In this document: piece after piece, positions 1-63,095 of the stretch
Numbering within the stretch: position 1 is the first letter of the stretch
How the letters are laid out: each line of letters starts with the position of its first letter
Source of the DNA: Myxococcota bacterium
Lineage (GTDB): Bacteria; Myxococcota_A; Bradymonadia; UBA7976; UBA1532
Direction: 5' to 3'
Length of the DNA stretch: 63,095 nt
NCBI GenBank assembly: GCA_963169045.1
Contig: CAUJDF010000076.1
Location: 1-63,095, forward strand
Made by a program: the position numbers and the translations under genes
Notes under the pieces: generated by a model
The model's database searches: none
The model's input: the letters and a program-made list of their open reading frames with translations, nothing else
Told to the model about the DNA's origin: nothing

Positions 1-408
1 CACGACGCGCCGACCGCGCACCAGCACCCCGCCGCGCGCGCGCGCCGCGTCGGCTACGACGCGCTCCCCCTCGACCGGCGCGCCGTCGGCGACGAGGCGC
101 GCCTGTCCCGGCCGCAGGACGACCTGCCCGCCGGGCGCGCCCTCGAAGACGACCGGGTGGCGCGAGAGGAAGGGATCGGCGAGCGGCCAGGCGCGCCCCG
201 GCACGGTCGGCGCCGTGAACACCGGCTCGACGCGGGAGAGCGCGGCGCGGCCACCGTCGAGCAGCGCGGGCAGGCGCGCCTCGTCGCCGACGCGGCGCGG
301 ATCGGGGTGGTGCAGCACCGTCAGCCCCGGGATGCCGCCGTCGCCGCGCACCGCGCCGAGCGAGCCGGAGTCGAGCGTCGCCGCGTCGAGCGTGGTCAAT
401 CCGGACAC
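1..408 (-). CDS. sigma-54-type transcriptional regulator, N-terminal part (partial)
   Basis: Only the first 136 codons are in the window; the C-terminus lies beyond the left edge. The visible part has the pattern of the non-catalytic N-terminal (FHA-like) module that precedes an AAA+ sigma-54 activation domain in many myxobacterial enhancer-binding proteins: LTVLHHPDPRRVGDEARLPAL near residues 30-50, then a PLADPFLSRHPVVF segment. The AAA+ and Fis domains are not visible, so the family call is by resemblance. The GTG at 408 is chosen over the in-frame TTG at 399; either start overlaps the 3' end of the lipoprotein gene upstream, suggesting translational coupling. The protein would turn signals, perhaps from the nearby Ser/Thr kinase, into transcription; that link is inferred from position only. 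Confidence 0.6.
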   Translation of the reverse strand, partial: MSGLTTLDAATLDSGSLGAVRGDGGIPGLTVLHHPDPRRVGDEARLPALLDGGRAALSRVEPVFTAPTVPGRAWPLADPFLSRHPVVFEGAPGGQVVLRPGQARLVADGAPVEGERVVADAARARGGVLVRGRRVV

Positions 409-1553
409 ATCGCCTCCTCCGCCGTGCCGTACGGCCCGCCGTCCGTGTCGAGATGCCAGAGGCGCGGCGCGCCGCCGGGGCCGTCGCAGGTGGCGTCGGC
501 GCACCGCGTCGCCGCGAGGGCGAGACCGCCGGCGGCGGAGCGCGCGAGCGCGACCCGATCGGCGCCGCCGTCGGTCAGCGGGCCGAACGTGCGCAGCCAC
601 GTGGTGCGCCCCTCGGCGTCGAAGCGGGCGAGCCAGAGGTCGCGCGCCTCCCAGCCGCGCCAGCCGGCGGCGGCGAAGCCGTCGTCGAGCGCCACGAGCG
701 CCACGGGCCGGGTCGGCGCGACGCCCCCCGCGCAGAGCGGCCGGGCCGGCGTCGCCCATCGCCCGTCCGTGCCGAGCAGACGCACGAACGCGCGGTTGCC
801 GCCGTCCTCGCCGGCGACGGCCACGCGGTCACCGGCCAGGGCGAGCGCGCCGACGCGACCGCGCGCCATCTCCGCGTCCGGAAAGAGGTTTTCGCGCTCG
901 ATGCGCCCCTCGCCCGTCACCGCGAGCAGCCAGGGACGCTCGGGCTCGCCGTAAGCGACGGTGGCGCTGCCGCCGACGAGGAAGCCGCCCCCGGGCCGCG
1001 CCAGGACCGCCCAGGCGGAGGCGTCGATGGCGCCGGGCGGCAGCCACGCGTCCTCGGCGACGGGCGACGGGCCGGCGTCGGGATCGAGGAGCGCGAACCA
1101 CAGCGCGTTCCGGCTGCTGCCGTCGACCTGGACGTGGGCCGCGCCGGCGAGCGCGACGCCGCCGCCCGCGAGCAGGCCGGCGCGGACGGTCTGGCCGCTG
1201 CCGACGGCGCCGCTCCACGCCTCGGTGCGGTCGGGGCCGACGCGCATGGCGCGCGCGCCGCTCGAGTGCCCGTAGACGAGGCGGTCGCCGCCGGGCAGCA
1301 CGACGAGGCCGCTCGCGCGCTCGAGCCGGTGGGCGTCGACCGACATGACGGCGCCGTCGGCCGCGGCGCCGAGCACGACCGCGGTGCGGGCTTCGCCGTC
1401 GTCGTCGAAGCGCGAGCCGGCCAGCGCGAAGCCGTCGCCATCGGGGACGACGCCGGCGACCTCGTCGACGCCGTCGAGCGTCGCCTCGGCGTCGAGGTAG
1501 ACCGGCTCGAAGGCACAGCCGGCGAGCACGAGGGCGAGGAGGCCGCGCTTCAC
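396..1553 (-). CDS. predicted lipoprotein with repeat (beta-propeller-like) architecture
   Basis: Predicted 385-residue lipoprotein. The N-terminus MKRGLLALVLAGCAF carries a lipobox (LAGC) with the acylated Cys near residue 13. The remainder has several segments of the type LPGGDRLVYGH, RPGGGFLVGGSATVA and LAGDRVAVAGEDGG, resembling short beta-propeller blades of the delta-60/Kelch kind; no enzymatic motif is visible. The GTG start overlaps the TGA of the upstream TPR gene by 4 nt, and the 3' end overlaps the regulator gene downstream, so it sits in a translationally coupled run. A surface or periplasmic sensor or scaffold is plausible but not shown. Confidence 0.75.
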   Translation of the reverse strand: MKRGLLALVLAGCAFEPVYLDAEATLDGVDEVAGVVPDGDGFALAGSRFDDDGEARTAVVLGAAADGAVMSVDAHRLERASGLVVLPGGDRLVYGHSSGARAMRVGPDRTEAWSGAVGSGQTVRAGLLAGGGVALAGAAHVQVDGSSRNALWFALLDPDAGPSPVAEDAWLPPGAIDASAWAVLARPGGGFLVGGSATVAYGEPERPWLLAVTGEGRIERENLFPDAEMARGRVGALALAGDRVAVAGEDGGNRAFVRLLGTDGRWATPARPLCAGGVAPTRPVALVALDDGFAAAGWRGWEARDLWLARFDAEGRTTWLRTFGPLTDGGADRVALARSAAGGLALAATRCADATCDGPGGAPRLWHLDTDGGPYGTAEEAMCPD

Positions 1554-2530
1554 GGCGCCTCCAGGAGCCAGAGGATCGCGCCCGTCGCGAGGGCGACGCC
1601 CGCGGTGATCGCCAGCGCGAGGCCCGGATCGCGGCGGCTGGTATACGCCTCCTCGGCGGCGGCGGCGTCGCTGCGGAAGACCTCGGGGCGGCGATGCGCG
1701 TCGGCGTCGAGCAGGAGCAGGCCGCCCGCGGCGCCCGCGGCGGCGCCGGCGCCGAACGCGACCCACTTCCACGCCGGATGCGGGCCGGCGGCGGGCGCCG
1801 CGTCCGGGTCGGGCGCCGCCGCCGCGAACGGGCCGGGAGGCGTCGCCGCCACGGACGCCGCGCCGGCCGGCGTCGCGGACCCGCGCGTCGCGCCGGTCGG
1901 CGCCACGGCCCCGGACGCCGCGCCGGTCGGCGTCGCGGACCCGCGCGTCGCGCCCGTCGCGCCGGCCGGCGCCGCGGCCCCGGACGTCGCGGCGCTCGCC
2001 GCGAGGGGGAGCGACGCGAGGCGCACGGTTCGCGACGTGCGCGCGCCGATCGGGTGCGCCCAGGGCTCGTCGAGGGTCGCGTGACCCTCGCGCGCGACGA
2101 CGAGCCTGCTGGTGGCGCGGCGCAGGATCGCGCGCCCCGACGCGGCGAGCGGCGCGCCGTCGAGCGTGACGCAGGCGTCGGCGGGCTCGACCGTGAGCGC
2201 GAGGAGCGCATGGTCGGCGAGCAGGACGTCCTCGATCCGGCGCTGCTCGGCGTCGACCTCGCCGGCGTGCTCCGGCGGCACGCCGTGCGCGCGCGCCCGC
2301 TCGCACGCCGCCCACGCTTCCGCCGGGCGCCCGAGGAAGGCGAGCACGCTGGCCTGATTGAACGCGTACTTCCACTGCGGCGCGAGCGCCTCGGCGCGCG
2401 CCCACAGCGCGAGCGCCTCGTCCCAGCGCTCGGCTGCAGCCGCGGTGTTGCCCTGGCGGTACAGACCGTCGGCCTCCCCCGGCGTGGCGGGCGCGTTCCA
2501 GAGTCCGACCAGCAGCAGCAAGCGGAGCAT
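1550..2530 (-). CDS. TPR-containing membrane-anchored protein, partner of the Ser/Thr kinase
   Basis: Predicted 326-residue protein. A signal-like N-terminus (MLRLLLLVGLWNAPA) is followed by a TPR-like region (residues about 20-85: ADGLYRQGNTAAAAERWDEA and a second helical pair). A PEGA-like beta domain with EPADACVTLDGAPLA follows. Then comes a low-complexity Ala/Gly/Thr/Pro stretch with near repeats (GATRGSATPTGAAS), and two hydrophobic helices near the C-terminus (WVAFGAGAAAGAAGGLLLL and LALAITAGVALATGAILWLL). It begins 9 nt after the kinase gene and ends in a 4-nt overlap with the lipoprotein gene. TPR/PEGA proteins next to such kinases are common in Myxococcota; the substrate or ligand is unknown. 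Confidence 0.75.
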   Translation of the reverse strand: MLRLLLLVGLWNAPATPGEADGLYRQGNTAAAAERWDEALALWARAEALAPQWKYAFNQASVLAFLGRPAEAWAACERARAHGVPPEHAGEVDAEQRRIEDVLLADHALLALTVEPADACVTLDGAPLAASGRAILRRATSRLVVAREGHATLDEPWAHPIGARTSRTVRLASLPLAASAATSGAAAPAGATGATRGSATPTGAASGAVAPTGATRGSATPAGAASVAATPPGPFAAAAPDPDAAPAAGPHPAWKWVAFGAGAAAGAAGGLLLLDADAHRRPEVFRSDAAAAEEAYTSRRDPGLALAITAGVALATGAILWLLEAP

Positions 2531-2539
2531 GGGCCTCGG

Positions 2540-4384
2540 TCAGTCCGTGAAGATGCGCGGCAGGCGCCGCAGTTCGACATCGACGGTTGCCGGATCGCCG
2601 GGCGTCACCGTGAGCGTTCGGTTCTCGTGGCCGGCGAGCCGCAGCTCGAGACGCAGCGCGCGCCCCGCGGGCCGCGGCACGTCGGTCGGCGTCTGGCCGC
2701 GCGCCGCGCCGTCCACGAACAGCAGTGCGCCCGGCGGGCGTGTCGCGACGTGGAGCGGCGCCGTCGCGGTGCGCGCGGTCCGCGGCGGCATCGCGGACGT
2801 GCGCGCCGCGCCCGTCGGCGGTGCGGCAGCCACGGCTGCGGCCGGCGCCGTCGCGGGCGCCGCGCCCGTCGGCGGTGCGGCAGCCACGGCTGCGGCCGGC
2901 GCCGTCGCGGGCGCCGCGCCCGTCGGCGGTGCGGCAGCCACGGCTGCGGCCGGCGCCGTCGCGGGCGCCGCCGCCGTCGCCGGTGCGGCAGCCACGGCTG
3001 CGGCCGGCGCCATCGCGGGCGCCGCGGCCGTCGCCGGTGCGGCAGCCACGGCTGCGGCCGGGGCCGTCGCGGGCGCCGCGGCCTTCGGCGGTGCGGCAGC
3101 CACGGCTGCGGCCGGGGCCGTCGCGGGCGCCGCCTCGGGCGTCGCCGGCGCGCCCACCTCCGCGCGGAGCCAGAGGGCCCAGACGAGCGCGACGCCTGCC
3201 GCGACGACGCCCGCCCCCGCCGCGACGACACGCCCGCGTCCGCGCGCCGGCGCGGCGTCCGGCACGGACAGCGGAGCCATCTGCGTCGCCGCCGGCGACG
3301 ACGCGGCCGACACCGTCGCCGCCGGCGTCACCGCGGGCAACGCCGAAACGGACAACGTCGACCGCTCCAGCTCGTCGCCGGACGAAACCACCGGCGCCGG
3401 CGCGCCGAGCCCCACCGCGGCGAGCATCGCGGCCTTGAACGCCGCCGCCGTCGGCGGCCGCTGCGCCGGCACCTTCGCCAGCGCCCGCCCGACCACCTCG
3501 GCCAGCGCCGCCGGCACGCCCGGCGCCGCGATCGAAAGCGGGATCGGCGCCTCGTGCACGTGCGCCATCATCATGCGCAGCGGCGTGTCCGCCGCGAACG
3601 GCAGCCGGCCGGCCAGCATCTCGTAGACCGCGACCCCCAGCGAGTACACGTCCGCCCGCGGATCCACCGCCGCATCGAGCGCCTGCTCCGGGCTCATGTA
3701 CGCCGGCGTCCCGCACACCGTGCCGGACCGCGTGATCGACGCGCCGTCGGGCAGCGCCTTGAGCCGCGCCAGCCCGAAGTCGAGCACCTTCACGAACTCG
3801 CCGAACGGCCCCGCCCCCGAAATCACGAACAAATTCCCGGGCTTGAGGTCACGGTGCACCAGCCCCGCCTCGTGCGCCGCCTGCAGCGCGTCGCACGCCC
3901 CCGCCGCGAGGCCGACCGCGCGCGCCGGCGCCAGCGCGCCCTCGTCGGCGAGCACCTCGGCCAGCGTCCGCCCTTCGAGCAGCTCCATCACGAGGTAGAG
4001 CTCCCCCTCTTCGCTGGCGCCGAAGTCGAGGACGGTGATCACGTTCGGGTGCGCAAGGCGCCCGATGGCGCGGACCTCGTGCGTGAAGCGCCGCAGTGCG
4101 GACGGATCCTCCATGAGGCCGGCGCGCAGCACCTTGATGGCGACGGGGCGCTCGAAGGCGGGCTGCACGGCGCGGAACACGACGCCGACGCCGCCGCGCC
4201 CCACCACCCCGAGCACCGTGTACTTGCCGCCGAACGTGCGCCCGATCAGGCGGCGCTCCCGCTCGTGCAGCGGCACCAGCGTGCGCCCGTCGTACGGACA
4301 TACGCCGGCGCCGCCCTCGAACGTGGCCTGACAGCGCGGACAGACCCCTGAGACGAACGCGGCCTCGAGCACGGCCGCGAGCAT
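2540..4384 (-). CDS. membrane-anchored Ser/Thr protein kinase with C-terminal PEGA domain
   Basis: Predicted 614-residue Hanks-type kinase. An N-terminal zinc-ribbon-like segment (C15, C18, C29) precedes a full kinase domain (about 55-320): glycine loop GRGGVGVV, VAIK with Lys84, HRDLKPGN with Asp179, DFG with Asp202, and an activation segment ending CGTPAYMSPEQ. A single hydrophobic helix near 385-410 anchors the kinase domain in the cytoplasm. It is followed by an 18-residue Ala/Pro repeat spacer and a PEGA-type domain (RPPGALLFVDGAARGQTP) at the C-terminus, presumably periplasmic. All catalytic residues are present, so it should be active. The ATG at 4384 is chosen because the zinc-ribbon motif starts right after it. 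It sits between the DUF1501 gene and the TPR gene. Confidence 0.93.
   Translation of the reverse strand: MLAAVLEAAFVSGVCPRCQATFEGGAGVCPYDGRTLVPLHERERRLIGRTFGGKYTVLGVVGRGGVGVVFRAVQPAFERPVAIKVLRAGLMEDPSALRRFTHEVRAIGRLAHPNVITVLDFGASEEGELYLVMELLEGRTLAEVLADEGALAPARAVGLAAGACDALQAAHEAGLVHRDLKPGNLFVISGAGPFGEFVKVLDFGLARLKALPDGASITRSGTVCGTPAYMSPEQALDAAVDPRADVYSLGVAVYEMLAGRLPFAADTPLRMMMAHVHEAPIPLSIAAPGVPAALAEVVGRALAKVPAQRPPTAAAFKAAMLAAVGLGAPAPVVSSGDELERSTLSVSALPAVTPAATVSAASSPAATQMAPLSVPDAAPARGRGRVVAAGAGVVAAGVALVWALWLRAEVGAPATPEAAPATAPAAAVAAAPPKAAAPATAPAAAVAAAPATAAAPAMAPAAAVAAAPATAAAPATAPAAAVAAAPPTGAAPATAPAAAVAAAPPTGAAPATAPAAAVAAAPPTGAARTSAMPPRTARTATAPLHVATRPPGALLFVDGAARGQTPTDVPRPAGRALRLELRLAGHENRTLTVTPGDPATVDVELRRLPRIFTD
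2823..3140 (-). repeat. six 54-bp tandem repeats inside the kinase gene
   Basis: A 54-bp unit beginning with GCGGCAGCCACGGCTGCGGC on the plus strand recurs at 2823, 2877, 2931, 2985, 3039 and 3093. It encodes an 18-residue Ala/Pro unit (AAAVAAAPPTGAAPATAP and variants) between the membrane helix and the PEGA domain. Units differ by point changes such as PTG versus ATA but keep the length. It reads as an extended cell-wall spacer whose length could vary by slippage or recombination. Confidence 0.9.
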
Positions 4385-4418
4385 ACTACGCGCCGATCCG
4401 GCGGCGGAAAGTCGCGCA

Positions 4419-5735
4419 TCACACGAAGCCGAGGTCGCGCGCCGCGAAGCGCTCGAGCGTCGGGAAAGCCCACGCCAGCGCCGCCGGCGACGCGCCGAAC
4501 CAGCGCCCCAGCGTCGCGCCGAGCTGCGCGGTCGACGTCGTCGGGATGAACACGCCGCGGTCGTTCGCGTCGTCGGGTCCGCCGAGCGCCAGCGTCGGCA
4601 TCTCACCGTAGATGCCGCCGCGTACCGCGCCGCCGAGCACCAGATGGTGGCTGCCCCAGGCGTGGTCCGATCCGCTGCCGCTCGGCTGCAGCGTGCGGCC
4701 GAACTCCGACTGCGTGAACGCGACGACCCGGTCGCCGAGCCCGGCCTCGGCGATCTCGTCGTGGAACGCGCGCAGCGCCTGCGCCAACGTCGAGAGCAGG
4801 TGCCAGTGCGTCCAGTCCTGTGCGCTGTGCAGGTCGAAGCCGTCCATCGAGCAGAAGAACACCTGCCGGCCGGGCCCCATCCCGGCGCGCACGCGGACGA
4901 GCCGCGCCACCTCGCGCAGCTGCCGGCCGATGTCCGTCCCCGGGAAACGCCCGGACGGCGCCGCGGGGTGCGCCGCGAGCGTGTCGCCGAGCGCCAGTCC
5001 GTCGGCGAGCGCACGGTTCGCCGCGCGCCGCACCGGGTTGCCACCGTCGAGCCCCAGCAGCCGGTCGAGCGCGCGCCGCCGCGACTGCGCCTCGTGCGCC
5101 GGCCAGAAGCTCATCCCCGCGAGGCGCAGATCCTGTCCGGGCGGGATCACGTTGCCGCCGCTCTCGGACCCGCGCAGGAAGAGCGCCGGCCGCGACACCG
5201 ACACCGCCGCCAGGCTGTCGGGCCGGCCGAAGCACTCGAGCAGCCGCCCGCCCCAACCCGTGCCGTCGGGTGTCGCCATGCCCGTCTGCGCCTGCACCGT
5301 CTGGTCGGAGTGCGAGAAGAGGTTGGTCGGCGCCGCCGCGCCCGCTCGCAGCTCCGCGCGCGTCAGCGGCCGGTCCAGCGTCCCCACGTTGAGCACGAAC
5401 GCCAGCTCGCCCGCCTCGTACAGCGGGTGCAGCGCCTCGAGGCCGAAGTGGAGCCCGTACGGGTTGCCGTCCGCGTCGCCGATGGGCGGGAGCAGCGCCT
5501 GCGCGCCGAGCGCGAGATCGCCGCGCGCCCGCTGGTACGCCGTGTATCGCTCGGCGTCGAGCGGCACGATCACATTGTTCCCGTCGTTGCCACCGGACAG
5601 ATACACACAGACCAACGCCTTGTAGTCGTCGAGCGCCTGCGCCGCGGCGCGACGCGTCCCGAGCGCCACGAGGCCGAGCCCCGCCAGCTTCGCGCTCAGC
5701 GTCAGGAAGCGCCGGCGGTCGTGCGAGCCGTTCAT
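4419..5735 (-). CDS. DUF1501 domain protein, Tat-type signal
   Basis: Predicted 438-residue exported protein of the DUF1501 family (alkaline-phosphatase-like fold, function unknown). The N-terminus has a twin-arginine-like signal, RRRFLTLSAKLAGLGLVALG, followed by an Ala-x-Ala site. Family hallmarks are VCVYLSGGNDGNNVIVP near residue 42, DGFDLHSAQ and VVAFTQSEFGRTLQPSGSGSDHAWG toward the end. It lies 12 nt downstream of the DUF1800 gene; DUF1800/DUF1501 pairs are a very common bacterial two-gene unit, so the partner relation is established by family even though the biochemistry is not. Confidence 0.92.
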   Translation of the reverse strand: MNGSHDRRRFLTLSAKLAGLGLVALGTRRAAAQALDDYKALVCVYLSGGNDGNNVIVPLDAERYTAYQRARGDLALGAQALLPPIGDADGNPYGLHFGLEALHPLYEAGELAFVLNVGTLDRPLTRAELRAGAAAPTNLFSHSDQTVQAQTGMATPDGTGWGGRLLECFGRPDSLAAVSVSRPALFLRGSESGGNVIPPGQDLRLAGMSFWPAHEAQSRRRALDRLLGLDGGNPVRRAANRALADGLALGDTLAAHPAAPSGRFPGTDIGRQLREVARLVRVRAGMGPGRQVFFCSMDGFDLHSAQDWTHWHLLSTLAQALRAFHDEIAEAGLGDRVVAFTQSEFGRTLQPSGSGSDHAWGSHHLVLGGAVRGGIYGEMPTLALGGPDDANDRGVFIPTTSTAQLGATLGRWFGASPAALAWAFPTLERFAARDLGFV

Positions 5736-5747
5736 GTCCCCCTCCCT

Positions 5748-7592
5748 TCAGAAGCCGGTGTGGACCGCGAGCTCGCTCGAGATCGCGGCGAGATACAGGG
5801 CGCCGAGCGCGCGCTGCCGCGGGTCGGACACCGACGCCGCCGCCTCCACCAGCACGTCGCGCAGCGCCGGTGACATCCGCCCGAAGAGCAGGACCGCGTC
5901 GACGTGGTCCACGAGCGCGTCGGGATCGCCGGCGAGCGCGACGAACGGCGCCAGGTCCACCGGGAAGGCGGATCGGAAGTCGCCGTTCAGCAGCGCATAC
6001 GTGAAGTTGGCGCGCTGGACGGCGAGCGCCGGCGTGTAGATCTGGAACTCGGGCCCATAGAGATCGGGGCGCCCGGGCAGCGGGCCGAGCGGCGGGTAGA
6101 AGCCGAACACGGTGGCCGGCGAGAGCACCGCCTGCCCGAGGTCGGCCATGACATACATGAACAGACCCGGATCGCCGATCTCCACGCCGAGCGCGCGCGC
6201 GAGGCCGATGACATGGAGCACCGGGTCCTTCAGGCGCCCGTCGTCCGCGCCCTCGAGCGCCGCCTCGTCGTCGGTCAGCAGGGCGACGAGCACCGCGCCG
6301 AGGTCACCGCGCACGCCGTCGCCGCGGTCGGCGAACACGGCCGCGATCCGCGCGACGTAGCCCGGGCTCGGGTTGCTCGTCACGAGCGAGCGGATGAGGC
6401 GCGTGGCCACGAACGGCGCCGTGTTCGGGTGGTGGAACAGGGCGTCGATCACCCCCTCGAGGTCCTGCTCGACGGTCTGTCCGGCGGGCAGCGTCACCCC
6501 CGGGAACAACGTCTTGGCGCCCGTGTCGTGGAGCTGGGGGCGCGGCTCCATGCGCCCGGCGAAGTGCTCCGGGTTGCGGGAGCGCGGCGTCTGCCCCGGC
6601 GCCGTGGGGTACGTCCAGCCGGTCAGCGCGCGCGCCACCTCGCGCACCGTCTGCTGGTCGTAGGTCGGCACGAGCTCGCCGCGCGCGTCCGTCACGTACG
6701 CGCCGTCCGGGTTCAGCGCCCACAGGCCGATGGTGAACAGCTGCATCAGCTCGCGCGGGTAGTTCTCGTTCGGCGCGCCGCCGTCCATCGCCCGCGTGCT
6801 GTTCGCCAGATCGAGGAACTTGCCCATCGTCGGGCTCAGCGTCACCTCGCGCAGCAGGTCGCGGTAGTTGCCGAACGCGTGGTCCGACAGCAGGCGGACC
6901 CACGGGATCAGCTCGTATCCATTGACGTTCTTGCTCGTCGACACCACGAGGATCTGGCCGAGCGCGAAGGCCATGCGCTGGCGCAGCTGGTCCGGGCCGT
7001 GGGCCATGTTCAGGAACACCCGGGCGCGCAGGCGGTTGTTGTCGAGGCCGTCCGGCACCGGGCTCGCCGGCACCCGCCGCTGTTCCGCAAGCCAGCGCGC
7101 CGCGCCGAGCGCCTGCACCGTCGCCATGTCGGCCGCCGTCGGCCCGAAGGTCGCCTGCTGCAACAGACGCTCGGCGGTGAGCGCGTCGACCGGCTCGATC
7201 GGCGGCAGCGGCGCGTCCACGGGCGGCAGCGGCGCGTCCACGGGCGGCGGCGGCGGCGGCGCCTCCACCATCGTCACCGTGTACCGGCTCACCTCGCGCC
7301 AGCCCTCGTAGACGACCACGCTGAAGCCCGTGCGCCCGTCGCACACCCACGCGTTGCGCGTGGCGCCGCTCGCCGTCTCGGTGCTCGCGACGTAGAGCCG
7401 GTGCGCCGGGTTCGCGACGGTCGCCGACACCGGCACGGAGCACGCGCCCGTCCGCGGCGCGGTGTACGCCGTGACCGCGGGATCGAACGCGGGACGCAGG
7501 CCGTCCACGCGCAGCTCGGCGAGGCGCGCCGCCGCGCTCCCCGCCACCAGCGGGGCGAGCGCCACCGCCCACGATACGGTCGTCCATCTCAT
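5748..7592 (-). CDS. DUF1800 domain protein
   Basis: Predicted 614-residue exported protein. It has a signal peptide (MRWTTVSWAVALAPLVAGSA), a beta-sandwich-like domain up to about residue 110, and a Pro-rich spacer with repeated VDAPLPP. The DUF1800 domain follows (LLQQATFGPTAADM, NENYPRELMQLFTIG, PTYDQQTVREVARALTGWTY, HPNTAPFVATRLIRSLVTSNP). The ATG at 7592 is chosen because GGAGG sits about 8 nt upstream and the signal peptide starts there; the open frame continues upstream without a leader-like sequence. It is first in the minus-strand run and divergent from the RTX-like gene. The molecular role is unknown. Confidence 0.92.
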   Translation of the reverse strand: MRWTTVSWAVALAPLVAGSAAARLAELRVDGLRPAFDPAVTAYTAPRTGACSVPVSATVANPAHRLYVASTETASGATRNAWVCDGRTGFSVVVYEGWREVSRYTVTMVEAPPPPPPVDAPLPPVDAPLPPIEPVDALTAERLLQQATFGPTAADMATVQALGAARWLAEQRRVPASPVPDGLDNNRLRARVFLNMAHGPDQLRQRMAFALGQILVVSTSKNVNGYELIPWVRLLSDHAFGNYRDLLREVTLSPTMGKFLDLANSTRAMDGGAPNENYPRELMQLFTIGLWALNPDGAYVTDARGELVPTYDQQTVREVARALTGWTYPTAPGQTPRSRNPEHFAGRMEPRPQLHDTGAKTLFPGVTLPAGQTVEQDLEGVIDALFHHPNTAPFVATRLIRSLVTSNPSPGYVARIAAVFADRGDGVRGDLGAVLVALLTDDEAALEGADDGRLKDPVLHVIGLARALGVEIGDPGLFMYVMADLGQAVLSPATVFGFYPPLGPLPGRPDLYGPEFQIYTPALAVQRANFTYALLNGDFRSAFPVDLAPFVALAGDPDALVDHVDAVLLFGRMSPALRDVLVEAAASVSDPRQRALGALYLAAISSELAVHTGF

Positions 7593-7906
7593 CGGTTGGG
7601 ACCTCCACTCCGGTGCCCCCCCCCATCGCAAGGCGCATGCCGCGGCCCAGCCCTTGCGGGACGGGGCTCCGCGCGTCCGTCCGCTCGCCGCCGACGGTCG
7701 GTCGACGGTCGATCGACCGTCGGCGCCGCGAGGGCCCCCACCCACCGATGGCATCGCTCTTCGCATGTCGCGGCCGGGTGGGACGTCGGCGCCACACCCT
7801 CCCGCCCCCCCCCTGTCTCACACGCGCCACGCCGCGCCGCGTCCTTGCGCGCCCGCGCCGCCGGCCCGATGCTTGCACACGCAGGCCGGCCGGCGGAGGG
7901 GAACGG
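7593..7906. promoter_or_regulatory. divergent intergenic region with 20-bp palindrome
   Basis: 314 nt between the divergently transcribed DUF1800 and RTX-like genes. It contains a perfect 20-bp palindrome, CGACGGTCGATCGACCGTCG, at 7703-7722. An extra direct copy of its half site GACGGTCG lies at 7693-7700. The arrangement suggests a dimeric regulator controlling both directions. No coding sequence is supported here. Confidence 0.5.
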
Positions 7907-10828
7907 ATGGGGCGATTCACTCGTGTGCTGGCGTTCGTGAGCGCCATCGGGATGTTCGGCAGCTGTGCCATCGAGGGCGAGCTCGACTCGTCCGGCGGGG
8001 GCGGCCAGGGCGGCGACGCGTTCGACCCGGACGCCCCCAAGGCGGGGGAGGCGCGCGGCGGCCCGGCCTTCCTCGCGCCCACCGACGACCCCTGCCGCAC
8101 GCTGCGGCCCACGAGGCCCTTCACCGACGGCCCCGATGTCATCGAGGGGACCGAGGGCCGCGACGTGTTGTTCGGCGGCGGCGGCGACGATGTCATCCGC
8201 GGCCTCGGCGGCGACGACGTCATCTGCGGCGGCTACGGCGAGGACACGATCTACGGCGGTGACGGCGCCGACTACATCGACGGCGGCTTCGGGCGAGACG
8301 TCATCGAGGGCGGCGGGGGCAACGACCTGATCCACGGCCGCAGCGGCGGCGACGAGCTCCACGGCGGCGGCGGCCACGACGTCCTGTACGGCGATCTGCT
8401 CGACGACAAGATGTGGGGCGACGAGGGCAACGACCTGCTCATCGGCGGTCATGGCACCGACACGATGGACGGCGGTCCCGGCGACGACTGGCTGCGCGGC
8501 GACACCAACCGCGACGACTTCGAGGGCGGTCCCGGCAGCGACACCGCGAGCTTCATGACCGCCACCCCGCCGGGCCAGGGGCTCGCCCCGCTGGCGAACG
8601 TCGACGGCGTCGCGGTCCACCTCGGCAACGCCCAGGCGGTCGGCGACGGCGCCATCGAGGCGATCCGCGGCATCGAGGTCGTCGTCGGGTCGGCGTTCGA
8701 CGACCACCTCGTCGGCGGCGGGCGCCTCGTCGGCGGCTACGGCGACGACCGGCTCGAGGGCGGCCAGGCCGAGGACGGCCCCGGCCGCGCGGCGGGCCCC
8801 ACCGTCTTCCTCGCCACGGGACCGGCGGACCTCGGGCTCGTGCTCCTCGGCGGCGACGGCGACGACGCGTTCGCCGTCTCGACGGCCAACGGCATCGTCT
8901 ATGTCCGCGCCAACGTCGCGCTCGCGCTCGGCGAGGGTTGCGGGCCGGGCGCGAACGACAAGGAGGCGCACTGCCCCCTCCCCTCCGAGCTCCGCTACAT
9001 CACCGGCTGGGGCGGCCCCGGCAACGACACGCTCGTCATCGAGGGCGGCGGCTTCCCCCGCGACCTCGAGGCGACGCTGGACGGCGGCCCCGGCAACGAC
9101 GTCCTCGAGGGCCACGGCGGGCAGGACATCCTCTTCGCCGGCGCCGACGGCAACGACACGCTCATCGGCCACGAGGGCGACGACGCGCTGCTGAGCCTCA
9201 GCGGCGACGCCGACGAGATGGACGCCGGCCCCGGCGACGACCAGCTCGTGACCAGCCACCCGTGCGGCGGACACCACTTCGTCGGCGGCCCGGACCGCGA
9301 CGTCGGCGGCTTCGCCCGCGTCGGCACGAAGATCGACGACCCCGGCGAGCGCCACCGCCTGCGCATCCACGCCCAGCTCGGTCACCGCGGCTACCAGCCG
9401 GAGCTGTGCGCGCGCGAGCAGGGGACGTGGCTCGAGGCCGACATCGAGATCCTCGAGGGCGCGGGCGGCAACGACGAGCTCATCGGCCGCGCCGACGGCG
9501 ACGACATCATCTGGGGCTGGGGCGGCAACGACGTCATCCGCGGCCTCGGCGGCAACGACGTCATGGAGGGCCACGACGACAACGACACGATCTACGGCGG
9601 CGAGGGCCGCGACATGCTCCGCGGCGGCGACGGCTTCGACCACCTGTACGCCGGCGACCGCGGGGCCGACGCGTCGATCGACTGCGGCGAGGGCGGCGGG
9701 CGCATCGAGTCGAGCGATCCCGAGGACCCGCGCGCGACGCGCTGCGACAACGGTCCGGGGGCCGGCGGCGGCGGCGGCGACCGGGGATGCGGCGGTCCCG
9801 GCGAGACCTGCTGTAAGAACGGCCAGGCCTGCCCGGACGACACCCTTGCCTGCTTCGAAGGCAGGTGCCGGCGCTGTGGCATCCCCGGCGAGCGCTGCTG
9901 CCCCGGCGACAACGCCTGTCCCCAGGAGGGCGTGCAGTGCATCGAAGGTCTCTGCCGCGGCTGCGGGCACGACGGGCAGCAGTGCTGCCCCGGCGGCGCC
10001 CCCTGCCCGCAGGACGGCGTGCAGTGCATCGAAGGCACCTGCCGTCGCTGCGGCGAGGCGGGTCAGCAGTGCTGCCCCGGCGGCAGCCCCTGCGCCGAGA
10101 ACGGTGTGCAGTGCGTCGAAGGCACCTGTCGCCACTGCGGTGGCGCCGGCCAACAGTGCTGCCCCGGCGGCAGCCCGTGCCCCGATCCCGGCGTCGCCTG
10201 CGTCGGCGGCACGTGCCGGCCCTGCGGTGGCATCGGCCAGCCCTGCTGCGGCGGCCAGAACGCCTGTCCGGATGACGGCGTGCAGTGTGTCGATGGCATC
10301 TGCCGCCGCTGCGGCGGCCCCGACCAGCCATGCTGTCCCGGCGGCGACGCCTGCCCCGGCGTCGGCCTGGCTTGCTTCGACGGCACCTGCCGCCACTGCG
10401 GCGGCGCCGGCGGGCAGTGCTGCCCGGGCCCCAACTTCTGCCATGAGAACGGCGTGCAGTGCCTGAACGGCGCCTGCCGTCACTGCGGCGCCCCCGGCCA
10501 GCCCTGCTGCCCCGGTGGCGATGCCTGCCCCGGCGGCGGCAACACCTGTGTCGACGGCACGTGCCGTCCGTGCGGCGGCGCCGGCCAGCCGTGCTGCGGC
10601 GGTCCCAACTTCTGCCACGAGGGCGGCGTCCAGTGCCTCGGCGGCACCTGCCACCACTGCGGCAACCCCGGCCAGCCCTGCTGCCCCGGCGGCGACGCCT
10701 GCCCCGGTGGCGGCAACCTCTGCCTCGACGGCACCTGCCGCGCCTGCGGCGGCCGCGGCCAGCCGTGCTGCCGCAACGACAACCCGTGCCCCGGCAACCT
10801 CACCTGCCGCCAGGGCACCTGCCGCTGA
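7907..10828 (+). CDS. predicted lipoprotein with RTX-like calcium repeats and granulin-like Cys modules
   Basis: Predicted 973-residue surface or secreted protein. The leader MGRFTRVLAFVSAIGMFGSC ends in a lipobox-like GSC. Residues about 85-590 are rich in glycine/aspartate nonapeptides such as GGGGDDVIRGLGGDDVICGG and GGNDVMEGHDDNDTIYGGEG, the parallel beta-roll pattern that binds calcium in RTX proteins. From residue 628 to the end there are twelve modules of about 29 residues with six cysteines each (C, CC, C, C, C spacing as in CGxxGQxCCPGxxxC). RTX repeats usually signal type I secretion, but no transporter genes are adjacent and a lipobox is present, so the export route is uncertain. 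GGAGGGGAACGG precedes the ATG. Confidence 0.88.
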   Translation: MGRFTRVLAFVSAIGMFGSCAIEGELDSSGGGGQGGDAFDPDAPKAGEARGGPAFLAPTDDPCRTLRPTRPFTDGPDVIEGTEGRDVLFGGGGDDVIRGLGGDDVICGGYGEDTIYGGDGADYIDGGFGRDVIEGGGGNDLIHGRSGGDELHGGGGHDVLYGDLLDDKMWGDEGNDLLIGGHGTDTMDGGPGDDWLRGDTNRDDFEGGPGSDTASFMTATPPGQGLAPLANVDGVAVHLGNAQAVGDGAIEAIRGIEVVVGSAFDDHLVGGGRLVGGYGDDRLEGGQAEDGPGRAAGPTVFLATGPADLGLVLLGGDGDDAFAVSTANGIVYVRANVALALGEGCGPGANDKEAHCPLPSELRYITGWGGPGNDTLVIEGGGFPRDLEATLDGGPGNDVLEGHGGQDILFAGADGNDTLIGHEGDDALLSLSGDADEMDAGPGDDQLVTSHPCGGHHFVGGPDRDVGGFARVGTKIDDPGERHRLRIHAQLGHRGYQPELCAREQGTWLEADIEILEGAGGNDELIGRADGDDIIWGWGGNDVIRGLGGNDVMEGHDDNDTIYGGEGRDMLRGGDGFDHLYAGDRGADASIDCGEGGGRIESSDPEDPRATRCDNGPGAGGGGGDRGCGGPGETCCKNGQACPDDTLACFEGRCRRCGIPGERCCPGDNACPQEGVQCIEGLCRGCGHDGQQCCPGGAPCPQDGVQCIEGTCRRCGEAGQQCCPGGSPCAENGVQCVEGTCRHCGGAGQQCCPGGSPCPDPGVACVGGTCRPCGGIGQPCCGGQNACPDDGVQCVDGICRRCGGPDQPCCPGGDACPGVGLACFDGTCRHCGGAGGQCCPGPNFCHENGVQCLNGACRHCGAPGQPCCPGGDACPGGGNTCVDGTCRPCGGAGQPCCGGPNFCHEGGVQCLGGTCHHCGNPGQPCCPGGDACPGGGNLCLDGTCRACGGRGQPCCRNDNPCPGNLTCRQGTCR
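9788..10825 (+). repeat. twelve Cys-rich protein modules, about 87 bp each
   Basis: In-frame tandem modules at the C-terminus of the RTX-like protein. Each begins CGxxGQ and ends CxxGxCRx, with a CC pair and six cysteines. Units vary in sequence but keep their length, except the last, which is shorter. The pattern resembles granulin/EB-like disulfide-knotted modules. It is a protein-level repeat, not a nucleic-acid array. Confidence 0.85.
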
Positions 10829-12109
10829 TCACACGCCCCGGTCGTCGGGCTCGCGCGCGACGTCTCGCTCCCTCGAGGGGAAGCCGCGCACGAGCGCCTC
10901 GTCGAGCAGATCGAGCTGCCGGACGAGCGCCGGGCGGCGGTCCGGCGGCGCGACCGTGAGCAGGTCCTCGAGCCCCGCGCGCAGGCGGCGCACCACCTGG
11001 AGCGACGACTCGCCGTACTGCCGGATCTCGTCGAACGCGAGGTGCACATATGCGTCCCAGCCCGTCGACGGCACCACGAGGCGGACGCGCCCCTCGGCGT
11101 CCGCGTGGCTCGCGGGCGGGATGCGCCGGACCGCCAGTGTGCGCAGCAGGTCGTGGATGGCGTCGAACGCCTGGATCGCCGTCGTCGGATCGTTGAGCGC
11201 TGACGAGAGCGCCTTCTCGGCGATGTCGACGAGCTGCCGGAAGCCGAACGCCGGGTCCTGGTGCGCGGTGCGCTCGACCGTGAGCATCACGTGCGCGCAG
11301 GGGTCCGGTGCCTCGCACGATCCGTCGCCCCAGACGCGGAAGAGCGGCGCGCCCGCGGGCACGAAGGCGCCGACCTCGGGGATCATCTCGATCACGAGGT
11401 CCCGCGCCCGCGCGTAGGCCACGAGCGACTCGCAGTCGACGCTGGCGACGACGCCGCCGCCGCAGCGGTTCGTCAGGATGCGCGCCTCGTCGGGGGGCGG
11501 GAGCGCCGCCGCGGCCTCCGGCGGGTCGACGGCATGCTCCGGGAACATCGCCTCGAGCGTCTCGCGAGCGTCGATCGCGATGCGCCGCACGACGTTCACC
11601 GCCCGGATCGAGTGCGCCATGTGGTGGATGTAGCGGACGAAGACCCCCGTCCCGAACAGCACCACGACGTAGGCGACGAAGACCGCCAGCGCCGGCACGA
11701 ACTCCTCGCGATCGGGCGTCGGCCCGTGGACCTCCGGCAGGAGCGCGATCGCGTAGACGAAGCTGCCGATGAGCGCGCCGAGCGAGAAGCGCGTCAGGCG
11801 GTCCTCGAGGAAGGTGCGGATGACGCGCGGCGAGAACTGCGAGCTCGCGAGCTGGAGCACGACGATGGTGATCGAGAAGACGACGCCGGTCAGCGTCATG
11901 AGCGACGAGGCGATCGCGGAGAGCAGCGCGCGCGCGCTGTCCGCCGACCCGGTAAAGAGGTACCAGCCTTCGGCGTCCTGCGGGATGTGCCGGTCGATCC
12001 GCGTCAGCGCGTTCACGAGGCCGATCGCGGCGAACGACGCCGTCGCGGGCGCGAGCCACAGGCTCGACTGAAGGCGCAGCATCCACCGCTGCCAACGCGC
12101 CCGCGTCAT
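10829..12109 (-). CDS. DUF2254 family integral membrane protein
   Basis: Predicted 426-residue inner-membrane protein. Four hydrophobic segments lie in the first 165 residues: about 12-35, 60-90 (LLSAIASSLMTLTGVVFSITIVV), 105-125 and 135-165. A soluble C-terminal region with RQLVDIAEKALSSALNDPTTA and LRTLAVRRIPPA follows, the conserved core of DUF2254. Function is unknown for the family. The ATG at 12109 is preceded by GGGAG, and the family alignment starts there; the much longer upstream open frame is antisense to another gene. The stop codon abuts that of the RTX-like gene, so the two genes converge with no spacer. Confidence 0.9.
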   Translation of the reverse strand: MTRARWQRWMLRLQSSLWLAPATASFAAIGLVNALTRIDRHIPQDAEGWYLFTGSADSARALLSAIASSLMTLTGVVFSITIVVLQLASSQFSPRVIRTFLEDRLTRFSLGALIGSFVYAIALLPEVHGPTPDREEFVPALAVFVAYVVVLFGTGVFVRYIHHMAHSIRAVNVVRRIAIDARETLEAMFPEHAVDPPEAAAALPPPDEARILTNRCGGGVVASVDCESLVAYARARDLVIEMIPEVGAFVPAGAPLFRVWGDGSCEAPDPCAHVMLTVERTAHQDPAFGFRQLVDIAEKALSSALNDPTTAIQAFDAIHDLLRTLAVRRIPPASHADAEGRVRLVVPSTGWDAYVHLAFDEIRQYGESSLQVVRRLRAGLEDLLTVAPPDRRPALVRQLDLLDEALVRGFPSRERDVAREPDDRGV

Positions 12110-12416
12110 CGAGCTCCCCTCCGTGTCGGCGGCTCCCTTCTTCGGATGCGACGGCGCGCGCGAGGGCGTCGGCGAATGCGGCGCCCGGTCCGCCCGCCCC
12201 GGCGCACGTCCCGAGACGTCCCGGGCGTCCGTCCGCAGATCGCGCCGCCGTCTCGCAGCCCGCTCTTCCGGGACGTCCGAGGTGGTGTTACGGTCCCGGC
12301 CCAGCCTGTCCCGCGCGGAGATCGTACGTGTCTCACGCCTGCATCCACCGCGTCCTGCGACACGCAGGGCGCCCCGGGGTGGCACTTCCGCGGCGGGCGC
12401 TGCCTGGAGGTGCTCG
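12110..12416. promoter_or_regulatory. intergenic region ahead of the giant-protein cassette
   Basis: 307 nt between the divergent DUF2254 gene and the first cassette gene. It contains ACGTCCC repeated with 10-bp spacing around 12206-12222. It also has a 10-bp inverted repeat, GACGTCCCGG at 12215-12224 and CCGGGACGTC at 12268-12277. These are candidate operator sites. A convincing -35/-10 pair cannot be picked out in such GC-rich DNA. Confidence 0.4.
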
Positions 12417-12860
12417 ATGAGGGCCGACGCGCTGGCGCGGTTGTTCGCGGTGCGGCTGGCGGCGGGCGCGCAGGCGCCGAACGGCGGCCCGGCGCCGCGC
12501 GTCGTGTGGAACGACGGCGGCGACGAGCTGCTGCTCCACCTCGACTCGCTGCGGACGCGGTTCAGCCGCGACGCGCTCTCGGTGGGCCTCGACGTCGAGA
12601 CGGACCAGACCGGGCGGCAGCCGGTGCAGGTGGTGTTCTCGCTCGCCGGGGACGCCGGCCAGGCGCTCGTCGCGGCGACCGAGGAGCTGCCGCGCGGCGA
12701 CGAACGCGTCGTGGCCCGCTGGGGCCGCGCGCTGCAGGACGCGCTGTGGGCGGTCCTCGTGGGCGCCGCGCAGCAGCAGGCGGCGGCCCAGCCGGGCGCG
12801 CGCCCCGTGATGGCGATCGAGCGCGGGCAGATCCGCCTGGCCCGGAGGTTCGACCGATGA
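12417..12860 (+). CDS. hypothetical protein, first gene of the giant-protein cassette
   Basis: Predicted 147-residue soluble protein with no signal peptide and no recognised domain. It alternates beta-like and amphipathic helical segments (VVWNDGGDELLLHLDSLRTR, GLDVETDQTGRQPVQVVFSL). Its end overlaps the start of the 3,231-residue gene by ATGA. GGAGGTGCTCG precedes the ATG. Position and coupling suggest a dedicated partner of the giant protein; nothing else can be said of its role. Confidence 0.8.
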   Translation: MRADALARLFAVRLAAGAQAPNGGPAPRVVWNDGGDELLLHLDSLRTRFSRDALSVGLDVETDQTGRQPVQVVFSLAGDAGQALVAATEELPRGDERVVARWGRALQDALWAVLVGAAQQQAAAQPGARPVMAIERGQIRLARRFDR

Positions 12861-15800
12861 GCCTGGATCTCGGCCTCCCCGACGAGGCGAAGCGGCTCGG
12901 ACAGGCCCTGGGCCTGCTCGACGAGGATGGCAACATCCGCCCCGAGTGGTTCGCGCACCCGGTCGGCGAGCTGCGCAACGTGCTGCGGAGCGAGACGCAG
13001 CGCGAGGCGCTGCTGGATCTGCTGGCGCTGGTGGCGCCGGTGGACGGGTCGGGCACGCCGCGGCGTCACCGCCTCCTGCCGGCCGGGCACCCCGGGCAGC
13101 TCCACCTCGTCGTCGAGCCCCTGGGGTCGGGCGTCCGCCTGGGCCTCGGCGCGGCGCTGACCGTCGAGGCGCCGGCCGCCATCCGGCTGCAGGCCACGGT
13201 CCCGCTCATCGACGCGGCCGACGCCGGTCTGACGGTGGTCGCCGCCACCGCCGGCGCGCCGCTGCGGCTCTCGATCGAGGCGGACCTGCCGGCGCTGCCG
13301 GCGCCGCTGCGCCTGCGGACGATCGGCGCCCACGCCGACCTCGTGCTGAACGGCCCGGTGAAGGTCGTCCCCCGCCTCGATCTGCTCGGGTTCGCGCTGG
13401 GCACGGCGGCGCCGCGCGATCTGCGCTTCGACCCGACGAACCTCGGGCCCGAGACGGTCGATCTGGTGCTCGGGCTGGTGCGGGACGCCCTGAACGCGCT
13501 GGGTGGGGCGCAGCTCGCGCACCTGGCGGGCGTGCTCGGCCTCGATCCGGGCATGCCGCGCTTCCCGCTGGAGCAGCTCGGCGACGCGCCGGGCGCGCTG
13601 CGCGGCTGGATCGAGTCGCTGCGCGCCCAGGACCGCTTCGGCGACTGGCTGCGGGCCGTCGCGCAGCTCGTCGGCTTCGCCCCGGGCGCCGTCTCGGGCA
13701 ACGGCACGGCGGCGCTGCCGTTCCGGTTGCAGCTCGTGGGCGACGCGAACCTCGCGCTCTCGCTGGCGGTGGTCCTCGAGGCGGGGCGGCTGCGCCCGGC
13801 CCTGTCGCTGCGCGCGGGGCCCGCCGCCGGCGCGCACCTCCTCGCCGAGGCGACCCTCCTCGACCTGCCGCTGTCCGGCGACGCGCCGGTGGTGCCCCTG
13901 CCCGCCGCCGAGGTCGTCGTGCGCGCGGGCGGGCCACCGTCCGTCCCGGCGATCACCGTGGGCGAGATCCGCGCCGGCGTGCGGCTCGCCGACGGGGCGC
14001 CCGCGCCGGTGCTCGAGCTGCGGAACGTGCGGTTCCAGGGCGCGACGCACCCCGTCCTCGATCTCACGCGGCTCGAGACCGCCGCCGACCTCGCCTCGAA
14101 CGTCGTGGAGCAGGCCCTGCGCGACGCGCTCGGCAGCAACGCGATGGCGACGCGGCTGCTGGTGGCCGTCGGCCTGGCCGATCCCGCGTCCGCCCCGGGG
14201 TGGCCGCACCAGCTCGACATCCTGCGCTTCGTGGGCGATCCGCTCGGCGAGCTGCGGCGCTTCTGGCGCGGCGTGGCCGACGACGCCGGCCACGCGATGC
14301 GGACGCTGCTCGCCGAGATGCTCGGCCGGCCGGGGACGGGCGCCGGGACGGGCACGCCCGCGGATCCGTGGCGCGTGGCGATCGCGACGACCGGGCCGCT
14401 CTCGTTGCAGGTGGCGGCGTGGCGGCCCGAGGGCGACGCCGACACCGTCCTCGTCGCCCTGCGCGTGGCCGTGGCGTCGGCGCCGTTCACGCTCGCCGCG
14501 GCGGCGACGCTCGTCTCGCTGCACCTGCCCGCGGCGGGCGCGCCCGGCGTCTCGCTCCCGCTCTCGATCGACGCGCGGCTCGACGTGGCGCCGCTGCTCC
14601 CCGCCGTCCCCGTCGGCGGCACCGGCCTCGAGGCCGCTTCGTTCGCGGCGCGCGTGGCGTGGACGCCCGGGCAGGCGCCCGCGTGGAACGCGACGCTGTC
14701 GGGCCTGCGCCTGACGGTGGCCGGCGAGGCGCTGCCGGCGGTGAACCTGAGCTTCCCGTCGTCGGTCGACTTCTCCAATCCGGCGGCGGCCGCGGCGGCG
14801 CTCGGCCTCGGCGCCGCGCAGCTCGAGGCGTTCGCCCGCGGGCTCGTGGCGCGCGCGGCGACGAAGTGGGGCGGCGTGCCGGGCGCGGCGCTCGCGGCGC
14901 TGCTCGGCCTGCAGCGCGTCTTCGACCTGCCCGCCGATCTGCCGGTGCTGACGGCGCCCGCCGGCCGCAGCCTGCTCACCGATCCCGGCGCGGCGCTGCG
15001 CCCGTGGCTCGCCTCGCTCGCGCGCACCGTCGACGCCGCCGGGCGGCCGGCGCTCGAGTCCGTGATCACGCTGCTGCAAGCGACGCTGCAGGGCGCGCTG
15101 CCGGCGATGCCGCACCACCCGCTGCCGGCGTTGCCGCTGGCCGGTCGCGGCACGCCCGCCGAGCCGTGGGCCGTCGCGGTCGGTCCGGCGAGCCTCCTGC
15201 TCTGGCTCGGACCGGACGGGCCGCCCTGGGCCGCCGCGCGCCTCGCCGGGGCCGACGCGTCGCCGCTCGCGTTCGCCGGCGCCGCGGTGTCGGCCGCCGC
15301 GTCGTGGCCGGCGCTCGCCGCGCGCGTCGAGCACAACCACCGCGATCGCCTCGCCGCCGGCCTCGAGGCGCTCACCGCGTTCCTGGCGGCGAGCGACGGC
15401 GTCGTGCCGCTGCTCTCCGCCTCGCCGCCCGCCCCGGACTTCACCGCCGGCGGCCCGTTCGCCGCGTCGCACGACCGCCTCCCGGCCCACCCCGACGCGA
15501 TCGCGGCGGTGCTCGCCCAGGTCGCGGCCTGGGGCCCGGACGCGCTCGTCGTCCTGCTCGGCACGGCGGCGACCGACTGGACGGCGCTGCTCGCCGCGCC
15601 CGCGCGTCCCGGCACGACGGCGCCCGGCGCGCACTTCGACTTCCGGCTCGCCGACACGCCGCCCGACCGCGTCGACCTCGACGTCGTGACCGACGTGGTG
15701 GACTGGTACCGCGCGACGCTCGTGGGCACGGACGCGGCCTCGCTCGAGGCGCAGGTGCGGCGGATCCTGAACCGGATCGCGGCGTTGCAGCCCGGGCGAC

Positions 15801-18800
15801 CGGTGGTGCTCGTCGCGCACTCGCTCGCCGGGCTCGGCGCGCGCCGGGCCGCGGCCGGGGTGCGCGGGGTCGTGACGCTCGGCACGCCGCACGTGGGCGC
15901 GCGGCCGCCGTTCGACGACGTCTCGGTGGCGGCGGCGATGTCGCTCTACCGGCTCGTCCGCGCGCAGGTGCCCGCGGGCGCGCTGCGCGACGCCCTCGAC
16001 TTCGCGGATCGCCTCGGCGAGCTGCTGCCGGCGGAGGTGCCGACCGAGCCGTCGCTCGCGACCGGCGGCGTGCCCGTGCTGGCGCTCGCCGGGCGGCTCG
16101 ACGGCGAGCCCGTCGCGGCCTTCGCCGCCGCGCTCGCCGCGCTGGCCCCCGGCGCGCCGGCCGGCGCCGCCCTCCCCACCGCGCCCGACCGCGTCGGCCT
16201 CGGCTTCGAGCTCACGGTCGCCGGCGGCTTCGGCGACGCGGTCCGGGCCGAGGCCTTCCTGCGCCTCGACCTCGCCGAGATCGGGCTGGACGGCGTCCTC
16301 GTCCCGACGCGGCGCCTCTCCGCGCGCCTCGAGCTGGACCGCCCCGGCGGCTGGCTCGTGGGCCAGCCGGGCCGACCCGGCCCGCGCCTGCGCAGCGCCA
16401 CCATCTCGCTCGATCTGAGCGGCGGCGACACGGCGCTCGACGTGCGGCTGAACGACGCCGCCCTCGACGGTCCTCCGCTTCCACGGACGCTCGCCGACGC
16501 GGTCACGCCGGCGCTGCTGGGCGAGGCGATCCGCGCGATCGCGCCCGACGCGGCGGCCCCGCTGCTCGACGCCCTGGCCGCCCTCGGCCTCGTGACGACC
16601 GGACCCGACGCCGTGCGCTCACTGGCGCTCGACGCCTTCGAGGCCCTGCGCCACGAGGGCCTGGCGTGGCTCGCGCCGCGCCTCGGCGACGCCCTGAACG
16701 GCGTCGCCAGCTTCGCGGGCCTGCGCGCCGCCACGCACCTCGACCTCGGCCCCGTGCGCGCCAGCGTCGACCTGCCGGGCCGCGCGCTGGTGCTGTCCAC
16801 GCTGCCCGACGGCCTGACCCTGTTCGAGCCGCTGCGCCTCGACGCCAGCGTGCGCATCGCCCTGCCCGACGTGACGCCGAGCGTCACGGCCACCCTGTCG
16901 CTCGGCGAATTCGGCGTGCGCTGGGCGTCGTCGCAGCTCGCGCTCACCGCGCCGAAGTGGATGGACGACCTCGTCCTCTTCCCGGCCCCGGCGGACCTGC
17001 CCGCCCAGCTCGGGTCGCGCCTCGGGCGCCTCGTCTTCTCGGCCGGCGCCGCCGAGGCGCTGTCGGGCCTGCTCCCGGCGGGCATGCGCCTGCCGCCGCT
17101 CGACGCCTTCTTCGGCGGCCGGCCGCGCTCCGGCCCGCCCGCCGCCGACGCGCCGCCGCTCCCCGCCGAGCCCATCGCCGAGCTGCTGCAGCTCTTCGAC
17201 CGGCTGCTGGGGCACGCGCCGGGCGACGGCCTCGCGCTCCCGGCCAACATCGAGATCACTGCGATCGAGGACGCCGGCGCGACGGTGATCCGGGCGCGCA
17301 CGACGGCGCCGTTCGGCGGCGTGCTCGACCTGCGCCTGGGGCTGCGCCTCTCGGCGGGCGGCCGCATCGACCCCGAGGTGCGGGTCGGCCTGGCGCTCCC
17401 GCTCGACGGCGCCTGGAGCCCGCTCGGCGTGGAGTTCGAGCTGCGCGCCGCCGGGCCGGCGTTGGCGCTGATCCTGCCGGGGCCGACGCGCGTCGAGCTG
17501 TTCCCGACGTTCGGCGGCCTGACCGCGCTGCTGAGCGGCGGCGCGGCCCTGCTGCCCGCAGCGCTCAACGCGCTGCTCGACGCGCTCCCGAACCCGCCCT
17601 CGGCCGTCGAGACCGCGGCGCTCGGCGTGGCGCAGGCGTTCGGCCTCTACGATCCCGTCAACCGCTTCGCGACCCACGCCCCGCAGTTCCAGGATCTGCT
17701 CGACGGCGGCCTCGACTTCGCCGATCCGGCGACCCGGACGCAGGTCGTCAACGCCATCGCCGCGCTGTTCGGGCCCGGGCTGATCCCGCTCACGGTCGTC
17801 CCCAGCGGCGCGAGCCTCACCTGGTCGACGCCGGTGTTCGGCCACCCGCTCACCGTGGCGTTCGACTGGGGCCAGCCGGTCCCCACGCTGTCGCTCGACG
17901 CGACGTTCGACTTCGGCGGGGCGGTGCGCGTCACCGCCGACTTCGAGGTGGGGCCGGGCGGCGTCGCCGCCAGCGCCGGCGTCGGCCTGCCGCAGCCGCT
18001 CGGCCTGCCATTGCACCCGCGCCTGCGCGCCGCCGTCGGCGCGACCGGCATCTCGCTGCAGCTCCGCCCGCTCGCGCCCGACGGCGTCGGCGACGGCCCG
18101 CTGCGCGTGGACCTGCTCCCGACGCCGGGCGTCACCGCCGACGCCGACCTCCCGCAGAAGCTCGCGCTGGACGTGCTGCTGCCGCTCGCGGCCGAGCTGC
18201 TCGACCGCGCGATCGGCACCACGGCCCTGTGGAGCGCCCCCGGGGCGCCCACGCTCGGCGAGCTCGTCCAGGCCACCGGGCTGTTCGACGCGAGCTGGCG
18301 CCTGGTGGATCCGCTCCCCAGCGTGCCGGACGTGGTCATCGGCCTCATCGAAGAGCTCGGCGTGTCGATCCCGCTGGGTCCGCTGACGCTGATCCTGGGC
18401 GACGTCGGCGCGGACCAGTTCGGCGTCGCGCTGAGCGGGACGCTGGACATCCCGCTCGGCGGCGACCTCGAGCTGCGCCTGATCTTCGGCCGGACCGCCG
18501 CCGGCAGCCCCGGCGCGGCGCGCGTCGCGGTGATCCTGTTCCAGGGCGGCGCGTTCGCGCCCACGCTCGACGCCCACGGCCTGGGCATCGGCCTCGGCGG
18601 CGCCACCGGCCCGCTCGTCCGCACCGACATCGTGCGCCTGGGCGGCGTCGACGCCTTCACGTTCTTCAGCGTCGATTTCCACCCCACGTTCAGCGCGGAC
18701 TTCGCCGGGGCGGGCCTGCTGCTCGACGACGTGTCGCTGCCCCTCGGCCAGCTCGGCGGCGGCGGCGGCAACCCGGTCGTCGGCTCGCTGCTCGGCGGCG

Positions 18801-21800
18801 GGCAGCCGAGCGGCGACCAGGCCCCGGCGCAGCCCGGCGTCGACGTCGTCGCGAGCTACTACCGCGGCACGTTCGACCTGAGCTTCGAGGGCGAGCAGGC
18901 GCTGTGGATCGGCGTGCGCGCCGCCTTCGGCCCGCTCTACATCGAGCAGGTCGGCCTGCGCTCCTTCCCCGGGACGAGCCCCACCACCGCGATCGACCTG
19001 CTCGTCGACGGCGGCGTCACCATCTCCGGCCTCAGCGTGCAGGTCGACGACCTCAGCCTGCGCCTGCCGCTCGCCACGCTCGCCGACCCGTCCACCTGGT
19101 CCGTCGACCTGCAGGGGCTCGCCATCGGCTTCAGCGCGCCCGGCCTCCAGATCGCCGGCGGCCTGCGCAAGTCCGAGACGCCGGAGGGCCTCGAGTACTC
19201 GGGCATGCTCCTCGTGAAGGTGCAGTCGTTCGGGCTCGTGGCGCTCGGGAGCTGGGGCACGTTCCACGACGAGCAGGGCGACTTCGACACGTTCTTCCTG
19301 TTCGCCGGCCTGTTCGCGGTCATCGGCCTCCCGCCGCTGCTCGAGATCCGCGGCCTCGGGCTGGGCTTCGGCTACAACCGCCGCCTCCTGATCCCCGAGG
19401 ACATCGAGGCGATCCCCGACTTCTTCCTCGTGGCGGCGCTCGACGACCCCGGCCGCCTGACCGCGTCGCCGCTCGACGTGCTGCGCGAGATGAAGGAGCA
19501 GGTGCCGGCGCGGCGCGGCAGCTTCTGGTTCGCGGTGGGCCTGCACGGCACGACGTTCTCGCTCGTGCACCTGACGGCGGTCGTCTACGTGGCGCTCGAC
19601 CGCGGCGTCGAGGTGGGCCTGCTCGGCGTGGCGCGCATGGCGCTGCCCTCCGACGACAGCGCGCTCGTCAGCATCGAGCTGGCGATCAAGGCGCGCTTCA
19701 GCAGCGAGGAGGGCCTGCTGTCGGTGCAGGGGCAGCTCACCGACAACTCCTGGCTCCTCAGCCGCGACTGCCAGCTCACCGGCGGCTTCGCCTTCTTCTC
19801 CTGGTTCAAGAAGGGGCAGTTCGTCCTCACCATCGGCGGCTACCACCCCAACTTCCAGCGGCCGCCGGAGTTCCCCGAGGTGCCGCGCGTCGGTTACCGC
19901 TGGCAGCTCTTCGACGCCCTCGTCATCAAGGGCGAGAGCTACTTCGCGCTGACCAACTCCTGCGTGATGGCCGGCGTGCGCTTCGAGGCGGTCTACGACG
20001 TCGGCTGGCTGAAGGCGTGGTTCATCGCCTGGGCCGACTTCCTGCTGTCGTGGGACCCCTTCCACTACGACATCTCGATCGGCGTCTCGCTGGGGGCGCG
20101 CTTCACGATCGAGATCGACCTGTGGGTCGGCACGATCCGCATCTCGTTCAGCGTCTCGATCGGCGGCTCGCTGCACGTGCTCGGCCCGCCGCTGCACGGC
20201 ACGGTCACCGCCGACCTCGGGCCGATCTCGATCACGGTGCCGTTCGGGCCGGACCCGGACGACGAGCCCGATCCGCTGGACTGGGCCGAATTCGCTGGGA
20301 AATACCTGCTGGGCGGCGAGGCGGAGGCGCGCGCGGTCTCGGCGCAGGCGGGCGGCGGGCTGCTGCCTGTCGAGCCGCCGGGATCGCGGCCGGCGCCCGG
20401 CACGCGCGACCAGCCCTGGCGCTTCGCCGCGGAGTGGGACCTGCGCACCGAGACGCGCATGCCGGCGACCTCGGTCGAGGCGTTCGGCATGCCGCTGTCC
20501 ATCCCGAGCTACGTCCTCGGCATCGCGCCGATGTACGCGCCCACCGTCGCGGCGCGGCACGTCGCGCGGCTGTTCCGGCGCGAGCCCGGCGGCGGCGAGA
20601 CGCCGCTGCGCCTGGGGCCCGAGCTGGACCCGGACCGCATCCAGATCGCGGAGCGCGAGGGGCAGTTCCCCGAGGCGGTGTGGCGCTACGCGGCGCACGA
20701 GCCGCCCGCCGCCGCGTCGCGCAACGTGGCCGGGCTCGCCGGCCTCGACGTGCACGGCGTCGCCGAGTCGATCAACCCGGTCGGGCCGATCGACATGACC
20801 AAGCTGAAGGATCCCGGGCCCCGCCGCCCGCTGCCCTTCGCGCGGCACCGCGGCCAGGACATCGGCGCGGTGCGCACGGACGGGCTGCGCGCGCGCGAGC
20901 TGGTGGCCGAGGTGCGGCCGTCGCTGGCCGTGGCCGAGGCGATCACCGGCGCCGAGTGGGACGACGTGCGCGTCGCGCTCGGCGTCCCGGGCGGCGGTGT
21001 CTCCGGCAAGAGCGTGCCCGCGCTGCGCGGCCGCGCGAGCCCGCCGGTCGTCGCGACGCTGTCCGAGGGCCTGACGATGGACCCGGTCACGTCGGCGCCG
21101 CGCGTCGAGGTCGCGCGGCCCGCGCCGGTCGTCGCGCTGGCGCTCGAGGCGCCGCGTCTGCTGATGGCGGCGCGCCTGCCGGCGGCCCCGACGACGGCCG
21201 CGCTGCCGGCGCTCGCGACGACGGTGAGCAACGCCCCCGAAGCGCCGCGGGTGCGTCCGCCTGGCCTGCCCGCGGGCGCGACGGCGCGCCTGATGCGCGT
21301 GCCAGCACCCGGCGCCGCGCGGCCCACCAAGGCGGCCACCGGCCTGCGCGTCGACCGCCACGCGGCGCTGGGCGTGGCCCTCTCGCCGAAGCGCCTGCGG
21401 TTCCGCGACGAGCAGACCGAGCGCTTGCTCGGCAACGGCCTGCTGCTCGCGCCGAACGTGGCGCAGGTCTGGTCGCTGCCGGTCCCCGATCGGCGCGACG
21501 AGCAGGCGGAGGCGCTCGCCGACCGCCGCCACCTCGACGAGCGGGCGGAGGCGCACGCCGGTCGCCGCCGCGTCGACGAGCGGGCGGAGGCGCACGTCGG
21601 TCGTCGCGCCCTCGACGAACGCGCGGAGGCGCACGCCGGTCGCCGCGTCGACGAGCGGGCGGAGGCGCTCGCCGGCCGCCGCCACCTCGACGAGCGGGCG
21701 GAGGCGCACGTCGGTCGCCGCGCCCTCGACGACGCCCTGCGCGAGCGTGTCGAGCGCGAGGGGATCGACGGCGCCGCGCCGTCCGACCACGTGCTCCGTG

Positions 21801-22552
21801 TGGACGGCGGCGGCGCGCTGCGCGTCGTCGCCATGACCAACGCCGGCGACGTGCTGCTCGACGTCGAGACGTGGATGCCGCGCGGCGGCGAGGTGCCCCT
21901 GCCCGCCGGCACCGCCCACCTCGCGCTCGTCGCGCTCGGCCGGCCCTCGGCGGTGCCCGGGGCCGCCGCGGTCGCGGAGATCCACCGGGCCAACGTCCCG
22001 CGCGTCGCCGCGGGCTTCGGCCTGCTCTCCCTGTTCAGCGGCGCGGTGGGCTGGCAGGCGGAGTCGGTGCTGCTGCCCGTCGCGCGCGGCTTGTACCTGG
22101 CCCGCGGCGCGCGCGTCGCGGTACGGGACGAGCGCGCCGTGGCCCTGCAGGGCGTCCCCGCCTCGGCGCTGCTGGCCCGCACGGGCACGGTCGAGACCTG
22201 GCTGCCCGGGCGCATCCGGACGCTCGCCGTCCGCCTCGACGTGGCCGCCGGCTGCGACCTCGCGCCGCCCACCGTCGCCGTCCGCGGGGCATTCCTCGGC
22301 GAGCCCCTCCGCGTCGAAGGCCCGTCCGGCCCCACCTGGCTGTTCCCGGTGGGCAAGGGCGGCGCCGAGGGCATGCTCGTCACCGTGCAGAGCGGCAAGG
22401 CGCTGCGCGTCGTCGGCGTCGCCGGCCTGCAGGGCCGCGCCGATCTGCACGCCCGCCGCATCGCCAACGCCGTCGAGCGCCCGCTCGTGCCCGACGGCCC
22501 CTTCACGCCGGACCACCCCGTCCGCGTCCGCCTGGGAGCGTTCGAACGATGA
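12857..22552 (+). CDS. giant beta-rich protein (3,231 aa) with DUF6603-like region
   Basis: Very large predicted protein with no signal peptide. Much of it consists of repeated beta-rich amphipathic segments with Leu/Ala/Gly/Pro-rich linkers. Around residues 940-1010 is an alpha/beta-hydrolase-like stretch: VVLVAHSLAGLGARRAA with Ser989 in a nucleophile-elbow context, then VTLGTPHVGAR. Residues about 2000-2490 (for example IRGLGLGFGYNRRLLIPEDI and HVLGPPLHGTVTADLGPISI) resemble the DUF6603 family, an uncharacterised domain of large bacterial proteins; this match is from memory. Residues about 2878-2958 hold a charged 13-residue tandem repeat. Both ends overlap neighbours by ATGA, so all six cassette genes are probably made together. 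Function and location are unknown. Confidence 0.88.
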   Translation: MSLDLGLPDEAKRLGQALGLLDEDGNIRPEWFAHPVGELRNVLRSETQREALLDLLALVAPVDGSGTPRRHRLLPAGHPGQLHLVVEPLGSGVRLGLGAALTVEAPAAIRLQATVPLIDAADAGLTVVAATAGAPLRLSIEADLPALPAPLRLRTIGAHADLVLNGPVKVVPRLDLLGFALGTAAPRDLRFDPTNLGPETVDLVLGLVRDALNALGGAQLAHLAGVLGLDPGMPRFPLEQLGDAPGALRGWIESLRAQDRFGDWLRAVAQLVGFAPGAVSGNGTAALPFRLQLVGDANLALSLAVVLEAGRLRPALSLRAGPAAGAHLLAEATLLDLPLSGDAPVVPLPAAEVVVRAGGPPSVPAITVGEIRAGVRLADGAPAPVLELRNVRFQGATHPVLDLTRLETAADLASNVVEQALRDALGSNAMATRLLVAVGLADPASAPGWPHQLDILRFVGDPLGELRRFWRGVADDAGHAMRTLLAEMLGRPGTGAGTGTPADPWRVAIATTGPLSLQVAAWRPEGDADTVLVALRVAVASAPFTLAAAATLVSLHLPAAGAPGVSLPLSIDARLDVAPLLPAVPVGGTGLEAASFAARVAWTPGQAPAWNATLSGLRLTVAGEALPAVNLSFPSSVDFSNPAAAAAALGLGAAQLEAFARGLVARAATKWGGVPGAALAALLGLQRVFDLPADLPVLTAPAGRSLLTDPGAALRPWLASLARTVDAAGRPALESVITLLQATLQGALPAMPHHPLPALPLAGRGTPAEPWAVAVGPASLLLWLGPDGPPWAAARLAGADASPLAFAGAAVSAAASWPALAARVEHNHRDRLAAGLEALTAFLAASDGVVPLLSASPPAPDFTAGGPFAASHDRLPAHPDAIAAVLAQVAAWGPDALVVLLGTAATDWTALLAAPARPGTTAPGAHFDFRLADTPPDRVDLDVVTDVVDWYRATLVGTDAASLEAQVRRILNRIAALQPGRPVVLVAHSLAGLGARRAAAGVRGVVTLGTPHVGARPPFDDVSVAAAMSLYRLVRAQVPAGALRDALDFADRLGELLPAEVPTEPSLATGGVPVLALAGRLDGEPVAAFAAALAALAPGAPAGAALPTAPDRVGLGFELTVAGGFGDAVRAEAFLRLDLAEIGLDGVLVPTRRLSARLELDRPGGWLVGQPGRPGPRLRSATISLDLSGGDTALDVRLNDAALDGPPLPRTLADAVTPALLGEAIRAIAPDAAAPLLDALAALGLVTTGPDAVRSLALDAFEALRHEGLAWLAPRLGDALNGVASFAGLRAATHLDLGPVRASVDLPGRALVLSTLPDGLTLFEPLRLDASVRIALPDVTPSVTATLSLGEFGVRWASSQLALTAPKWMDDLVLFPAPADLPAQLGSRLGRLVFSAGAAEALSGLLPAGMRLPPLDAFFGGRPRSGPPAADAPPLPAEPIAELLQLFDRLLGHAPGDGLALPANIEITAIEDAGATVIRARTTAPFGGVLDLRLGLRLSAGGRIDPEVRVGLALPLDGAWSPLGVEFELRAAGPALALILPGPTRVELFPTFGGLTALLSGGAALLPAALNALLDALPNPPSAVETAALGVAQAFGLYDPVNRFATHAPQFQDLLDGGLDFADPATRTQVVNAIAALFGPGLIPLTVVPSGASLTWSTPVFGHPLTVAFDWGQPVPTLSLDATFDFGGAVRVTADFEVGPGGVAASAGVGLPQPLGLPLHPRLRAAVGATGISLQLRPLAPDGVGDGPLRVDLLPTPGVTADADLPQKLALDVLLPLAAELLDRAIGTTALWSAPGAPTLGELVQATGLFDASWRLVDPLPSVPDVVIGLIEELGVSIPLGPLTLILGDVGADQFGVALSGTLDIPLGGDLELRLIFGRTAAGSPGAARVAVILFQGGAFAPTLDAHGLGIGLGGATGPLVRTDIVRLGGVDAFTFFSVDFHPTFSADFAGAGLLLDDVSLPLGQLGGGGGNPVVGSLLGGGQPSGDQAPAQPGVDVVASYYRGTFDLSFEGEQALWIGVRAAFGPLYIEQVGLRSFPGTSPTTAIDLLVDGGVTISGLSVQVDDLSLRLPLATLADPSTWSVDLQGLAIGFSAPGLQIAGGLRKSETPEGLEYSGMLLVKVQSFGLVALGSWGTFHDEQGDFDTFFLFAGLFAVIGLPPLLEIRGLGLGFGYNRRLLIPEDIEAIPDFFLVAALDDPGRLTASPLDVLREMKEQVPARRGSFWFAVGLHGTTFSLVHLTAVVYVALDRGVEVGLLGVARMALPSDDSALVSIELAIKARFSSEEGLLSVQGQLTDNSWLLSRDCQLTGGFAFFSWFKKGQFVLTIGGYHPNFQRPPEFPEVPRVGYRWQLFDALVIKGESYFALTNSCVMAGVRFEAVYDVGWLKAWFIAWADFLLSWDPFHYDISIGVSLGARFTIEIDLWVGTIRISFSVSIGGSLHVLGPPLHGTVTADLGPISITVPFGPDPDDEPDPLDWAEFAGKYLLGGEAEARAVSAQAGGGLLPVEPPGSRPAPGTRDQPWRFAAEWDLRTETRMPATSVEAFGMPLSIPSYVLGIAPMYAPTVAARHVARLFRREPGGGETPLRLGPELDPDRIQIAEREGQFPEAVWRYAAHEPPAAASRNVAGLAGLDVHGVAESINPVGPIDMTKLKDPGPRRPLPFARHRGQDIGAVRTDGLRARELVAEVRPSLAVAEAITGAEWDDVRVALGVPGGGVSGKSVPALRGRASPPVVATLSEGLTMDPVTSAPRVEVARPAPVVALALEAPRLLMAARLPAAPTTAALPALATTVSNAPEAPRVRPPGLPAGATARLMRVPAPGAARPTKAATGLRVDRHAALGVALSPKRLRFRDEQTERLLGNGLLLAPNVAQVWSLPVPDRRDEQAEALADRRHLDERAEAHAGRRRVDERAEAHVGRRALDERAEAHAGRRVDERAEALAGRRHLDERAEAHVGRRALDDALRERVEREGIDGAAPSDHVLRVDGGGALRVVAMTNAGDVLLDVETWMPRGGEVPLPAGTAHLALVALGRPSAVPGAAAVAEIHRANVPRVAAGFGLLSLFSGAVGWQAESVLLPVARGLYLARGARVAVRDERAVALQGVPASALLARTGTVETWLPGRIRTLAVRLDVAAGCDLAPPTVAVRGAFLGEPLRVEGPSGPTWLFPVGKGGAEGMLVTVQSGKALRVVGVAGLQGRADLHARRIANAVERPLVPDGPFTPDHPVRVRLGAFER
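21490..21740 (+). repeat. 39-bp repeats encoding a charged 13-aa unit in the giant protein
   Basis: About six to seven copies of a unit such as GRRHLDERAEAHA or GRRALDERAEAHV (12-13 residues) in the C-terminal quarter of the giant protein. The DNA copies are close enough to suggest recent expansion. The unit is Arg/Glu/Ala-rich and should be helical, forming a rigid charged rod or coiled coil in an otherwise beta-rich protein. Confidence 0.85.
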
Positions 22553-24318
22553 GCGACGTCGCGCGCGGCCACATGCGCCTCTGGGACCGGATGGATCCGC
22601 CGCTGCCGCAGGGCCGCTACCACCTGCAGGTCGACACCGAGGTCACGGTGGGCAGCGCCGACGGCCCGCTCGAGGCCTCGGACCACTACTTCGACGTCGA
22701 GGGCCCGCGCTTCTCGCTCGCGCCCAACGAGGTCGCCGGCGTCTTCCCGCCGCGCAACGCCCGGGGCGCCTTCGACGACTCGCTGCCGCAGGTCGCGCTC
22801 GGGCGCCGCACGCTGCCCTGGGAGCGGCCGATCGACCCGCCGGGGACGTTCCCGGCCGGACCGCCCGTGCCCGCCGATCCGCCGCTGCCCGCCGGGGGCG
22901 CGCCCTGGATGGCGCTGCTGCTCTTCACCGAGCAGGAGGCCGAGGTCCGGACGAACGTGGACCTGAGCACGGTGCTGCCGTCGGACGTCCACGCGGCGCT
23001 CCGGCCGCCGTCGGGCCTGAAGGTGGACGCGCTCGAGGTCGATCTCGACCTGCTGCAGGACGTCCTGCCCACGCTCGACGAGCTGCAGATGTTGACCCAC
23101 GTGCGCGAGGTCAACGTCGAGGACCGCGAGCTCTCCGCCGGCGACAGCGACGGCTGGTTCGCGGTGGTGATGGCGAACCGGCTGCCGGCGCCGGGCCTCA
23201 CCTGGCGCGCCTGCCTCGTCTCGCTCGAGGGCCGCGCCGACGTGTACCGCCCGCGGCAGCGGCGCCCGCCCGCCGACGCCCACGTCTCCGAGGGCCTTCT
23301 CGAGCTCGTCGCCGGCGGCACGATCTTCGACCCGGACACCGCGCCGGCGCCGTCCTTCCCCCTGCGCGAGGCCGACATCGCGCGGCCGAACATCGAGGTG
23401 AACCCGGAGGCACGGTTCGAGGGCGTCCTGCCCGCGCCGGCCGAGCTCGAGGCCGCGGGCCTGCGCTACATCCCGCCGCTGCTGCTCGAGCGCCCGAAGG
23501 CCCGCCTCGTGCTGCTGCACCACTGGAAGTTCGAGTGCGTGCCCGGCAAGTCCTTCCAGGAGCTGTGCCGCGACCTCGACGTGGGCCTGATGGGCGAAGT
23601 GCGGGGCGACCGCGCGCCGCTCGTCACCGATACGGGCCACATCGCGCTCGAGATGCGCGACCGCGCCGGCGCCGAGCAGACGGTCTGGTACCGCGGGCCG
23701 CTCGCGCCGTACCCGGTCACCCGCGACGAGCGCGGCCCCTACCACAGCGCCGACCAGGCCCGTCGCGTCAGCCCCGAGACGGGCCTCGAGGACATCTCGT
23801 ACGCCGCCGCCTTCGAGGTCGGCCGCCTGCTCGCCGCCGCCGACGCGCGCCTCGCCCAGGAGCTCATGCGCTGGCGCCGCCGCAGCTACCGCCGCTCCGC
23901 CCTCGCGAGCCTGCGCCGGGACCTCGCGCGCGTCCTCGAGATCGGCGCGATCGACGACCTGCTGTTGCGCGAGGACCTGCTCGTGCCGCTCGTCGCGTCG
24001 CAGCTCACGCGCCGCGTCCTCGACCCTTCGCGGCCGATCGCCGATCCGTACGACCGCCGCCTGGTCGAACGCGCGCCCGGCCTGCGGCCCGAGCTGCTGG
24101 CCCGCGCCTGGCGCCTGGCCTCGCCCGACGTCGCCGCCACGCTGCTCGCCCGCCACCCGGGCATCGTCACGAACGACGCCGCCCCCTGGCCCGATCGCGT
24201 CGCCGGCGCCGGGGCGCCCGACCGCGACCTGAACGTCGACAGCCGAACGCTCGCCCGCCTGGCGTTCGCGCGCCGCACGGCGCTCGAGAGCGCCCGCCTC
24301 CGGGAGGTGCACCGATGA
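22549..24318 (+). CDS. conserved uncharacterised protein of the giant-protein cassette (589 aa)
   Basis: Predicted 589-residue soluble protein without a signal peptide. Distinct patches look family-conserved: FDVEGPRFSLAPNEVAGVFPP near residue 50, RTLPWERPIDPP near 90, PWMALLLFTEQEAEVR near 120, WFAVVMANRLPAPG near 205, and SYAAAFEVGRLLAAADARLA near 416. I recall similar patches in unnamed proteins of other bacteria but cannot name a family. No catalytic signature is evident. It overlaps both neighbours by ATGA. Confidence 0.85.
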   Translation: MSDVARGHMRLWDRMDPPLPQGRYHLQVDTEVTVGSADGPLEASDHYFDVEGPRFSLAPNEVAGVFPPRNARGAFDDSLPQVALGRRTLPWERPIDPPGTFPAGPPVPADPPLPAGGAPWMALLLFTEQEAEVRTNVDLSTVLPSDVHAALRPPSGLKVDALEVDLDLLQDVLPTLDELQMLTHVREVNVEDRELSAGDSDGWFAVVMANRLPAPGLTWRACLVSLEGRADVYRPRQRRPPADAHVSEGLLELVAGGTIFDPDTAPAPSFPLREADIARPNIEVNPEARFEGVLPAPAELEAAGLRYIPPLLLERPKARLVLLHHWKFECVPGKSFQELCRDLDVGLMGEVRGDRAPLVTDTGHIALEMRDRAGAEQTVWYRGPLAPYPVTRDERGPYHSADQARRVSPETGLEDISYAAAFEVGRLLAAADARLAQELMRWRRRSYRRSALASLRRDLARVLEIGAIDDLLLREDLLVPLVASQLTRRVLDPSRPIADPYDRRLVERAPGLRPELLARAWRLASPDVAATLLARHPGIVTNDAAPWPDRVAGAGAPDRDLNVDSRTLARLAFARRTALESARLREVHR

Positions 24319-25352
24319 TCCGCCCCTGGCTGCCCGCCCGCGACGCGCTCGCCGAGCGCCTCCGGCAGAGCGCGCAGGTCGAGACGCAGGCCCCCGAGGT
24401 CGAGCTGCCGCCCTACCTCGAGTCGTTCCTCGCGCACCTGCGGCTGCTGGTCGGCGTGCCCTTCCAGTACCTCGTGCCCGACGCCCGCCTGCTGCCCGAC
24501 GAGTCGATCCGCTTCTTCTACCTCGACCGCTCCTGGAGCGACCGGCTCGTCGACGGGGCCATCGCCGTGGGCAAGACGGGCTCGCGCGAGCTCGCGCACT
24601 ACCAGGCCCACGCATCGTCGGTGCACGGCACGCTCGATCGCACCGAGCGCGCCGTCCGCCCCCTGCAACGCCGCGTCGTCACCGACTTCGGCCAGGCCAA
24701 GATGAGCCGGTCGCAGGCCGACGCGAACATCGCGACCGGGTTCCTGCTGCGCTCGGCGCTCGTGTCCGGCTGGCCGCACATCGACGTGCGCGCCTACCGC
24801 GAGCCCGTCCCGGGCAAAGCCGATCCGGCGCTGGTCGTCGACAAGCAGCTCGAGACGCTGCGGCTCGAGCGCCTGTCGCCCTCGGTGATGATCGGGCTGT
24901 GGGAGGGCGTGCCGGCGCAGGTGGTCTTCGACGAGCCGTCCCACGGCGTGCAGTTCGGCGTGCGCCGGGGCGGCGGCCAGGGCGGGGACACGCCGCAGAT
25001 CTACCTGCGCAAGAACGACGGCTGGCCGGTCGAGACGGGCGGATCGACGGAGACCCCGGTGGACGTGCCGATGCGGCCGGGCGGCAAGGGCGTGGTCGAC
25101 GTCGCCGCGCTGCGGCGGGCCATCGAGCAACGTCGCCAGGCCCTGCCCGAGGCCGACCGCGACGCGACGCCGCCGCAGCGGGGCGGCGGCAGCTTCGCGC
25201 TCGAGGTGCTGCTGCCCCCGTGGCGCCAGCGCTTCGAGGGCACGGTGGACGAGGCGCAGGAGGCGACACAGGCCGGCGATCAGGTCGCCGTGCGGCCGTG
25301 GCTCGTCGACGGGGTGCTGCGGGCCCGCGTGGCGCGGCTGGAGGACCTCTGA
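24315..25352 (+). CDS. conserved uncharacterised protein of the giant-protein cassette (345 aa)
   Basis: Predicted 345-residue soluble protein, no signal peptide. It contains YLESFLAHLRLLVGVPFQYLV, IRFFYLDRSWSDRLVDGA, ATGFLLRSALVSGWPHIDV (about 139-157) and RLERLSPSVMIGLWEGVPAQ (about 180-199), which read as strongly structured alpha/beta motifs. I do not recognise a named family. The ATGA overlap upstream and the 1-nt TGATG overlap downstream place it as a coupled member of the cassette. Its moderate size and the lack of low-complexity sequence make it the easiest member to identify by structure prediction. Confidence 0.85.
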   Translation: MIRPWLPARDALAERLRQSAQVETQAPEVELPPYLESFLAHLRLLVGVPFQYLVPDARLLPDESIRFFYLDRSWSDRLVDGAIAVGKTGSRELAHYQAHASSVHGTLDRTERAVRPLQRRVVTDFGQAKMSRSQADANIATGFLLRSALVSGWPHIDVRAYREPVPGKADPALVVDKQLETLRLERLSPSVMIGLWEGVPAQVVFDEPSHGVQFGVRRGGGQGGDTPQIYLRKNDGWPVETGGSTETPVDVPMRPGGKGVVDVAALRRAIEQRRQALPEADRDATPPQRGGGSFALEVLLPPWRQRFEGTVDEAQEATQAGDQVAVRPWLVDGVLRARVARLEDL

Positions 25353-28300
25353 TGGCCGACTTCGGCTTGAACATCGCCCACCGCATCACCGAGAACGTCG
25401 CGCGCACGTGGAACCCCGCGCTGCCCCGCGACCTGCGCGTGCTCGTGCCAGTGCACGTCGACGCGCTCGTCGTCCGCGAGGCCGGCGGCGACTGGGCCGA
25501 CTGCCGCCTGCGCGACCCCTCGCCCGACGCGCCCGAGGCGGACAGCGCGCAACGCCTGCCGCCGCCCTTCGCGAACCTCGACGGCGGCCGCGCCCCCGGC
25601 GTGTACCTGCACTGGGCGCTGCCCGATGCGCTCGCCCGCGTCGGCGGCGCGACGACGCCCGAGGTGCCCTCGGCGCCCGACCGCTGGCTCGTCCTGCGCC
25701 TCGCGCCGAGCGCCGACGACCCCTCGCGCCGCCAGGTCCGCGGCTGGGTCCTGCGTGGCGGCGGCGCCGGCTTCGCGCCCACCCCGCTCGAGGCGTGGGT
25801 CGAGCCCGGGGCCGACGGCGGCCGCCTCACCGCGCTCGGCAGCGGCGACCCGGCGTGGGCCGCCTACTACGACAACGCCGCGAATCGATTGGCTTTCTAC
25901 GACGACCTCGACGGCGTGCCCCGCGGGCCGGTGGGGTACGTGGTCTGCGGCTGGTACGCCGATCCCGCGGCCGACCCGCTGCACCCGGCGAGCACGCGAC
26001 GCGAGCTGGCGGCGATCCTCGACCGGCTCGCCTGGTCCGTCGCGGGCTACGACCTCGGCAAGGCCGACGAGAAGTCCCGCGACCGGCACGACGCCGTCGC
26101 CGGCCAGGCGCTGCCGATCCGCGAGACCGTGCTCTCCGAGACCCTCCGCACGGTCATGGAGGAGCGCCCCGACTACCTCGAGGCCGGCCGGCTCGAGCGC
26201 CTCCGGGACCCGATCCCCAACCAGTGCCTCTTCCACGGCAGCGCGGTCGACCTGGCGTGGCCGCGCCCCGACGACGGGGAGCGCGAGGTGGGCGGCCCGC
26301 CGCCGGCCGCCGACATCCGCGTCGTCTTCGGCACCAGCGGCCCGGACGCGTTCGGCGCGCTCGTGGCCGCCGAGACCGGCATCCCCGAGCAGGCGCGCCT
26401 CGTCGCAGCGCTCGCCCTCGGCGGCCTCCACGAGCTCGAGGAGCCCGACGGCCGCGCCCGCGTCGACGACCGCCTCCACGCCGCCGGCTTCGCCGCGCTC
26501 GACCTCGACCCGCCGACCACCGAGCGCATCTGGCAATCGCCGGCGCAGGGCTACCAGGTGCCGAAGGCGCCCACCGTCTCGAAGCCGCCTCGCCCGGGCG
26601 TCCGCGTGGGCCCCACCGGCGTCAAGACCGCGGAGATCAAGGCGAAGTTCGCCGTCACGCCCGCCCCGAAGGTCGTCGCCGGCGACCGCTTCCAGATGAA
26701 GCCGCCGGTGGCCGCCCGGCCCGCGCCCGAGGCCGGCCGCTACGTCGACGTACAGCGTGCCGCGCCGCGCTTCTTCACCCCCGCCGACCCGGTGCTGCTG
26801 GTGCAGGGAGGCGAGCGCGCCTTCAAGCACAACGGCGACCACCGCCTCGACGGCGAGGGCAAGCTGCGCTGCCGCGTCACGGGCACGACCGTCGACGAGA
26901 TCGCCACCTACCTCGAGGACGGCGCGCGCTACGGCGTGCGCGGCGAGGACCTGCTGGTCGGCAACGTCGCGAGCGGCGCCGTCCCGCCGGAGTGCCAGGA
27001 GATGCTCGAGGAGCTGGCGGTCCTCGACCCCGGCTCGGCGCTGCCGATCGCCGTGCGGGCGCGCCTCTCGGCCCGCGCCGAGAACCCGCGCGCCTTCCCC
27101 ATGAACCGCATCGCCGCGCTCGACGCGCGCGTCGCGCCGGGCATCGCGCGGGCCCGGGTCGACGCGCAGGCGGCGATCGCCACGGTGCGGGCGGAGCAGA
27201 CGGCGTGGTGGGCCACGTGGCACCCCGCAGTCGATCCCGGCCCGCTGCTCGCGCACAGCGGCCTCCGCGGCACGCTGCCGTCGCCGATCGCCGTCCGGCC
27301 GCCGCACCGCCCGTGGGTGCCGCTGCACGCCGACTGGGAGCTCGAGTACCTGCCCTCGCCGGGCCGCGCCCGCGACTGGACGTCGGGCGAGGTCGACTTC
27401 GAGCCCGCGAACCGCGACGCCGGCAAGCCGCGCACGATCGCCGGGCGGGCGCTGCTCTCCGGCGGCCTGGCGACGTCGGTCGCGCTCACCCTGCAGCGGG
27501 TGACCGAGCAGGCGGCGCGCGCCGGCGGCACCGAGCCCGCGCCGGTCCGCACGCCGACGTCGTTCCCGTCCGAGGCCGCGCGGCGCGCGCTGCGCTTCCT
27601 GGCCGAGAGCGCGGGCGAGCGCGTCGACGAGCAGGCGCTCGGCGACCTGTCCGAGGCGCTGGCGAGCATGGACGTGCTCGCCGGCGCGCTCGAGCACTTC
27701 CACCACAAGCTGCGCGGCGAGGCGCCGCTGCCCCCGGCCGCCGCCGTGGCCCCGCCCGAAGGCTTCACCGGCCTGCGCGCCGGCTTCGTCCGCCTCAACC
27801 GGCTGCGGCTCGTCGACGCCTTCGGCCAGTACGTCGACCTCGTCACGCCCGACGCGCTCCTGTCGCCCGTCGTCTTCTCCGAATCGATGGCGCTCCCCGA
27901 CGAGGCGCGCGTCGCCGCCTGCCCGCCCCGGCTGACGGGCGCGGCGCGCATGCACTTCCGCTTCCTGCAGGCCGGCGGGCGCGCGGACGCCGACGCCGGA
28001 AGCGGGCCGGTCTGCGGCTGGCTGCTGCCCGACCACCTCGACCGCGCCTGCGAGGTGTTCGACGCCGCGGGCGAGGCGCTGGGCCAGGCGCGCCGCGACC
28101 TCGAGGCCGGCGTCCTGTGGGAGAACGCGCCCGGCCGTCCGAGCACCGTCGGCGGGCGGCCGCGGGACGCCATCCCCCACCCCGACGTCGCCGCGATGAT
28201 GCAGGCCATCGTCGACCGCGGCCCCGGCGACCTGGCCGCCGACCGCGAGACCGCGCTCGACGCCCTGCTCCGCGTCATCGACAGCACGCTGTGGTCGGTC

Positions 28301-29053
28301 GATCCCTTCGGACACATCGGCGAGGAGCACCTCGCGCTGCTCATCGGCCATCCCATCGCCGTCGTCCGCGCCGAGCTCCGCCTCGAGCTGCGCGAGCCCG
28401 TGCAGGACGCCACGCTCGACGTCACGCGCATCCCCGTGCGGCTGGGATCGCTGTCCCACTGGCAGGACGGCCTGATGGGCTACTTCGTCGACGGCGACTG
28501 GCACTCGCTGCGCCCGACGCACGCCGCCGCCGCGCGCCTCGCCCGCCCCGCGCCCGCCCAGGGCTTCCTGGGGCCCGTCGGGGACGTGCCCGCCTACGCC
28601 GCCGACTTCGCGGCCGACGTGGACGCGCCGGCCTCGTCCGTGGCCAACCCGTACGTCCACGAGGACGGTCTGTTGTGGGTCGTCCCCAACGTCACCCACC
28701 GCCTCACGCTGCTGCTCGAGCCGCACTGCGTCGTCCATGCCACCGCCGGTCTGTTGCCGCGCAAGGAGATCGGCCTGCGCCGCGAGTGGATCGCGCCGCC
28801 GCTGCGGAAGATCGCGCCGACGTTCCGCTTCGGCCCCGTCCTGCGGGATCCGCAGCAGATCCGCATGCCGGTCGCCGCCGACCTGGGCGGCGGCTGGACG
28901 TGGACCCATCGCGCCGACGTGGACCAGTGGCTCGAAGAGGACGTGGTGCACGCGACGCACGAGGCCCTGCTGCCGCCGGACCCGGCCGTGGCGCAGGAGG
29001 GCTGGCTCAAGATGAAGCCCGAGGCTCCGCCCGAGGAGGAAGGCAATGGGTAG
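25352..29053 (+). CDS. conserved uncharacterised large protein of the cassette (1,233 aa)
   Basis: Predicted 1,233-residue soluble protein, no signal peptide. Motif-like patches include PGVYLHWALPDALARVGG near residue 80, APDRWLVLRLAPS near 108, VGYVVCGWYADP near 190, and FGHIGEEHLALLIGHPIAVV near 985. A long central section (about 400-480) is Lys/Pro-rich. I cannot assign a catalytic class. It starts 1 nt inside the previous stop and ends overlapping the next gene; its last codons contain the GAGGAGGAAGG that serves as ribosome binding site for that gene. Confidence 0.85.
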   Translation: MADFGLNIAHRITENVARTWNPALPRDLRVLVPVHVDALVVREAGGDWADCRLRDPSPDAPEADSAQRLPPPFANLDGGRAPGVYLHWALPDALARVGGATTPEVPSAPDRWLVLRLAPSADDPSRRQVRGWVLRGGGAGFAPTPLEAWVEPGADGGRLTALGSGDPAWAAYYDNAANRLAFYDDLDGVPRGPVGYVVCGWYADPAADPLHPASTRRELAAILDRLAWSVAGYDLGKADEKSRDRHDAVAGQALPIRETVLSETLRTVMEERPDYLEAGRLERLRDPIPNQCLFHGSAVDLAWPRPDDGEREVGGPPPAADIRVVFGTSGPDAFGALVAAETGIPEQARLVAALALGGLHELEEPDGRARVDDRLHAAGFAALDLDPPTTERIWQSPAQGYQVPKAPTVSKPPRPGVRVGPTGVKTAEIKAKFAVTPAPKVVAGDRFQMKPPVAARPAPEAGRYVDVQRAAPRFFTPADPVLLVQGGERAFKHNGDHRLDGEGKLRCRVTGTTVDEIATYLEDGARYGVRGEDLLVGNVASGAVPPECQEMLEELAVLDPGSALPIAVRARLSARAENPRAFPMNRIAALDARVAPGIARARVDAQAAIATVRAEQTAWWATWHPAVDPGPLLAHSGLRGTLPSPIAVRPPHRPWVPLHADWELEYLPSPGRARDWTSGEVDFEPANRDAGKPRTIAGRALLSGGLATSVALTLQRVTEQAARAGGTEPAPVRTPTSFPSEAARRALRFLAESAGERVDEQALGDLSEALASMDVLAGALEHFHHKLRGEAPLPPAAAVAPPEGFTGLRAGFVRLNRLRLVDAFGQYVDLVTPDALLSPVVFSESMALPDEARVAACPPRLTGAARMHFRFLQAGGRADADAGSGPVCGWLLPDHLDRACEVFDAAGEALGQARRDLEAGVLWENAPGRPSTVGGRPRDAIPHPDVAAMMQAIVDRGPGDLAADRETALDALLRVIDSTLWSVDPFGHIGEEHLALLIGHPIAVVRAELRLELREPVQDATLDVTRIPVRLGSLSHWQDGLMGYFVDGDWHSLRPTHAAAARLARPAPAQGFLGPVGDVPAYAADFAADVDAPASSVANPYVHEDGLLWVVPNVTHRLTLLLEPHCVVHATAGLLPRKEIGLRREWIAPPLRKIAPTFRFGPVLRDPQQIRMPVAADLGGGWTWTHRADVDQWLEEDVVHATHEALLPPDPAVAQEGWLKMKPEAPPEEEGNG

Positions 29054-32000
29054 GCGCGCCCGACGTTCGCATGGCATCGCGCAGGCGCCGCCGGCGTGGT
29101 CCCACCGGCAGGAGCGCGACGCGGCGATGGCCATCCGCGCCGACCTGCGCAACCAGGGCATCGCCGACCTGTGGACGCTGGCGCTCGAGACCCGCTACGA
29201 GTGGATCCCTTGCGGCCCGGCGGGCATCAGCCAGCCGCCCGGCGGCGAGCACTGGCAGGGCGCCGATCCCACCGCCGGCCTGGTGATGGACATCAGCGTC
29301 GACAGCGCCGGCAACGACCTGCACATCGCCACCACCGACGGCGGCGTCTGGCACTCCGCCGACGGCGGCGTGAACTGGACGCCGCTGACCGACCGCCGCC
29401 GCGCGCTGGGCGTGGGCGCGGTCGCCCGGTCCACCGGCGGGGCGAACCCGGTCCTCTTCAGCGGCACCGGGGACCCGCACGACGAGGGCGCCTTTCGCGC
29501 CCACGGCGGCGGCCTCGAGCGCTCCATCGACGGCGGCAGGACCTGGCACCGCATCGGCGGCCGCGGCGCCGCCAACCTCGCGCTGCGCGACGTCAACGCC
29601 ATCGTCGCCTTCGACGAGAACCGTCTGCTCGTCGCCACCGACGCCGGTCTGTTCTACTCCGCGGACGGCGGCATCAACTTCGGCGCGGCGCCCGCCTACG
29701 ACGACGGCACCCCGGTCGCCCCCGGCCTGGTCAATTGGCTCAAGGCCAGCGGCACCGAGTTCTGGTTCTCGGTGGCGACCGATGGCATCTACAAGGGACA
29801 GGTGCCGCCCACCGCCGCGAACATCCAGATCGTGCACCGCCCGGCGTCCGTCGTGCCCGCCACGGCGGCGACGCCCATCGGCAACATCGTCTTCGATCGC
29901 ATCCTGAACGCGGGGACGGAGCGGTTCCTGGCCTCGACGGCCCGGCAGAACCCGAGCGGGACGCAGTACCACAGCATGCAGGTGGGCTTCGGCGGCACTT
30001 GGCGTCGCCTGCCCCACACCGCGCTGGACCGCAACCAGACGGCGTACAACCACTGCGTGGCGCTGGATCCGGCGGACCCGCGCGTGGCCTACGTCGGCAT
30101 GGTCAGCATGTACGCGGCCACCAACTTGAACACCACGCCCAACCCGCCGACGTGGACGCCCGCGAACGTCAGCAACAGCAAGCTGCACGCCGACCAGCAC
30201 CGCCTGCTCGCCGACGCCAATCGCGGCGGCCCGCGGACGCGCATGTACGCCGGCAACGACGGCGGCGTGTACCGCACCGACAACGCGGGCGGCGCGTGGT
30301 CCGGGCTCAACCGGCGGCTCGAGACGAACCTGCTCTATGGCATCGCGCTGGCGCGCAACGCCGCCGGCAACCTCGAGATGGTCGCCGGCATGCAGGACAC
30401 CGGCACTGCCGACGGCTCGACGGCGGTCGCCGATCCCAGCGTCTCGAGCGACTGGACGTGGGCCTATGCCAGCGGCGGCGACGGCGGCGCGGTGCTCATC
30501 GACCCCGCCGACCCCGACAACGCCTGGGGCTGGGCCAACGAGACGCTCATGCGCCGCCGGCTCGTCGGCGGCAGCCGCCGCTGGACGTCGACCGGCTTCA
30601 GCGTCACCGGGGATGCCTTCGCGAGCCTGCTCGCCCTGGGGCGCAACGCCGCCGGCAACTGGCGGGATCTGTACGTCGCCGCGTTCGTGCGCCTGCCGGG
30701 CAACACATGGCGCGGGCGCCTGTACAAGAGCACCAACGGCGGCGCGTCTGCCCCGGCGCTGAAGAAGACCTTCCCCCTCCGCATCACGGCGATGACCGTC
30801 GCGCCGACCGACGCTTCGCAGGAGACGAACGCCTCGCCGCCCGCCTGGAAGGACGTGTGGCTCGGCTTCATCGACGGCACGGTGCAGGTCAACCGCAACG
30901 GCGGCACCGGCGCCTTCACGACGTTCTCGCCCGGCGGCGCGGGCCCGGTGCTCGGCATCGCCGTGGATCCGACGAACTCGCAGCGCGTGGCCGTCGTGTA
31001 CGCGGGCTACACCGGGCTGCCCGGCGTGAACCGCACGCAGCACGTCTACCTCACCGACGACGGCGGGACGAACTGGCGCGACATCGGGGGGCAGGACGGG
31101 AGCGGCCCGGCCGGCAACGTGCCCGACCTGCCGTGCCTCGCGGTGATGTTCGTGCGCTCCAACCCCGGCCTGCTGCTCGTCGGCCTCGAGGGCGGCGTGG
31201 TCGCCACCGAGGGCCCCAACTACGGTCAGGTGTGGCGGCGCGTCGCGCTCGGCCTGCCCAACGTCGCCGTCACCAGCCTCGCCCAGGTGGCGAACGCCCC
31301 GGGGAGCGCCGCGCCCGCGCTCGGCGCCGCGCTCCCGCCCATCGTCGCCGGCACTTACGGCCGCAGCGTGTTCCGCCTGCGCCGCACGACGGGCCGCCGC
31401 CTCGTGATCCACGGCGAGCTCGGCTTCGAGCCGACCACCGCCGGCGCGCCCGCCGAGCGGCGCCGCCTCGTCCTCGCCAACCCCGGCGACGCCGAGCTCA
31501 GCCTCACCACCATCGGCAGCCCGGGCGGTGTGTTCCGGGTGGTGAGCCCGCCGGCGGTCCCGCGGGCCATCCCCGCCGGCGGCAGCCTGCCTCTCGAGGT
31601 CGAGGTCGACCCGACCGGCGACGGCCGGCACACGGCGGTGCTCGTCCTCGAGTCGAACGACCCCGCGAACCCGCGCATCGAGGTGCCGATGAGCGCCGAC
31701 GTGCGCCTCGACGCCGTGCCCCACCTCGCCCTGTCGCACCGCGCGCTCAACTTCGGCCCGGGCCCCGGCGGCGCGCGCACGCTGCCCGTCGTGCTGCGCA
31801 ACCTCGGGCGGCCGCCCCTGAACGTCACCGCCATCGACCGCACCGGCGACGCCTCGTTCTCGATGGTCGCCGCCGACGGCACGACGGCGCTGACGTTCCC
31901 GATCGTGCTCGGCCCCCGCGAGACGCGGACGGTGCGCGTGCGCTTCGACCCGGGTGAGAACGGGGAGCGTCAGGCCCGCTTCACGGTGCGCAGCAACGAC

Positions 32001-32153
32001 CCGACGTCGACGGCGACGCCGGCGGTCATCCGCGTCGCGGGGGAGCGCGTCAGCGCCGGCCTGAGCGCAGGCGAGATCGCGCTCATCGTGGCCGGCGTGG
32101 CGGTGGTCGTCGGCGCCGTCGTCACGGTCGCCGTCGTCGCCTCCCAGGACTGA
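29046..32153 (+). CDS. BNR-repeat beta-propeller protein with Hydin-like domains and C-terminal membrane helix
   Basis: Predicted 1,035-residue protein closing the cassette. BNR/sialidase-type blades (WHSADGGVNWTPL near 101, ERSIDGGRTWHRI near 157, YRTDNAGGAW near 408, YLTDDGGTNWRDI near 667) indicate a propeller like those of glycan-binding or VPS10/photosystem-assembly-type proteins. Two ASPM/SPD-2/Hydin-like Ig modules follow (about 785-1000, VESNDP-type edges). The last 30 residues are a single hydrophobic helix (ALIVAGVAVVVGAVVTVAVV). There is no signal peptide, so this is a tail-anchored layout. The ATG at 29046, 6 nt behind GAGGAGGAAGG and overlapping the previous stop, is preferred to a later ATG at 29127. 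Confidence 0.85.
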   Translation: MGRRARRSHGIAQAPPAWSHRQERDAAMAIRADLRNQGIADLWTLALETRYEWIPCGPAGISQPPGGEHWQGADPTAGLVMDISVDSAGNDLHIATTDGGVWHSADGGVNWTPLTDRRRALGVGAVARSTGGANPVLFSGTGDPHDEGAFRAHGGGLERSIDGGRTWHRIGGRGAANLALRDVNAIVAFDENRLLVATDAGLFYSADGGINFGAAPAYDDGTPVAPGLVNWLKASGTEFWFSVATDGIYKGQVPPTAANIQIVHRPASVVPATAATPIGNIVFDRILNAGTERFLASTARQNPSGTQYHSMQVGFGGTWRRLPHTALDRNQTAYNHCVALDPADPRVAYVGMVSMYAATNLNTTPNPPTWTPANVSNSKLHADQHRLLADANRGGPRTRMYAGNDGGVYRTDNAGGAWSGLNRRLETNLLYGIALARNAAGNLEMVAGMQDTGTADGSTAVADPSVSSDWTWAYASGGDGGAVLIDPADPDNAWGWANETLMRRRLVGGSRRWTSTGFSVTGDAFASLLALGRNAAGNWRDLYVAAFVRLPGNTWRGRLYKSTNGGASAPALKKTFPLRITAMTVAPTDASQETNASPPAWKDVWLGFIDGTVQVNRNGGTGAFTTFSPGGAGPVLGIAVDPTNSQRVAVVYAGYTGLPGVNRTQHVYLTDDGGTNWRDIGGQDGSGPAGNVPDLPCLAVMFVRSNPGLLLVGLEGGVVATEGPNYGQVWRRVALGLPNVAVTSLAQVANAPGSAAPALGAALPPIVAGTYGRSVFRLRRTTGRRLVIHGELGFEPTTAGAPAERRRLVLANPGDAELSLTTIGSPGGVFRVVSPPAVPRAIPAGGSLPLEVEVDPTGDGRHTAVLVLESNDPANPRIEVPMSADVRLDAVPHLALSHRALNFGPGPGGARTLPVVLRNLGRPPLNVTAIDRTGDASFSMVAADGTTALTFPIVLGPRETRTVRVRFDPGENGERQARFTVRSNDPTSTATPAVIRVAGERVSAGLSAGEIALIVAGVAVVVGAVVTVAVVASQD

Positions 32154-32213
32154 CCCGGCTGCCACACCGCGGCGAGGGTTGACCGTCTCGCGGGTCCCTC
32201 GTACGTTCTCGGC

Positions 32214-32939
32214 ATGGCGAGACAGAGCGCGTTCATCTTCGTGATGCTGGCCGTCGCCGCCGTCGGCTGCGAGACGAGCGGCGAGGACGGAGGCACGAAC
32301 GGGAGCGACGCCGCGGTGGCGGGCGGCGACGCGTCCGTCGGCGGCGGGCTCGGCTGTGCCTGCACGACGAACGCCGACTGCACCGCCGGCTTCTGTAGCG
32401 ATCTGCGGGTCTGCACGACGTCCGACGCGGTGGAGTGCCAGTCGGACGCCGATTGCGACTGCGGCGCGCGATGTGTCGTCTTCGGCGACAACCGGAGCTG
32501 TCAGATTCCGTGCGCGGCGACCAGCGACTGCCCGGGCGCGCTCGAGTGCCAGCCCCTCGACCCGCCGTGGACGACGACCGCCGGCGCCGAGCTGGTCGGC
32601 GGATGCGTCGCGCCCACGGGCGGGGGCGGCGGAGGCGGTGGCGGCGAGGGCGTCACCTGGGACGGTGACATCCAGCCGATCGTCCAGCAGGCGTGCCAGG
32701 GCTGCCACCTCGGCGGCGGCACCTCGGGCGGCGTGCGCTTCGACACCTACGCCGACACGCAGGTCGTGGTCGACAACTGCCCGCCGGGCACCTCCAGCCG
32801 CGTCGCCGATCTGATGGCGCTCAAGGTGTCACCGGACCCGCCCTGCGGCGCCCGCATGCCGCTCGTGGGCGGGCCGCTCTCCGACGCGCAGGTGCAGCTC
32901 TTCGCCGCCTGGGTGGCGGCGGGCGCGCCGGAGAACTGA
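32214..32939 (+). CDS. Cys-rich lipoprotein with haem-binding-like CxxCH motif
   Basis: Predicted 241-residue lipoprotein. The leader ends in a lipobox (AVGC, Cys about 20). It is followed by Cys-rich modules of the type CTTNADCTAGFCSDLRVC, which are frequent in Myxococcota surface proteins, and a polyglycine linker. The C-terminal domain (WDGDIQPIVQQACQGCHLGG, then FDTYAD and GGPLSDAQVQLFAAWVAAGA) has the architecture of a Planctomycete-type cytochrome c domain. CQGCH is the one covalent haem site; a distal Met is present in RMPLVGG. It lies 60 nt after the cassette and may or may not belong to it. Confidence 0.8.
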   Translation: MARQSAFIFVMLAVAAVGCETSGEDGGTNGSDAAVAGGDASVGGGLGCACTTNADCTAGFCSDLRVCTTSDAVECQSDADCDCGARCVVFGDNRSCQIPCAATSDCPGALECQPLDPPWTTTAGAELVGGCVAPTGGGGGGGGGEGVTWDGDIQPIVQQACQGCHLGGGTSGGVRFDTYADTQVVVDNCPPGTSSRVADLMALKVSPDPPCGARMPLVGGPLSDAQVQLFAAWVAAGAPEN

Positions 32940-32951
32940 CGCCCGGGGGCG

Positions 32952-33338
32952 TCACTCCAGCTTCCGCGACCACTTGTAGGCATCCTTGGTGACGAGCTTG
33001 TCCTTGTAGGACGCCCACTTGCCCACCAGGGAGGGCCCCTTCTCGCCCTTCTCGATCGTGTAGACGGCCACGCCGAGGTTGCCGCCCGTCGGGAAGTCCC
33101 AGGCGACGGCCAGGCGATCGCCCTCGCGGATGGCGACGCCGATCCAATTGCCGGCCTTCGTCCGCCACAGCACCTGGTACACCTCGCCGTTCTTGAGGAT
33201 GGCATAGTCCTCGCCCTCCTGGATGCCCGGCCAGGAGTAGTGGCCGGTGATGTCCACGTCCTTGGCGTCCTGCGCCTGCGCCGGGGCGGCGAGGCCGAGA
33301 ACGAGGCACAGACCGGCGATGAACGACAGGGTACGCAT
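32952..33338 (-). CDS. small secreted protein of unknown function
   Basis: Predicted 128-residue periplasmic or secreted protein: a clear signal peptide (MRTLSFIAGLCLVLGLAAPAQAQ) and a mature domain of about 105 residues rich in aromatic beta-strands (ITGHYSWPGIQEGEDYAIL, YQVLWRTKAGNWIGVAIREG, LAVAWDF). I do not recognise the family. The ATG at 33338 is chosen over upstream in-frame codons because AGGAGG lies 7 nt before it and it begins the signal peptide. It converges with the lipoprotein gene at 32939. Confidence 0.82.
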   Translation of the reverse strand: MRTLSFIAGLCLVLGLAAPAQAQDAKDVDITGHYSWPGIQEGEDYAILKNGEVYQVLWRTKAGNWIGVAIREGDRLAVAWDFPTGGNLGVAVYTIEKGEKGPSLVGKWASYKDKLVTKDAYKWSRKLE

Positions 33339-33534
33339 CGCGACCTCCTGATGACGCTCGCGCGTCGGGAATCCGTGACATGCCACAGGTTCGCCCGGCT
33401 TTCCATGCTCGATTGCCGACGCGCGGCCGATCAGAGAACCTCGGGGCTTCTCACGACGCGCGATGACGCTCAGAATCGGGGCCGCGACGCGGTCGGCGAG
33501 CCGACCGGCGGTTTGGCTGATCCCAGAGGAGCTC
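33339..33534. promoter_or_regulatory. divergent intergenic region with 10-bp inverted repeat
   Basis: 196 nt between two divergent small genes. An inverted repeat CGCGCGTCGG (33359-33368) / CCGACGCGCG (33416-33425) flanks a 47-nt AT-richer middle and could mark an operator or promoter region. No gene is supported here; the in-frame upstream extensions of both neighbours lack ribosome binding sites. Confidence 0.35.
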
Positions 33535-34134
33535 ATGTCTTCCGATCTCTACAAGTTCACGGTCGAGTACCTCGGACCGCCCTCGGGACGCATCGACGCG
33601 CTGCCGATGCTCACGCCGGGGACGCGCGCGCTCGCGAAGTGCGCGAAGCTGGCGGACGCACAGTCGGGCCCGGTCGAGGCGCTCCTCGAGACGCTCACCG
33701 CCACGCTGCAGCAGGCCGGCGCCAAGGGCGCGCGCACCGCCATCCCGGCGGACAAGAGCGCAAAGAAGAAGGAGAGCGACATCGTCCGCCAGGCGCTGCT
33801 GCACCGCCTCTACGGCGACGCGTTCCCGCCCAAGCTGACGCTGGCGATCTTCGACGTCGAGGCGCTGCAGGGGCAGGTCATCCCCACGCGACACAGCATC
33901 GGCGTGCTGCTCGCGCGCTTCCTGTGGGAGACCGATCCCGAGCACCCGCTGCGCGCGAAGTACACGCAGGAGAAGATCTTCGCGAAGAACTTCTACGTGC
34001 CCGAGACGCTGGGCGTCGAGTACGGCGCCCTGACGTCGGGCAAGACGCGCGGCAAGCTCTGCCTCCTGGCGCCGCCCGTGTGGTTCGCGAACCTCTCGGC
34101 CGGCACGACCTACGGCACCGTCGCTTTCGCCTGA
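33535..34134 (+). CDS. hypothetical cytoplasmic protein
   Basis: Predicted 199-residue soluble protein of no family I recognise. It has a globular look: YKFTVEYLGPPSGRIDALPML at the start, a Lys-rich turn near residue 78, LTLAIFDVEALQGQVIPTRHS in the middle, and a final Gly/Thr-rich strand. The ATG at 33535 follows GAGGAG at good spacing, so the 24 extra upstream codons are not used. No cysteine pair, membrane helix or signal is seen. Confidence 0.75.
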   Translation: MSSDLYKFTVEYLGPPSGRIDALPMLTPGTRALAKCAKLADAQSGPVEALLETLTATLQQAGAKGARTAIPADKSAKKKESDIVRQALLHRLYGDAFPPKLTLAIFDVEALQGQVIPTRHSIGVLLARFLWETDPEHPLRAKYTQEKIFAKNFYVPETLGVEYGALTSGKTRGKLCLLAPPVWFANLSAGTTYGTVAFA

Positions 34135-34158
34135 CGAACACCCGGCCGGGGGGGCGGC

Positions 34159-34557
34159 GTGGGCGTGAAATGGTACATGTGGCTCGTCATCGCGGCCTCC
34201 GCGGTCGGATGGTGGTTCGTCGCGTACCTGAACGAGCGCCGGTGGCGGTGCCGGTGCGGCGGCCGCTTCGAAGAGAAGCAGTACGCGCGGCACTGGCGCG
34301 ACGAGCTGAAGGACGTCGCCGCCGGCGCCGCCTTCGTCGCAGGGCTCGCGTTCGGCGTGCCACTGCACGCGCAGGGCGGCGCGCCGGCGCAGAGGTACTG
34401 GCAGTGCGACCGCTGCGGCGCGAAGACCGGCCCGCGGCCGCCCATCCTGATCGTGCGTCTCCTGATGGCGCTCGGCGGCCTGCTCGGGATGGCGCTCGGC
34501 CTCGCCATCCCGATCGGCATCATCTATTTCTTCTATCGGCTCGTCAGCGGCGACTGA
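34159..34557 (+). CDS. small membrane protein with split zinc-ribbon-like motif
   Basis: Predicted 132-residue protein with an N-terminal helix (MWLVIAASAVGWWFVAYL), a cytoplasmic middle, and a C-terminal helix (LIVRLLMALGGLLGMALGLAIPIGIIYFFY). Two Cys pairs, CRC near residue 31 and CDRC near residue 84, could together hold one zinc. The GTG at 34159 or the GTG two codons later is the start; both follow a G-rich stretch. Function unknown. It is 24 nt after the previous gene and 60 nt before recB. Confidence 0.7.
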   Translation: MGVKWYMWLVIAASAVGWWFVAYLNERRWRCRCGGRFEEKQYARHWRDELKDVAAGAAFVAGLAFGVPLHAQGGAPAQRYWQCDRCGAKTGPRPPILIVRLLMALGGLLGMALGLAIPIGIIYFFYRLVSGD

Positions 34558-34617
34558 CAGCGGCGGCCCGTTCGTGGCACATTCGCCCGCGGCCGGCGGG
34601 GTGCCGGCGGGGGGACG

Positions 34618-37600
34618 TTGACGGCGACGCCACCACGGCTGCCGCTCGCGCGCGGGGTGACGCTGCTCGAGGCCAGCGCCGGCACGGGCAAGACGTACAG
34701 CATCACCAACCTGGTGCTGCGCCTCGTCGTCGAGCACGCCCTGCCGATCGACCGCATTCTCGTGGTGACGTTCACCGAGGCGGCGACGGCGGAGCTGCGC
34801 GACCGCATCCGCACGCGGCTGCGTGACGCGCTCGCGCACTTCCTGCCGGGGCCGCCGCCCGTCGCCGACGACGAGATCCTGGCGCTGGCGGCGAGCGTCG
34901 ACCGCGACGCGGCGCGCAAGGCGCTCGAGCGCGCCATCGCCGGGTTCGACGAGGCGGCGATCTCGACCATCCACGGCTTCTGCCGCAAGGTCCTGCAGGA
35001 CAATGCGTTCGAGAGCGGCGCCGACTTCGACGCCGAGCTCGTCGCCGACCTCGACGACCTGCTGCGCGAGGTGGTCGAGGACTTCTGGATCCGCGCGGTC
35101 CACGAGGCGTCCCCCACCTTCGTGCGCCACCTCGCCGCGCGTCGGATCGGCGTCGACTCGCTGCTCGACCTCGCGCGCAAGGTGGCCGCCGATCCCGATC
35201 CGGACGTGCGGCCGGCGCCCCGCGACGGGGACGTCGACGGCGCGACGGAGCGCTACGAAGCCGCGCTCGACCACGCGCGCGGGCTGTGGCGCGCCGAGCG
35301 CGCCGCCATCCTGGCGACGGTCGCCGCGGCGGGCGACCACCTGTACGCGCGGCATCCGCTCTTCGGTCCCTCGAAGCTGGACGCCGCCGCCACACGGCTC
35401 GACGGCTGGTTCGCCTCCGCCGCGTCCCTCTCCGACGACGTCGCCGCCTTCTCGCAGGACCGTTTCGTCCGCGAGACCAAGGTGAAGGCGAAGGCGCTCA
35501 CGCCGCGCCACGCCTTCTTCGAGGCGTGCGACGCGCTGTGCGCCGCCGCGGCCGCCGTGGCAGGCGCGCTCGACGACCGCGCGCTCGCATTGCGCCACGC
35601 GCTCGTCGCCTACGTGCGCGAGGTCCTGCCGCGGCGCAAGCAGGCGATGCACGTCCGCTCCTTCGACGACCTGCTCGCGCTCGTCGCCGACGCGCTCACG
35701 CGTCCCGACACGGGCGGCCGCCTCGCCGACGCGGTGCGCGCCCGCTACGACGCCGCGCTCATCGACGAGTTCCAGGACACGGACCCCGTCCAGTGGACGA
35801 TCTTCCACCGCCTCTTCGGGGACGGCGCCCGCTGGCTCTACCTGATCGGCGACCCGAAGCAGGCGATCTACGGCTTCCGCGGCGCCGACATCTTCACCTA
35901 CCTCGATGCGAAGACCGCCGCCGGCACGCAGCAGGCGCTCGGCCGCAACTTCCGCTCCGACGGGCGCCTCGTCCGCGCCGTGAACGGGCTGTTCGAGCAC
36001 GGGCGCGGCGGCGAGCCGTTCCTGTACGAGGGCATCCCCTTCCACCCCGTCGACGCGCACCACGCCGGCGACCGCCTGCGCTGGCCCGACGGCGCCACGC
36101 GCGCGCCGCTCCGCCTGCGCGTCCTCACGCGCGCCGAGCCTGACGCCGACAAGCCGATCAACAAGGGCGAGGTCGAGGAGACGCTGCCGCCGCTCGTCGC
36201 CGCCGAGATCGCGGCGCTGCTCGCGAGCGGCGCCACGCTCGAGGACGGCCGCGCCGTGCTCCCGCGGGACGTGGCCGTGCTCGTCCGCAAGAACAAGCAG
36301 GCGCGCGCCGTCCAGGAGGCGCTGCGCGCGCGCGGCATCCCCGCGGTCATCCAGGGCGGGGAGAGCGTGTTCGCGGCGCCCGAGGCGCTCGAGCTGCTGC
36401 GCGTGCTCACCGCGCTCACCGGGACCTCCGACGCGCGCCGCGTGAAGGCCGCGCTCGCCACGGACCTCTTCGGCCTCGACGCCGCCGCCCTCGCCGCGAT
36501 GGAGACCGACGAGACGCGCTGGGAGGATTGGCTCGACCGTCTGCGCGCCTGGCGCCGGCTGTGGGCCGAGCACGGCTTCATGCGCCTCTTCCGCGCGCTC
36601 CTCGCCGACCTGGGCCTGCCGGAGCGCCTGCTCGCGTGGCGCGACGGGGAGCGCCGCCTCACGAACCTGCTGCACCTCGCCGAGCTGCTGCACGCCGCCG
36701 CCGTCGAAGAGCGGCTCGAGCCGTCAGGGCTCGTCCGCTGGCTCGCGCAGCAGCGCATCGAGCCCGACGCCGGCAACGAGACGCGCAAGCTGCGCCTCGA
36801 GACGGACGCCGACGCCGTCGAGATCGTGACCATCCACGCGAGCAAGGGCCTCGAGTACCCGGTCGTCTTCTGCCCGTACCTCTGGGACGGCGTCGGCCGG
36901 CGCGAGGACGCCCACCTGCGCTGCCACGACGCCGGCGAGTCCATCCTCGACGTCGAGATCGATCAACGTTCTCCAGACCGCCGCGCTCACCTGAACATGG
37001 CGCGCCGCGAGGAGCAGGCCGAGAACATGCGCCTGCTCTACGTGGCGCTCACGCGGGCGCGGCAGGCGTGCGTCGTCCACTGGGGCCTCGTGAACGAGTG
37101 CGGGACGTCGCCGCTCGCGTACCTGCTGCACCGCCCCGCGGGCGCCGATCCGCTCGAGGACACCGCGGCGCGCGTCAAGGCGTGGAAGGGCGACGACGCC
37201 GAGATGATGGCCGAGCTGGAGGCGCTGGCGGCGCGTTCCGACGGCTGCATCGCGGTGGAGCGCGCGGTGCTCGGGCAGGTCGACGCGGCGCGCTACGTGC
37301 CCCCGCCGGCGCCGCACGTGGAGCTGCGCACCTCCGAGTTCGACCGGACGCGGCCGCTCGACACGCTGTGGCGCCGCGCCAGCTTCAGCCAGATGAAGCA
37401 CGCCGGCCGCGAGGACATGCCCGCGCTGCTCGCGGTGACGCGCGACTACGACGCGGCCGAGGCGGCCTCCGCCGAGACGCCGGCGGCGGCGGAGGGCGAC
37501 CTCATCGCGACGGCGAAGGTCATGGGCGGCAACGTGTTCGGCACCGCCGTCCACAAGGTGTTCGAGGACCACGACTTCCGGGACGCCGACCCCGAGTCGC

Positions 37601-38259
37601 TGCGCCGGCGCGTGCTGCGGACGCTCGTGCGCTACGGCGTCGACCCGGAGGGCGCCGAGCCGGTGACCGCCGCCATCGCCGCGTGCCTCGACACGCCGCT
37701 CGACGCGTCGGGCCTGCGGCTGCGCGACATCGGCCGCGCCGACCGCCTGTGCGAGCTGGCGTTCGACTTTCCGGTCGGCGGCCGCGACGAGACGGTCACC
37801 CGCGACGCGCTCGTCGCCGCGATGCGCGCGCACCGCGCCCCGAACGTGCCGCCGGACTACGTCGACCGCCTCGCGCGCCTGCGCTTCCCGGCGCTGCGCG
37901 GCTACCTGACCGGGCACATCGATCTCGTGTTCCGGCGGGACGGCCGCTGGTACGTCGTCGACTACAAGACGAACTACCTCGGCGACCGGACGGGCCACTA
38001 CGCGCCGGCGCGGCTCGTCGCCGAGATGTCCGCGCAGCACTACTTCCTGCAGGCCGCGATCTACGCCGTCGCGCTGCACCGCTACCTGCGCTGGCGCCTG
38101 CCCGACTACGACCCGGCCACGCACTTCGGGGGCGTGTACTACCTGTTCGTGCGCGGCATGGACCCGGCGGCCGGGCCGTCGCGCGGCGTCTACGTGGACC
38201 GCCCGACGCCGGCGCTGATCGAGGCGCTGTCCGCCGTGTTCGACGCGAAGGCGAACTGA
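34618..38259 (+). CDS. recB: RecB-like helicase-nuclease (exodeoxyribonuclease V beta subunit)
   Basis: Predicted 1,213-residue UvrD/Rep-superfamily helicase with a C-terminal nuclease. Walker A SAGTGKT is at residues 20-26, followed by VVTFTEAATAELRDRIR (motif Ia), DEFQDTD (motif II), GDPKQAIYGFRGAD (motif III), IHASKGLEYPVVF (motif V) and LLYVALTRAR (motif VI). The RecB-family nuclease core GHIDLVF...VVDYKTNYLG is near 1100. In the RecBCD complex RecB unwinds and degrades double-strand ends for recombination. TTG is the only possible start near the N-terminal motif. No recC gene is adjacent; recD is found 1.3 kb downstream beyond an oppositely oriented gene. Confidence 0.93.
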   Translation: MTATPPRLPLARGVTLLEASAGTGKTYSITNLVLRLVVEHALPIDRILVVTFTEAATAELRDRIRTRLRDALAHFLPGPPPVADDEILALAASVDRDAARKALERAIAGFDEAAISTIHGFCRKVLQDNAFESGADFDAELVADLDDLLREVVEDFWIRAVHEASPTFVRHLAARRIGVDSLLDLARKVAADPDPDVRPAPRDGDVDGATERYEAALDHARGLWRAERAAILATVAAAGDHLYARHPLFGPSKLDAAATRLDGWFASAASLSDDVAAFSQDRFVRETKVKAKALTPRHAFFEACDALCAAAAAVAGALDDRALALRHALVAYVREVLPRRKQAMHVRSFDDLLALVADALTRPDTGGRLADAVRARYDAALIDEFQDTDPVQWTIFHRLFGDGARWLYLIGDPKQAIYGFRGADIFTYLDAKTAAGTQQALGRNFRSDGRLVRAVNGLFEHGRGGEPFLYEGIPFHPVDAHHAGDRLRWPDGATRAPLRLRVLTRAEPDADKPINKGEVEETLPPLVAAEIAALLASGATLEDGRAVLPRDVAVLVRKNKQARAVQEALRARGIPAVIQGGESVFAAPEALELLRVLTALTGTSDARRVKAALATDLFGLDAAALAAMETDETRWEDWLDRLRAWRRLWAEHGFMRLFRALLADLGLPERLLAWRDGERRLTNLLHLAELLHAAAVEERLEPSGLVRWLAQQRIEPDAGNETRKLRLETDADAVEIVTIHASKGLEYPVVFCPYLWDGVGRREDAHLRCHDAGESILDVEIDQRSPDRRAHLNMARREEQAENMRLLYVALTRARQACVVHWGLVNECGTSPLAYLLHRPAGADPLEDTAARVKAWKGDDAEMMAELEALAARSDGCIAVERAVLGQVDAARYVPPPAPHVELRTSEFDRTRPLDTLWRRASFSQMKHAGREDMPALLAVTRDYDAAEAASAETPAAAEGDLIATAKVMGGNVFGTAVHKVFEDHDFRDADPESLRRRVLRTLVRYGVDPEGAEPVTAAIAACLDTPLDASGLRLRDIGRADRLCELAFDFPVGGRDETVTRDALVAAMRAHRAPNVPPDYVDRLARLRFPALRGYLTGHIDLVFRRDGRWYVVDYKTNYLGDRTGHYAPARLVAEMSAQHYFLQAAIYAVALHRYLRWRLPDYDPATHFGGVYYLFVRGMDPAAGPSRGVYVDRPTPALIEALSAVFDAKAN

Positions 38260-38311
38260 CGTTCCCGAGCCTCGGGAACGCCACTTCGCGGCATCGGAAC
38301 GCGGCCCGCGG

Positions 38312-39229
38312 TCACCCGCCGGGCGACGGGATGCGGAAGAAGTCGCGCGCCGTCCCGCCGAGAATGCGCGCGAGGTCGTCGGGCGGCAGCCCGCGCTCGA
38401 CGAGGATGCGCAGCTCGCGGTCCCACGCGTAGGGCAGGTTCGGGAAGTCCGTGCCGTACATGACGCGGTCGGGCCGCGCGGTGACGAGCTCCCAGGGCAC
38501 GTCGCCCGGGAAGTAGCCGGCGACGAGCATCGTCGTGTCGAGCCACAGGTTGTCGTGGCGATCGAGGAGGCGCCGGTAGTCGGCGTACTCGTCGGCGCCG
38601 AAGTGCGGCACGCACAGGCGCAGGTCGGGGAAGCGGCGCAGCACGCGCTCCACCCGCGACGCGGCGCAGATCGCGTGCGGATCGCACTTGTAGGCGGGGC
38701 TCTTGGGCTCGCGGCCGGCGTGCATCACCAAGGGGCGGTCGAAGCGCGCGCACGTCCGATAGACCTCGTCGAGCGCCGCGTCGTCGGGCGCGAAGCACTG
38801 CACGTGGCAGTGCAGCTTCACGCCGCCGAGGCCGAGCGCGAATGCCTCCTCGAGGATGGCGCCCGCCTCCGGCTCGCCGGGCATGACCGTCGCGAGGCCG
38901 GTCACCCGCGCCCGGCCCTCGCAGAACCCGGCGACGAAGCGGTTGAGCTGCCGCGCCATGCCGGGCTTGTGCGCGTAGTGCAGCAGCACGAGGTGCTCGA
39001 TCCCGCGGCCCAGCAGGAAGTCGACGACCGCCTCGGCCCGCAGCTTGTAGCGGATGGGCCAGCCGTTCTCCTCGAACCACGTCCACAGCGCCTCGAATAC
39101 GCGCTCGGGGAAGGCGTGCACGTGCGCGTCGACCACCGGCGGCAGCCCGGGCGGCACCGCCGCCCCCTCCGCGTCGTTCAGCGCCGGCAGCGGGCTGGCC
39201 AGCATCCCGTCGAGGCAACCTGCGCCCAT
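38312..39229 (-). CDS. amidohydrolase-family metal-dependent hydrolase (TIM barrel)
   Basis: Predicted 305-residue member of the amidohydrolase_2 group. It has DAHVHAF (metal-binding HxH) near residue 35, LGGVKLHCHVQCF in the middle, VMHAGRE, LCVPHFGADEYADY, and the late aspartate in VMYGTDFPNLPYAW. Family members include decarboxylases and lactonases; the substrate cannot be deduced. The ATG at 39229 follows GGGAGG; an earlier in-frame ATG at 39250 lacks a binding site. It lies between recB and recD on the opposite strand, converging with recB and divergent from recD. Confidence 0.88.
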   Translation of the reverse strand: MGAGCLDGMLASPLPALNDAEGAAVPPGLPPVVDAHVHAFPERVFEALWTWFEENGWPIRYKLRAEAVVDFLLGRGIEHLVLLHYAHKPGMARQLNRFVAGFCEGRARVTGLATVMPGEPEAGAILEEAFALGLGGVKLHCHVQCFAPDDAALDEVYRTCARFDRPLVMHAGREPKSPAYKCDPHAICAASRVERVLRRFPDLRLCVPHFGADEYADYRRLLDRHDNLWLDTTMLVAGYFPGDVPWELVTARPDRVMYGTDFPNLPYAWDRELRILVERGLPPDDLARILGGTARDFFRIPSPGG

Positions 39230-39523
39230 GCGACCTCCCGCGGGCACCATACACCGGATTTTCCCCGCCCCGCCCTCCCCGCGTAGAGTCCTGGTTCATG
39301 CGAACGACGCCACATCCAGCCCAGATCAGAATCGTAACGTGCTCGTTCGACACTCCACATGCGCCACACACGCCAATGATGGCACGTCTCGTCCACAATC
39401 AACGAGACGGTGAAGGCACGCGGTCGCCGCGGCTTCGCCCACGGGAGCGTTTCCGTGAGACGTGACCCGACGAAACGTTTCGTGACACCATCGCGGTTCC
39501 GCAAGTGGGGGCAGGGACCGCCC
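39230..39523. promoter_or_regulatory. AT-richer divergent region upstream of recD with palindromes
   Basis: 294 nt with visibly lower GC than its surroundings. It holds a hairpin with 8-bp arms CGTCTCGT/ACGAGACG at 39385-39409 and a perfect 14-bp palindrome ACGAAACGTTTCGT at 39470-39483, 40 nt before the chosen recD start. These look like operator or promoter elements for recD and/or the divergent amidohydrolase. No known box such as LexA is claimed. Confidence 0.45.
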
Positions 39524-41431
39524 GTGGAGCAGCTCGACCTGTTGACGGAGGCGCGTCCGCCGCGCCCGGCGCCGCCGCCGCCGGAGCCGCTCGAGGCCTT
39601 CCGCGCCGCCGGCGTCCTCGACGCGCTCGACGTGCACTTCGCCCGCGCCGTCTGCCGTCTCGGCGGCGCCGACGATCCGTGCCTGCTGCTGGCCGCCGCC
39701 TTCGCGAGCCGTGCGCCGCGCCTCGGCCACGTCTGCGCCGAGCTGGGCGACCTGCCGGCGACCGTGCGCCTCGAGGGCGAGGCCGCCACGGCGCCCCTGC
39801 CCTGGCCCGATCCCGACGCGTGGCGGGCCGCCGTCGCGCAGAGCCCGCTCGTCGGCGACGAACGCCCGCTCGTGCTCGACGGCGATCGCCTCTACCTCGC
39901 GCGCTACTGGCAGTACCAGCGGCGCCTCGTCCAGACGCTGCGCGCCCGCGCCGCCGAGGCCCCGCAGCCTGTCGATCCCGCCCGGCTGTCCGCCGCGCTG
40001 CAGCGCCTCTTCCCCGCGAGCGACGGTCCCGACCTCCAGATGGTCGCCGCCGCCACCGCCGCGCTGCGCTCGCTGACGGTCGTCTCCGGCGGTCCGGGCA
40101 CCGGCAAGACGACGACGGTGGTGCGCCTGCTGGCGCTGCTCCTCGACCCGCAGCTCGACCTCGGCGCGCGCCGCGTCGTCCTCGCCGCGCCCACCGGCAA
40201 GGCCGCCGCGCGCCTCGTCGAGGCGATCCGCGACCGCAAGCGCGACCTCGAGGCCGGCGGCGTCGCGCCGGAGATCATCGCGCGCATCCCCGACGAGGCG
40301 TCGACGCTGCACCGCCTGCTCGGCTGGCGCCCGGACCGACCGACGCACTTCCGCCACGACGCCGAGAACCCGCTGCCGGTCGACGTGGTGGTCGTCGACG
40401 AGGCGTCGATGGTCGACCTCGCGCTCATGGCGAAGCTGGTCGACGCCATCCCGCCGCGCGCGCGCCTCGTCCTGCTCGGCGACCGCGACCAGCTCGCCTC
40501 GGTGGAGGCCGGCGCAGTGCTCGGCGACATGTGCAACGCCGGCGGCGCGCCGCGCGGGCGCTCCGCCGCGTTCGACGCCGCGCTGCGCCGTGCGCTCGGC
40601 CCCCGCGCGCCGGCCGACGAGGGGCCGCCCGAGGCCGGGCCCGGCATCTGGGACTGCGTCGTCCACCTGACCCGCACCTACCGCTTCGGCGCCGACTCCG
40701 GCATCGGCACGGTGGCCCGCGCGGTGAACGCCGGCGAGGCCGAGGCGGCGGTCGCGCTGCTCTCCGGCCGCGGCGCGCGCCGCTTCGCCGACGTGGCGCT
40801 GCACGACGAGGCCGACGACGAGGCGCGCCGCCGCGCCCTGCGCGCGCTCGTGGTCGGGGCCTACGCCGGCGCGGTGACCGCCAGCGATCCCGCCGCAGCG
40901 CTCGACGCGCTCGGCCGCTTCCGCGTGCTCTGCGCGCACCGTCGCGGCGAGTTCGGCGTCGAGGCGCTCAACGTCGAGATCGAGCGCTGGCTCGGCGCCG
41001 CGGGCCTGATCGACCGCCACCGCGACTGGTACCCCGGGCGGCCCGTCCTCGTGACGCGCAACGACCACGCGCTCGGCCTGTTCAACGGCGACATGGGCGT
41101 CGTCCTGCCCGGAGAACGCGGCGCGCTGCGCGCCTGGTTCGCCGATCCGCGCGGCGGAGAGCCCCGCGCCTTCCACCCCGGCCGCCTGCCGCCGCACGAC
41201 ACCGTCTACGCGCTCACCGTGCACCAGAGCCAGGGCTCCGAGTTCGATCGCATCGCCGTCGTCCTGCCTGCGGAGCCCTCGCCCATCCTCACCCGCGAGC
41301 TGCTCTACACCGCGCTGACGCGCGCGCGCCGCCACGCCACCGTGTTCGGCCCCGCCGACGTGCTCCGCCGCGCGATCGCCGAGCGCGTGCGCCGCGCCTC
41401 GGGCCTGCGCGCCGCCCTCTACCCGGGCTGA
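39524..41431 (+). CDS. recD: RecD-like helicase (exodeoxyribonuclease V alpha subunit)
   Basis: Predicted 635-residue 5'-3' superfamily 1B helicase. Walker A GGPGTGKTTT has Lys195. Later motifs are LAAPTGKAAARL, VVVDEASMVDLALMAKL (Walker B), LLGDRDQLASVEAGAVLGDM, FNGDMGVVL and YALTVHQSQGSEFDRIAVV, with LLYTALTRAR at the end; this is the standard RecD order and length. The GTG at 39524 (reading MEQLDLLTEA) is preferred to the GTG 114 nt upstream because homologues start in this way and the extra 38 residues are Arg-rich noise. It probably works with the RecB gene upstream; recC must lie elsewhere or be absent. Confidence 0.92.
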   Translation: MEQLDLLTEARPPRPAPPPPEPLEAFRAAGVLDALDVHFARAVCRLGGADDPCLLLAAAFASRAPRLGHVCAELGDLPATVRLEGEAATAPLPWPDPDAWRAAVAQSPLVGDERPLVLDGDRLYLARYWQYQRRLVQTLRARAAEAPQPVDPARLSAALQRLFPASDGPDLQMVAAATAALRSLTVVSGGPGTGKTTTVVRLLALLLDPQLDLGARRVVLAAPTGKAAARLVEAIRDRKRDLEAGGVAPEIIARIPDEASTLHRLLGWRPDRPTHFRHDAENPLPVDVVVVDEASMVDLALMAKLVDAIPPRARLVLLGDRDQLASVEAGAVLGDMCNAGGAPRGRSAAFDAALRRALGPRAPADEGPPEAGPGIWDCVVHLTRTYRFGADSGIGTVARAVNAGEAEAAVALLSGRGARRFADVALHDEADDEARRRALRALVVGAYAGAVTASDPAAALDALGRFRVLCAHRRGEFGVEALNVEIERWLGAAGLIDRHRDWYPGRPVLVTRNDHALGLFNGDMGVVLPGERGALRAWFADPRGGEPRAFHPGRLPPHDTVYALTVHQSQGSEFDRIAVVLPAEPSPILTRELLYTALTRARRHATVFGPADVLRRAIAERVRRASGLRAALYPG

Positions 41432-41436
41432 CACAC

Positions 41437-41505
41437 TTTTTTTTTCCGACATTCGCGACGTGTCTCGACGTCCTCGACTCGTTGCACGGGAGGCGCTAAC
41501 CTCCC
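41437..41505 (+). terminator. T9 tract and GGGAGG/CCTCCC hairpin after recD
   Basis: A run of nine T (41437-41445), exceptional in this GC-rich DNA, comes 5 nt after the recD stop. It is followed by a short hairpin GGGAGG (41488-41493) with loop CGCTAA and arm CCTCCC (41500-41505), then a T-richer stretch. The T run is preceded only by a weak GCCC/GGGC stem. Together they are the best terminator candidates in the window, likely ending recD transcription before the small lipoprotein gene. Confidence 0.5.
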
Positions 41506-41569
41506 CGCGTTCTGTGTTTCACGAGACCGCCCGGCCACGGAGGTCGGCGGTGATGATTCGGGGGTGAAC

Positions 41570-42022
41570 ATGACCCGTCGTTGGTACATGGCCGCGGCCC
41601 TGCTCCTCGCGGCCTGCGGCGCCGAGGGCGTCGACGACCAGCCTGCCAGCCGCGTGGGGCCCGAGGGCGCCACCAGCGTTCGCACGATCAACCTGACCGA
41701 GGACGGCGCCGCCTACGTGGTCGACGTCGAGGGCGGCCGCACCGACGACGGCATCGACGTGATCGGCCGCGACGGCGGCCGCGTGCCGGCGAGCGACTGG
41801 CTGCGGGAGACGTCGCACGGCATCCAGGTCGACATCGCCCGCTACGACGGCCCGGTGGTGGTCTTCACCGGCGTCGAGCGCATCCTCGACATGAGCGAGT
41901 TCGACGATCGCGCCGTCGACGTCCTCGACGAGGCGCGCGGCCAGGGCAACTGCCCGCCGACCTGCATGCACTGCCCGGAGCAGGCCGTCGCCCTCTGCTC
42001 GAGCATGTGCGGCTTCCGCTGA
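41570..42022 (+). CDS. small predicted lipoprotein with C-terminal Cys cluster
   Basis: Predicted 150-residue lipoprotein: MTRRWYMAAALLLAACGAEG has a clear lipobox (LAAC). The mature part has Asp-rich beta segments (NLTEDGAAYVVDVEGGRTDD) and ends in CPPTCMHCPEQAVALCSSMC, five cysteines in 20 residues that could form disulfides or bind a metal. No family recognised. The ATG at 41570, just behind GGGGGTG, is favoured over the GTG at 41564. Confidence 0.75.
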   Translation: MTRRWYMAAALLLAACGAEGVDDQPASRVGPEGATSVRTINLTEDGAAYVVDVEGGRTDDGIDVIGRDGGRVPASDWLRETSHGIQVDIARYDGPVVVFTGVERILDMSEFDDRAVDVLDEARGQGNCPPTCMHCPEQAVALCSSMCGFR

Positions 42023-42108
42023 ACGACCCCCCGCCCTCAATTCTCTCCCGCCCCCATCCGTAGTTCAGACGACGGAACCGACCATCCGGTCGGCAGGCGG
42101 GGGGCCCC

Positions 42109-44220
42109 ATGTCGGCGACGAATCTTTCGCCGCGCGAAGGCGCGCACGCGAGTTGTCGCGAGCTCGCGCTTCTCTTCGAGCTGACCGGCGTACTCGGCGA
42201 GTCCCTGGACGTACAGGACTCGCTCGACCGGTTTCTCGCTCGGCTCGCCGGCGCCAGCGGCGCCGACGTCGCCGCCATCTTTCTCGACGAGCACGGGGAC
42301 GCCCGCCTCGAGGGCGCCCCGCTGCGCGTCGCCGTCGGTGTGGCGCGGCCGCTTTGGGGCGAGGCCCACGTGCCGGCGTCGCTCGCCGAGGAGCTGCTGA
42401 CCGCGCCCGAGGGGCTGCGCGAGTCACGGCGGGAGGCGCCGGCGACATGGCATCGCGGCGTCTTCCCCTGGCTGGGTCGCCGCCTGTCGCGCATCACGGT
42501 CGCGTGCATTCACACCGGCGTCCGGGCGCTCGGCGCGCTCGTGCTGGCGCGGCTCGACGACGCCCCCTTCGGCGCCTGCACGCCGCAGCTCCTCGGCCGC
42601 GTCGCCCGCCGCGTCGCGCTCATCGTCGACCACGCGCGGCTCTATGCCCAGCTCGCCAACGCCCGCCTCGTCACCGCCGTCGAGAACGCCGCGGATGCCA
42701 TCGAGATCACGGACGCCGACGGCCGCATCCAGTATGTCAACGCCGCCTTCGAGACGATGACCGGCTATCGGCGCGAGGAGGTCATCGGGCACACGTCCGT
42801 CGAGCTCATGCGCAGCCAGCGCCACCCGCGCGCCTTCTACGACGAGATCAGCCGTACGATCGGCGCGGGGCGAGTCTGGCGCGGCCAGCTGTTCGGACGC
42901 CGCCGCGACGGCAGCGTCCGCGAGCAGGAGGCGGTCATCTCGCCGGTGTTCGACGAGCGCGGCCGCATCACCAGCTACGTCGGCGTGAAGCGCGACGTCA
43001 CCGAGCGGCGCAAGCTCGAGACGCGCCTGGCGCAGAGTGACCGCCTCGCGGCGCTCGGCACGCTGGCTGCGGGCGTGGCCCACGAGATCAACAACCCGAT
43101 GACGTACGTCGTCGGCAGCCTCGAGGTCGCCGAGCAGCTGCTCGCGAGCGGCGCGCTCGAGCGCGATCCCGCCGGCGCCGTCGCCGAGCTGCGCGAGGTG
43201 CTCGGCGACGCGATCGAGGGTGCCGAGCGCGTGCGTCACATCGTGCGCGGCCTCAAGGACTTCGCGCGCCCCGCCGACGGCGAGACCGGGCGGGCGGTCG
43301 TGGGCCGCGCCGTCGCGACCGCGGCGCAGATGGTGCAGAACGAGATCCGCCACCGGGCGCGCTTCGTGGTGCAGTGCGACGAGACGGCGACCGCCGCGAT
43401 GCGCGAGAGCGCGCTCGTGCAGGTGCTGCTCAACCTGCTGCTGAACGCGGCCCAGGCGATCAAGCCAGGCGCGGTCGAGGACAACGAGATCCGGGTGACC
43501 TGTCGCCTCGAGGGCGAGGGGCTCGTCGCCCTCTCGATTCGAGACACAGGAGCAGGCATGGACGCGGACACCCTGGATCGCATCTTCGATCCCTTCTTCA
43601 CCACGAAGCGCGTCGGCGAAGGCACCGGCCTCGGTCTGTCGGTCTGTCATGGCATCGTCAAGTCGGTCGGCGGCGAGATCGACGTCGAGAGCGAGCCGGG
43701 GCGCGGGTCGACGCTGACGCTGACGCTGCCATCGGCGGGACCGGCGCCGCTCATCGTCCCGTGCGAGCGCGACGACGAGGTGGCGACGCGGCCCGCGCGC
43801 ATCCTGCTGGTGGACGACGAGCCGCTCATCGGCCAGATGATCCGCCGCGTCCTGCGCGACCACGACGTGACGGTCTGTACGAGCGGGCGCGAGGGCCTGG
43901 CCGCCTGGCTGGGAGACGAGCCCTTCGACCTCGCGCTGTGCGATCTCATGATGCCCGACCTCACGGGCATGGAGTTTTACGCTCAGGCGCGCCAGCACGC
44001 GCCGGGCCTCGAGGACCGCATTCTGTTCATCACCGGCGGCATCTTCACGCCCGAGGCCGAGGAGTTCGTCGCCGGCCTCGCCCGCGCGCCGCTCGAGAAG
44101 CCCTTCGCCGCCGCGCGCCTGCTGGCGCTCGTGCAGGAGCAGCTCCGCCGCAACGCCGGCCTGCCGGAGACCGACGAGCTGCAGCTCCTCGAAGAGACGG
44201 CGCACTCCGCCTTTCGCTGA
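42109..44220 (+). CDS. hybrid histidine kinase: GAF-like, PAS, HisKA/HATPase and receiver domain
   Basis: Predicted 703-residue cytoplasmic sensor kinase without membrane helices. A GAF-like domain (about 15-180) precedes a PAS/PAC unit (about 185-305; AADAIEITDADGRIQYVNAA, then SYVGVKRDVTERRKLE). The dimerisation box AAGVAHEINNPMTY carries phospho-acceptor His325. The ATPase domain has NLLLNAAQAI (N box), DTGAGM (G1), FDPFFTTK (F) and GTGLGLSV (G2). The C-terminal receiver begins ILLVDDEPLI with phospho-Asp612 in LCDLMMPD. The lack of membrane segments and the fused receiver suggest a phosphorelay responding to an internal signal. Stop codons of this gene and the OsmC gene abut tail to tail. 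Confidence 0.95.
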   Translation: MSATNLSPREGAHASCRELALLFELTGVLGESLDVQDSLDRFLARLAGASGADVAAIFLDEHGDARLEGAPLRVAVGVARPLWGEAHVPASLAEELLTAPEGLRESRREAPATWHRGVFPWLGRRLSRITVACIHTGVRALGALVLARLDDAPFGACTPQLLGRVARRVALIVDHARLYAQLANARLVTAVENAADAIEITDADGRIQYVNAAFETMTGYRREEVIGHTSVELMRSQRHPRAFYDEISRTIGAGRVWRGQLFGRRRDGSVREQEAVISPVFDERGRITSYVGVKRDVTERRKLETRLAQSDRLAALGTLAAGVAHEINNPMTYVVGSLEVAEQLLASGALERDPAGAVAELREVLGDAIEGAERVRHIVRGLKDFARPADGETGRAVVGRAVATAAQMVQNEIRHRARFVVQCDETATAAMRESALVQVLLNLLLNAAQAIKPGAVEDNEIRVTCRLEGEGLVALSIRDTGAGMDADTLDRIFDPFFTTKRVGEGTGLGLSVCHGIVKSVGGEIDVESEPGRGSTLTLTLPSAGPAPLIVPCERDDEVATRPARILLVDDEPLIGQMIRRVLRDHDVTVCTSGREGLAAWLGDEPFDLALCDLMMPDLTGMEFYAQARQHAPGLEDRILFITGGIFTPEAEEFVAGLARAPLEKPFAAARLLALVQEQLRRNAGLPETDELQLLEETAHSAFR

Positions 44221-44679
44221 TCACCCCGCCGGCTCGACCTTCACCTCGACGTCGAAGCCGTCCCGGACGCTCTGGGTCACCACGCAGAAGTCCTCGAAGT
44301 CACCGAGGCAGCCCGAAAGCAGGGCCGGATCGCCGTCGATCTCCGGACGCAGCACCACGGAGACGGCGCCGATGCGCAGGCGCTTGCGCTCGTTGCGGAC
44401 GAGCGTGACGTCGGCCTCCGCGGTGATCCGGCCGATGGGCACCTTCGCGCGCCGGGCGCAGAACAGCAGGCTCGCCGCGAGACAGTTGCCGATCGCGGCG
44501 GCGAGCAGACGCGACGGGTTGGGCCCCGCATCGTGGCCGAGCGGCGGCGGCTCGTCGGTGCGCAGCTCGCCCATGGACTCCTTGTCGAAGCGGATGCGGA
44601 ACTCGTACCCGTCGACCAGCTCGAGCTGGATGCGGAAGGCACCCGCGTGGGCGGCGGGCGGCGTCGCGGCATCGGTCAT
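44221..44679 (-). CDS. OsmC/Ohr-family protein
   Basis: Predicted 152-residue OsmC-type protein, related to thiol-dependent peroxidases that reduce organic hydroperoxides. Hallmarks are GPNPSRLLAAAIGNCLAASLLFC (helix with the first redox Cys) and DFEDFCVVTQSVRDG (second Cys in the VTQSV context). Length is typical. The ATG is preceded by GGAGGTGATCC. Whether it acts on peroxides or on another substrate cannot be read from the sequence. Confidence 0.88.
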   Translation of the reverse strand: MTDAATPPAAHAGAFRIQLELVDGYEFRIRFDKESMGELRTDEPPPLGHDAGPNPSRLLAAAIGNCLAASLLFCARRAKVPIGRITAEADVTLVRNERKRLRIGAVSVVLRPEIDGDPALLSGCLGDFEDFCVVTQSVRDGFDVEVKVEPAG

Positions 44680-44784
44680 GGATCACCTCCGTGGCGATCC
44701 GAAGAGCAAGGTGCGTTCCATGGCGCCGCAGCGGCCGCTTGCGGGCCGCCCGTCACGCTCGGGTGACACGGGCGCCCGGACGCG

Positions 44785-45117
44785 TCACTCGCGCGGCAGC
44801 GCCTCGATCTTCGCCGCCAGCACGAAGTCGTTCTCGGACAGACCGTCGATGGCGTGCGTCCAGACCTGGAAGTCGAGGCGGTCGTAGTGCACGCAGAAAT
44901 CGGGGTGGTGGCCCTCGGCCTCGGCGAGCGCGGCGACGCGGTTGACGAAGGCGATCAGCGCCACGAAGTCGCGGAAGCGCAGCTCGCGGCGCAGTCGGCC
45001 GCCCTCCACGCGCCAGCCGGGCACCTGCGGCAGGAGCTCGCAGACCTCGCCCTCGCCGAGCGCCGCCACGCCGCCCTCGCAGGGCACGCACCTCTTCGTC
45101 GTCAGGTCTTCGCTCAT
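44785..45117 (-). CDS. phhB: pterin-4a-carbinolamine dehydratase
   Basis: Predicted 110-residue protein of the PCD/DCoH family, which dehydrates 4a-hydroxy-tetrahydropterins and so recycles the cofactor of aromatic amino acid hydroxylases. The active-site pattern EAEGHHPDFCVHYDRLDFQV, with the paired histidines, and the ending THAIDGLSENDFVLAAKIEAL are diagnostic. No hydroxylase gene is adjacent, so its role here may be general pterin recycling. Start ATG 45117. Confidence 0.93.
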   Translation of the reverse strand: MSEDLTTKRCVPCEGGVAALGEGEVCELLPQVPGWRVEGGRLRRELRFRDFVALIAFVNRVAALAEAEGHHPDFCVHYDRLDFQVWTHAIDGLSENDFVLAAKIEALPRE

Positions 45118-45264
45118 GTCCCCTCCGTCCCGGTGCTTCTACGCGGCGCGGCGCGACGGGGCAACGGGCGCCGCCACGGAATGCGCCACCGCGCCCCCGA
45201 GTCCGCCGGCGCTCGCGGGGCACAGCCCTTGCTGCCCGGTCGGGCAAAACGAGGAGGTACCCGC

Positions 45265-45591
45265 ATGAGGACCGTCGACAGCCACGCGCTGCTGCAGTTG
45301 ATGCAAGGCACGCCGGACATGGTGCTCGTCGAGGTGCTCGACCACGGGCCCTACGAAGACTGGCACCTGCCCGGGGCCATCAACATCCCCCTCGACGAGC
45401 GCTTCGAGGAGCGCGTCGGGATCTTCCTCCCCGATCCGGACCGCCTCGTCGTGGTGTATTGCGGCGGGCCCGCCTCGCCGACATCGCCCGAGGCGGCCGA
45501 GCGCCTCGAGCGCCTCGGGTACTCGCGGGTGATGCACTATCCCGGCGGCAAGCGCGCGTGGCGCGACGCCGACCTGCCGATCGAGCGTTAG
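45265..45591 (+). CDS. rhodanese-domain protein (single domain)
   Basis: Predicted 108-residue single-domain rhodanese. It has VLVEVLDHGPYEDWHLPGAI (family CH2A region) and VVVYCGGPASPTS with the sulfur-accepting Cys66. LERLGYSRVMHYPGGKRAWR follows near the end. It would transfer sulfane sulfur to a thiol or cyanide-like acceptor; the partner is unknown. GAGGAGG lies 8 nt before the ATG. Its stop is at the edge of the large hairpin at 45593. Confidence 0.92.
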   Translation: MRTVDSHALLQLMQGTPDMVLVEVLDHGPYEDWHLPGAINIPLDERFEERVGIFLPDPDRLVVVYCGGPASPTSPEAAERLERLGYSRVMHYPGGKRAWRDADLPIER

Positions 45592-45592
45592 G

Positions 45593-45683
45593 CTCGAGTT
45601 TCGCCATCGGCTTCGGCTGTGGGAGCAAGCTGCGGCGGCCGGTCGGGGCCGGCCGCAGGCAGCCGAAAACGGCGAAACTCGAG
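45593..45683. repeat. 91-nt compound inverted repeat between convergent genes
   Basis: A nested palindromic structure fills the space between the rhodanese stop and the STAND-gene stop. Outer arms CTCGAGTTTCGCC (45593-45605) and GGCGAAACTCGAG (45671-45683) are perfect 13-bp complements. Middle arms TTCGGCTG (45612-45619) and CAGCCGAA (45660-45667) are perfect over 8 bp. The inner stem CTGC...GGCCGG / CCGGCC GCAG spans 45630-45658. There is no T tract on either side. It may be a bidirectional transcription barrier, an RNA structural element, or a small palindromic repeat. Confidence 0.75.
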
Positions 45684-45695
45684 GTCGGGCTCGGG

Positions 45696-48695
45696 TCAGG
45701 GCAGGCCCTTGAGCTTGCGGCGCAGGCGGCGGTGCATGCGCTCCGCCTCCTCGCCGCCGACGGCCTGCGCGCGATCGCGGGCGTCGTCGTAGTAGCGGCG
45801 GGCGGTGTCGTACTTGCGGTCGGCGGACTCGAGGTCGCCCTGCCGCTCGATGAGCGCCGCGAGGCGGCGCGCCGGCTCGGGCTCGCCCTGGCGGCGCTTC
45901 GCGAGCGTCTGCTGCACGTGCACCGCGCGCTCGAGATCGATGCGCGCCCCCGCCACGTCGTCGATGCCCACGCGCACGTCGGCCATGCGCCCGAGAAGGT
46001 CCACGATGCGCTTCGGGTGCTCGTCCACGTCGGGCTCGAGCGCCTGCAGACGCTCGGTGACGAGCCGCTCCTTCTCGAACCAGTCGAGCGCCGCCTTCGG
46101 GTCCCGCCATTGCGGGTTGGCGCGGTCGCGCGCCCGGAAGCGCCCCAGCCAGCCGTAGGCGTCCGCCAGCGCGCGCAGGTGGGCCACCTCTTCGCCCAAG
46201 GCGAGCGACTCGAGGATGGGGATCGCCTTCTCGTAGTGCGAGAGCGCCGTGCCCACCTCGCGCCGGTCGAGCGCGATCTCGGCCATGCGCTGGCGCTGCC
46301 GCGCGAGCGCCGCCCGCAGCAGCTCGTTGTCGGGGGCACCCTTCAGCGCGCGGTCGAGCTCCTCGATCACGCCGCCGGCGAACGCCTGCCGCGCGAACTT
46401 GCCGCCCTCGCCGGGAAAGCGCGTGAAGAGGTCGTCGGCGGCGTCGGCGATGCGACCCGCGATGCGCAGCACCTCGTCGGCGTTCATCTCGGCGCGCACG
46501 CCCTCGCGGTCGGCCACGCGCCGCTGGCGCTCGGTGGCGCGCACGAGCTGCTGGGACTCGAGCAGCCGCCGCTCGGCCTCGTGACGCTGCTTCTCCATCG
46601 ACCCGAGCTGTGTCTGCCAGCGCCAGTTGACGTGGTTGGCCGCCGAGAGCTGCGCGCGCAGGTCCGACTGCTCCTGAACGAGGTTCAGCGCCCACGCGAG
46701 CGTGCCTGCCAGGGCCATGGACAGCGCGGCGACGATCGCCCGCATGCGCCGGCGCCAGGACTCGCGCTGCGACACCTCGCGGCCCGCCCGCGCCCGCTCC
46801 GCCGCCTCCGCGGCCTCGCGCTCGGCGCGCGCCCCCTCGCTGCGCTTGTCCTCGGAGCGCCGCGCCGCCTCGACGAAGTGGCGCGCCGCGGCCCCGAGCA
46901 GCGCCGGCAGCTGCGCCTGCGTCTCCGGCGGCAGGTCGTCGCCCTCGAAGTGCGCCAGCTGGCGTCCGGCGGGCAGCGCCTCGGACGGCGAGCCCGCCGA
47001 GACCCAAACCCGCGACGCGCGCTCCACGTCGTCGCGCCGCTCGAGCGCGGACCGCTCCGCGTCGACCCGCCGCCGCAGCCCGTTCCAGTGCAGCAGCAGC
47101 GCGTCGTGGGCGAGGCGCACCCACTCCTTCGGTTCGTCGCCGGCGGACGCCGCCGGCGCGTCCGTGGGGCCCTCGGGGCGCTCCCCGCGCTCCACGAGGA
47201 GGAGCGGCAGCGTCCCGTCCTCGAGGAGGCGCGTGAAGAGCCGCTGGGCGCGCGGTCCGCCGCCCGCCGTCGTCAGCGCCTCGCCCACACCCACCGCCCG
47301 CGTGCGGTCGCGGGCGCCGCGCCCCGGCCGGACGAGCGAGATGAGCAGGCGCCACGCGCGCTCCCGCTCGTCGTCGTCCATGGCCTCGAGCACGCGGTCC
47401 GCGGCGGCGTCGAGCGCGCCGGTGACGCCGCCCAGCGACTCGTAGGTCGCGATCGACGAGCCCTTGTCGCTGCGCCACAAGGCCCGCAGCAGGTGCGCCA
47501 GCGCCGGCAGCGACACCCCCGCCTCGGCGGCGTCGAGCAGGATGCGGTCGCGCAGCGCGTCGGGCCACGGCCGCTCGAGCAGCCGGCACGGACCCGCGAT
47601 CGCCTGCGCCAGGCCCGTGCGGCTCATCGCGCCGAGCGCGTAACGCGCACCGGTGTCGGCCGCGACCGCGGCCAGGCGGGGCAGCAGCGCGTGGACGCGC
47701 GCCCGCGCGTCGCCGCGCACCGTCGAGATGAGGAAGAATCTCCGATCGAAATCGGCGAGCGCCTCGGCGAGGCGCCGGTCGAGCACGTCGTACCCCGGCC
47801 GGTCGTCGACCTCGCCGTCGATGGCGTCGTCGAGGTCGTCCATGACGACGAGCAGGCCGCGATCGGCGGGCAGCTGCTCGCGGATGAGGTCGACGAGGCC
47901 GCCCTCGCTGCCGAGCGCCTCGAGCACCTCGCCGTACCAGAGCAGGCCGCCGAAGGCGCGGGTGAGCGCCAGCGCCAGGTGGCCCACCGGGTGGCGGCCC
48001 GGGCGGCAGGCGGCCACGGCCCACTCCCCCGGCGCGCCGGCGACGGCGCCGCGGTGGAACACGGGCACGAGGCCGGCGAGCGCCAGCGACGACTTGCCCG
48101 CGCCGGGGCCACCCTCGATCTCGAGCCAGCGCCGGAACGATCCGCCCACCTCGCCCAGGCGCGACGCGGCCTCCGCCGTCTCGGCGTCGCGTCCGAAGAA
48201 CCACGCCGCGTCGCGCGCCTCGAACGCGCGCAGGCCCGGATAGGGCCCGTCCGTCCGCCGCATCGCCAGCGCGGTCGCCGGCGCCGCCAGCCCCTCGCGC
48301 AGGTTGTGCACGAGCTCGCGCAGGTCGCCCTGCGCCAGGTTCTTCGTCTCGGGGAGGCCGACGACCGGCAGGCCCGGCGGCAGGCGCGCGTCGCCGCGCA
48401 CGAGCGCCACCACCTCAAGGCCGGGAGACGCGGCCGTCAGGCGGGCCGCCGTCGCGACTTCGGCCTCGAGCCAGGCCTGGGGTGTCTCCTCGGTCACGAC
48501 GATCACGAGCTGCCGCGCGCGCCGGAGCGCGGCGTCGGCCACGGCCAGGGGGGGCGGCGCCGCGTCCTCGTCGCCGCCGGCCTCGACGAGCGACAACCCC
48601 GCGGATCGCAAGAACTTCTGGACGACGCGCCCCAACGCACGGTCGGGGCGCGAGGCGCTCACGTGCACTTCCTGGCCGGGCGCTCGCTCGTTCAT
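45696..48695 (-). CDS. TIR-like / nSTAND ATPase / membrane helix / TPR protein
   Basis: Predicted 999-residue protein. Residues about 8-130 look like a TIR-type fold (EVHVSASRPDRALGRVV, then RQLVIVVTEETPQAWLEAEV and VALVRGDARLP). PYPGLRAFEARDAAWFFGRD (about 147-166) is the entry motif of novel-STAND NTPases, followed by Walker A GGPGAGKSS and Walker B LLVVMDDLDDAID. Near residue 640 is one hydrophobic helix (AIVAALSMALAGTLAWALN), then a coiled-coil and TPR-like region to the end. STAND proteins are switches that assemble on sensing a ligand; TIR domains are signalling or NAD-cleaving effectors. Here the WLEAE glutamate could serve catalysis, but the TIR call is by pattern only. It is a single gene, divergent from a lipoprotein gene. 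Confidence 0.85.
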   Translation of the reverse strand: MNERAPGQEVHVSASRPDRALGRVVQKFLRSAGLSLVEAGGDEDAAPPPLAVADAALRRARQLVIVVTEETPQAWLEAEVATAARLTAASPGLEVVALVRGDARLPPGLPVVGLPETKNLAQGDLRELVHNLREGLAAPATALAMRRTDGPYPGLRAFEARDAAWFFGRDAETAEAASRLGEVGGSFRRWLEIEGGPGAGKSSLALAGLVPVFHRGAVAGAPGEWAVAACRPGRHPVGHLALALTRAFGGLLWYGEVLEALGSEGGLVDLIREQLPADRGLLVVMDDLDDAIDGEVDDRPGYDVLDRRLAEALADFDRRFFLISTVRGDARARVHALLPRLAAVAADTGARYALGAMSRTGLAQAIAGPCRLLERPWPDALRDRILLDAAEAGVSLPALAHLLRALWRSDKGSSIATYESLGGVTGALDAAADRVLEAMDDDERERAWRLLISLVRPGRGARDRTRAVGVGEALTTAGGGPRAQRLFTRLLEDGTLPLLLVERGERPEGPTDAPAASAGDEPKEWVRLAHDALLLHWNGLRRRVDAERSALERRDDVERASRVWVSAGSPSEALPAGRQLAHFEGDDLPPETQAQLPALLGAAARHFVEAARRSEDKRSEGARAEREAAEAAERARAGREVSQRESWRRRMRAIVAALSMALAGTLAWALNLVQEQSDLRAQLSAANHVNWRWQTQLGSMEKQRHEAERRLLESQQLVRATERQRRVADREGVRAEMNADEVLRIAGRIADAADDLFTRFPGEGGKFARQAFAGGVIEELDRALKGAPDNELLRAALARQRQRMAEIALDRREVGTALSHYEKAIPILESLALGEEVAHLRALADAYGWLGRFRARDRANPQWRDPKAALDWFEKERLVTERLQALEPDVDEHPKRIVDLLGRMADVRVGIDDVAGARIDLERAVHVQQTLAKRRQGEPEPARRLAALIERQGDLESADRKYDTARRYYDDARDRAQAVGGEEAERMHRRLRRKLKGLP

Positions 48696-48757
48696 GCCTT
48701 ACGCTGCTAACAAAACTCGCCGCAACTCGCCAAGAAACGCGCCACAATCGCGCCGCC
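48696..48757. promoter_or_regulatory. short AT-richer divergent promoter region
   Basis: 62 nt between the STAND gene and the divergent lipoprotein gene. The sequence is less GC-rich than its neighbours and contains the direct repeat ACTCGCC twice (CAAAACTCGCCGCAACTCGCC). Both promoters must lie here or inside the opposite gene. Confidence 0.4.
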
Positions 48758-49879
48758 ATGCCTCGATGTCTCGCCCTGCTCGCGTGCTCGTTCGTCGCCG
48801 CCTGTGACGGCGGCGGCGCCGCCTCCGACGACGCAGACGCCGGTGTCCCCGCCGCCGACGCCGCCGCGTGCCGTGGCGATTGCGACGCGCGGCCCGCCGA
48901 CGCGGCCCGCGGCGCGGGTGACGCCGCGCCCTGCGGCGCCGGGCGCGGTGATTGCGGCACCGAACCGCCGGCGGACGCCGACGCCGGCGACGCCGCGCCC
49001 TGCGGCGCCGGACACGCCGACGGTGACTGCGGCACGCCACCGCCGGAGCCCCCCGACGCCGGGCCCCCGCTCGCACCGCAGAACGCGTGGGGACCCGCCG
49101 CGCGCCTGGGCGCCCTCGGCGTACCCGCCGACGCGCCCTCGGCCCGCCGCGCCGGCTGCGCCGTCTTCGGCAGCAACGTCGGCACCGGCCTGCACAACCT
49201 CGTCCTGCTCGCCGGCGGCATCGACCGCTACGTGCGCCCCGACGCCCGCGGCCGCGTCCCGGTCGTCGTGCTGCTGCGCGCCGCCGGCTGGCCCGAGGGC
49301 GCGCGCGTCGCCGAGCTCGCGCAGCTCGACCTGACCGTCGTCCGCGGCGCGCAGAACGAGGCGAACGAATTCGTCGTCGATCCGCAGGGTTGGAACGCCC
49401 CCGCCAGTTTCGCTGCCACGCGGGTGGCGGCGGGCGGCTGGCTCGAGGCCCCGCCCGGCGGCTTCGAGCTGCCGGTGCCGGTCCCCGGCGGCTTCGTCCT
49501 GTCGCTCCCGGTGCACGAAGGACGCATCGCCGGTCGCCTCTTCGTCGACGGCCCCGGCTTCGGCGTCGCCGACGGCCTGCTGACCGGCTACGTCGCCGAC
49601 GCGACGCTGCTCGCCGAGATCGGCGAAGTCCGCGCCCTCTGCGCGGGCGAAGGCGCGCCATCGGTCTGCGCGCTGATCGGCGGCATCCTCTCGAGCCGCA
49701 CCGACGAAGAGGTCCGCGACCTCCTCGTCGGCCAGACGGGCGGTTACGACGTCCACCTCGACGATGCCGGCCACCCGTACGCTTGCGATCCCGATCGGCC
49801 CTGCAACGCCCTGAGCGTCTGCCTGCAGTTCGCCGCCGAGGGCGTGGTCGTCGCCGGCGAAGAAATCCCCCAGCCCTGA
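48758..49879 (+). CDS. predicted lipoprotein with Asp/Ala-rich linker
   Basis: Predicted 373-residue lipoprotein (LLACSFVAACDGG, lipobox VAAC). Residues about 20-115 are an Ala/Asp/Pro linker containing two copies of a PCGAG...DCGT motif, the same short pattern seen in the M23 lipoprotein at 57 kb. The mature domain (about 120-373) has conserved-looking strands (LVLLAGGIDRYVRPDARGRV, LPVHEGRIAGRLFVDGPGFG) and a late Cys-containing segment; no family recognised. The ATG at 48758 starts the signal peptide. It lies 14 nt before the ThiD-like gene. Confidence 0.8.
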   Translation: MPRCLALLACSFVAACDGGGAASDDADAGVPAADAAACRGDCDARPADAARGAGDAAPCGAGRGDCGTEPPADADAGDAAPCGAGHADGDCGTPPPEPPDAGPPLAPQNAWGPAARLGALGVPADAPSARRAGCAVFGSNVGTGLHNLVLLAGGIDRYVRPDARGRVPVVVLLRAAGWPEGARVAELAQLDLTVVRGAQNEANEFVVDPQGWNAPASFAATRVAAGGWLEAPPGGFELPVPVPGGFVLSLPVHEGRIAGRLFVDGPGFGVADGLLTGYVADATLLAEIGEVRALCAGEGAPSVCALIGGILSSRTDEEVRDLLVGQTGGYDVHLDDAGHPYACDPDRPCNALSVCLQFAAEGVVVAGEEIPQP

Positions 49880-49893
49880 CGTCGGAGCCTCCG

Positions 49894-50760
49894 ATGCAAC
49901 CGTTCGTCCGCCCCCGCCGGCCCGCCACCGTCCTCGTCGCCGACGCCGGCGACGCGACCGGCCTGACCGGCCTCTCCGCCGCCCAGCGCGCCCTCGCGGC
50001 CCTCGCGCTGCGCGCCGCGCCCGTGACCACCGCCGTCGGCTACACCACCGCCGACGGTCGCTGGCGCGGCGCCGCGCTGCCCGAGGCCGCCCTGCGCCGT
50101 CAGATCGAGGGCGCCCGCGAGGCCGCGCCCGTCGACGCCGTGCGCACGGGCTGCGCCGGCAGCGAGGCCGGCGTGCGCGCGCTCTTCGAGATGCTGCCCG
50201 AGGGCCTGCCCACCGTCGTCGACCCGGCCTTCGTGGACCGCGGCGGCGACGCGCGCCTGGCCGACGACGCCGTCGGCGCCCTCCTCGGCCGCCTCTTCGC
50301 CCTGGCGACGGTGATCACGCCCAACATCGACGAGGCGACGCGCCTCACCGGCCGCACCGTCAACAGCGTCGGGTCGATGCGCGACGCCTGCCGCCGCCTC
50401 GCGGACTTCGGCGTGAAGAACGTCCTGATCACGGGCGGACGCCTGCAGGACCACGCCGTCGACCTGCTCTGGGACGGCGCCGGCTTCGTCGAGTTCGGCT
50501 GCGACCGGCGCGCGGACGGCCACCTCCTACGGGGTGTGGGCGAGACCTTCACCGCCGCCGTCGCCGGCCACCTGGCCCGCGGCCGCGCGCTGCCCGAGGC
50601 CATCGACGCCGCCAAGGGGCTCGTGACGCGCGCCCTCGACGCCGCGACGTCGCCCGCCGGCGGCCACCGCGCCGTCGAGCCGCTGGCGGCCGCCTTCGAG
50701 GCGCTCGGCCTCGATCCCAGCCCCATCGAAGTGCCCGAATCCGAGGGAGGCTCCCCATGA
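49894..50760 (+). CDS. ThiD/PfkB-fold kinase-like protein with altered active site
   Basis: Predicted 288-residue ribokinase-fold protein nearest to hydroxymethylpyrimidine-phosphate kinase (ThiD): VVDPAFVDRGGDARLADDAV, VITPNIDEATRLTGR, FGVKNVLITGGRL and RGVGETFTAAVAGHLARGRA. In ThiD the last motif reads GTGC; here it is GVGE, and the N-terminal GGAG substrate loop is also replaced. So it may bind a different substrate or have lost activity. No thiamine genes are adjacent. It overlaps the M48 protease gene by ATGA. Confidence 0.75.
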   Translation: MQPFVRPRRPATVLVADAGDATGLTGLSAAQRALAALALRAAPVTTAVGYTTADGRWRGAALPEAALRRQIEGAREAAPVDAVRTGCAGSEAGVRALFEMLPEGLPTVVDPAFVDRGGDARLADDAVGALLGRLFALATVITPNIDEATRLTGRTVNSVGSMRDACRRLADFGVKNVLITGGRLQDHAVDLLWDGAGFVEFGCDRRADGHLLRGVGETFTAAVAGHLARGRALPEAIDAAKGLVTRALDAATSPAGGHRAVEPLAAAFEALGLDPSPIEVPESEGGSP

Positions 50761-51617
50761 GGTTCCGCTGGCTCGCGACGCTGGCGCTCTTCACCACCAC
50801 CGGCTGCGCCGCGGGCATGCTCATCACGCCCGCCCAGGAGGTGCAGATCGGCCAGGGCGTCGACAAGCAGATCGAGGGCGAATACCGGATGGTCGACAAG
50901 AGCGACCCGCTGCACGGCTGGGCGAACAAGCTGGTGCAGCGCATCGCCAACGCCTCGAATCGCTTCCGGAGCTCGAAGGAGTTCGGCGGCTACAAGGTCG
51001 AGGTGATCGCCGACGACAAGCTCGTCAACGCCTTCGCCGCGCCCGGCGGCTACGTCTACCTCACGACCGGGCTCATCGCGTCGGCCAACTCCTGCGCCGA
51101 GATCGCCGGGGTGATCGGCCACGAGCTCGCCCACGTCACCCAGCGGCACAGCGTCAGCCAGATCGAGCGCGCCTTCGCCGCCGAGACGCTGGCCGGCTTC
51201 TTCCTGAGCGAGGGCCTGGCCCAGGACGCCGCGCTGACGATGTTCTCGTTCCTGCAGTCGACGACGTTCAGCCGCGAGCACGAGGCCGAGGCCGACGCGG
51301 TCGGCCTGCAGATCGCCCACGACGCCGACTACAACCCGTTCGGCCTCGCGGACTTCTTCCGCGTGCTGCTCGCGCAGGAGAAGGGCGGCGGCCGCGTGCC
51401 CACCTTCCTCAGCTCGCACCCGGCCACCAGGGAACGCGTGCGCGACGTCGAGGCCGCGATCAAGCGCCGCTACGGCGACGAGGTCGTGAAGGGCAAGACG
51501 CCGAACTACGACTGCGTCGGCACCGAGTGGAAGCTCGACGACGCCCAGCAGCACATCAAGTCGGGCAACGTGAAGGTCCGCCAGGGGACCGGCAGCAAGC
51601 CCGCGCGCAGGGGCTGA
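50757..51617 (+). CDS. M48-family zinc metalloprotease, lipoprotein (BepA/LoiP-like)
   Basis: Predicted 286-residue lipoprotein (TTTGC lipobox). It has zinc motif HELAH at residues 122-126 and the third ligand in the EHEAEADAVGLQIA segment. LPxGxVYLTTGLI-type strand FAAPGGYVYLTTGLIAS precedes the zinc helix, and LSSHPATRERVRDVE follows. This is the layout of periplasmic Oma1/BepA-type quality-control proteases that degrade misassembled outer-membrane proteins. Unlike BepA it has no C-terminal TPR. Coupled by ATGA to the ThiD-like gene. Confidence 0.92.
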   Translation: MRFRWLATLALFTTTGCAAGMLITPAQEVQIGQGVDKQIEGEYRMVDKSDPLHGWANKLVQRIANASNRFRSSKEFGGYKVEVIADDKLVNAFAAPGGYVYLTTGLIASANSCAEIAGVIGHELAHVTQRHSVSQIERAFAAETLAGFFLSEGLAQDAALTMFSFLQSTTFSREHEAEADAVGLQIAHDADYNPFGLADFFRVLLAQEKGGGRVPTFLSSHPATRERVRDVEAAIKRRYGDEVVKGKTPNYDCVGTEWKLDDAQQHIKSGNVKVRQGTGSKPARRG

Positions 51618-51634
51618 ACGCCCCGCCCGGGTGA

Positions 51635-51654
51635 CACCGCGATACAGAGCGGTG
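51635..51654. promoter_or_regulatory. small hairpin CACCGC/GCGGTG
   Basis: Inverted repeat CACCGC (51635-51640) and GCGGTG (51649-51654), 8-nt loop, between the M48 gene and the helical protein gene. It may be a weak terminator or a regulator site. Evidence is the symmetry only. Confidence 0.3.
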
Positions 51655-51749
51655 ACGCCCGCCCCACCCCGCCCCGCGCCCGCCGTGCGCCGCGCTCCTG
51701 GCGCGCTTCCTGCTACTTCGTCGGTCCGTACGACAGGCGGGAGGTGCGC

Positions 51750-52286
51750 ATGTCCATGAAGGAAAAGATGGAGAACACCCTGCTCGTCGAGCTCGCCCGC
51801 GAAGGGGCGCTGGGCCTGCGGCGGGTGCGCGACGAGATCAACCTGCGCATCCACCTCGCCGGCATGGAGGCGAACGACCTGTGGAAGAAGACGCTGCACA
51901 CACGTCTGCACCGGGTCGAGCAGAGCCTCGAGCGGCTCGGGGAGCGCGCGATGGCCGCCCCCGGCCAGGCGGAGGTGCAGTTCCACCTGGGGGTGCTCGA
52001 GGCGCAGGAGCGCTGGAACGACATCGAGGCCGAGGTGGCGCGCGTCCTCGACGAGCTCGAGAAGGTGCCGGAGGCGGCGCGGCGCGTCGTCGACCGCACG
52101 CGGGTGCAGGCGCACCTCGCGAGCCTCGAGGCGCCCGACGACGCCTCGCTGCTGGAGCGCGCGAAGGCGAAGCTCGAGGCGCTCGGCACCGCGGCGGCCA
52201 CCGAGTCCCAGGGGATGCTCGATCGCCTCGTCGCCGTCGTCCGCCAGCTCGGCACGCGCCTCGGCGCGCTCGAGGACAAGCGGTAG
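51750..52286 (+). CDS. charged helical protein of unknown function
   Basis: Predicted 178-residue, almost entirely helical, highly charged protein with heptad-like patterns (EVARVLDELEKVPEAARRVV, LLERAKAKLEALGTAAATE). It has no signal peptide, membrane helix or known motif. It may be a coiled-coil or apolipoprotein-like stress protein. The ATG at 51750 is preferred to the GTG at 51744 because GGGAGG lies 6 nt before it. Confidence 0.75.
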   Translation: MSMKEKMENTLLVELAREGALGLRRVRDEINLRIHLAGMEANDLWKKTLHTRLHRVEQSLERLGERAMAAPGQAEVQFHLGVLEAQERWNDIEAEVARVLDELEKVPEAARRVVDRTRVQAHLASLEAPDDASLLERAKAKLEALGTAAATESQGMLDRLVAVVRQLGTRLGALEDKR

Positions 52287-52359
52287 CCGCAGGGGACGGA
52301 GGCGACTCGCGCATCCGGCGGCGGCTCCACGGGAGCGGTCGCCCCCGTCCCCTGTCTTT

Positions 52360-52998
52360 TCACCGGTGCGTCAGGTCGAACGTCAGGCGCATCCCCGCGA
52401 ACAACATCACCGAGTCGCCGCCGGCGACCGTGATCGACTGCACGCCGACGCGCCCCGAGACGTCCCCGAAGAGCCACGGATCGAGGAACCAGAGCACGCC
52501 GGGCCCCGTCTCGACCCCCGCCGCCCATCGCAAGCCGGCGGCGTCGCTGACGCGCTCGGGCGGGGCCTCCCTCGGGAACACCGGGCCCGCTTCGGCGAAC
52601 GCGCCCAGCATCCAGTAGAAGAACTCGGGGCTGACGGCGCGCAGCTGAAGGGACACGCCGGCGTCCAGGTGCGTCACCGCGGTGCGCCCCGCCTCGCTCG
52701 CGGTGGCGCCGGCGGCCAGGTAGGCGCCCACCGACCGCCTCCCGTGACCGTCGAGGTAGAGCCGGTAGCCGAGGTGGCCGACCACCGCCGTCGTCGGCGT
52801 CGTGGAGACGCCGGACAGGACCGCCCGCTCGATCGCCGAGCGCGCCTCGACCCCCAGCGTCACGGCCCCGCGCAGCTCCGGCACGAAGAAGACGACGGTG
52901 CGGTCGTCGGCATGGGCCGGCGCGGCGGCGAGCAGCGCGAGGAGGGCGGCGAGGTGTCGCACGGCGCAGCATTTTGCACGGCGGCGCTCCGATGGCAC
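52360..52998 (-). CDS. exported beta-rich protein, outer-membrane type
   Basis: Predicted 212-residue protein with an N-terminal export signal ending APAHA. The mature part is made of alternating strands (GHLGYRLYLDGHGRRSVGAYLAAG, VSPEFFYWMLGAFAEAGPVF, GDVSGRVGVQSITVAGGDSV) ending in an amphipathic strand with Phe near the end, like an outer-membrane barrel. Family not identified. The GTG at 52998 has AAGGAGGAT upstream; a GTG at 52962 is an alternative. It is divergent from the FTP gene, with starts only 30 nt apart. Confidence 0.72.
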   Translation of the reverse strand: MPSERRRAKCCAVRHLAALLALLAAAPAHADDRTVVFFVPELRGAVTLGVEARSAIERAVLSGVSTTPTTAVVGHLGYRLYLDGHGRRSVGAYLAAGATASEAGRTAVTHLDAGVSLQLRAVSPEFFYWMLGAFAEAGPVFPREAPPERVSDAAGLRWAAGVETGPGVLWFLDPWLFGDVSGRVGVQSITVAGGDSVMLFAGMRLTFDLTHR

Positions 52999-53028
52999 AC
53001 CCTATCCTCCTTCGCACGGAGGTACGGC

Positions 53029-53640
53029 ATGCGGGGGAGCTTTGGGCTGCGGTGCGCGACCGCGGCGTGGCTGTGGGGCGGCGTCGCGGCCGCGCAGGTG
53101 GCGCCGGGCGCGCCGACCGTCGACGGCGGGCGCGTCGTCTGGCGCGACGGACGCGCGGCGATGATCACCGGCCTTGCGACGGAGACGAGCGGCGCGACGC
53201 CCGCGGAGCGCGCCCAGAGCGCCCTCGCGCGCTGGCCCGGCCTGTTCGGCCCGGGGCTGTCGGTGGCCGACGTCAGCGAGACGAAAGGACGCACGACGGT
53301 GCGGTTCGTCCAGCGGCACGGCGCGGCGCCGGTGCGCGGCGCGTCGGTGACGGTCGTGCTCGACGGGCAGCAGCGCGTCATCCGGATCGTGAACGACTCC
53401 GAGCCCTTGAAGCGCGTCGAGCCGGCGACGATCGACGGGGACGCGGCGCGCGCGCTCGCGACGAAGGCGCTCGCGGGCACCGCGCTGGCCGCGCGTCCCG
53501 TGGTGATCCCCGCCGGTGACATCGGCGTCGAGGGCTTCGAGGTGACCGTGGCGCGCGTGCCGATGCTCGAGCACCTGGTCGTGCTGGTCGACGCCCACGC
53601 CGGCCGCGTGATCGGTGTCGAAGATCGGGTGGTGCGCTGA
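53029..53640 (+). CDS. stand-alone FTP (fungalysin/thermolysin propeptide)-like protein
   Basis: Predicted 203-residue exported protein: a signal peptide (CATAAWLWGGVAAAQ), then a domain resembling the FTP/PepSY-type inhibitory prodomain of M4/M36 metalloproteases. The pattern includes AERAQSALARWPGLFG, RTTVRFVQRHGAAPVRGAS and VTVVLDGQQRVIRIVND. Normally the prodomain is fused to the protease; here it ends in a 1-nt TGATG overlap with the catalytic gene, so it is likely a separately encoded chaperone/inhibitor. GGAGG precedes the ATG. Confidence 0.78.
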   Translation: MRGSFGLRCATAAWLWGGVAAAQVAPGAPTVDGGRVVWRDGRAAMITGLATETSGATPAERAQSALARWPGLFGPGLSVADVSETKGRTTVRFVQRHGAAPVRGASVTVVLDGQQRVIRIVNDSEPLKRVEPATIDGDAARALATKALAGTALAARPVVIPAGDIGVEGFEVTVARVPMLEHLVVLVDAHAGRVIGVEDRVVR

Positions 53641-55544
53641 TGCGGAAGACACGCGCGATCCTCTCGGCGGCCTTGTTCCTCGCCGCGTGTGGCGAGGACG
53701 GCACGAAGAACGACGGAGACCTCCCCCTCGCCGACGCGGCGGCGAACGACGCGGCCGCCGACGGGGCGACGCCCGATGCCCGGACCGCCGACGCCGCGGC
53801 GGCGGACGCGCGCGCGCCCGACGCGCTGACGCCCGACGCGGCGCCGCCGCCGCACCTGACCGAGCCCCGCGCCCGGATCTACGCCGGCGACCCGATCACC
53901 GACGACGGCCAGCTCACCGAGGTCACGCTCCCCGAAACGAACAACCCGGAGGGCCGCCTCACCAACGCCTGGGCCAACGTCCACAACTGCATCAACGAGC
54001 CGGGCGGGCTGACCGCGACGCCCGACCTCGGCGGCCTGCGGATCACCGTCTCGCTGTGCCACGAGGTGCAGACGGCGCGGCCCGACGCCGACGGCCACTA
54101 CCTGAGCATCGCCCCGCCCGCCGACGACGCCGATCCCAATGACCGCTTCGCGGAAGTGATGATGTACTTCCACGTGAACCGCGTGCACGACTTCTTCAAG
54201 GGCACGTTCGGCTTCACGGGGCGCGACGACTCGCTCTACTCGCTCGTGAACGTGCAGTTCAAGACGGAGCCGCGCCTGCCCATCCCCGGCCTCGACATCG
54301 GCCCCGACGGCTGGATCGCGTTCCCGAACGCCGCGTACTTCCCCGAGGAGAGTTGGAACGAGCTGGCGCAGAGCTTCGGCCTGCCGCCGCGCGAGGGCGA
54401 CTCGATCATCTTCGGGCAGGCCAGCGTCGACTTCGCGTACGACGCGCGGGTCATCTACCACGAGTACACGCACGCGGTGATCGGGACGTCGCGCCTGCAG
54501 ACGCGCGTGCTCGACGCCTACGGCCTCAACGACGACCCGCGCGCGATGAACGAGGGTCTCGCCGACTACTTCGCGGCGTCGATCGCCGGCGACGCGGTGA
54601 TCGGCCGCTACGGCCTCGGCGAGCTCGACGCGACCGCGGTGCGAGACCTGTCCGTCCCTCGCCGATGCCCCGCGGACCTCGCCGACGAGGTGCACGCCGA
54701 CGGCCGCATCATCGGTAGCGCCACCTGGGCCATCCGCGACGCGATCGGCGCCGAGGCGGCCGACCGCATCATCTTCCGCGCGCTCGAGCAGTTCGGGCCG
54801 AGCACGACGATGCCGCTCGCCGGCGAGCTCATCCTCGCCGAGGCCGCCGGCGAAGGGGCCGAGATCGAGGCGACCGTCCGCGGCATCCTCCGCGACTTCG
54901 GAGTGATCGAGTGCGAGCGCGCGCAGCGGCTCACCAACTGGCGCGCGACGCTCCTGCCGCGCGTCGTCGAAGGCACCGCCAGCGCCGGCGTCGCCGGGCT
55001 GCGCGCCTTCGTGCCCGGCTTCGCGCAGCACTACGTCGACGTGCCCGCGGGCACCGCCGCGGTGCGCCTGTCGTGGACCGTCGTCGGCGGCGGCGGGCTC
55101 GGCGGGCTCGGCGCCGTCTTCGGCGGCGGCGGCCCGGCGCAGCTCGGCGTCGCCGTCCGGCGCGGTGCGCCCGTCGGCATCGCGGTCGAGGACGGCGCCG
55201 CCGTGCTCACGCGCGACGCCGAGATCGATCCGCCCGCCACCCGGGACGACCAGGTGTATCGGCAGTCGGTGGTGCTCGGGCCCGAGTGCCTCGGCGATGC
55301 GGCGCGCCTCTACCTCATGTTCCTGAACCGCCAGGAGAACCCGGCCAACATCCTCGCGATGAAGGCCGAGCCGCTCGACGCGCTGCCGGCGGAGGATCTC
55401 GAGACGTGCGGGGCGGTCGGGCCGGACGCGGGCGTCGGGTCCGACGCCGCGCCCGCGGCCGACGCCGGCGTCGCCTCGGACGCGGGCGCCGATGCCGACG
55501 CGGCGCCCGCCGACGCCGCCCGCCCCGCCCCCGACGCGCAGTGA
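53640..55544 (+). CDS. gluzincin metalloprotease lipoprotein (M36/M4-like)
   Basis: Predicted 634-residue lipoprotein (LFLAACGED lipobox). It has an N-terminal Asp/Ala linker, then a catalytic domain with FAEVMMYFHVNRVHDFF, zinc motif HEYTH at residues 274-278 and Glu305 in NEGLADYFAAS as third ligand. After the catalytic part there is a beta domain and a final Asp/Ala-rich tail of about 40 residues. No prodomain is fused; the preceding gene supplies an FTP-like domain. It would degrade proteins at the cell surface or outside. It converges with the DHFR gene. Confidence 0.88.
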   Translation: MRKTRAILSAALFLAACGEDGTKNDGDLPLADAAANDAAADGATPDARTADAAAADARAPDALTPDAAPPPHLTEPRARIYAGDPITDDGQLTEVTLPETNNPEGRLTNAWANVHNCINEPGGLTATPDLGGLRITVSLCHEVQTARPDADGHYLSIAPPADDADPNDRFAEVMMYFHVNRVHDFFKGTFGFTGRDDSLYSLVNVQFKTEPRLPIPGLDIGPDGWIAFPNAAYFPEESWNELAQSFGLPPREGDSIIFGQASVDFAYDARVIYHEYTHAVIGTSRLQTRVLDAYGLNDDPRAMNEGLADYFAASIAGDAVIGRYGLGELDATAVRDLSVPRRCPADLADEVHADGRIIGSATWAIRDAIGAEAADRIIFRALEQFGPSTTMPLAGELILAEAAGEGAEIEATVRGILRDFGVIECERAQRLTNWRATLLPRVVEGTASAGVAGLRAFVPGFAQHYVDVPAGTAAVRLSWTVVGGGGLGGLGAVFGGGGPAQLGVAVRRGAPVGIAVEDGAAVLTRDAEIDPPATRDDQVYRQSVVLGPECLGDAARLYLMFLNRQENPANILAMKAEPLDALPAEDLETCGAVGPDAGVGSDAAPAADAGVASDAGADADAAPADAARPAPDAQ

Positions 55545-56018
55545 CTACGAGCGGCGGTCGAGCGTGACGTAGGTCGCGCCGTCGCCTTCGCGCTTCTCCG
55601 CCGCCACCCACTCCCCTTCGTCGAGCGCCGGAAAGTAGGTGTCGCCGTCGACGACGCGGTGCACGCGGGTCACGTAGATCCGCGTGGCGAGCGGGAGCGC
55701 CGCCGCGTAGAGCTGGCCGCCGCCGATGACACGCGGCTCCGGGTCGGTGGCGTACGCGAGCGCGAGCGCCGCCTCGAGCGACGGCGCGATGTCTGCGCCG
55801 GGCGCGACGTATCCTGGCGTGCGCGTCACGACGATGCTGCGGCGATCGGGCAGCGCGCGGCCGATCGACTCCCAGGTGCGGCGTCCCATCACGATGGCAT
55901 GCCCGGTGGTGACGCGGCGGAAGTGCCGCAGGTCCTCGGGCAGGTGCCACGGCAGACCGCCGTCGCGGCCGATCACTCCGTTCTCGCTGACGGCGACGAC
56001 GAGCGCGAGCGGCCTCAC
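55545..56018 (-). CDS. folA: dihydrofolate reductase
   Basis: Predicted 157-residue DHFR, reducing dihydrofolate to tetrahydrofolate with NADPH. Hallmarks: [27 protein letters not shown] at the N-terminus, [23 protein letters not shown], and [23 protein letters not shown]. Length is standard. It starts with GTG overlapping the thyA stop by 4 nt (GTGA), so it is translated together with thymidylate synthase. Confidence 0.96.
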
Positions 56019-56857
56019 ACCGCCACCGGCGCGCGGATGGCAGGGTGCGGATCGTAGCCCTCGAGCTGGAAGTGCTCGAAGCGGAAGTCCTCGAGCGCGC
56101 GCACGCCCGGGTCGAGGCGCATCACCGGCAGCGGCCGCGGCTCGCGCGCAAGCTGCAACTGCGCTTGATCCATATGGTTCCGGTACAGGTGCACGTCGCC
56201 GAAAGTGTGAACGAAGTCGCCGGGTTGCAGGTCGGTCACCTGCGCGATCATCATCGTGAGCAGCGCGTAGCTCGCGATGTTGAACGGCACGCCGAGGAAC
56301 ACATCGCCGCTGCGCTGATACAGCTGGCAGCTCAGCCGCCCGGCGTCGACGTAGAACTGGAAGAGCGTGTGGCACGGCGGCAGCGCGACCTGGTCGGCCT
56401 CGCGCGGGTTCCAGCCGGTGACGATGAGGCGGCGGCTCTCGGGATGGCGGCGGATCTGATCGACGACGCGGCGGATCTGGTCGACGCCGTCGGGATCCCA
56501 GGTGCCGTCGCTGCGCTGCGTCGCGCCGTAGTTGCGCCACTGGTGGCCGTAGATCGGCCCGAGATCGCCGGGGGCGCGGCCGAAGCGCGCGCACGCCTCC
56601 GCCGTCGCCCACTCGTCCCAGATCGAGACGCCCGCCGCCTTGAGCGACGCCACGTGCGTCTCGCCGCGCAGGAACCACAGCAGCTCGTGGATGACCGACT
56701 TGAGGTGCACGCGCTTCGTCGTCGCGAGCGGGAAGCCGGCGCCGAGGTCGAAGCGCATCTGGTGGCCGAAGACGCTGCGCGTGCCGACGCCGGTGCGGTC
56801 GTCGCGGTCGTGGCCCTCGTCGAGGATCCGGCGCAGCAGGTCGAGGTACTGCTTCAT
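56015..56857 (-). CDS. thyA: thymidylate synthase
   Basis: Predicted 280-residue ThyA, making dTMP from dUMP with methylene-tetrahydrofolate and releasing dihydrofolate for the next gene's product. Motifs: [14 protein letters not shown] at the start, [19 protein letters not shown], catalytic Cys in [32 protein letters not shown], and [17 protein letters not shown]. The ATG overlaps the M23 gene stop by ATGA. Classical ThyA, not flavin-dependent ThyX. Confidence 0.97.
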
Positions 56858-57774
56858 GGGGGTCCCCAGGCGGCGTCGCAGGCGTCGGACGGCAGGCCGT
56901 CGCCCGCCGCCTGCTCGGCCCACAGCGAGTCGGGCTGGCTGGCCGGCCCGGCGAAAGGATCCCAGAGCGCGCCGTCGGGCCCGCGCACCTCGAAGTGCAG
57001 GTGCGGCGCGGTCGAGTTGCCGCTCGAGCCGACGAGGCCCAGCACGTCGCCGCAGCGCACGCGGTCGCCGACGGCCACGGTCACGCTGCCGTTCTTCAGG
57101 TGCAGGTACTCGGTCTCCCAGCCGAGCGCATGCCGGACGTGCACGCGGTTGGCGACCTTGGGGTGGCCGTCGCACGTCACGTCGAAGTCGTCGAGGCTGC
57201 CGTGGCAACGGTCATAGTGGCCGTCCTCGACGCGCACCACCTCGCCGCCGGCCGCGGCCACGATGCGCGCCGAGCCGGCGTCCATGCGGTCGAAGTCGCC
57301 GGCGAGCATGAAGTCGCTGCCCTCGTGCTGGTCGTAGCAGAACGGGAACTGCCGCCCCGCGTAGTTGCGGCACCGCCAGCGCTCGCCGCCGCTGAAGGCT
57401 TCCGAGTCGTGGTCGACGCCGAAGATCGGGCTGCGGCGGATGTACTGGCGGTCGTCGGGGTGGATGGGCATGGCGAAGCGCGGCCGGCCGGTGGGCGCCG
57501 GGGGCGCGGCGTCGGGCGCCTCACGCGGTTGCGTTCCGCAACCACTGTCGGCGTGCGGCTCCGTCCCGGAACCGCAGGGCGCCGCGTCCGGCAGCGTCGC
57601 GTCCACCGTCGGCGCCGCGTCGGCGCCCTCGCTCGCGTCGGGTCGCGGCGGCGTGGCGTCCGGCTCGTGCGGCGCCGCCGCGTCCTCGGCCCGGCCAGCG
57701 TCCGGAGACGCGGCTTCGTCGCCGCCGCAGGCCGCCACTCCCAGCGCCATCGTCACCACGAACGTCCGCACCAT
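56854..57774 (-). CDS. M23-family (LytM-type) lipoprotein peptidase
   Basis: Predicted 306-residue lipoprotein: [20 protein letters not shown] with lipobox VAAC, an Asp/Ala/Pro linker with a CGSG...GCGT motif, and an M23 domain. Zinc ligands fit His150 and Asp154 in QHEGSDF and the HLH of residues 258-260 in APHLHFEVR; the flanking [19 protein letters not shown] is typical. It would cleave peptide cross-links in peptidoglycan or activate an amidase. Five extra cysteines in the domain suggest disulfides. GGAGG lies about 7 nt before the ATG. First gene of the thyA-folA unit. Confidence 0.9.
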
Positions 57775-57867
57775 CCACGCGCCTCCGCCCGCGCATGATA
57801 GCCGCGAGGACCGTGGAAACGCCCGCGATCCTGCGCTACGTCTACGGCCCTCTGCAGGGGGACATCG

Positions 57868-58491
57868 ATGGATCGGAAGGCGTGGGGGTGGGCGCCGGTC
57901 GGCGCGTGCGTGCTCGTCTCGGCGGCGCAGGCAGCGCCACGGCAGGCCGACGTCTCGCTGCTCGGCGGCGCGCAGCTCGGCGGCGAGATCACGCCGTCGG
58001 GCTACACGTTCGAGACGGACGCGGGGCTCATGTTGTCGGCGCAGGGCTCCGTGCCCGTCACCGAGAACATGGCGCTCGGCGGCTACATCTTCTACGCCGA
58101 CCAGCCGACGCCGAAGGAGGACATCGGCGGTGACGTCGGCAGCCGCGACTGCGACGACTGCGCGACGAGCGTCTTCAGCGTCGGCGTGTCGGCCGAGACG
58201 AACCTGGTCGAGACCGAGGTCTTCCGCCTGCGGCCGGGCCTCGTGCTCGGCTGGAACTTCTACTCGTTCAGCATCGGCGGCGACGACTTCAGCGGCAGCG
58301 GCGTGAACCTCGGCGCGGACGTCGAGGCGATCTACGACCTCGGCGAGCGCTTCGGCGTCGTGGCCGACGTCGGCTTCTACAGCACGCTCTTCGGCTCCCA
58401 CGACGGCTCCCACGAGACGCGCCACGGCGACGACGGCTTCCTGCACGTCCCCATCTTCTTCGTCGCCGTGGGACCGCAGCTCCGGCTGTAG
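57868..58491 (+). CDS. exported outer-membrane beta-barrel-like protein
   Basis: Predicted 207-residue protein with a signal peptide ending AQA and alternating strands: LLGGAQLGGEITPSGYTF, ALGGYIFYADQPTP, FSVGVSAETNLVETEVFRL, LVLGWNFYSFSIGGDDF, FGVVADVGFYSTLFG, ending FFVAVGPQLRL. This suits an 8-strand outer-membrane barrel. A Cys pair DCDDC lies in one loop. Family not identified. Confidence 0.75.
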   Translation: MDRKAWGWAPVGACVLVSAAQAAPRQADVSLLGGAQLGGEITPSGYTFETDAGLMLSAQGSVPVTENMALGGYIFYADQPTPKEDIGGDVGSRDCDDCATSVFSVGVSAETNLVETEVFRLRPGLVLGWNFYSFSIGGDDFSGSGVNLGADVEAIYDLGERFGVVADVGFYSTLFGSHDGSHETRHGDDGFLHVPIFFVAVGPQLRL

Positions 58492-58531
58492 ACGCTTGCC
58501 ATCGCGCCCGGGTCGGAGTGAACTGGGCGGC

Positions 58532-59185
58532 ATGGCCGACTCCGACTCCCGCGCCGGCGTGCGCTACGCCGACCCCCGCATCCTCGAGTGGATCGACCGC
58601 GTGCACGCGGCCCACGACGCCGGCCTCGCCGCCGCCTTCGCCGCGCCCGACCGCGAGGACATGCCCGCCATCCAGGTCGGCCCCGAGGAGGGCCGCCTGC
58701 TCACGCTGCTCATGCGCCTGACGGGCGCGCGGCGCGTCGTCGAGGTGGGCACGCTCGCCGGTTACTCCGCCATCCGCATCGCGCGCGGCCTCGCGCCCGG
58801 CGGCCACCTCTGGACGTGCGAGCTCGAGGCGAAGCATGCGGCCGTGGCGCGCGCGAACCTCGCCGGCGCCGGCGTCGCCGACCGCGTCACCGTCGTCGAG
58901 GGGCCGGCGCTCGACACGCTCGCCTCGCTCGAGACGCACGGACCGTTCGACGCCGTCTTCCTCGACGCCGACAAGGAGGGCTACCCCGAATACGGCCGCT
59001 GGGCGACGCGCCACCTGCGCACGGGCGGCCTGCTGCTCGCCGACAACGCGTACCTCTTCGGGCACCTGCTCGAGGACACGCCCGCCGCCGCGAGCATGCG
59101 CCGCTTCCACGAGGAGTCGGTGGCGCACTTCGACACCGTCTGCATCCCGACGCCGGACGGCCTGCTGCTGGGGATCAGGCGCTGA
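58532..59185 (+). CDS. class I SAM-dependent O-methyltransferase (CCoAOMT-like)
   Basis: Predicted 217-residue soluble methyltransferase. The SAM-binding motif is RRVVEVGTLAGYSAIRIARGL; later motifs are WTCELEAKHAAVARANL, FDAVFLDADKEGYPEY and GGLLLADNAYLFG, the set used by bacterial relatives of caffeoyl-CoA/catechol O-methyltransferases. The acceptor is unknown. It is followed immediately (4-nt overlap if CTG is used) by the nitronate-monooxygenase-like gene, suggesting a joint pathway. Confidence 0.9.
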   Translation: MADSDSRAGVRYADPRILEWIDRVHAAHDAGLAAAFAAPDREDMPAIQVGPEEGRLLTLLMRLTGARRVVEVGTLAGYSAIRIARGLAPGGHLWTCELEAKHAAVARANLAGAGVADRVTVVEGPALDTLASLETHGPFDAVFLDADKEGYPEYGRWATRHLRTGGLLLADNAYLFGHLLEDTPAAASMRRFHEESVAHFDTVCIPTPDGLLLGIRR

Positions 59186-60246
59186 CGCTGCCTGCTCTCG
59201 AGATCCGCGGCCGCCGCCTCGACGTCCCCGTGGTCCAGGGCGGGATGGGCGTGGGCATCTCGCGCCACCGCCTCACGGGCGCCGTCGCCGCCGCGGGCGG
59301 GATGGGCACGCTCGCCGCGCAGGGCCTCGGCGGCACGTCCACGCTGGCCTCGCGGACGGCCCGCGAGCGCGACGACCCGCACGGCGTCGACGTGCTCCGC
59401 ACCGAGGTGCGCGCCGCGCGCGACCTCGCCGGGGACCGCGGCCTCGTCGCGGTCAACGTGATGGTCGCGATCACGCACTACGGCGACCTCGTGCGCTCCG
59501 CGGTCGAGGGCGGCGCGCAGGCCATCGTCAGCGGCGCCGGCCTGCCGCTCGACCTGCCCGGGCTCGTGGGCGACGCCGACGTGGCGCTCGTCCCGATCGT
59601 CTCGTCGCCGCGCGCGCTCTTCCTCATCTGTCGTCACTGGCAGCACTTCCACGGTGGCCGGCTGCCCGACGCCGTCGTCGTCGAGGGGCCGCTCGCCGGC
59701 GGCCACCTCGGCTTCAAGCGCGAGGAGATCGACGCGCCCGAGTCGCGCCTCGAAGCGCTGCTGCCGCGCGTCGTCGAAGAGGCGCGCCGCTGGGGCGACT
59801 TCCCGGTCATCGCCGCCGGCGGCATCTGGGACCACGGCGACGCGCGGCGCATGCTCGACCTCGGCGCCGGCGCGGTGCAGCTCGGCACGCGCTTCGTCGT
59901 CACCGAGGAGTGCGACGCCGACCCCTACTACAAGTCGCTCTACCTCGGCCTGCGCGAGCAGGACATCACGCTCGTGCGCACGCCGGTCGGCCTGTGGGCG
60001 CGCGTCGTGCGCACGCCGCTCATCGAGCGCTTCGAGCGCGGCGAGTACCCCGGCTTCAAGTGCCACTACCAGTGCCTCGCCACGTGCGTCGCGCACCAGG
60101 TGCGCTACTGCATCGCCGACCACCTGCTCGACGCGGCGCGCGGCGATCCCGAGGGCTTCTTCTTCGTCGGGGCGAACGGGCACCGCTGCCGCGAGATCCT
60201 GCCGGTGGCCGAGCTGATGCGCCGGCTGGCGTCAGGTCCAGGGTGA
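59182..60246 (+). CDS. nitronate monooxygenase-like FMN protein, unusual start codon
   Basis: Predicted protein of about 354 residues. It has the FMN-barrel motifs VPVVQGGMGVGIS, AIVSGAGLPLDLPGLVG, VVVEGPLAGGHLGF (catalytic-type His), VIAAGGIWDHGDARRML and GAVQLGTRFVVTEEC. A C-terminal Cys cluster, CHYQCLATCVAHQVRYC, is also found in some FabK/YrpB-type relatives. No ATG, GTG or TTG exists between the methyltransferase frame and the first FMN motif. The likeliest start is CTG at 59182, overlapping the upstream TGA as CTGA; CTG 59188 is the alternative. It may oxidise nitronates or act as an enoyl-reductase-like flavoprotein. Confidence 0.82.
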   Translation: MTLPALEIRGRRLDVPVVQGGMGVGISRHRLTGAVAAAGGMGTLAAQGLGGTSTLASRTARERDDPHGVDVLRTEVRAARDLAGDRGLVAVNVMVAITHYGDLVRSAVEGGAQAIVSGAGLPLDLPGLVGDADVALVPIVSSPRALFLICRHWQHFHGGRLPDAVVVEGPLAGGHLGFKREEIDAPESRLEALLPRVVEEARRWGDFPVIAAGGIWDHGDARRMLDLGAGAVQLGTRFVVTEECDADPYYKSLYLGLREQDITLVRTPVGLWARVVRTPLIERFERGEYPGFKCHYQCLATCVAHQVRYCIADHLLDAARGDPEGFFFVGANGHRCREILPVAELMRRLASGPG

Positions 60247-60549
60247 GACGCGCAGGACGGCGCTGATCATTGCCGCGGCGACGACGGCCCAGGGCGTCCA
60301 GCGCCAGCCGGTGACGCGGCGCGCCGCCCAGGCCGCGAGCGGGATGAGCGCGACGATGGCGGCGGCGAGCGCAGCGACGAAGCCGAGGCCCGGCGCGGCG
60401 ATTTCGCTGCGCTGCAGCGTGGCCACGAAGAACACGCCGAGGTAGATGCCCATCGCGCCGCCGTAGGCCGCGAGCGCCATCGCCACGAGGACGACCGCGG
60501 CGTTCAGGGCCGTCCGGCCGGGATTGCGCGCCGTCGGCGCTGCGTTCAT
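60232..60549 (-). CDS. small three-helix membrane protein
   Basis: Predicted 105-residue inner-membrane protein with three hydrophobic helices (TALNAAVVLVAMALAAYGGAM, GFVAALAAAIVALIPLAAWA, TPWAVVAAAMISAVL). Its last 15 nt overlap the end of the flavoprotein gene on the other strand. It starts 4 nt after the SDR stop, so it is likely co-transcribed with that gene. No family recognised. Confidence 0.75.
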   Translation of the reverse strand: MNAAPTARNPGRTALNAAVVLVAMALAAYGGAMGIYLGVFFVATLQRSEIAAPGLGFVAALAAAIVALIPLAAWAARRVTGWRWTPWAVVAAAMISAVLRVSPWT

Positions 60550-60553
60550 CGCG

Positions 60554-61324
60554 TCATACCACGTTGTTCAGGTGCAGGCCGCCGGTCGCCTCGACCACGG
60601 CGCCGGTGACGATGCTCGCGCGTTCGGAGCACAGGAAGGTGACGACGTCGGCGACCTCGGCAGGCGCGCACAGGCGGCGCAGCGCCGTGCCGCGCGCCAG
60701 GCGGTCGCGCGCCTCGGGGTCGTCGCCGATGCGCGCGCGGAAGCGCTCCGTGTCGACGAAGCCGAGCAGCGCCACGTTGGCGGTGATGCCGAAACGCGAG
60801 TAGTCGACGGCGAGGCCGCGCGCGAGGCCCTCGAGCGCCGCCTTCGCCGTCGCGTAGAGCGTGCCGCCGGCGATGCCCATGCGGCCGGCGACGCTGCCGG
60901 TGGCGACGATGCGGCCGAAGCGCGCGAGCATCATGTCGGGCAGCGCGAGGCGGCACAGGTGCACCGCGCTGCCGACGTCGGCCGCGAGCAGCGCCGCGGC
61001 CTCGGCGGCGTCGACATTGTGCAGCTTCCTCGGCCGGAACATCGCCGCCGCCGCGAGCACGAGGATCGTCGGCGGCCCGAGCGCGGCGCGCACCTCGCGC
61101 AGCAGCGACTCGACCTGCGCCGGATCGGCGAGGTCCGCGGTGGCCGCGTGGGCGACGGCACCCGCAGCGCGCAGCGCGTCCGCGGTCGCGTCCACCTCGG
61201 CGGCGGTGCGGGCGACGACGGCGACGCGGGCGCCCTCCGCGGCGAGCCGCTCGGCGACGGCGCGTCCCACGCCGCGCCCGCCCCCGGCGACGAGCGCCAC
61301 CTTGTCTCGCAGGCCCAGTTCCAT
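60554..61324 (-). CDS. short-chain dehydrogenase/reductase (SDR)
   Basis: Predicted 256-residue classical SDR. It has nucleotide motif AGGGRGVGRAVAERL, TADLADPAQ, and the catalytic set ATGSVAGRMGIAGGTLYATAK with Ser and Tyr 13 residues apart and YxxxK. The ending VTGAVVEATGGLHL is standard. Likely acts on a 3-oxo or hydroxyl substrate with NAD(P); substrate unknown. ATG 61324 is preferred to longer forms because the family starts MELGLRDKVALV-like. Expressed with the small membrane protein. Confidence 0.92.
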   Translation of the reverse strand: MELGLRDKVALVAGGGRGVGRAVAERLAAEGARVAVVARTAAEVDATADALRAAGAVAHAATADLADPAQVESLLREVRAALGPPTILVLAAAAMFRPRKLHNVDAAEAAALLAADVGSAVHLCRLALPDMMLARFGRIVATGSVAGRMGIAGGTLYATAKAALEGLARGLAVDYSRFGITANVALLGFVDTERFRARIGDDPEARDRLARGTALRRLCAPAEVADVVTFLCSERASIVTGAVVEATGGLHLNNVV

Positions 61325-61416
61325 GCGCCCGCGAGGATACGCCCGGTGGCGCGCATTGCAGAAGCCCCGCGCAGCGTGCGATGCAGCGATCTGCGGATCG
61401 ACGGGGGGAGGCACAC

Positions 61417-63095
61417 ATGCGATGGCTGGCGCTGGCCGCCTTCTTCGCGCTCGTCGCGTGCGACGACGGCGCGGGCACCGGGGACGCGTCGCCGCCGGGC
61501 GCCGGCGACGCATCGCTGCCGGGCGCCGATGCGTCGCCGCCGGGCGCCGACGCCGCCCCGGTCGTGCGCGGGACGTGCGAGGCGCCGCCCGTCGCCGAGG
61601 GGCTCCTGCGCAACGACGTCGCCGACATCGACTTCACCGGCGAGCCCGTCGAGGCCGAGGTGGAGCACAAGCTCGACATCGACGTCGACGAGGACGGCTG
61701 CGTCGTCGGCGCGCGCTTCCGCCTGCGCAAGGCGGGCCTGGGGTGCGAGCTGAGCCTCGCCTTCGCCAGCGCGGGCGGCGCCCCGATCGCGCTCACCGAG
61801 GCGCGCCTCGCCGCCGACAGCTTCTGTCCCGGCTGGTCCGACGACGACGAGGGCGAGTACACGCTGGCGTCCGGCGCGCCGGCGCTCCGATTCGTGGCGC
61901 GCGTGCCGGACCGGACGGCGCGCTCGTCGTGTATCGGCGCGACGACGGCGCGCTTCTCCGGCCGCGTCCGCCTCGCGCGCGCCGACGGCCGCACGATCGA
62001 GGTCGACCTCGGCGGCTTCGCCATCCGCGGCGACTTCCCGAGCGCCGGCGACACCGAGGCCGCGTGTCCGTGCGCGCCGCGGTGCGGCGAGCGGGCCTGC
62101 GGACCCGATCCGGTCTGCGGCGTCGAGTGCGGCGCGTGCCCCGACACCGAGAGCTGCACCCCCGAGGGGACGTGCGCCTGCGTGCCGCGGTGCGACGGCC
62201 GCGAGTGCGGCGACGACGGCTGCGGCGGGGCCTGCGGTCCCGGCTGCGCCGGCGGCGTCGCGTGCGATCCGGACACGGGCCGCTGCGACTGCGTCCCGGC
62301 GTGCGAGGGCCGCGAGTGCGGCGCCGACGGTTGCGGAGGCACCTGCGGTCCCGGCTGCGGCGCCGGCGACGCCTGCGACCCGGCGACGGGCCGGTGCGGC
62401 TGCGTGCCGGCCTGCGGGGGCCGCGAGTGCGGCAGCGATGGCTGCGGCGGAAGCTGCGGTCCCGGCTGCGGCGCCGACGCCGCCTGCGACGAGGGTCGCT
62501 GCACCGACGTCTGCCCCGCCGAGAATTGTCTCGCGGACTTCGCCGTCGAGGACGCGGCCGATCTCGCCGCCGTCGCGTCCTGCGGCCACATCGAGGGCAA
62601 CCTCTACGTCGACGGCGCCGGCGTTGCAGACCTGTCGGCGCTCGAGTGCCTGCGCAGCATCACCGGCGAGCTCGTCTTGCGCGGGACGGGCCTCGCCGAG
62701 ATCGCGGCGCTGACCCGCCTCGAGACGGCGGGCACGATCCGCCTCGAGCGCAACGTCGCCGTCCGCCGCGTCGCGTTCCCCGCGCTGCGCGAGGTCGCCG
62801 ACGCCCTGGCGCTCGGCGACGCGCCGGCGCTCGTGACGCTGGACTTCCCCGCGCTGCGGACGATCGGCGGGCCCCTGGGCCTCGCCGGCCTCGACGCGCT
62901 CGCGGACCTCTCCGGCTTCTCCGCGCTGGAGTCGGCCCGAAGCTTGAACCTCGACCGCATGGACGTGTTGCCCGACCTCGGCGGCCTGGCGAGCCTGCGC
63001 ACCCTCCGCTACCTGAACCTGCGCAACAACCCGCGACTGCGGAGCCTGAGCGGCCTCGATGCCCTGGACGCGCTGCCCGACGGCGGCGTGATCGT
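61417..63095 (+). CDS. lipoprotein with Cys-rich repeats and receptor-L-like repeats (partial)
   Basis: At least 559 codons; the 3' end is beyond the window. The leader MRWLALAAFFALVAC has a lipobox (LVAC), followed by GDASPPGA-type Asp/Ala/Pro repeats. A beta-domain (about 60-215) follows. Then come cysteine repeats of the type CVPACEGRECGADGCGGTCG (about 215-370), typical of Myxococcota surface proteins. From about 375 on there are leucine-rich receptor-L-like strands: CGHIEGNLYVDGAGVADLSA, SITGELVLRGTGLAEIAALT, LRTIGGPLGLAGLDALADLS. GGGGGGAGG precedes the ATG. A cell-surface binding role is plausible; no partner is visible. Confidence 0.85.
   Translation, partial: MRWLALAAFFALVACDDGAGTGDASPPGAGDASLPGADASPPGADAAPVVRGTCEAPPVAEGLLRNDVADIDFTGEPVEAEVEHKLDIDVDEDGCVVGARFRLRKAGLGCELSLAFASAGGAPIALTEARLAADSFCPGWSDDDEGEYTLASGAPALRFVARVPDRTARSSCIGATTARFSGRVRLARADGRTIEVDLGGFAIRGDFPSAGDTEAACPCAPRCGERACGPDPVCGVECGACPDTESCTPEGTCACVPRCDGRECGDDGCGGACGPGCAGGVACDPDTGRCDCVPACEGRECGADGCGGTCGPGCGAGDACDPATGRCGCVPACGGRECGSDGCGGSCGPGCGADAACDEGRCTDVCPAENCLADFAVEDAADLAAVASCGHIEGNLYVDGAGVADLSALECLRSITGELVLRGTGLAEIAALTRLETAGTIRLERNVAVRRVAFPALREVADALALGDAPALVTLDFPALRTIGGPLGLAGLDALADLSGFSALESARSLNLDRMDVLPDLGGLASLRTLRYLNLRNNPRLRSLSGLDALDALPDGGVI

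What the first reader, a model, noticed from the sequence alone, without database searches (positions are those of the whole stretch)
12417..32153. Six-gene, 19.7-kb cassette built around a 3,231-residue protein; candidate undescribed system
All five gene junctions overlap by 1 to 8 nt, so the genes are very likely translated as a unit. None of the large products has a signal peptide. One has a DUF6603-like stretch and an embedded hydrolase-like segment, two are large proteins of unnamed families, one is a compact alpha/beta protein, and the last is a beta-propeller with Ig-like modules and a C-terminal membrane helix. About 20 kb of coding for uncharacterised proteins is a heavy investment, and the tail-anchored propeller suggests the complex is tethered to a membrane. 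Seen: coding, overlaps, motifs. Recalled: similar patches in unnamed proteins elsewhere. Inferred: one functional complex.
Basis: partly seen in the sequence, partly recalled or inferred. Interest (0 to 1): 0.85.

Follow-up and report, generated by a model that had tools for sequence, protein, structure and literature searches.

The report
Undescribed giant-protein gene cassette
A set of very large, unstudied proteins is encoded side by side here, and the same core set recurs in the same order in many distant bacteria (a related set even in salt-loving archaea), so it is very probably one biological machine whose function is still unknown.

Summary
In detail: six tightly packed same-strand genes at 12417-32153, each with a GGAG/GGAGG ribosome site, five overlapping junctions. 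The "one system" inference is strongly supported for four of the six genes. A scan of GTDB genome contigs with the 1,233-aa family alone gave 41 loci, by their names from about nine phyla; in 34 of 41 the order is DUF6603 -> (589+345 family) -> 1,233 family on one strand, and four of the seven exceptions are contig ends. The 589- and 345-residue proteins are two halves of one ~700-aa protein, fused in most relatives. A second version (DUF6603, a homologue of the 589 protein, an unrelated giant) occurs in bacteria and on haloarchaeal plasmids. The 147-aa gene and the propeller gene are not conserved; their positions hold changing genes: hydrolases upstream in some loci, fibre-, collar- or propeller-like proteins downstream. 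The DUF6603 model resembles ApoB and outer-membrane beta-meanders; the 1,233-family model matched no solved or viral structure. No paper in the searched library names DUF6603. Most likely function (inferred, 0.35): a modular complex that carries a hydrolase and engages lipid or cell surfaces. Function is unproven.

The parts
12417..12860 (+). P0001, 147 aa, no relatives found; stands where some relatives have a hydrolase gene; function unknown
   Evidence: no family; 1 of 57 genomes: itself; GGAGG site
12857..22552 (+). P0002, 3,231 aa giant: long aliphatic, aromatic-poor N-terminal part with an embedded alpha/beta-hydrolase-like segment, DUF6603 domain, C-terminal tail
15437..16186 (+). alpha/beta-hydrolase-like segment of P0002 (residues about 861-1110; AHSLAG with Ser989, then TLGTPH)
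   Evidence: PGAP1 E 0.15, below cut-off; Abhydrolase_1 E 9.3e-10 in the relative L034; alignment; GHSTAG in L034
18917..20323 (+). DUF6603 domain (P0002 2021-2489); predicted antiparallel beta-meander resembling ApoB and outer-membrane proteins
   Evidence: model of a short relative
21496..21732 (+). 39-bp tandem repeat, 6.2 copies, coding for a charged DERAEAHAGRR-type linker in P0002
   Evidence: sequence
22549..24318 (+). P0003, 589 aa = N-terminal half (A) of the ~700-aa AB family
24315..25352 (+). P0004, 345 aa = C-terminal half (B) of the AB family, fused to A in most relatives
25352..29053 (+). P0005, 1,233 aa, C family: in the model of a relative an N-terminal Ig/FnIII-like domain, a helical hairpin and further beta domains; no confident fold match
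29046..32153 (+). P0006, 1,035 aa: weak BNR/Vps10-type propeller matches, two ASH/choice-of-anchor-D Ig domains, C-terminal hydrophobic tail; not conserved in relatives (alternative start 29127)

Best explanation
A modular protein complex whose core is made in the cytoplasm. SHOWN: the DUF6603 protein, the AB protein (here split into P0003 and P0004) and the C protein (P0005) form an inherited unit; genes on either side vary; in part of the loci the gene abutting upstream encodes a hydrolase-like protein without signal peptide (EEP, subtilase, metallo-beta-lactamase-like; PhoD-like in the second version), and here a hydrolase-like segment sits inside the giant protein; downstream genes often encode beta-rich fibre-, collar- or propeller-like proteins. 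INFERRED: the DUF6603 beta-sheet engages lipid or membrane, AB and C are the scaffold, the variable downstream protein decides what surface is bound, and the hydrolase is the payload. The assembled particle would act on another cell's envelope after non-classical release or lysis, or, in this locus, from the producer's own membrane through the tail of P0006. It would work like a tail-less toxin complex with exchangeable payload and exchangeable adhesin.
For: Order and strand conserved in 34 of 41 loci retrieved by C alone; fusion/fission of A and B; distance matrices r 0.97-0.99 against at most 0.57 in 1000 permutations, 23 loci (species ancestry contributes). Of 46 DUF6603 genes followed by AB, 15 (14 distinct, L036 and L083 being one contig) have an abutting same-strand upstream gene; 10 of these 14 are hydrolase-like: 7 EEP (L052 and L049/L006 above Pfam's cut-off, L089 and L077 below it, L053, L057, L082 by BLAST cluster), 1 with two subtilases (L035), 2 MBL-like (L012 just above cut-off; L036 by motif reading only, no Pfam match). 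Second version: PhoD-like above cut-off in L038, L041, BLAST homologues in L102, L105. Abhydrolase inside the giant of L034. Downstream: D family in 24 of 41, Kelch propeller (L080) and a collar-like match below cut-off (L054). DUF6603 model: ApoB100 E 5.8e-5, usher and SprA chains below 1e-3, porin-type barrels Z 12-15. Crude signal-peptide test: 0 of 62 AB, 0 of 35 D, 1 of 56 DUF6603, 3 of 52 C flagged, the C flags being a VPVEVAALAV-type strand. Two of three haloarchaeal loci examined have a C' protein annotated as 'BGTF surface domain-containing'. Patchy spread: 13 of 377 genomes, plasmids.
Against: No secretion, lysis, injection or immunity gene was recognised in the cassette; release is unexplained. 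In 21 of the 36 loci with an upstream gene in view none abuts upstream, 19 of these 21 being actinomycetes, so a payload gene is not obligatory, and in the window the abutting gene P0001 is unassigned. The tail-fibre reading of D is weak: each named tail PHROG matched 1 of 43 fourth-position proteins, an unnamed one 2, and T4 short tail fibre matched one D at E 0.34. Porin-like matches have rmsd 12-15 A, so neither a closed barrel nor a pore is established. Eleven of 56 DUF6603 proteins, P0002 among them, have a 19-residue stretch above the TM threshold, which could be a membrane helix instead of strands. Some neighbours do look exported: the fifth gene of L069 has a signal peptide and the Kelch gene of L041 a lipoprotein-like start (read by eye, not flagged). 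No experiment.
Confidence: 0.35

Rival explanations
1. Intracellular lipid- or membrane-bound carrier: the DUF6603 sheet wraps lipid as ApoB does, AB and C cap or dock it, the associated hydrolases act on lipids or phosphoesters, and the fibre/propeller proteins are docking modules.
For: Best fold match is ApoB100; core proteins lack signal peptides; alpha/beta-hydrolase, PhoD and EEP folds can act on lipids or phosphoesters (folds; activity is general knowledge); DUF6603 proteins reach 3,444 aa.
Against: Subtilases and collar-like partners fit poorly; strand alternation is only moderate (10 of 24 strands with p<0.1); patchy, often plasmid-borne distribution is unusual for lipid housekeeping.
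Confidence: 0.25
2. Anti-phage or abortive-infection defence system: large sensor scaffold with an attached, exchangeable hydrolase effector.
For: Patchy, plasmid-borne, exchangeable enzymes; nuclease- or protease-type folds among the enzymes.
Against: No PADLOC match in P0001-P0006; 126 neighbours within two genes of the core show scattered defence matches (mad2 in 4 of 126, the other listed families in 1 each), so no defence-island pattern; no NTPase or nucleotide sensor found in the core.
Confidence: 0.12
3. Degenerate or repurposed phage-tail structure (tailocin- or eCIS-derived).
For: Collar-like match in L054; C of L014/L049 extended by a tail with a collar-like motif (read by eye; no Pfam match); baseplate-V genes about 9 kb upstream in one Paenibacillus plasmid.
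Against: No viral relative of C or AB found by three pattern scans of IMG/VR nor of C or the DUF6603 region in 50,697 phage records; the C model matches no viral structure below E 0.09; no sheath or tube protein among the 17 window proteins scanned.
Confidence: 0.1
4. Unrelated genes that merely lie together in a high-GC genome.
For: P0001 and P0006 are not conserved partners.
Against: 34 of 41 loci keep the core order; 7 of 7 co-occurrence in the phylum sample.
Confidence: 0.03

Closest known systems
DUF6603 proteins (Pfam PF20248)
   Same: P0002 contains the domain far above cut-off
   Different: Pfam calls it a family of unknown function; the conserved AB and C partners match no Pfam family (for A') and no paper in the library names the domain
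Apolipoprotein B
   Same: Best Foldseek match of the DUF6603 model, E 5.8e-5
   Different: TM-scores 0.13-0.15 of the query and rmsd above 20 A; no lipid-transfer family in the Pfam scan of P0002; no signal peptide found
Outer-membrane beta-barrels (porins, ushers, SprA)
   Same: Long antiparallel up-and-down strands; VIA Z up to 15.0
   Different: rmsd 12-15 A; core proteins lack signal peptides by a crude test; present in Gram-positive bacteria and haloarchaea, which have no outer-membrane barrel route (general knowledge)
Tc toxin complexes and extracellular contractile injection systems
   Same: Proposed logic only: multi-protein particle with exchangeable payload and adhesin (inference)
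   Different: No Tc, sheath or tube family among P0001-P0006

Membership tests
DUF6603 (PF20248) | Profile score above gathering cut-off (27 bits) | tested here: met
   437.6 bits
ApoB / large lipid transfer proteins | Recognisable family sequence | tested here: not met
   Pfam scan of P0002 at E up to 1 shows only DUF6603 and a weak PGAP1 match
ApoB / large lipid transfer proteins | Amphipathic beta-sheet wrapping lipid | tested here: inconclusive
   fold match to ApoB100, moderate alternation; lipid binding not testable here
Outer-membrane beta-barrel proteins | Signal peptide for export | tested here: not met
   crude hydropathy test: 1 of 56 DUF6603 proteins flagged, P0002 not
Outer-membrane beta-barrel proteins | Closed transmembrane barrel | tested here: inconclusive
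   Z 12-15 but rmsd 12-15 A
Contractile injection systems (eCIS, tailocin, T6SS) | Sheath and tube genes in the cluster | tested here: not met
   none among the 17 window proteins scanned; for 126 neighbours of relatives only the commonest 25 of 134 Pfam families are listed, none of them sheath or tube
Tc toxin complex | TcA pore protein or TcB/TcC families | tested here: not met
   no Pfam or NCBIfam match in P0001-P0006 at E up to 1
Known anti-phage defence systems | Match to a PADLOC profile | tested here: not met
   0 matches for P0001-P0006 at E up to 1
alpha/beta hydrolases (segment of P0002) | Profile match above cut-off and intact nucleophile elbow | tested here: inconclusive
   window segment below cut-off; relative L034 above cut-off; serine kept but elbow is AHSLAG against GHSTAG

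The most novel reading that the evidence does not exclude
A previously undescribed class of giant-protein machine, in two versions and spread over many bacterial phyla and haloarchaea, in which an ApoB-like amphipathic beta-sheet protein with a two-part scaffold ferries an exchangeable hydrolase to a target surface chosen by an exchangeable fibre or propeller, without phage-tail parts and without signal peptides on its core.
Probability: 0.25. Interest if true: 0.92.

Novelty: categorically new. Interest (0 to 1): 0.74.

Why it matters
Three large protein families, about 9 to 20 kb of coding per copy, are kept together in bacteria named from about nine phyla, and a sister version reaches haloarchaeal plasmids; none has a known function, and no paper in the searched library names the hallmark domain. 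A cassette kept that strictly while its flanking enzyme and binding genes are exchanged is the signature of a real machine. The result turns a row of 'hypothetical proteins' into a defined, testable system with cultivable hosts (Paenibacillus, Streptomyces, Kitasatospora). 'Categorically new' is a statement about the system matching no described kind here; its mechanism could still prove to be a variant of something known.

Tried and rejected
Sequence comparison with PDB: no match below E 0.65 for AB, C, P0006 or P0002; the DUF6603 profile touched Gas6 at E 0.02, not used. Upstream enzymes against PDB: nothing for L089 EEP or L102 PhoD-like, ComEC at E 0.0028 for L012. Viral relatives: none found; the IMG/VR scans rest on short peptide patterns and did not include DUF6603. 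Defence-island idea: not supported. Promoters and terminators: none by consensus scan, uninformative at this GC. Self-repeats in P0002: no window pair below E 0.01. C' is not alignable to C (hhalign probability 0.3). P0006 against 16 listed fourth-position and neighbour proteins and the whole set of called proteins: no match. Only a DUF6603 and a C relative from Paenibacillus maysiensis were folded (both jobs used); AB was not folded; C beyond residue 520 was barely tested by VIA.

Rows dropped: one search left out called proteins with internal stops; L006 and L014 (same contig as L049) were left out of the neighbour tables; L087 (second copy of L086) was left out; L045; of 127 neighbours chosen, 126 were given (L083's partial MBL gene left out as copy of L036's); of 35 D proteins 34 went into A7 (the one of broken L084 left out) with 9 other fourth-position proteins; the matrix test used the 23 loci present in all three alignments A3-A5, without the window.
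Full report
Observation. The window (contig C76 of a 9.0-Mb, 109-contig genome; GC 0.71-0.81 in 2-kb steps) carries six consecutive + strand genes at 12417-32153. In such DNA long ORFs arise by chance on every strand, so I tested coding directly: frame-wise GC peaks in the third positions of the claimed frames, and a codon-usage caller trained on the two largest ORFs returns the same genes. The junctions overlap by 4, 4, 4, 1 and 8 nt, and each start has a GGAG or GGAGG site. The next gene, 32214, has none, and its product is a Cys-rich, signal-like protein with a weak cytochrome match. One soft point: the caller prefers 29127 as start of the last gene, the ribosome site favours 29046. The phylum is Myxococcota: G125:C81, which the tool calls same phylum, has the length of contig JAGPCY010000020.1, a Kofleriaceae MAG.

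Families. Pfam finds DUF6603 in the giant (E 7.6e-131), Ig domains in the last protein, and nothing above cut-off in P0001, P0003, P0004 or P0005; NCBIfam adds choice-of-anchor D and a below-cut-off propeller match for P0006; PHROGs and PADLOC give nothing.

The core is one unit. tblastn with P0005 gave eight plasmid records of Streptomyces, Embleya and Paenibacillus; in two annotated ones DUF6603, a ~700-aa and a ~1,100-aa hypothetical stand in a row, while Paenibacillus sonchi shows AB and C without an annotated DUF6603. Six-frame comparison showed that the ~700-aa protein is P0003 and P0004 in one chain. I then scanned the GTDB genome contigs with an alignment of the P0005 family only (A2, eight rows), so that partners were not selected for. 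The scan used one degenerate peptide, so its 41 loci are a lower bound. Record titles name Paenibacillus, Streptomyces, Kitasatospora, Embleya, Nocardia, Frankia, Mycolicibacterium, Actinokineospora, Nostoc, Hydrogenophaga, Bradyrhizobium, Magnetospirillum, Rhodospirillales, Desulfosarcina, Pyrinomonadaceae, Saprospirales, Verrucomicrobia, Kofleriaceae and others; several are MAGs, and 'about nine phyla' is my reading of those names. With profiles of each family AB lies directly upstream of C on the same strand in 36 of 41 and DUF6603 -> AB -> C holds in 34 of 41. The seven exceptions: L059, L061, L070, L074 are cut by contig ends; L085 has all three, rearranged; L086 and L087 are the two chromosome-end copies of one decayed fragment in S. 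lavendulae. AB is in two ORFs in 8 of 41 (L084 among them is a broken copy; L061 shows only a B-type ORF) and in the window, L035, L039, L042 and L043. Distance matrices of the three families over 23 loci correlate at 0.97-0.99, against at most 0.57 in 1000 permutations each; species ancestry contributes to this. In the phylum sample DUF6603 is above cut-off in 13 of 377 genomes and C is present in 7 of 377; all seven are among the 13. In G111 the two lie on different short contigs, and in G129 C lies upstream of the enzyme genes. The same count for AB failed twice.

A second version. DUF6603 loci of the phylum without C carry another giant pair, A' and C' (L034, L037, L038, L040, L041, L047). 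A' is a homologue of P0003 (hhalign probability 97.4, E 1.3e-11, 182 columns) while C' is not alignable to C. Of the 18 DUF6603 matches over cut-off, seven have AB and seven have A' (L045 included) beside them; of the other four, two are on contigs of at most 5.6 kb, one is a second DUF6603 copy upstream of another, and one (L046) has neither but has homologues of two other genes of that version. A DUF6603 search of plasmids hit 19 records; I opened seven of those without C (Halobellus, Salinigranum, Halalkalicoccus, three Streptomyces, one Nocardia), and in all seven A' and C' homologues follow DUF6603 on the same strand, in Halobellus each split into pieces. In two of the three haloarchaea the C' protein is annotated as BGTF surface domain-containing. 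So the DUF6603-plus-A core spans bacteria and archaea.

What varies. P0001 has no relative in the other 56 class genomes, and P0006's listed matches there are, but for one, to its Ig domains. Across 46 DUF6603 genes followed by AB, 10 have no upstream gene in view, 21 have none abutting (19 of them actinomycetes) and 15 have an abutting same-strand gene; L036 and L083 are one contig, leaving 14. Ten of the 14 are hydrolase-like: seven EEP (L052 and L049/L006 above Pfam's cut-off, L089 and L077 below it, L053, L057, L082 by BLAST cluster), one subtilase of a pair (L035), two metallo-beta-lactamase-like (L012 just above cut-off; L036 by motif reading only, no Pfam match). Four are unassigned, the window's P0001 among them. 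In the second version PhoD-like proteins stand there (L038, L041; BLAST homologues in L102 and L105). In the window a hydrolase-like segment lies inside the giant: below cut-off on its own, but the relative L034, alignable from 13 to 2410 of the giant, has Abhydrolase_1 at E 9.3e-10 there and the serine region aligns, AHSLAG against GHSTAG. None of seven other long DUF6603 N-termini scanned has such a match. Downstream of C a family with Ig-like N-terminus and fibre-like repeats (D) stands in 24 of 41 loci, L086 and L087 counted separately; other loci have a collar-like domain below cut-off (L054), a Kelch propeller (L080), a weak Vps10-like match (L079, E 0.023), or no known domain (L089, L085). 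P0006 has no sequence similarity to any of them. Each named tail PHROG matched 1 of 43 such proteins, so 'tail fibre' is a shape analogy.

Folds. A 27-row alignment folded on a short Paenibacillus DUF6603 protein gave pLDDT 74.7 and pTM 0.57, the domain (about 200-626) being mostly above 80: long antiparallel strands. Foldseek lists eight PDB chains below 1e-3: ApoB100 three times, PapC/FimD ushers three times, SprA twice. VIA gives Z 12-15 for porins, TonB-dependent receptors, Tom40 and VDAC, but with rmsd of about 12-15 A, so I claim an up-and-down meander, not a closed barrel; side alternation reaches p<0.1 in 10 of 24 strands. The C model (pLDDT 76.7, pTM 0.76) has no PDB match below E 0.65 and none in BFVD below 0.09; its N-terminal part is Ig/FnIII-like (Z 6.5, which may mean only a common arrangement).

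Interpretation. Shown: a conserved three-family core without recognisable export signals, exchangeable neighbours, patchy distribution, presence on plasmids, no relatives found in the viral collections searched, no defence-island pattern. Inferred: lipid or surface engagement by DUF6603, scaffold roles of AB and C, payload role of the hydrolases, targeting role of the downstream proteins. I favour a released or membrane-held hydrolase-carrying complex (0.35) over an intracellular lipid carrier (0.25), a defence system (0.12) and a phage-tail derivative (0.1).

Literature. Full-text searches for DUF6603 and PF20248 return no paper; three broader searches were uninformative, and one listed eCIS and conflict-system papers of which I saw only the listing with the starts of abstracts. 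I read no paper. Most subscription papers and all bioRxiv preprints are outside that library.

Noticed in passing
window 7925-10828 (+): 967-aa protein with seven RTX calcium-binding repeat stretches, next to the DUF2254 gene that precedes the cassette.
   Followed up: no
window 4419-7565 (-): DUF1501 and DUF1800 genes side by side, next to a Ser/Thr kinase with a PEGA domain at 2540-4384.
   Followed up: no
window 34657-41431 (+): UvrD-type helicase with PD-(D/E)XK nuclease and a RecD-type helicase: a probable RecBCD/AddAB-like repair cluster downstream of the cassette.
   Followed up: no
window 32214-32939 (+): 241-aa Cys-rich lipoprotein-like protein with a CxxCH motif and a weak cytochrome match, 60 nt after the cassette, without a ribosome site like those of the cassette.
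   Followed up: partly
window 21496-21732: 39-bp tandem repeat, 6.2 copies, coding for a highly charged DERAEAHAGRR linker inside the giant protein.
   Followed up: partly
L101 9356-10594 and L106 7711-10458: Haloarchaeal genes upstream of DUF6603 encode proteins with glycine-rich hydrophobic helices that recall pore-forming effectors (recalled resemblance, untested; sequences).
   Followed up: no
L014 1252-7425 (= L049 10001-16174): In the window's nearest relative the C protein is 2,057 aa, extended by about 800 aa with a collar-like motif read by eye, as if a downstream gene had been fused (no Pfam match).
   Followed up: partly
L084, L086, L087: Broken copies: the Embleya scabrispora C gene lies in pieces, and S. 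lavendulae keeps a C fragment plus D at both chromosome ends.
   Followed up: partly
L009 1-4055: Paenibacillus polymyxa plasmid has baseplate-V and DUF4280 genes about 9 kb upstream of its DUF6603 cassette.
   Followed up: no
L067 13699-14652, L070 2367-3209: In Hydrogenophaga and a Comamonadaceae MAG the gene after C is a ferritin-like FA-desaturase/AurF-type protein, which fits neither slot reading.
   Followed up: no
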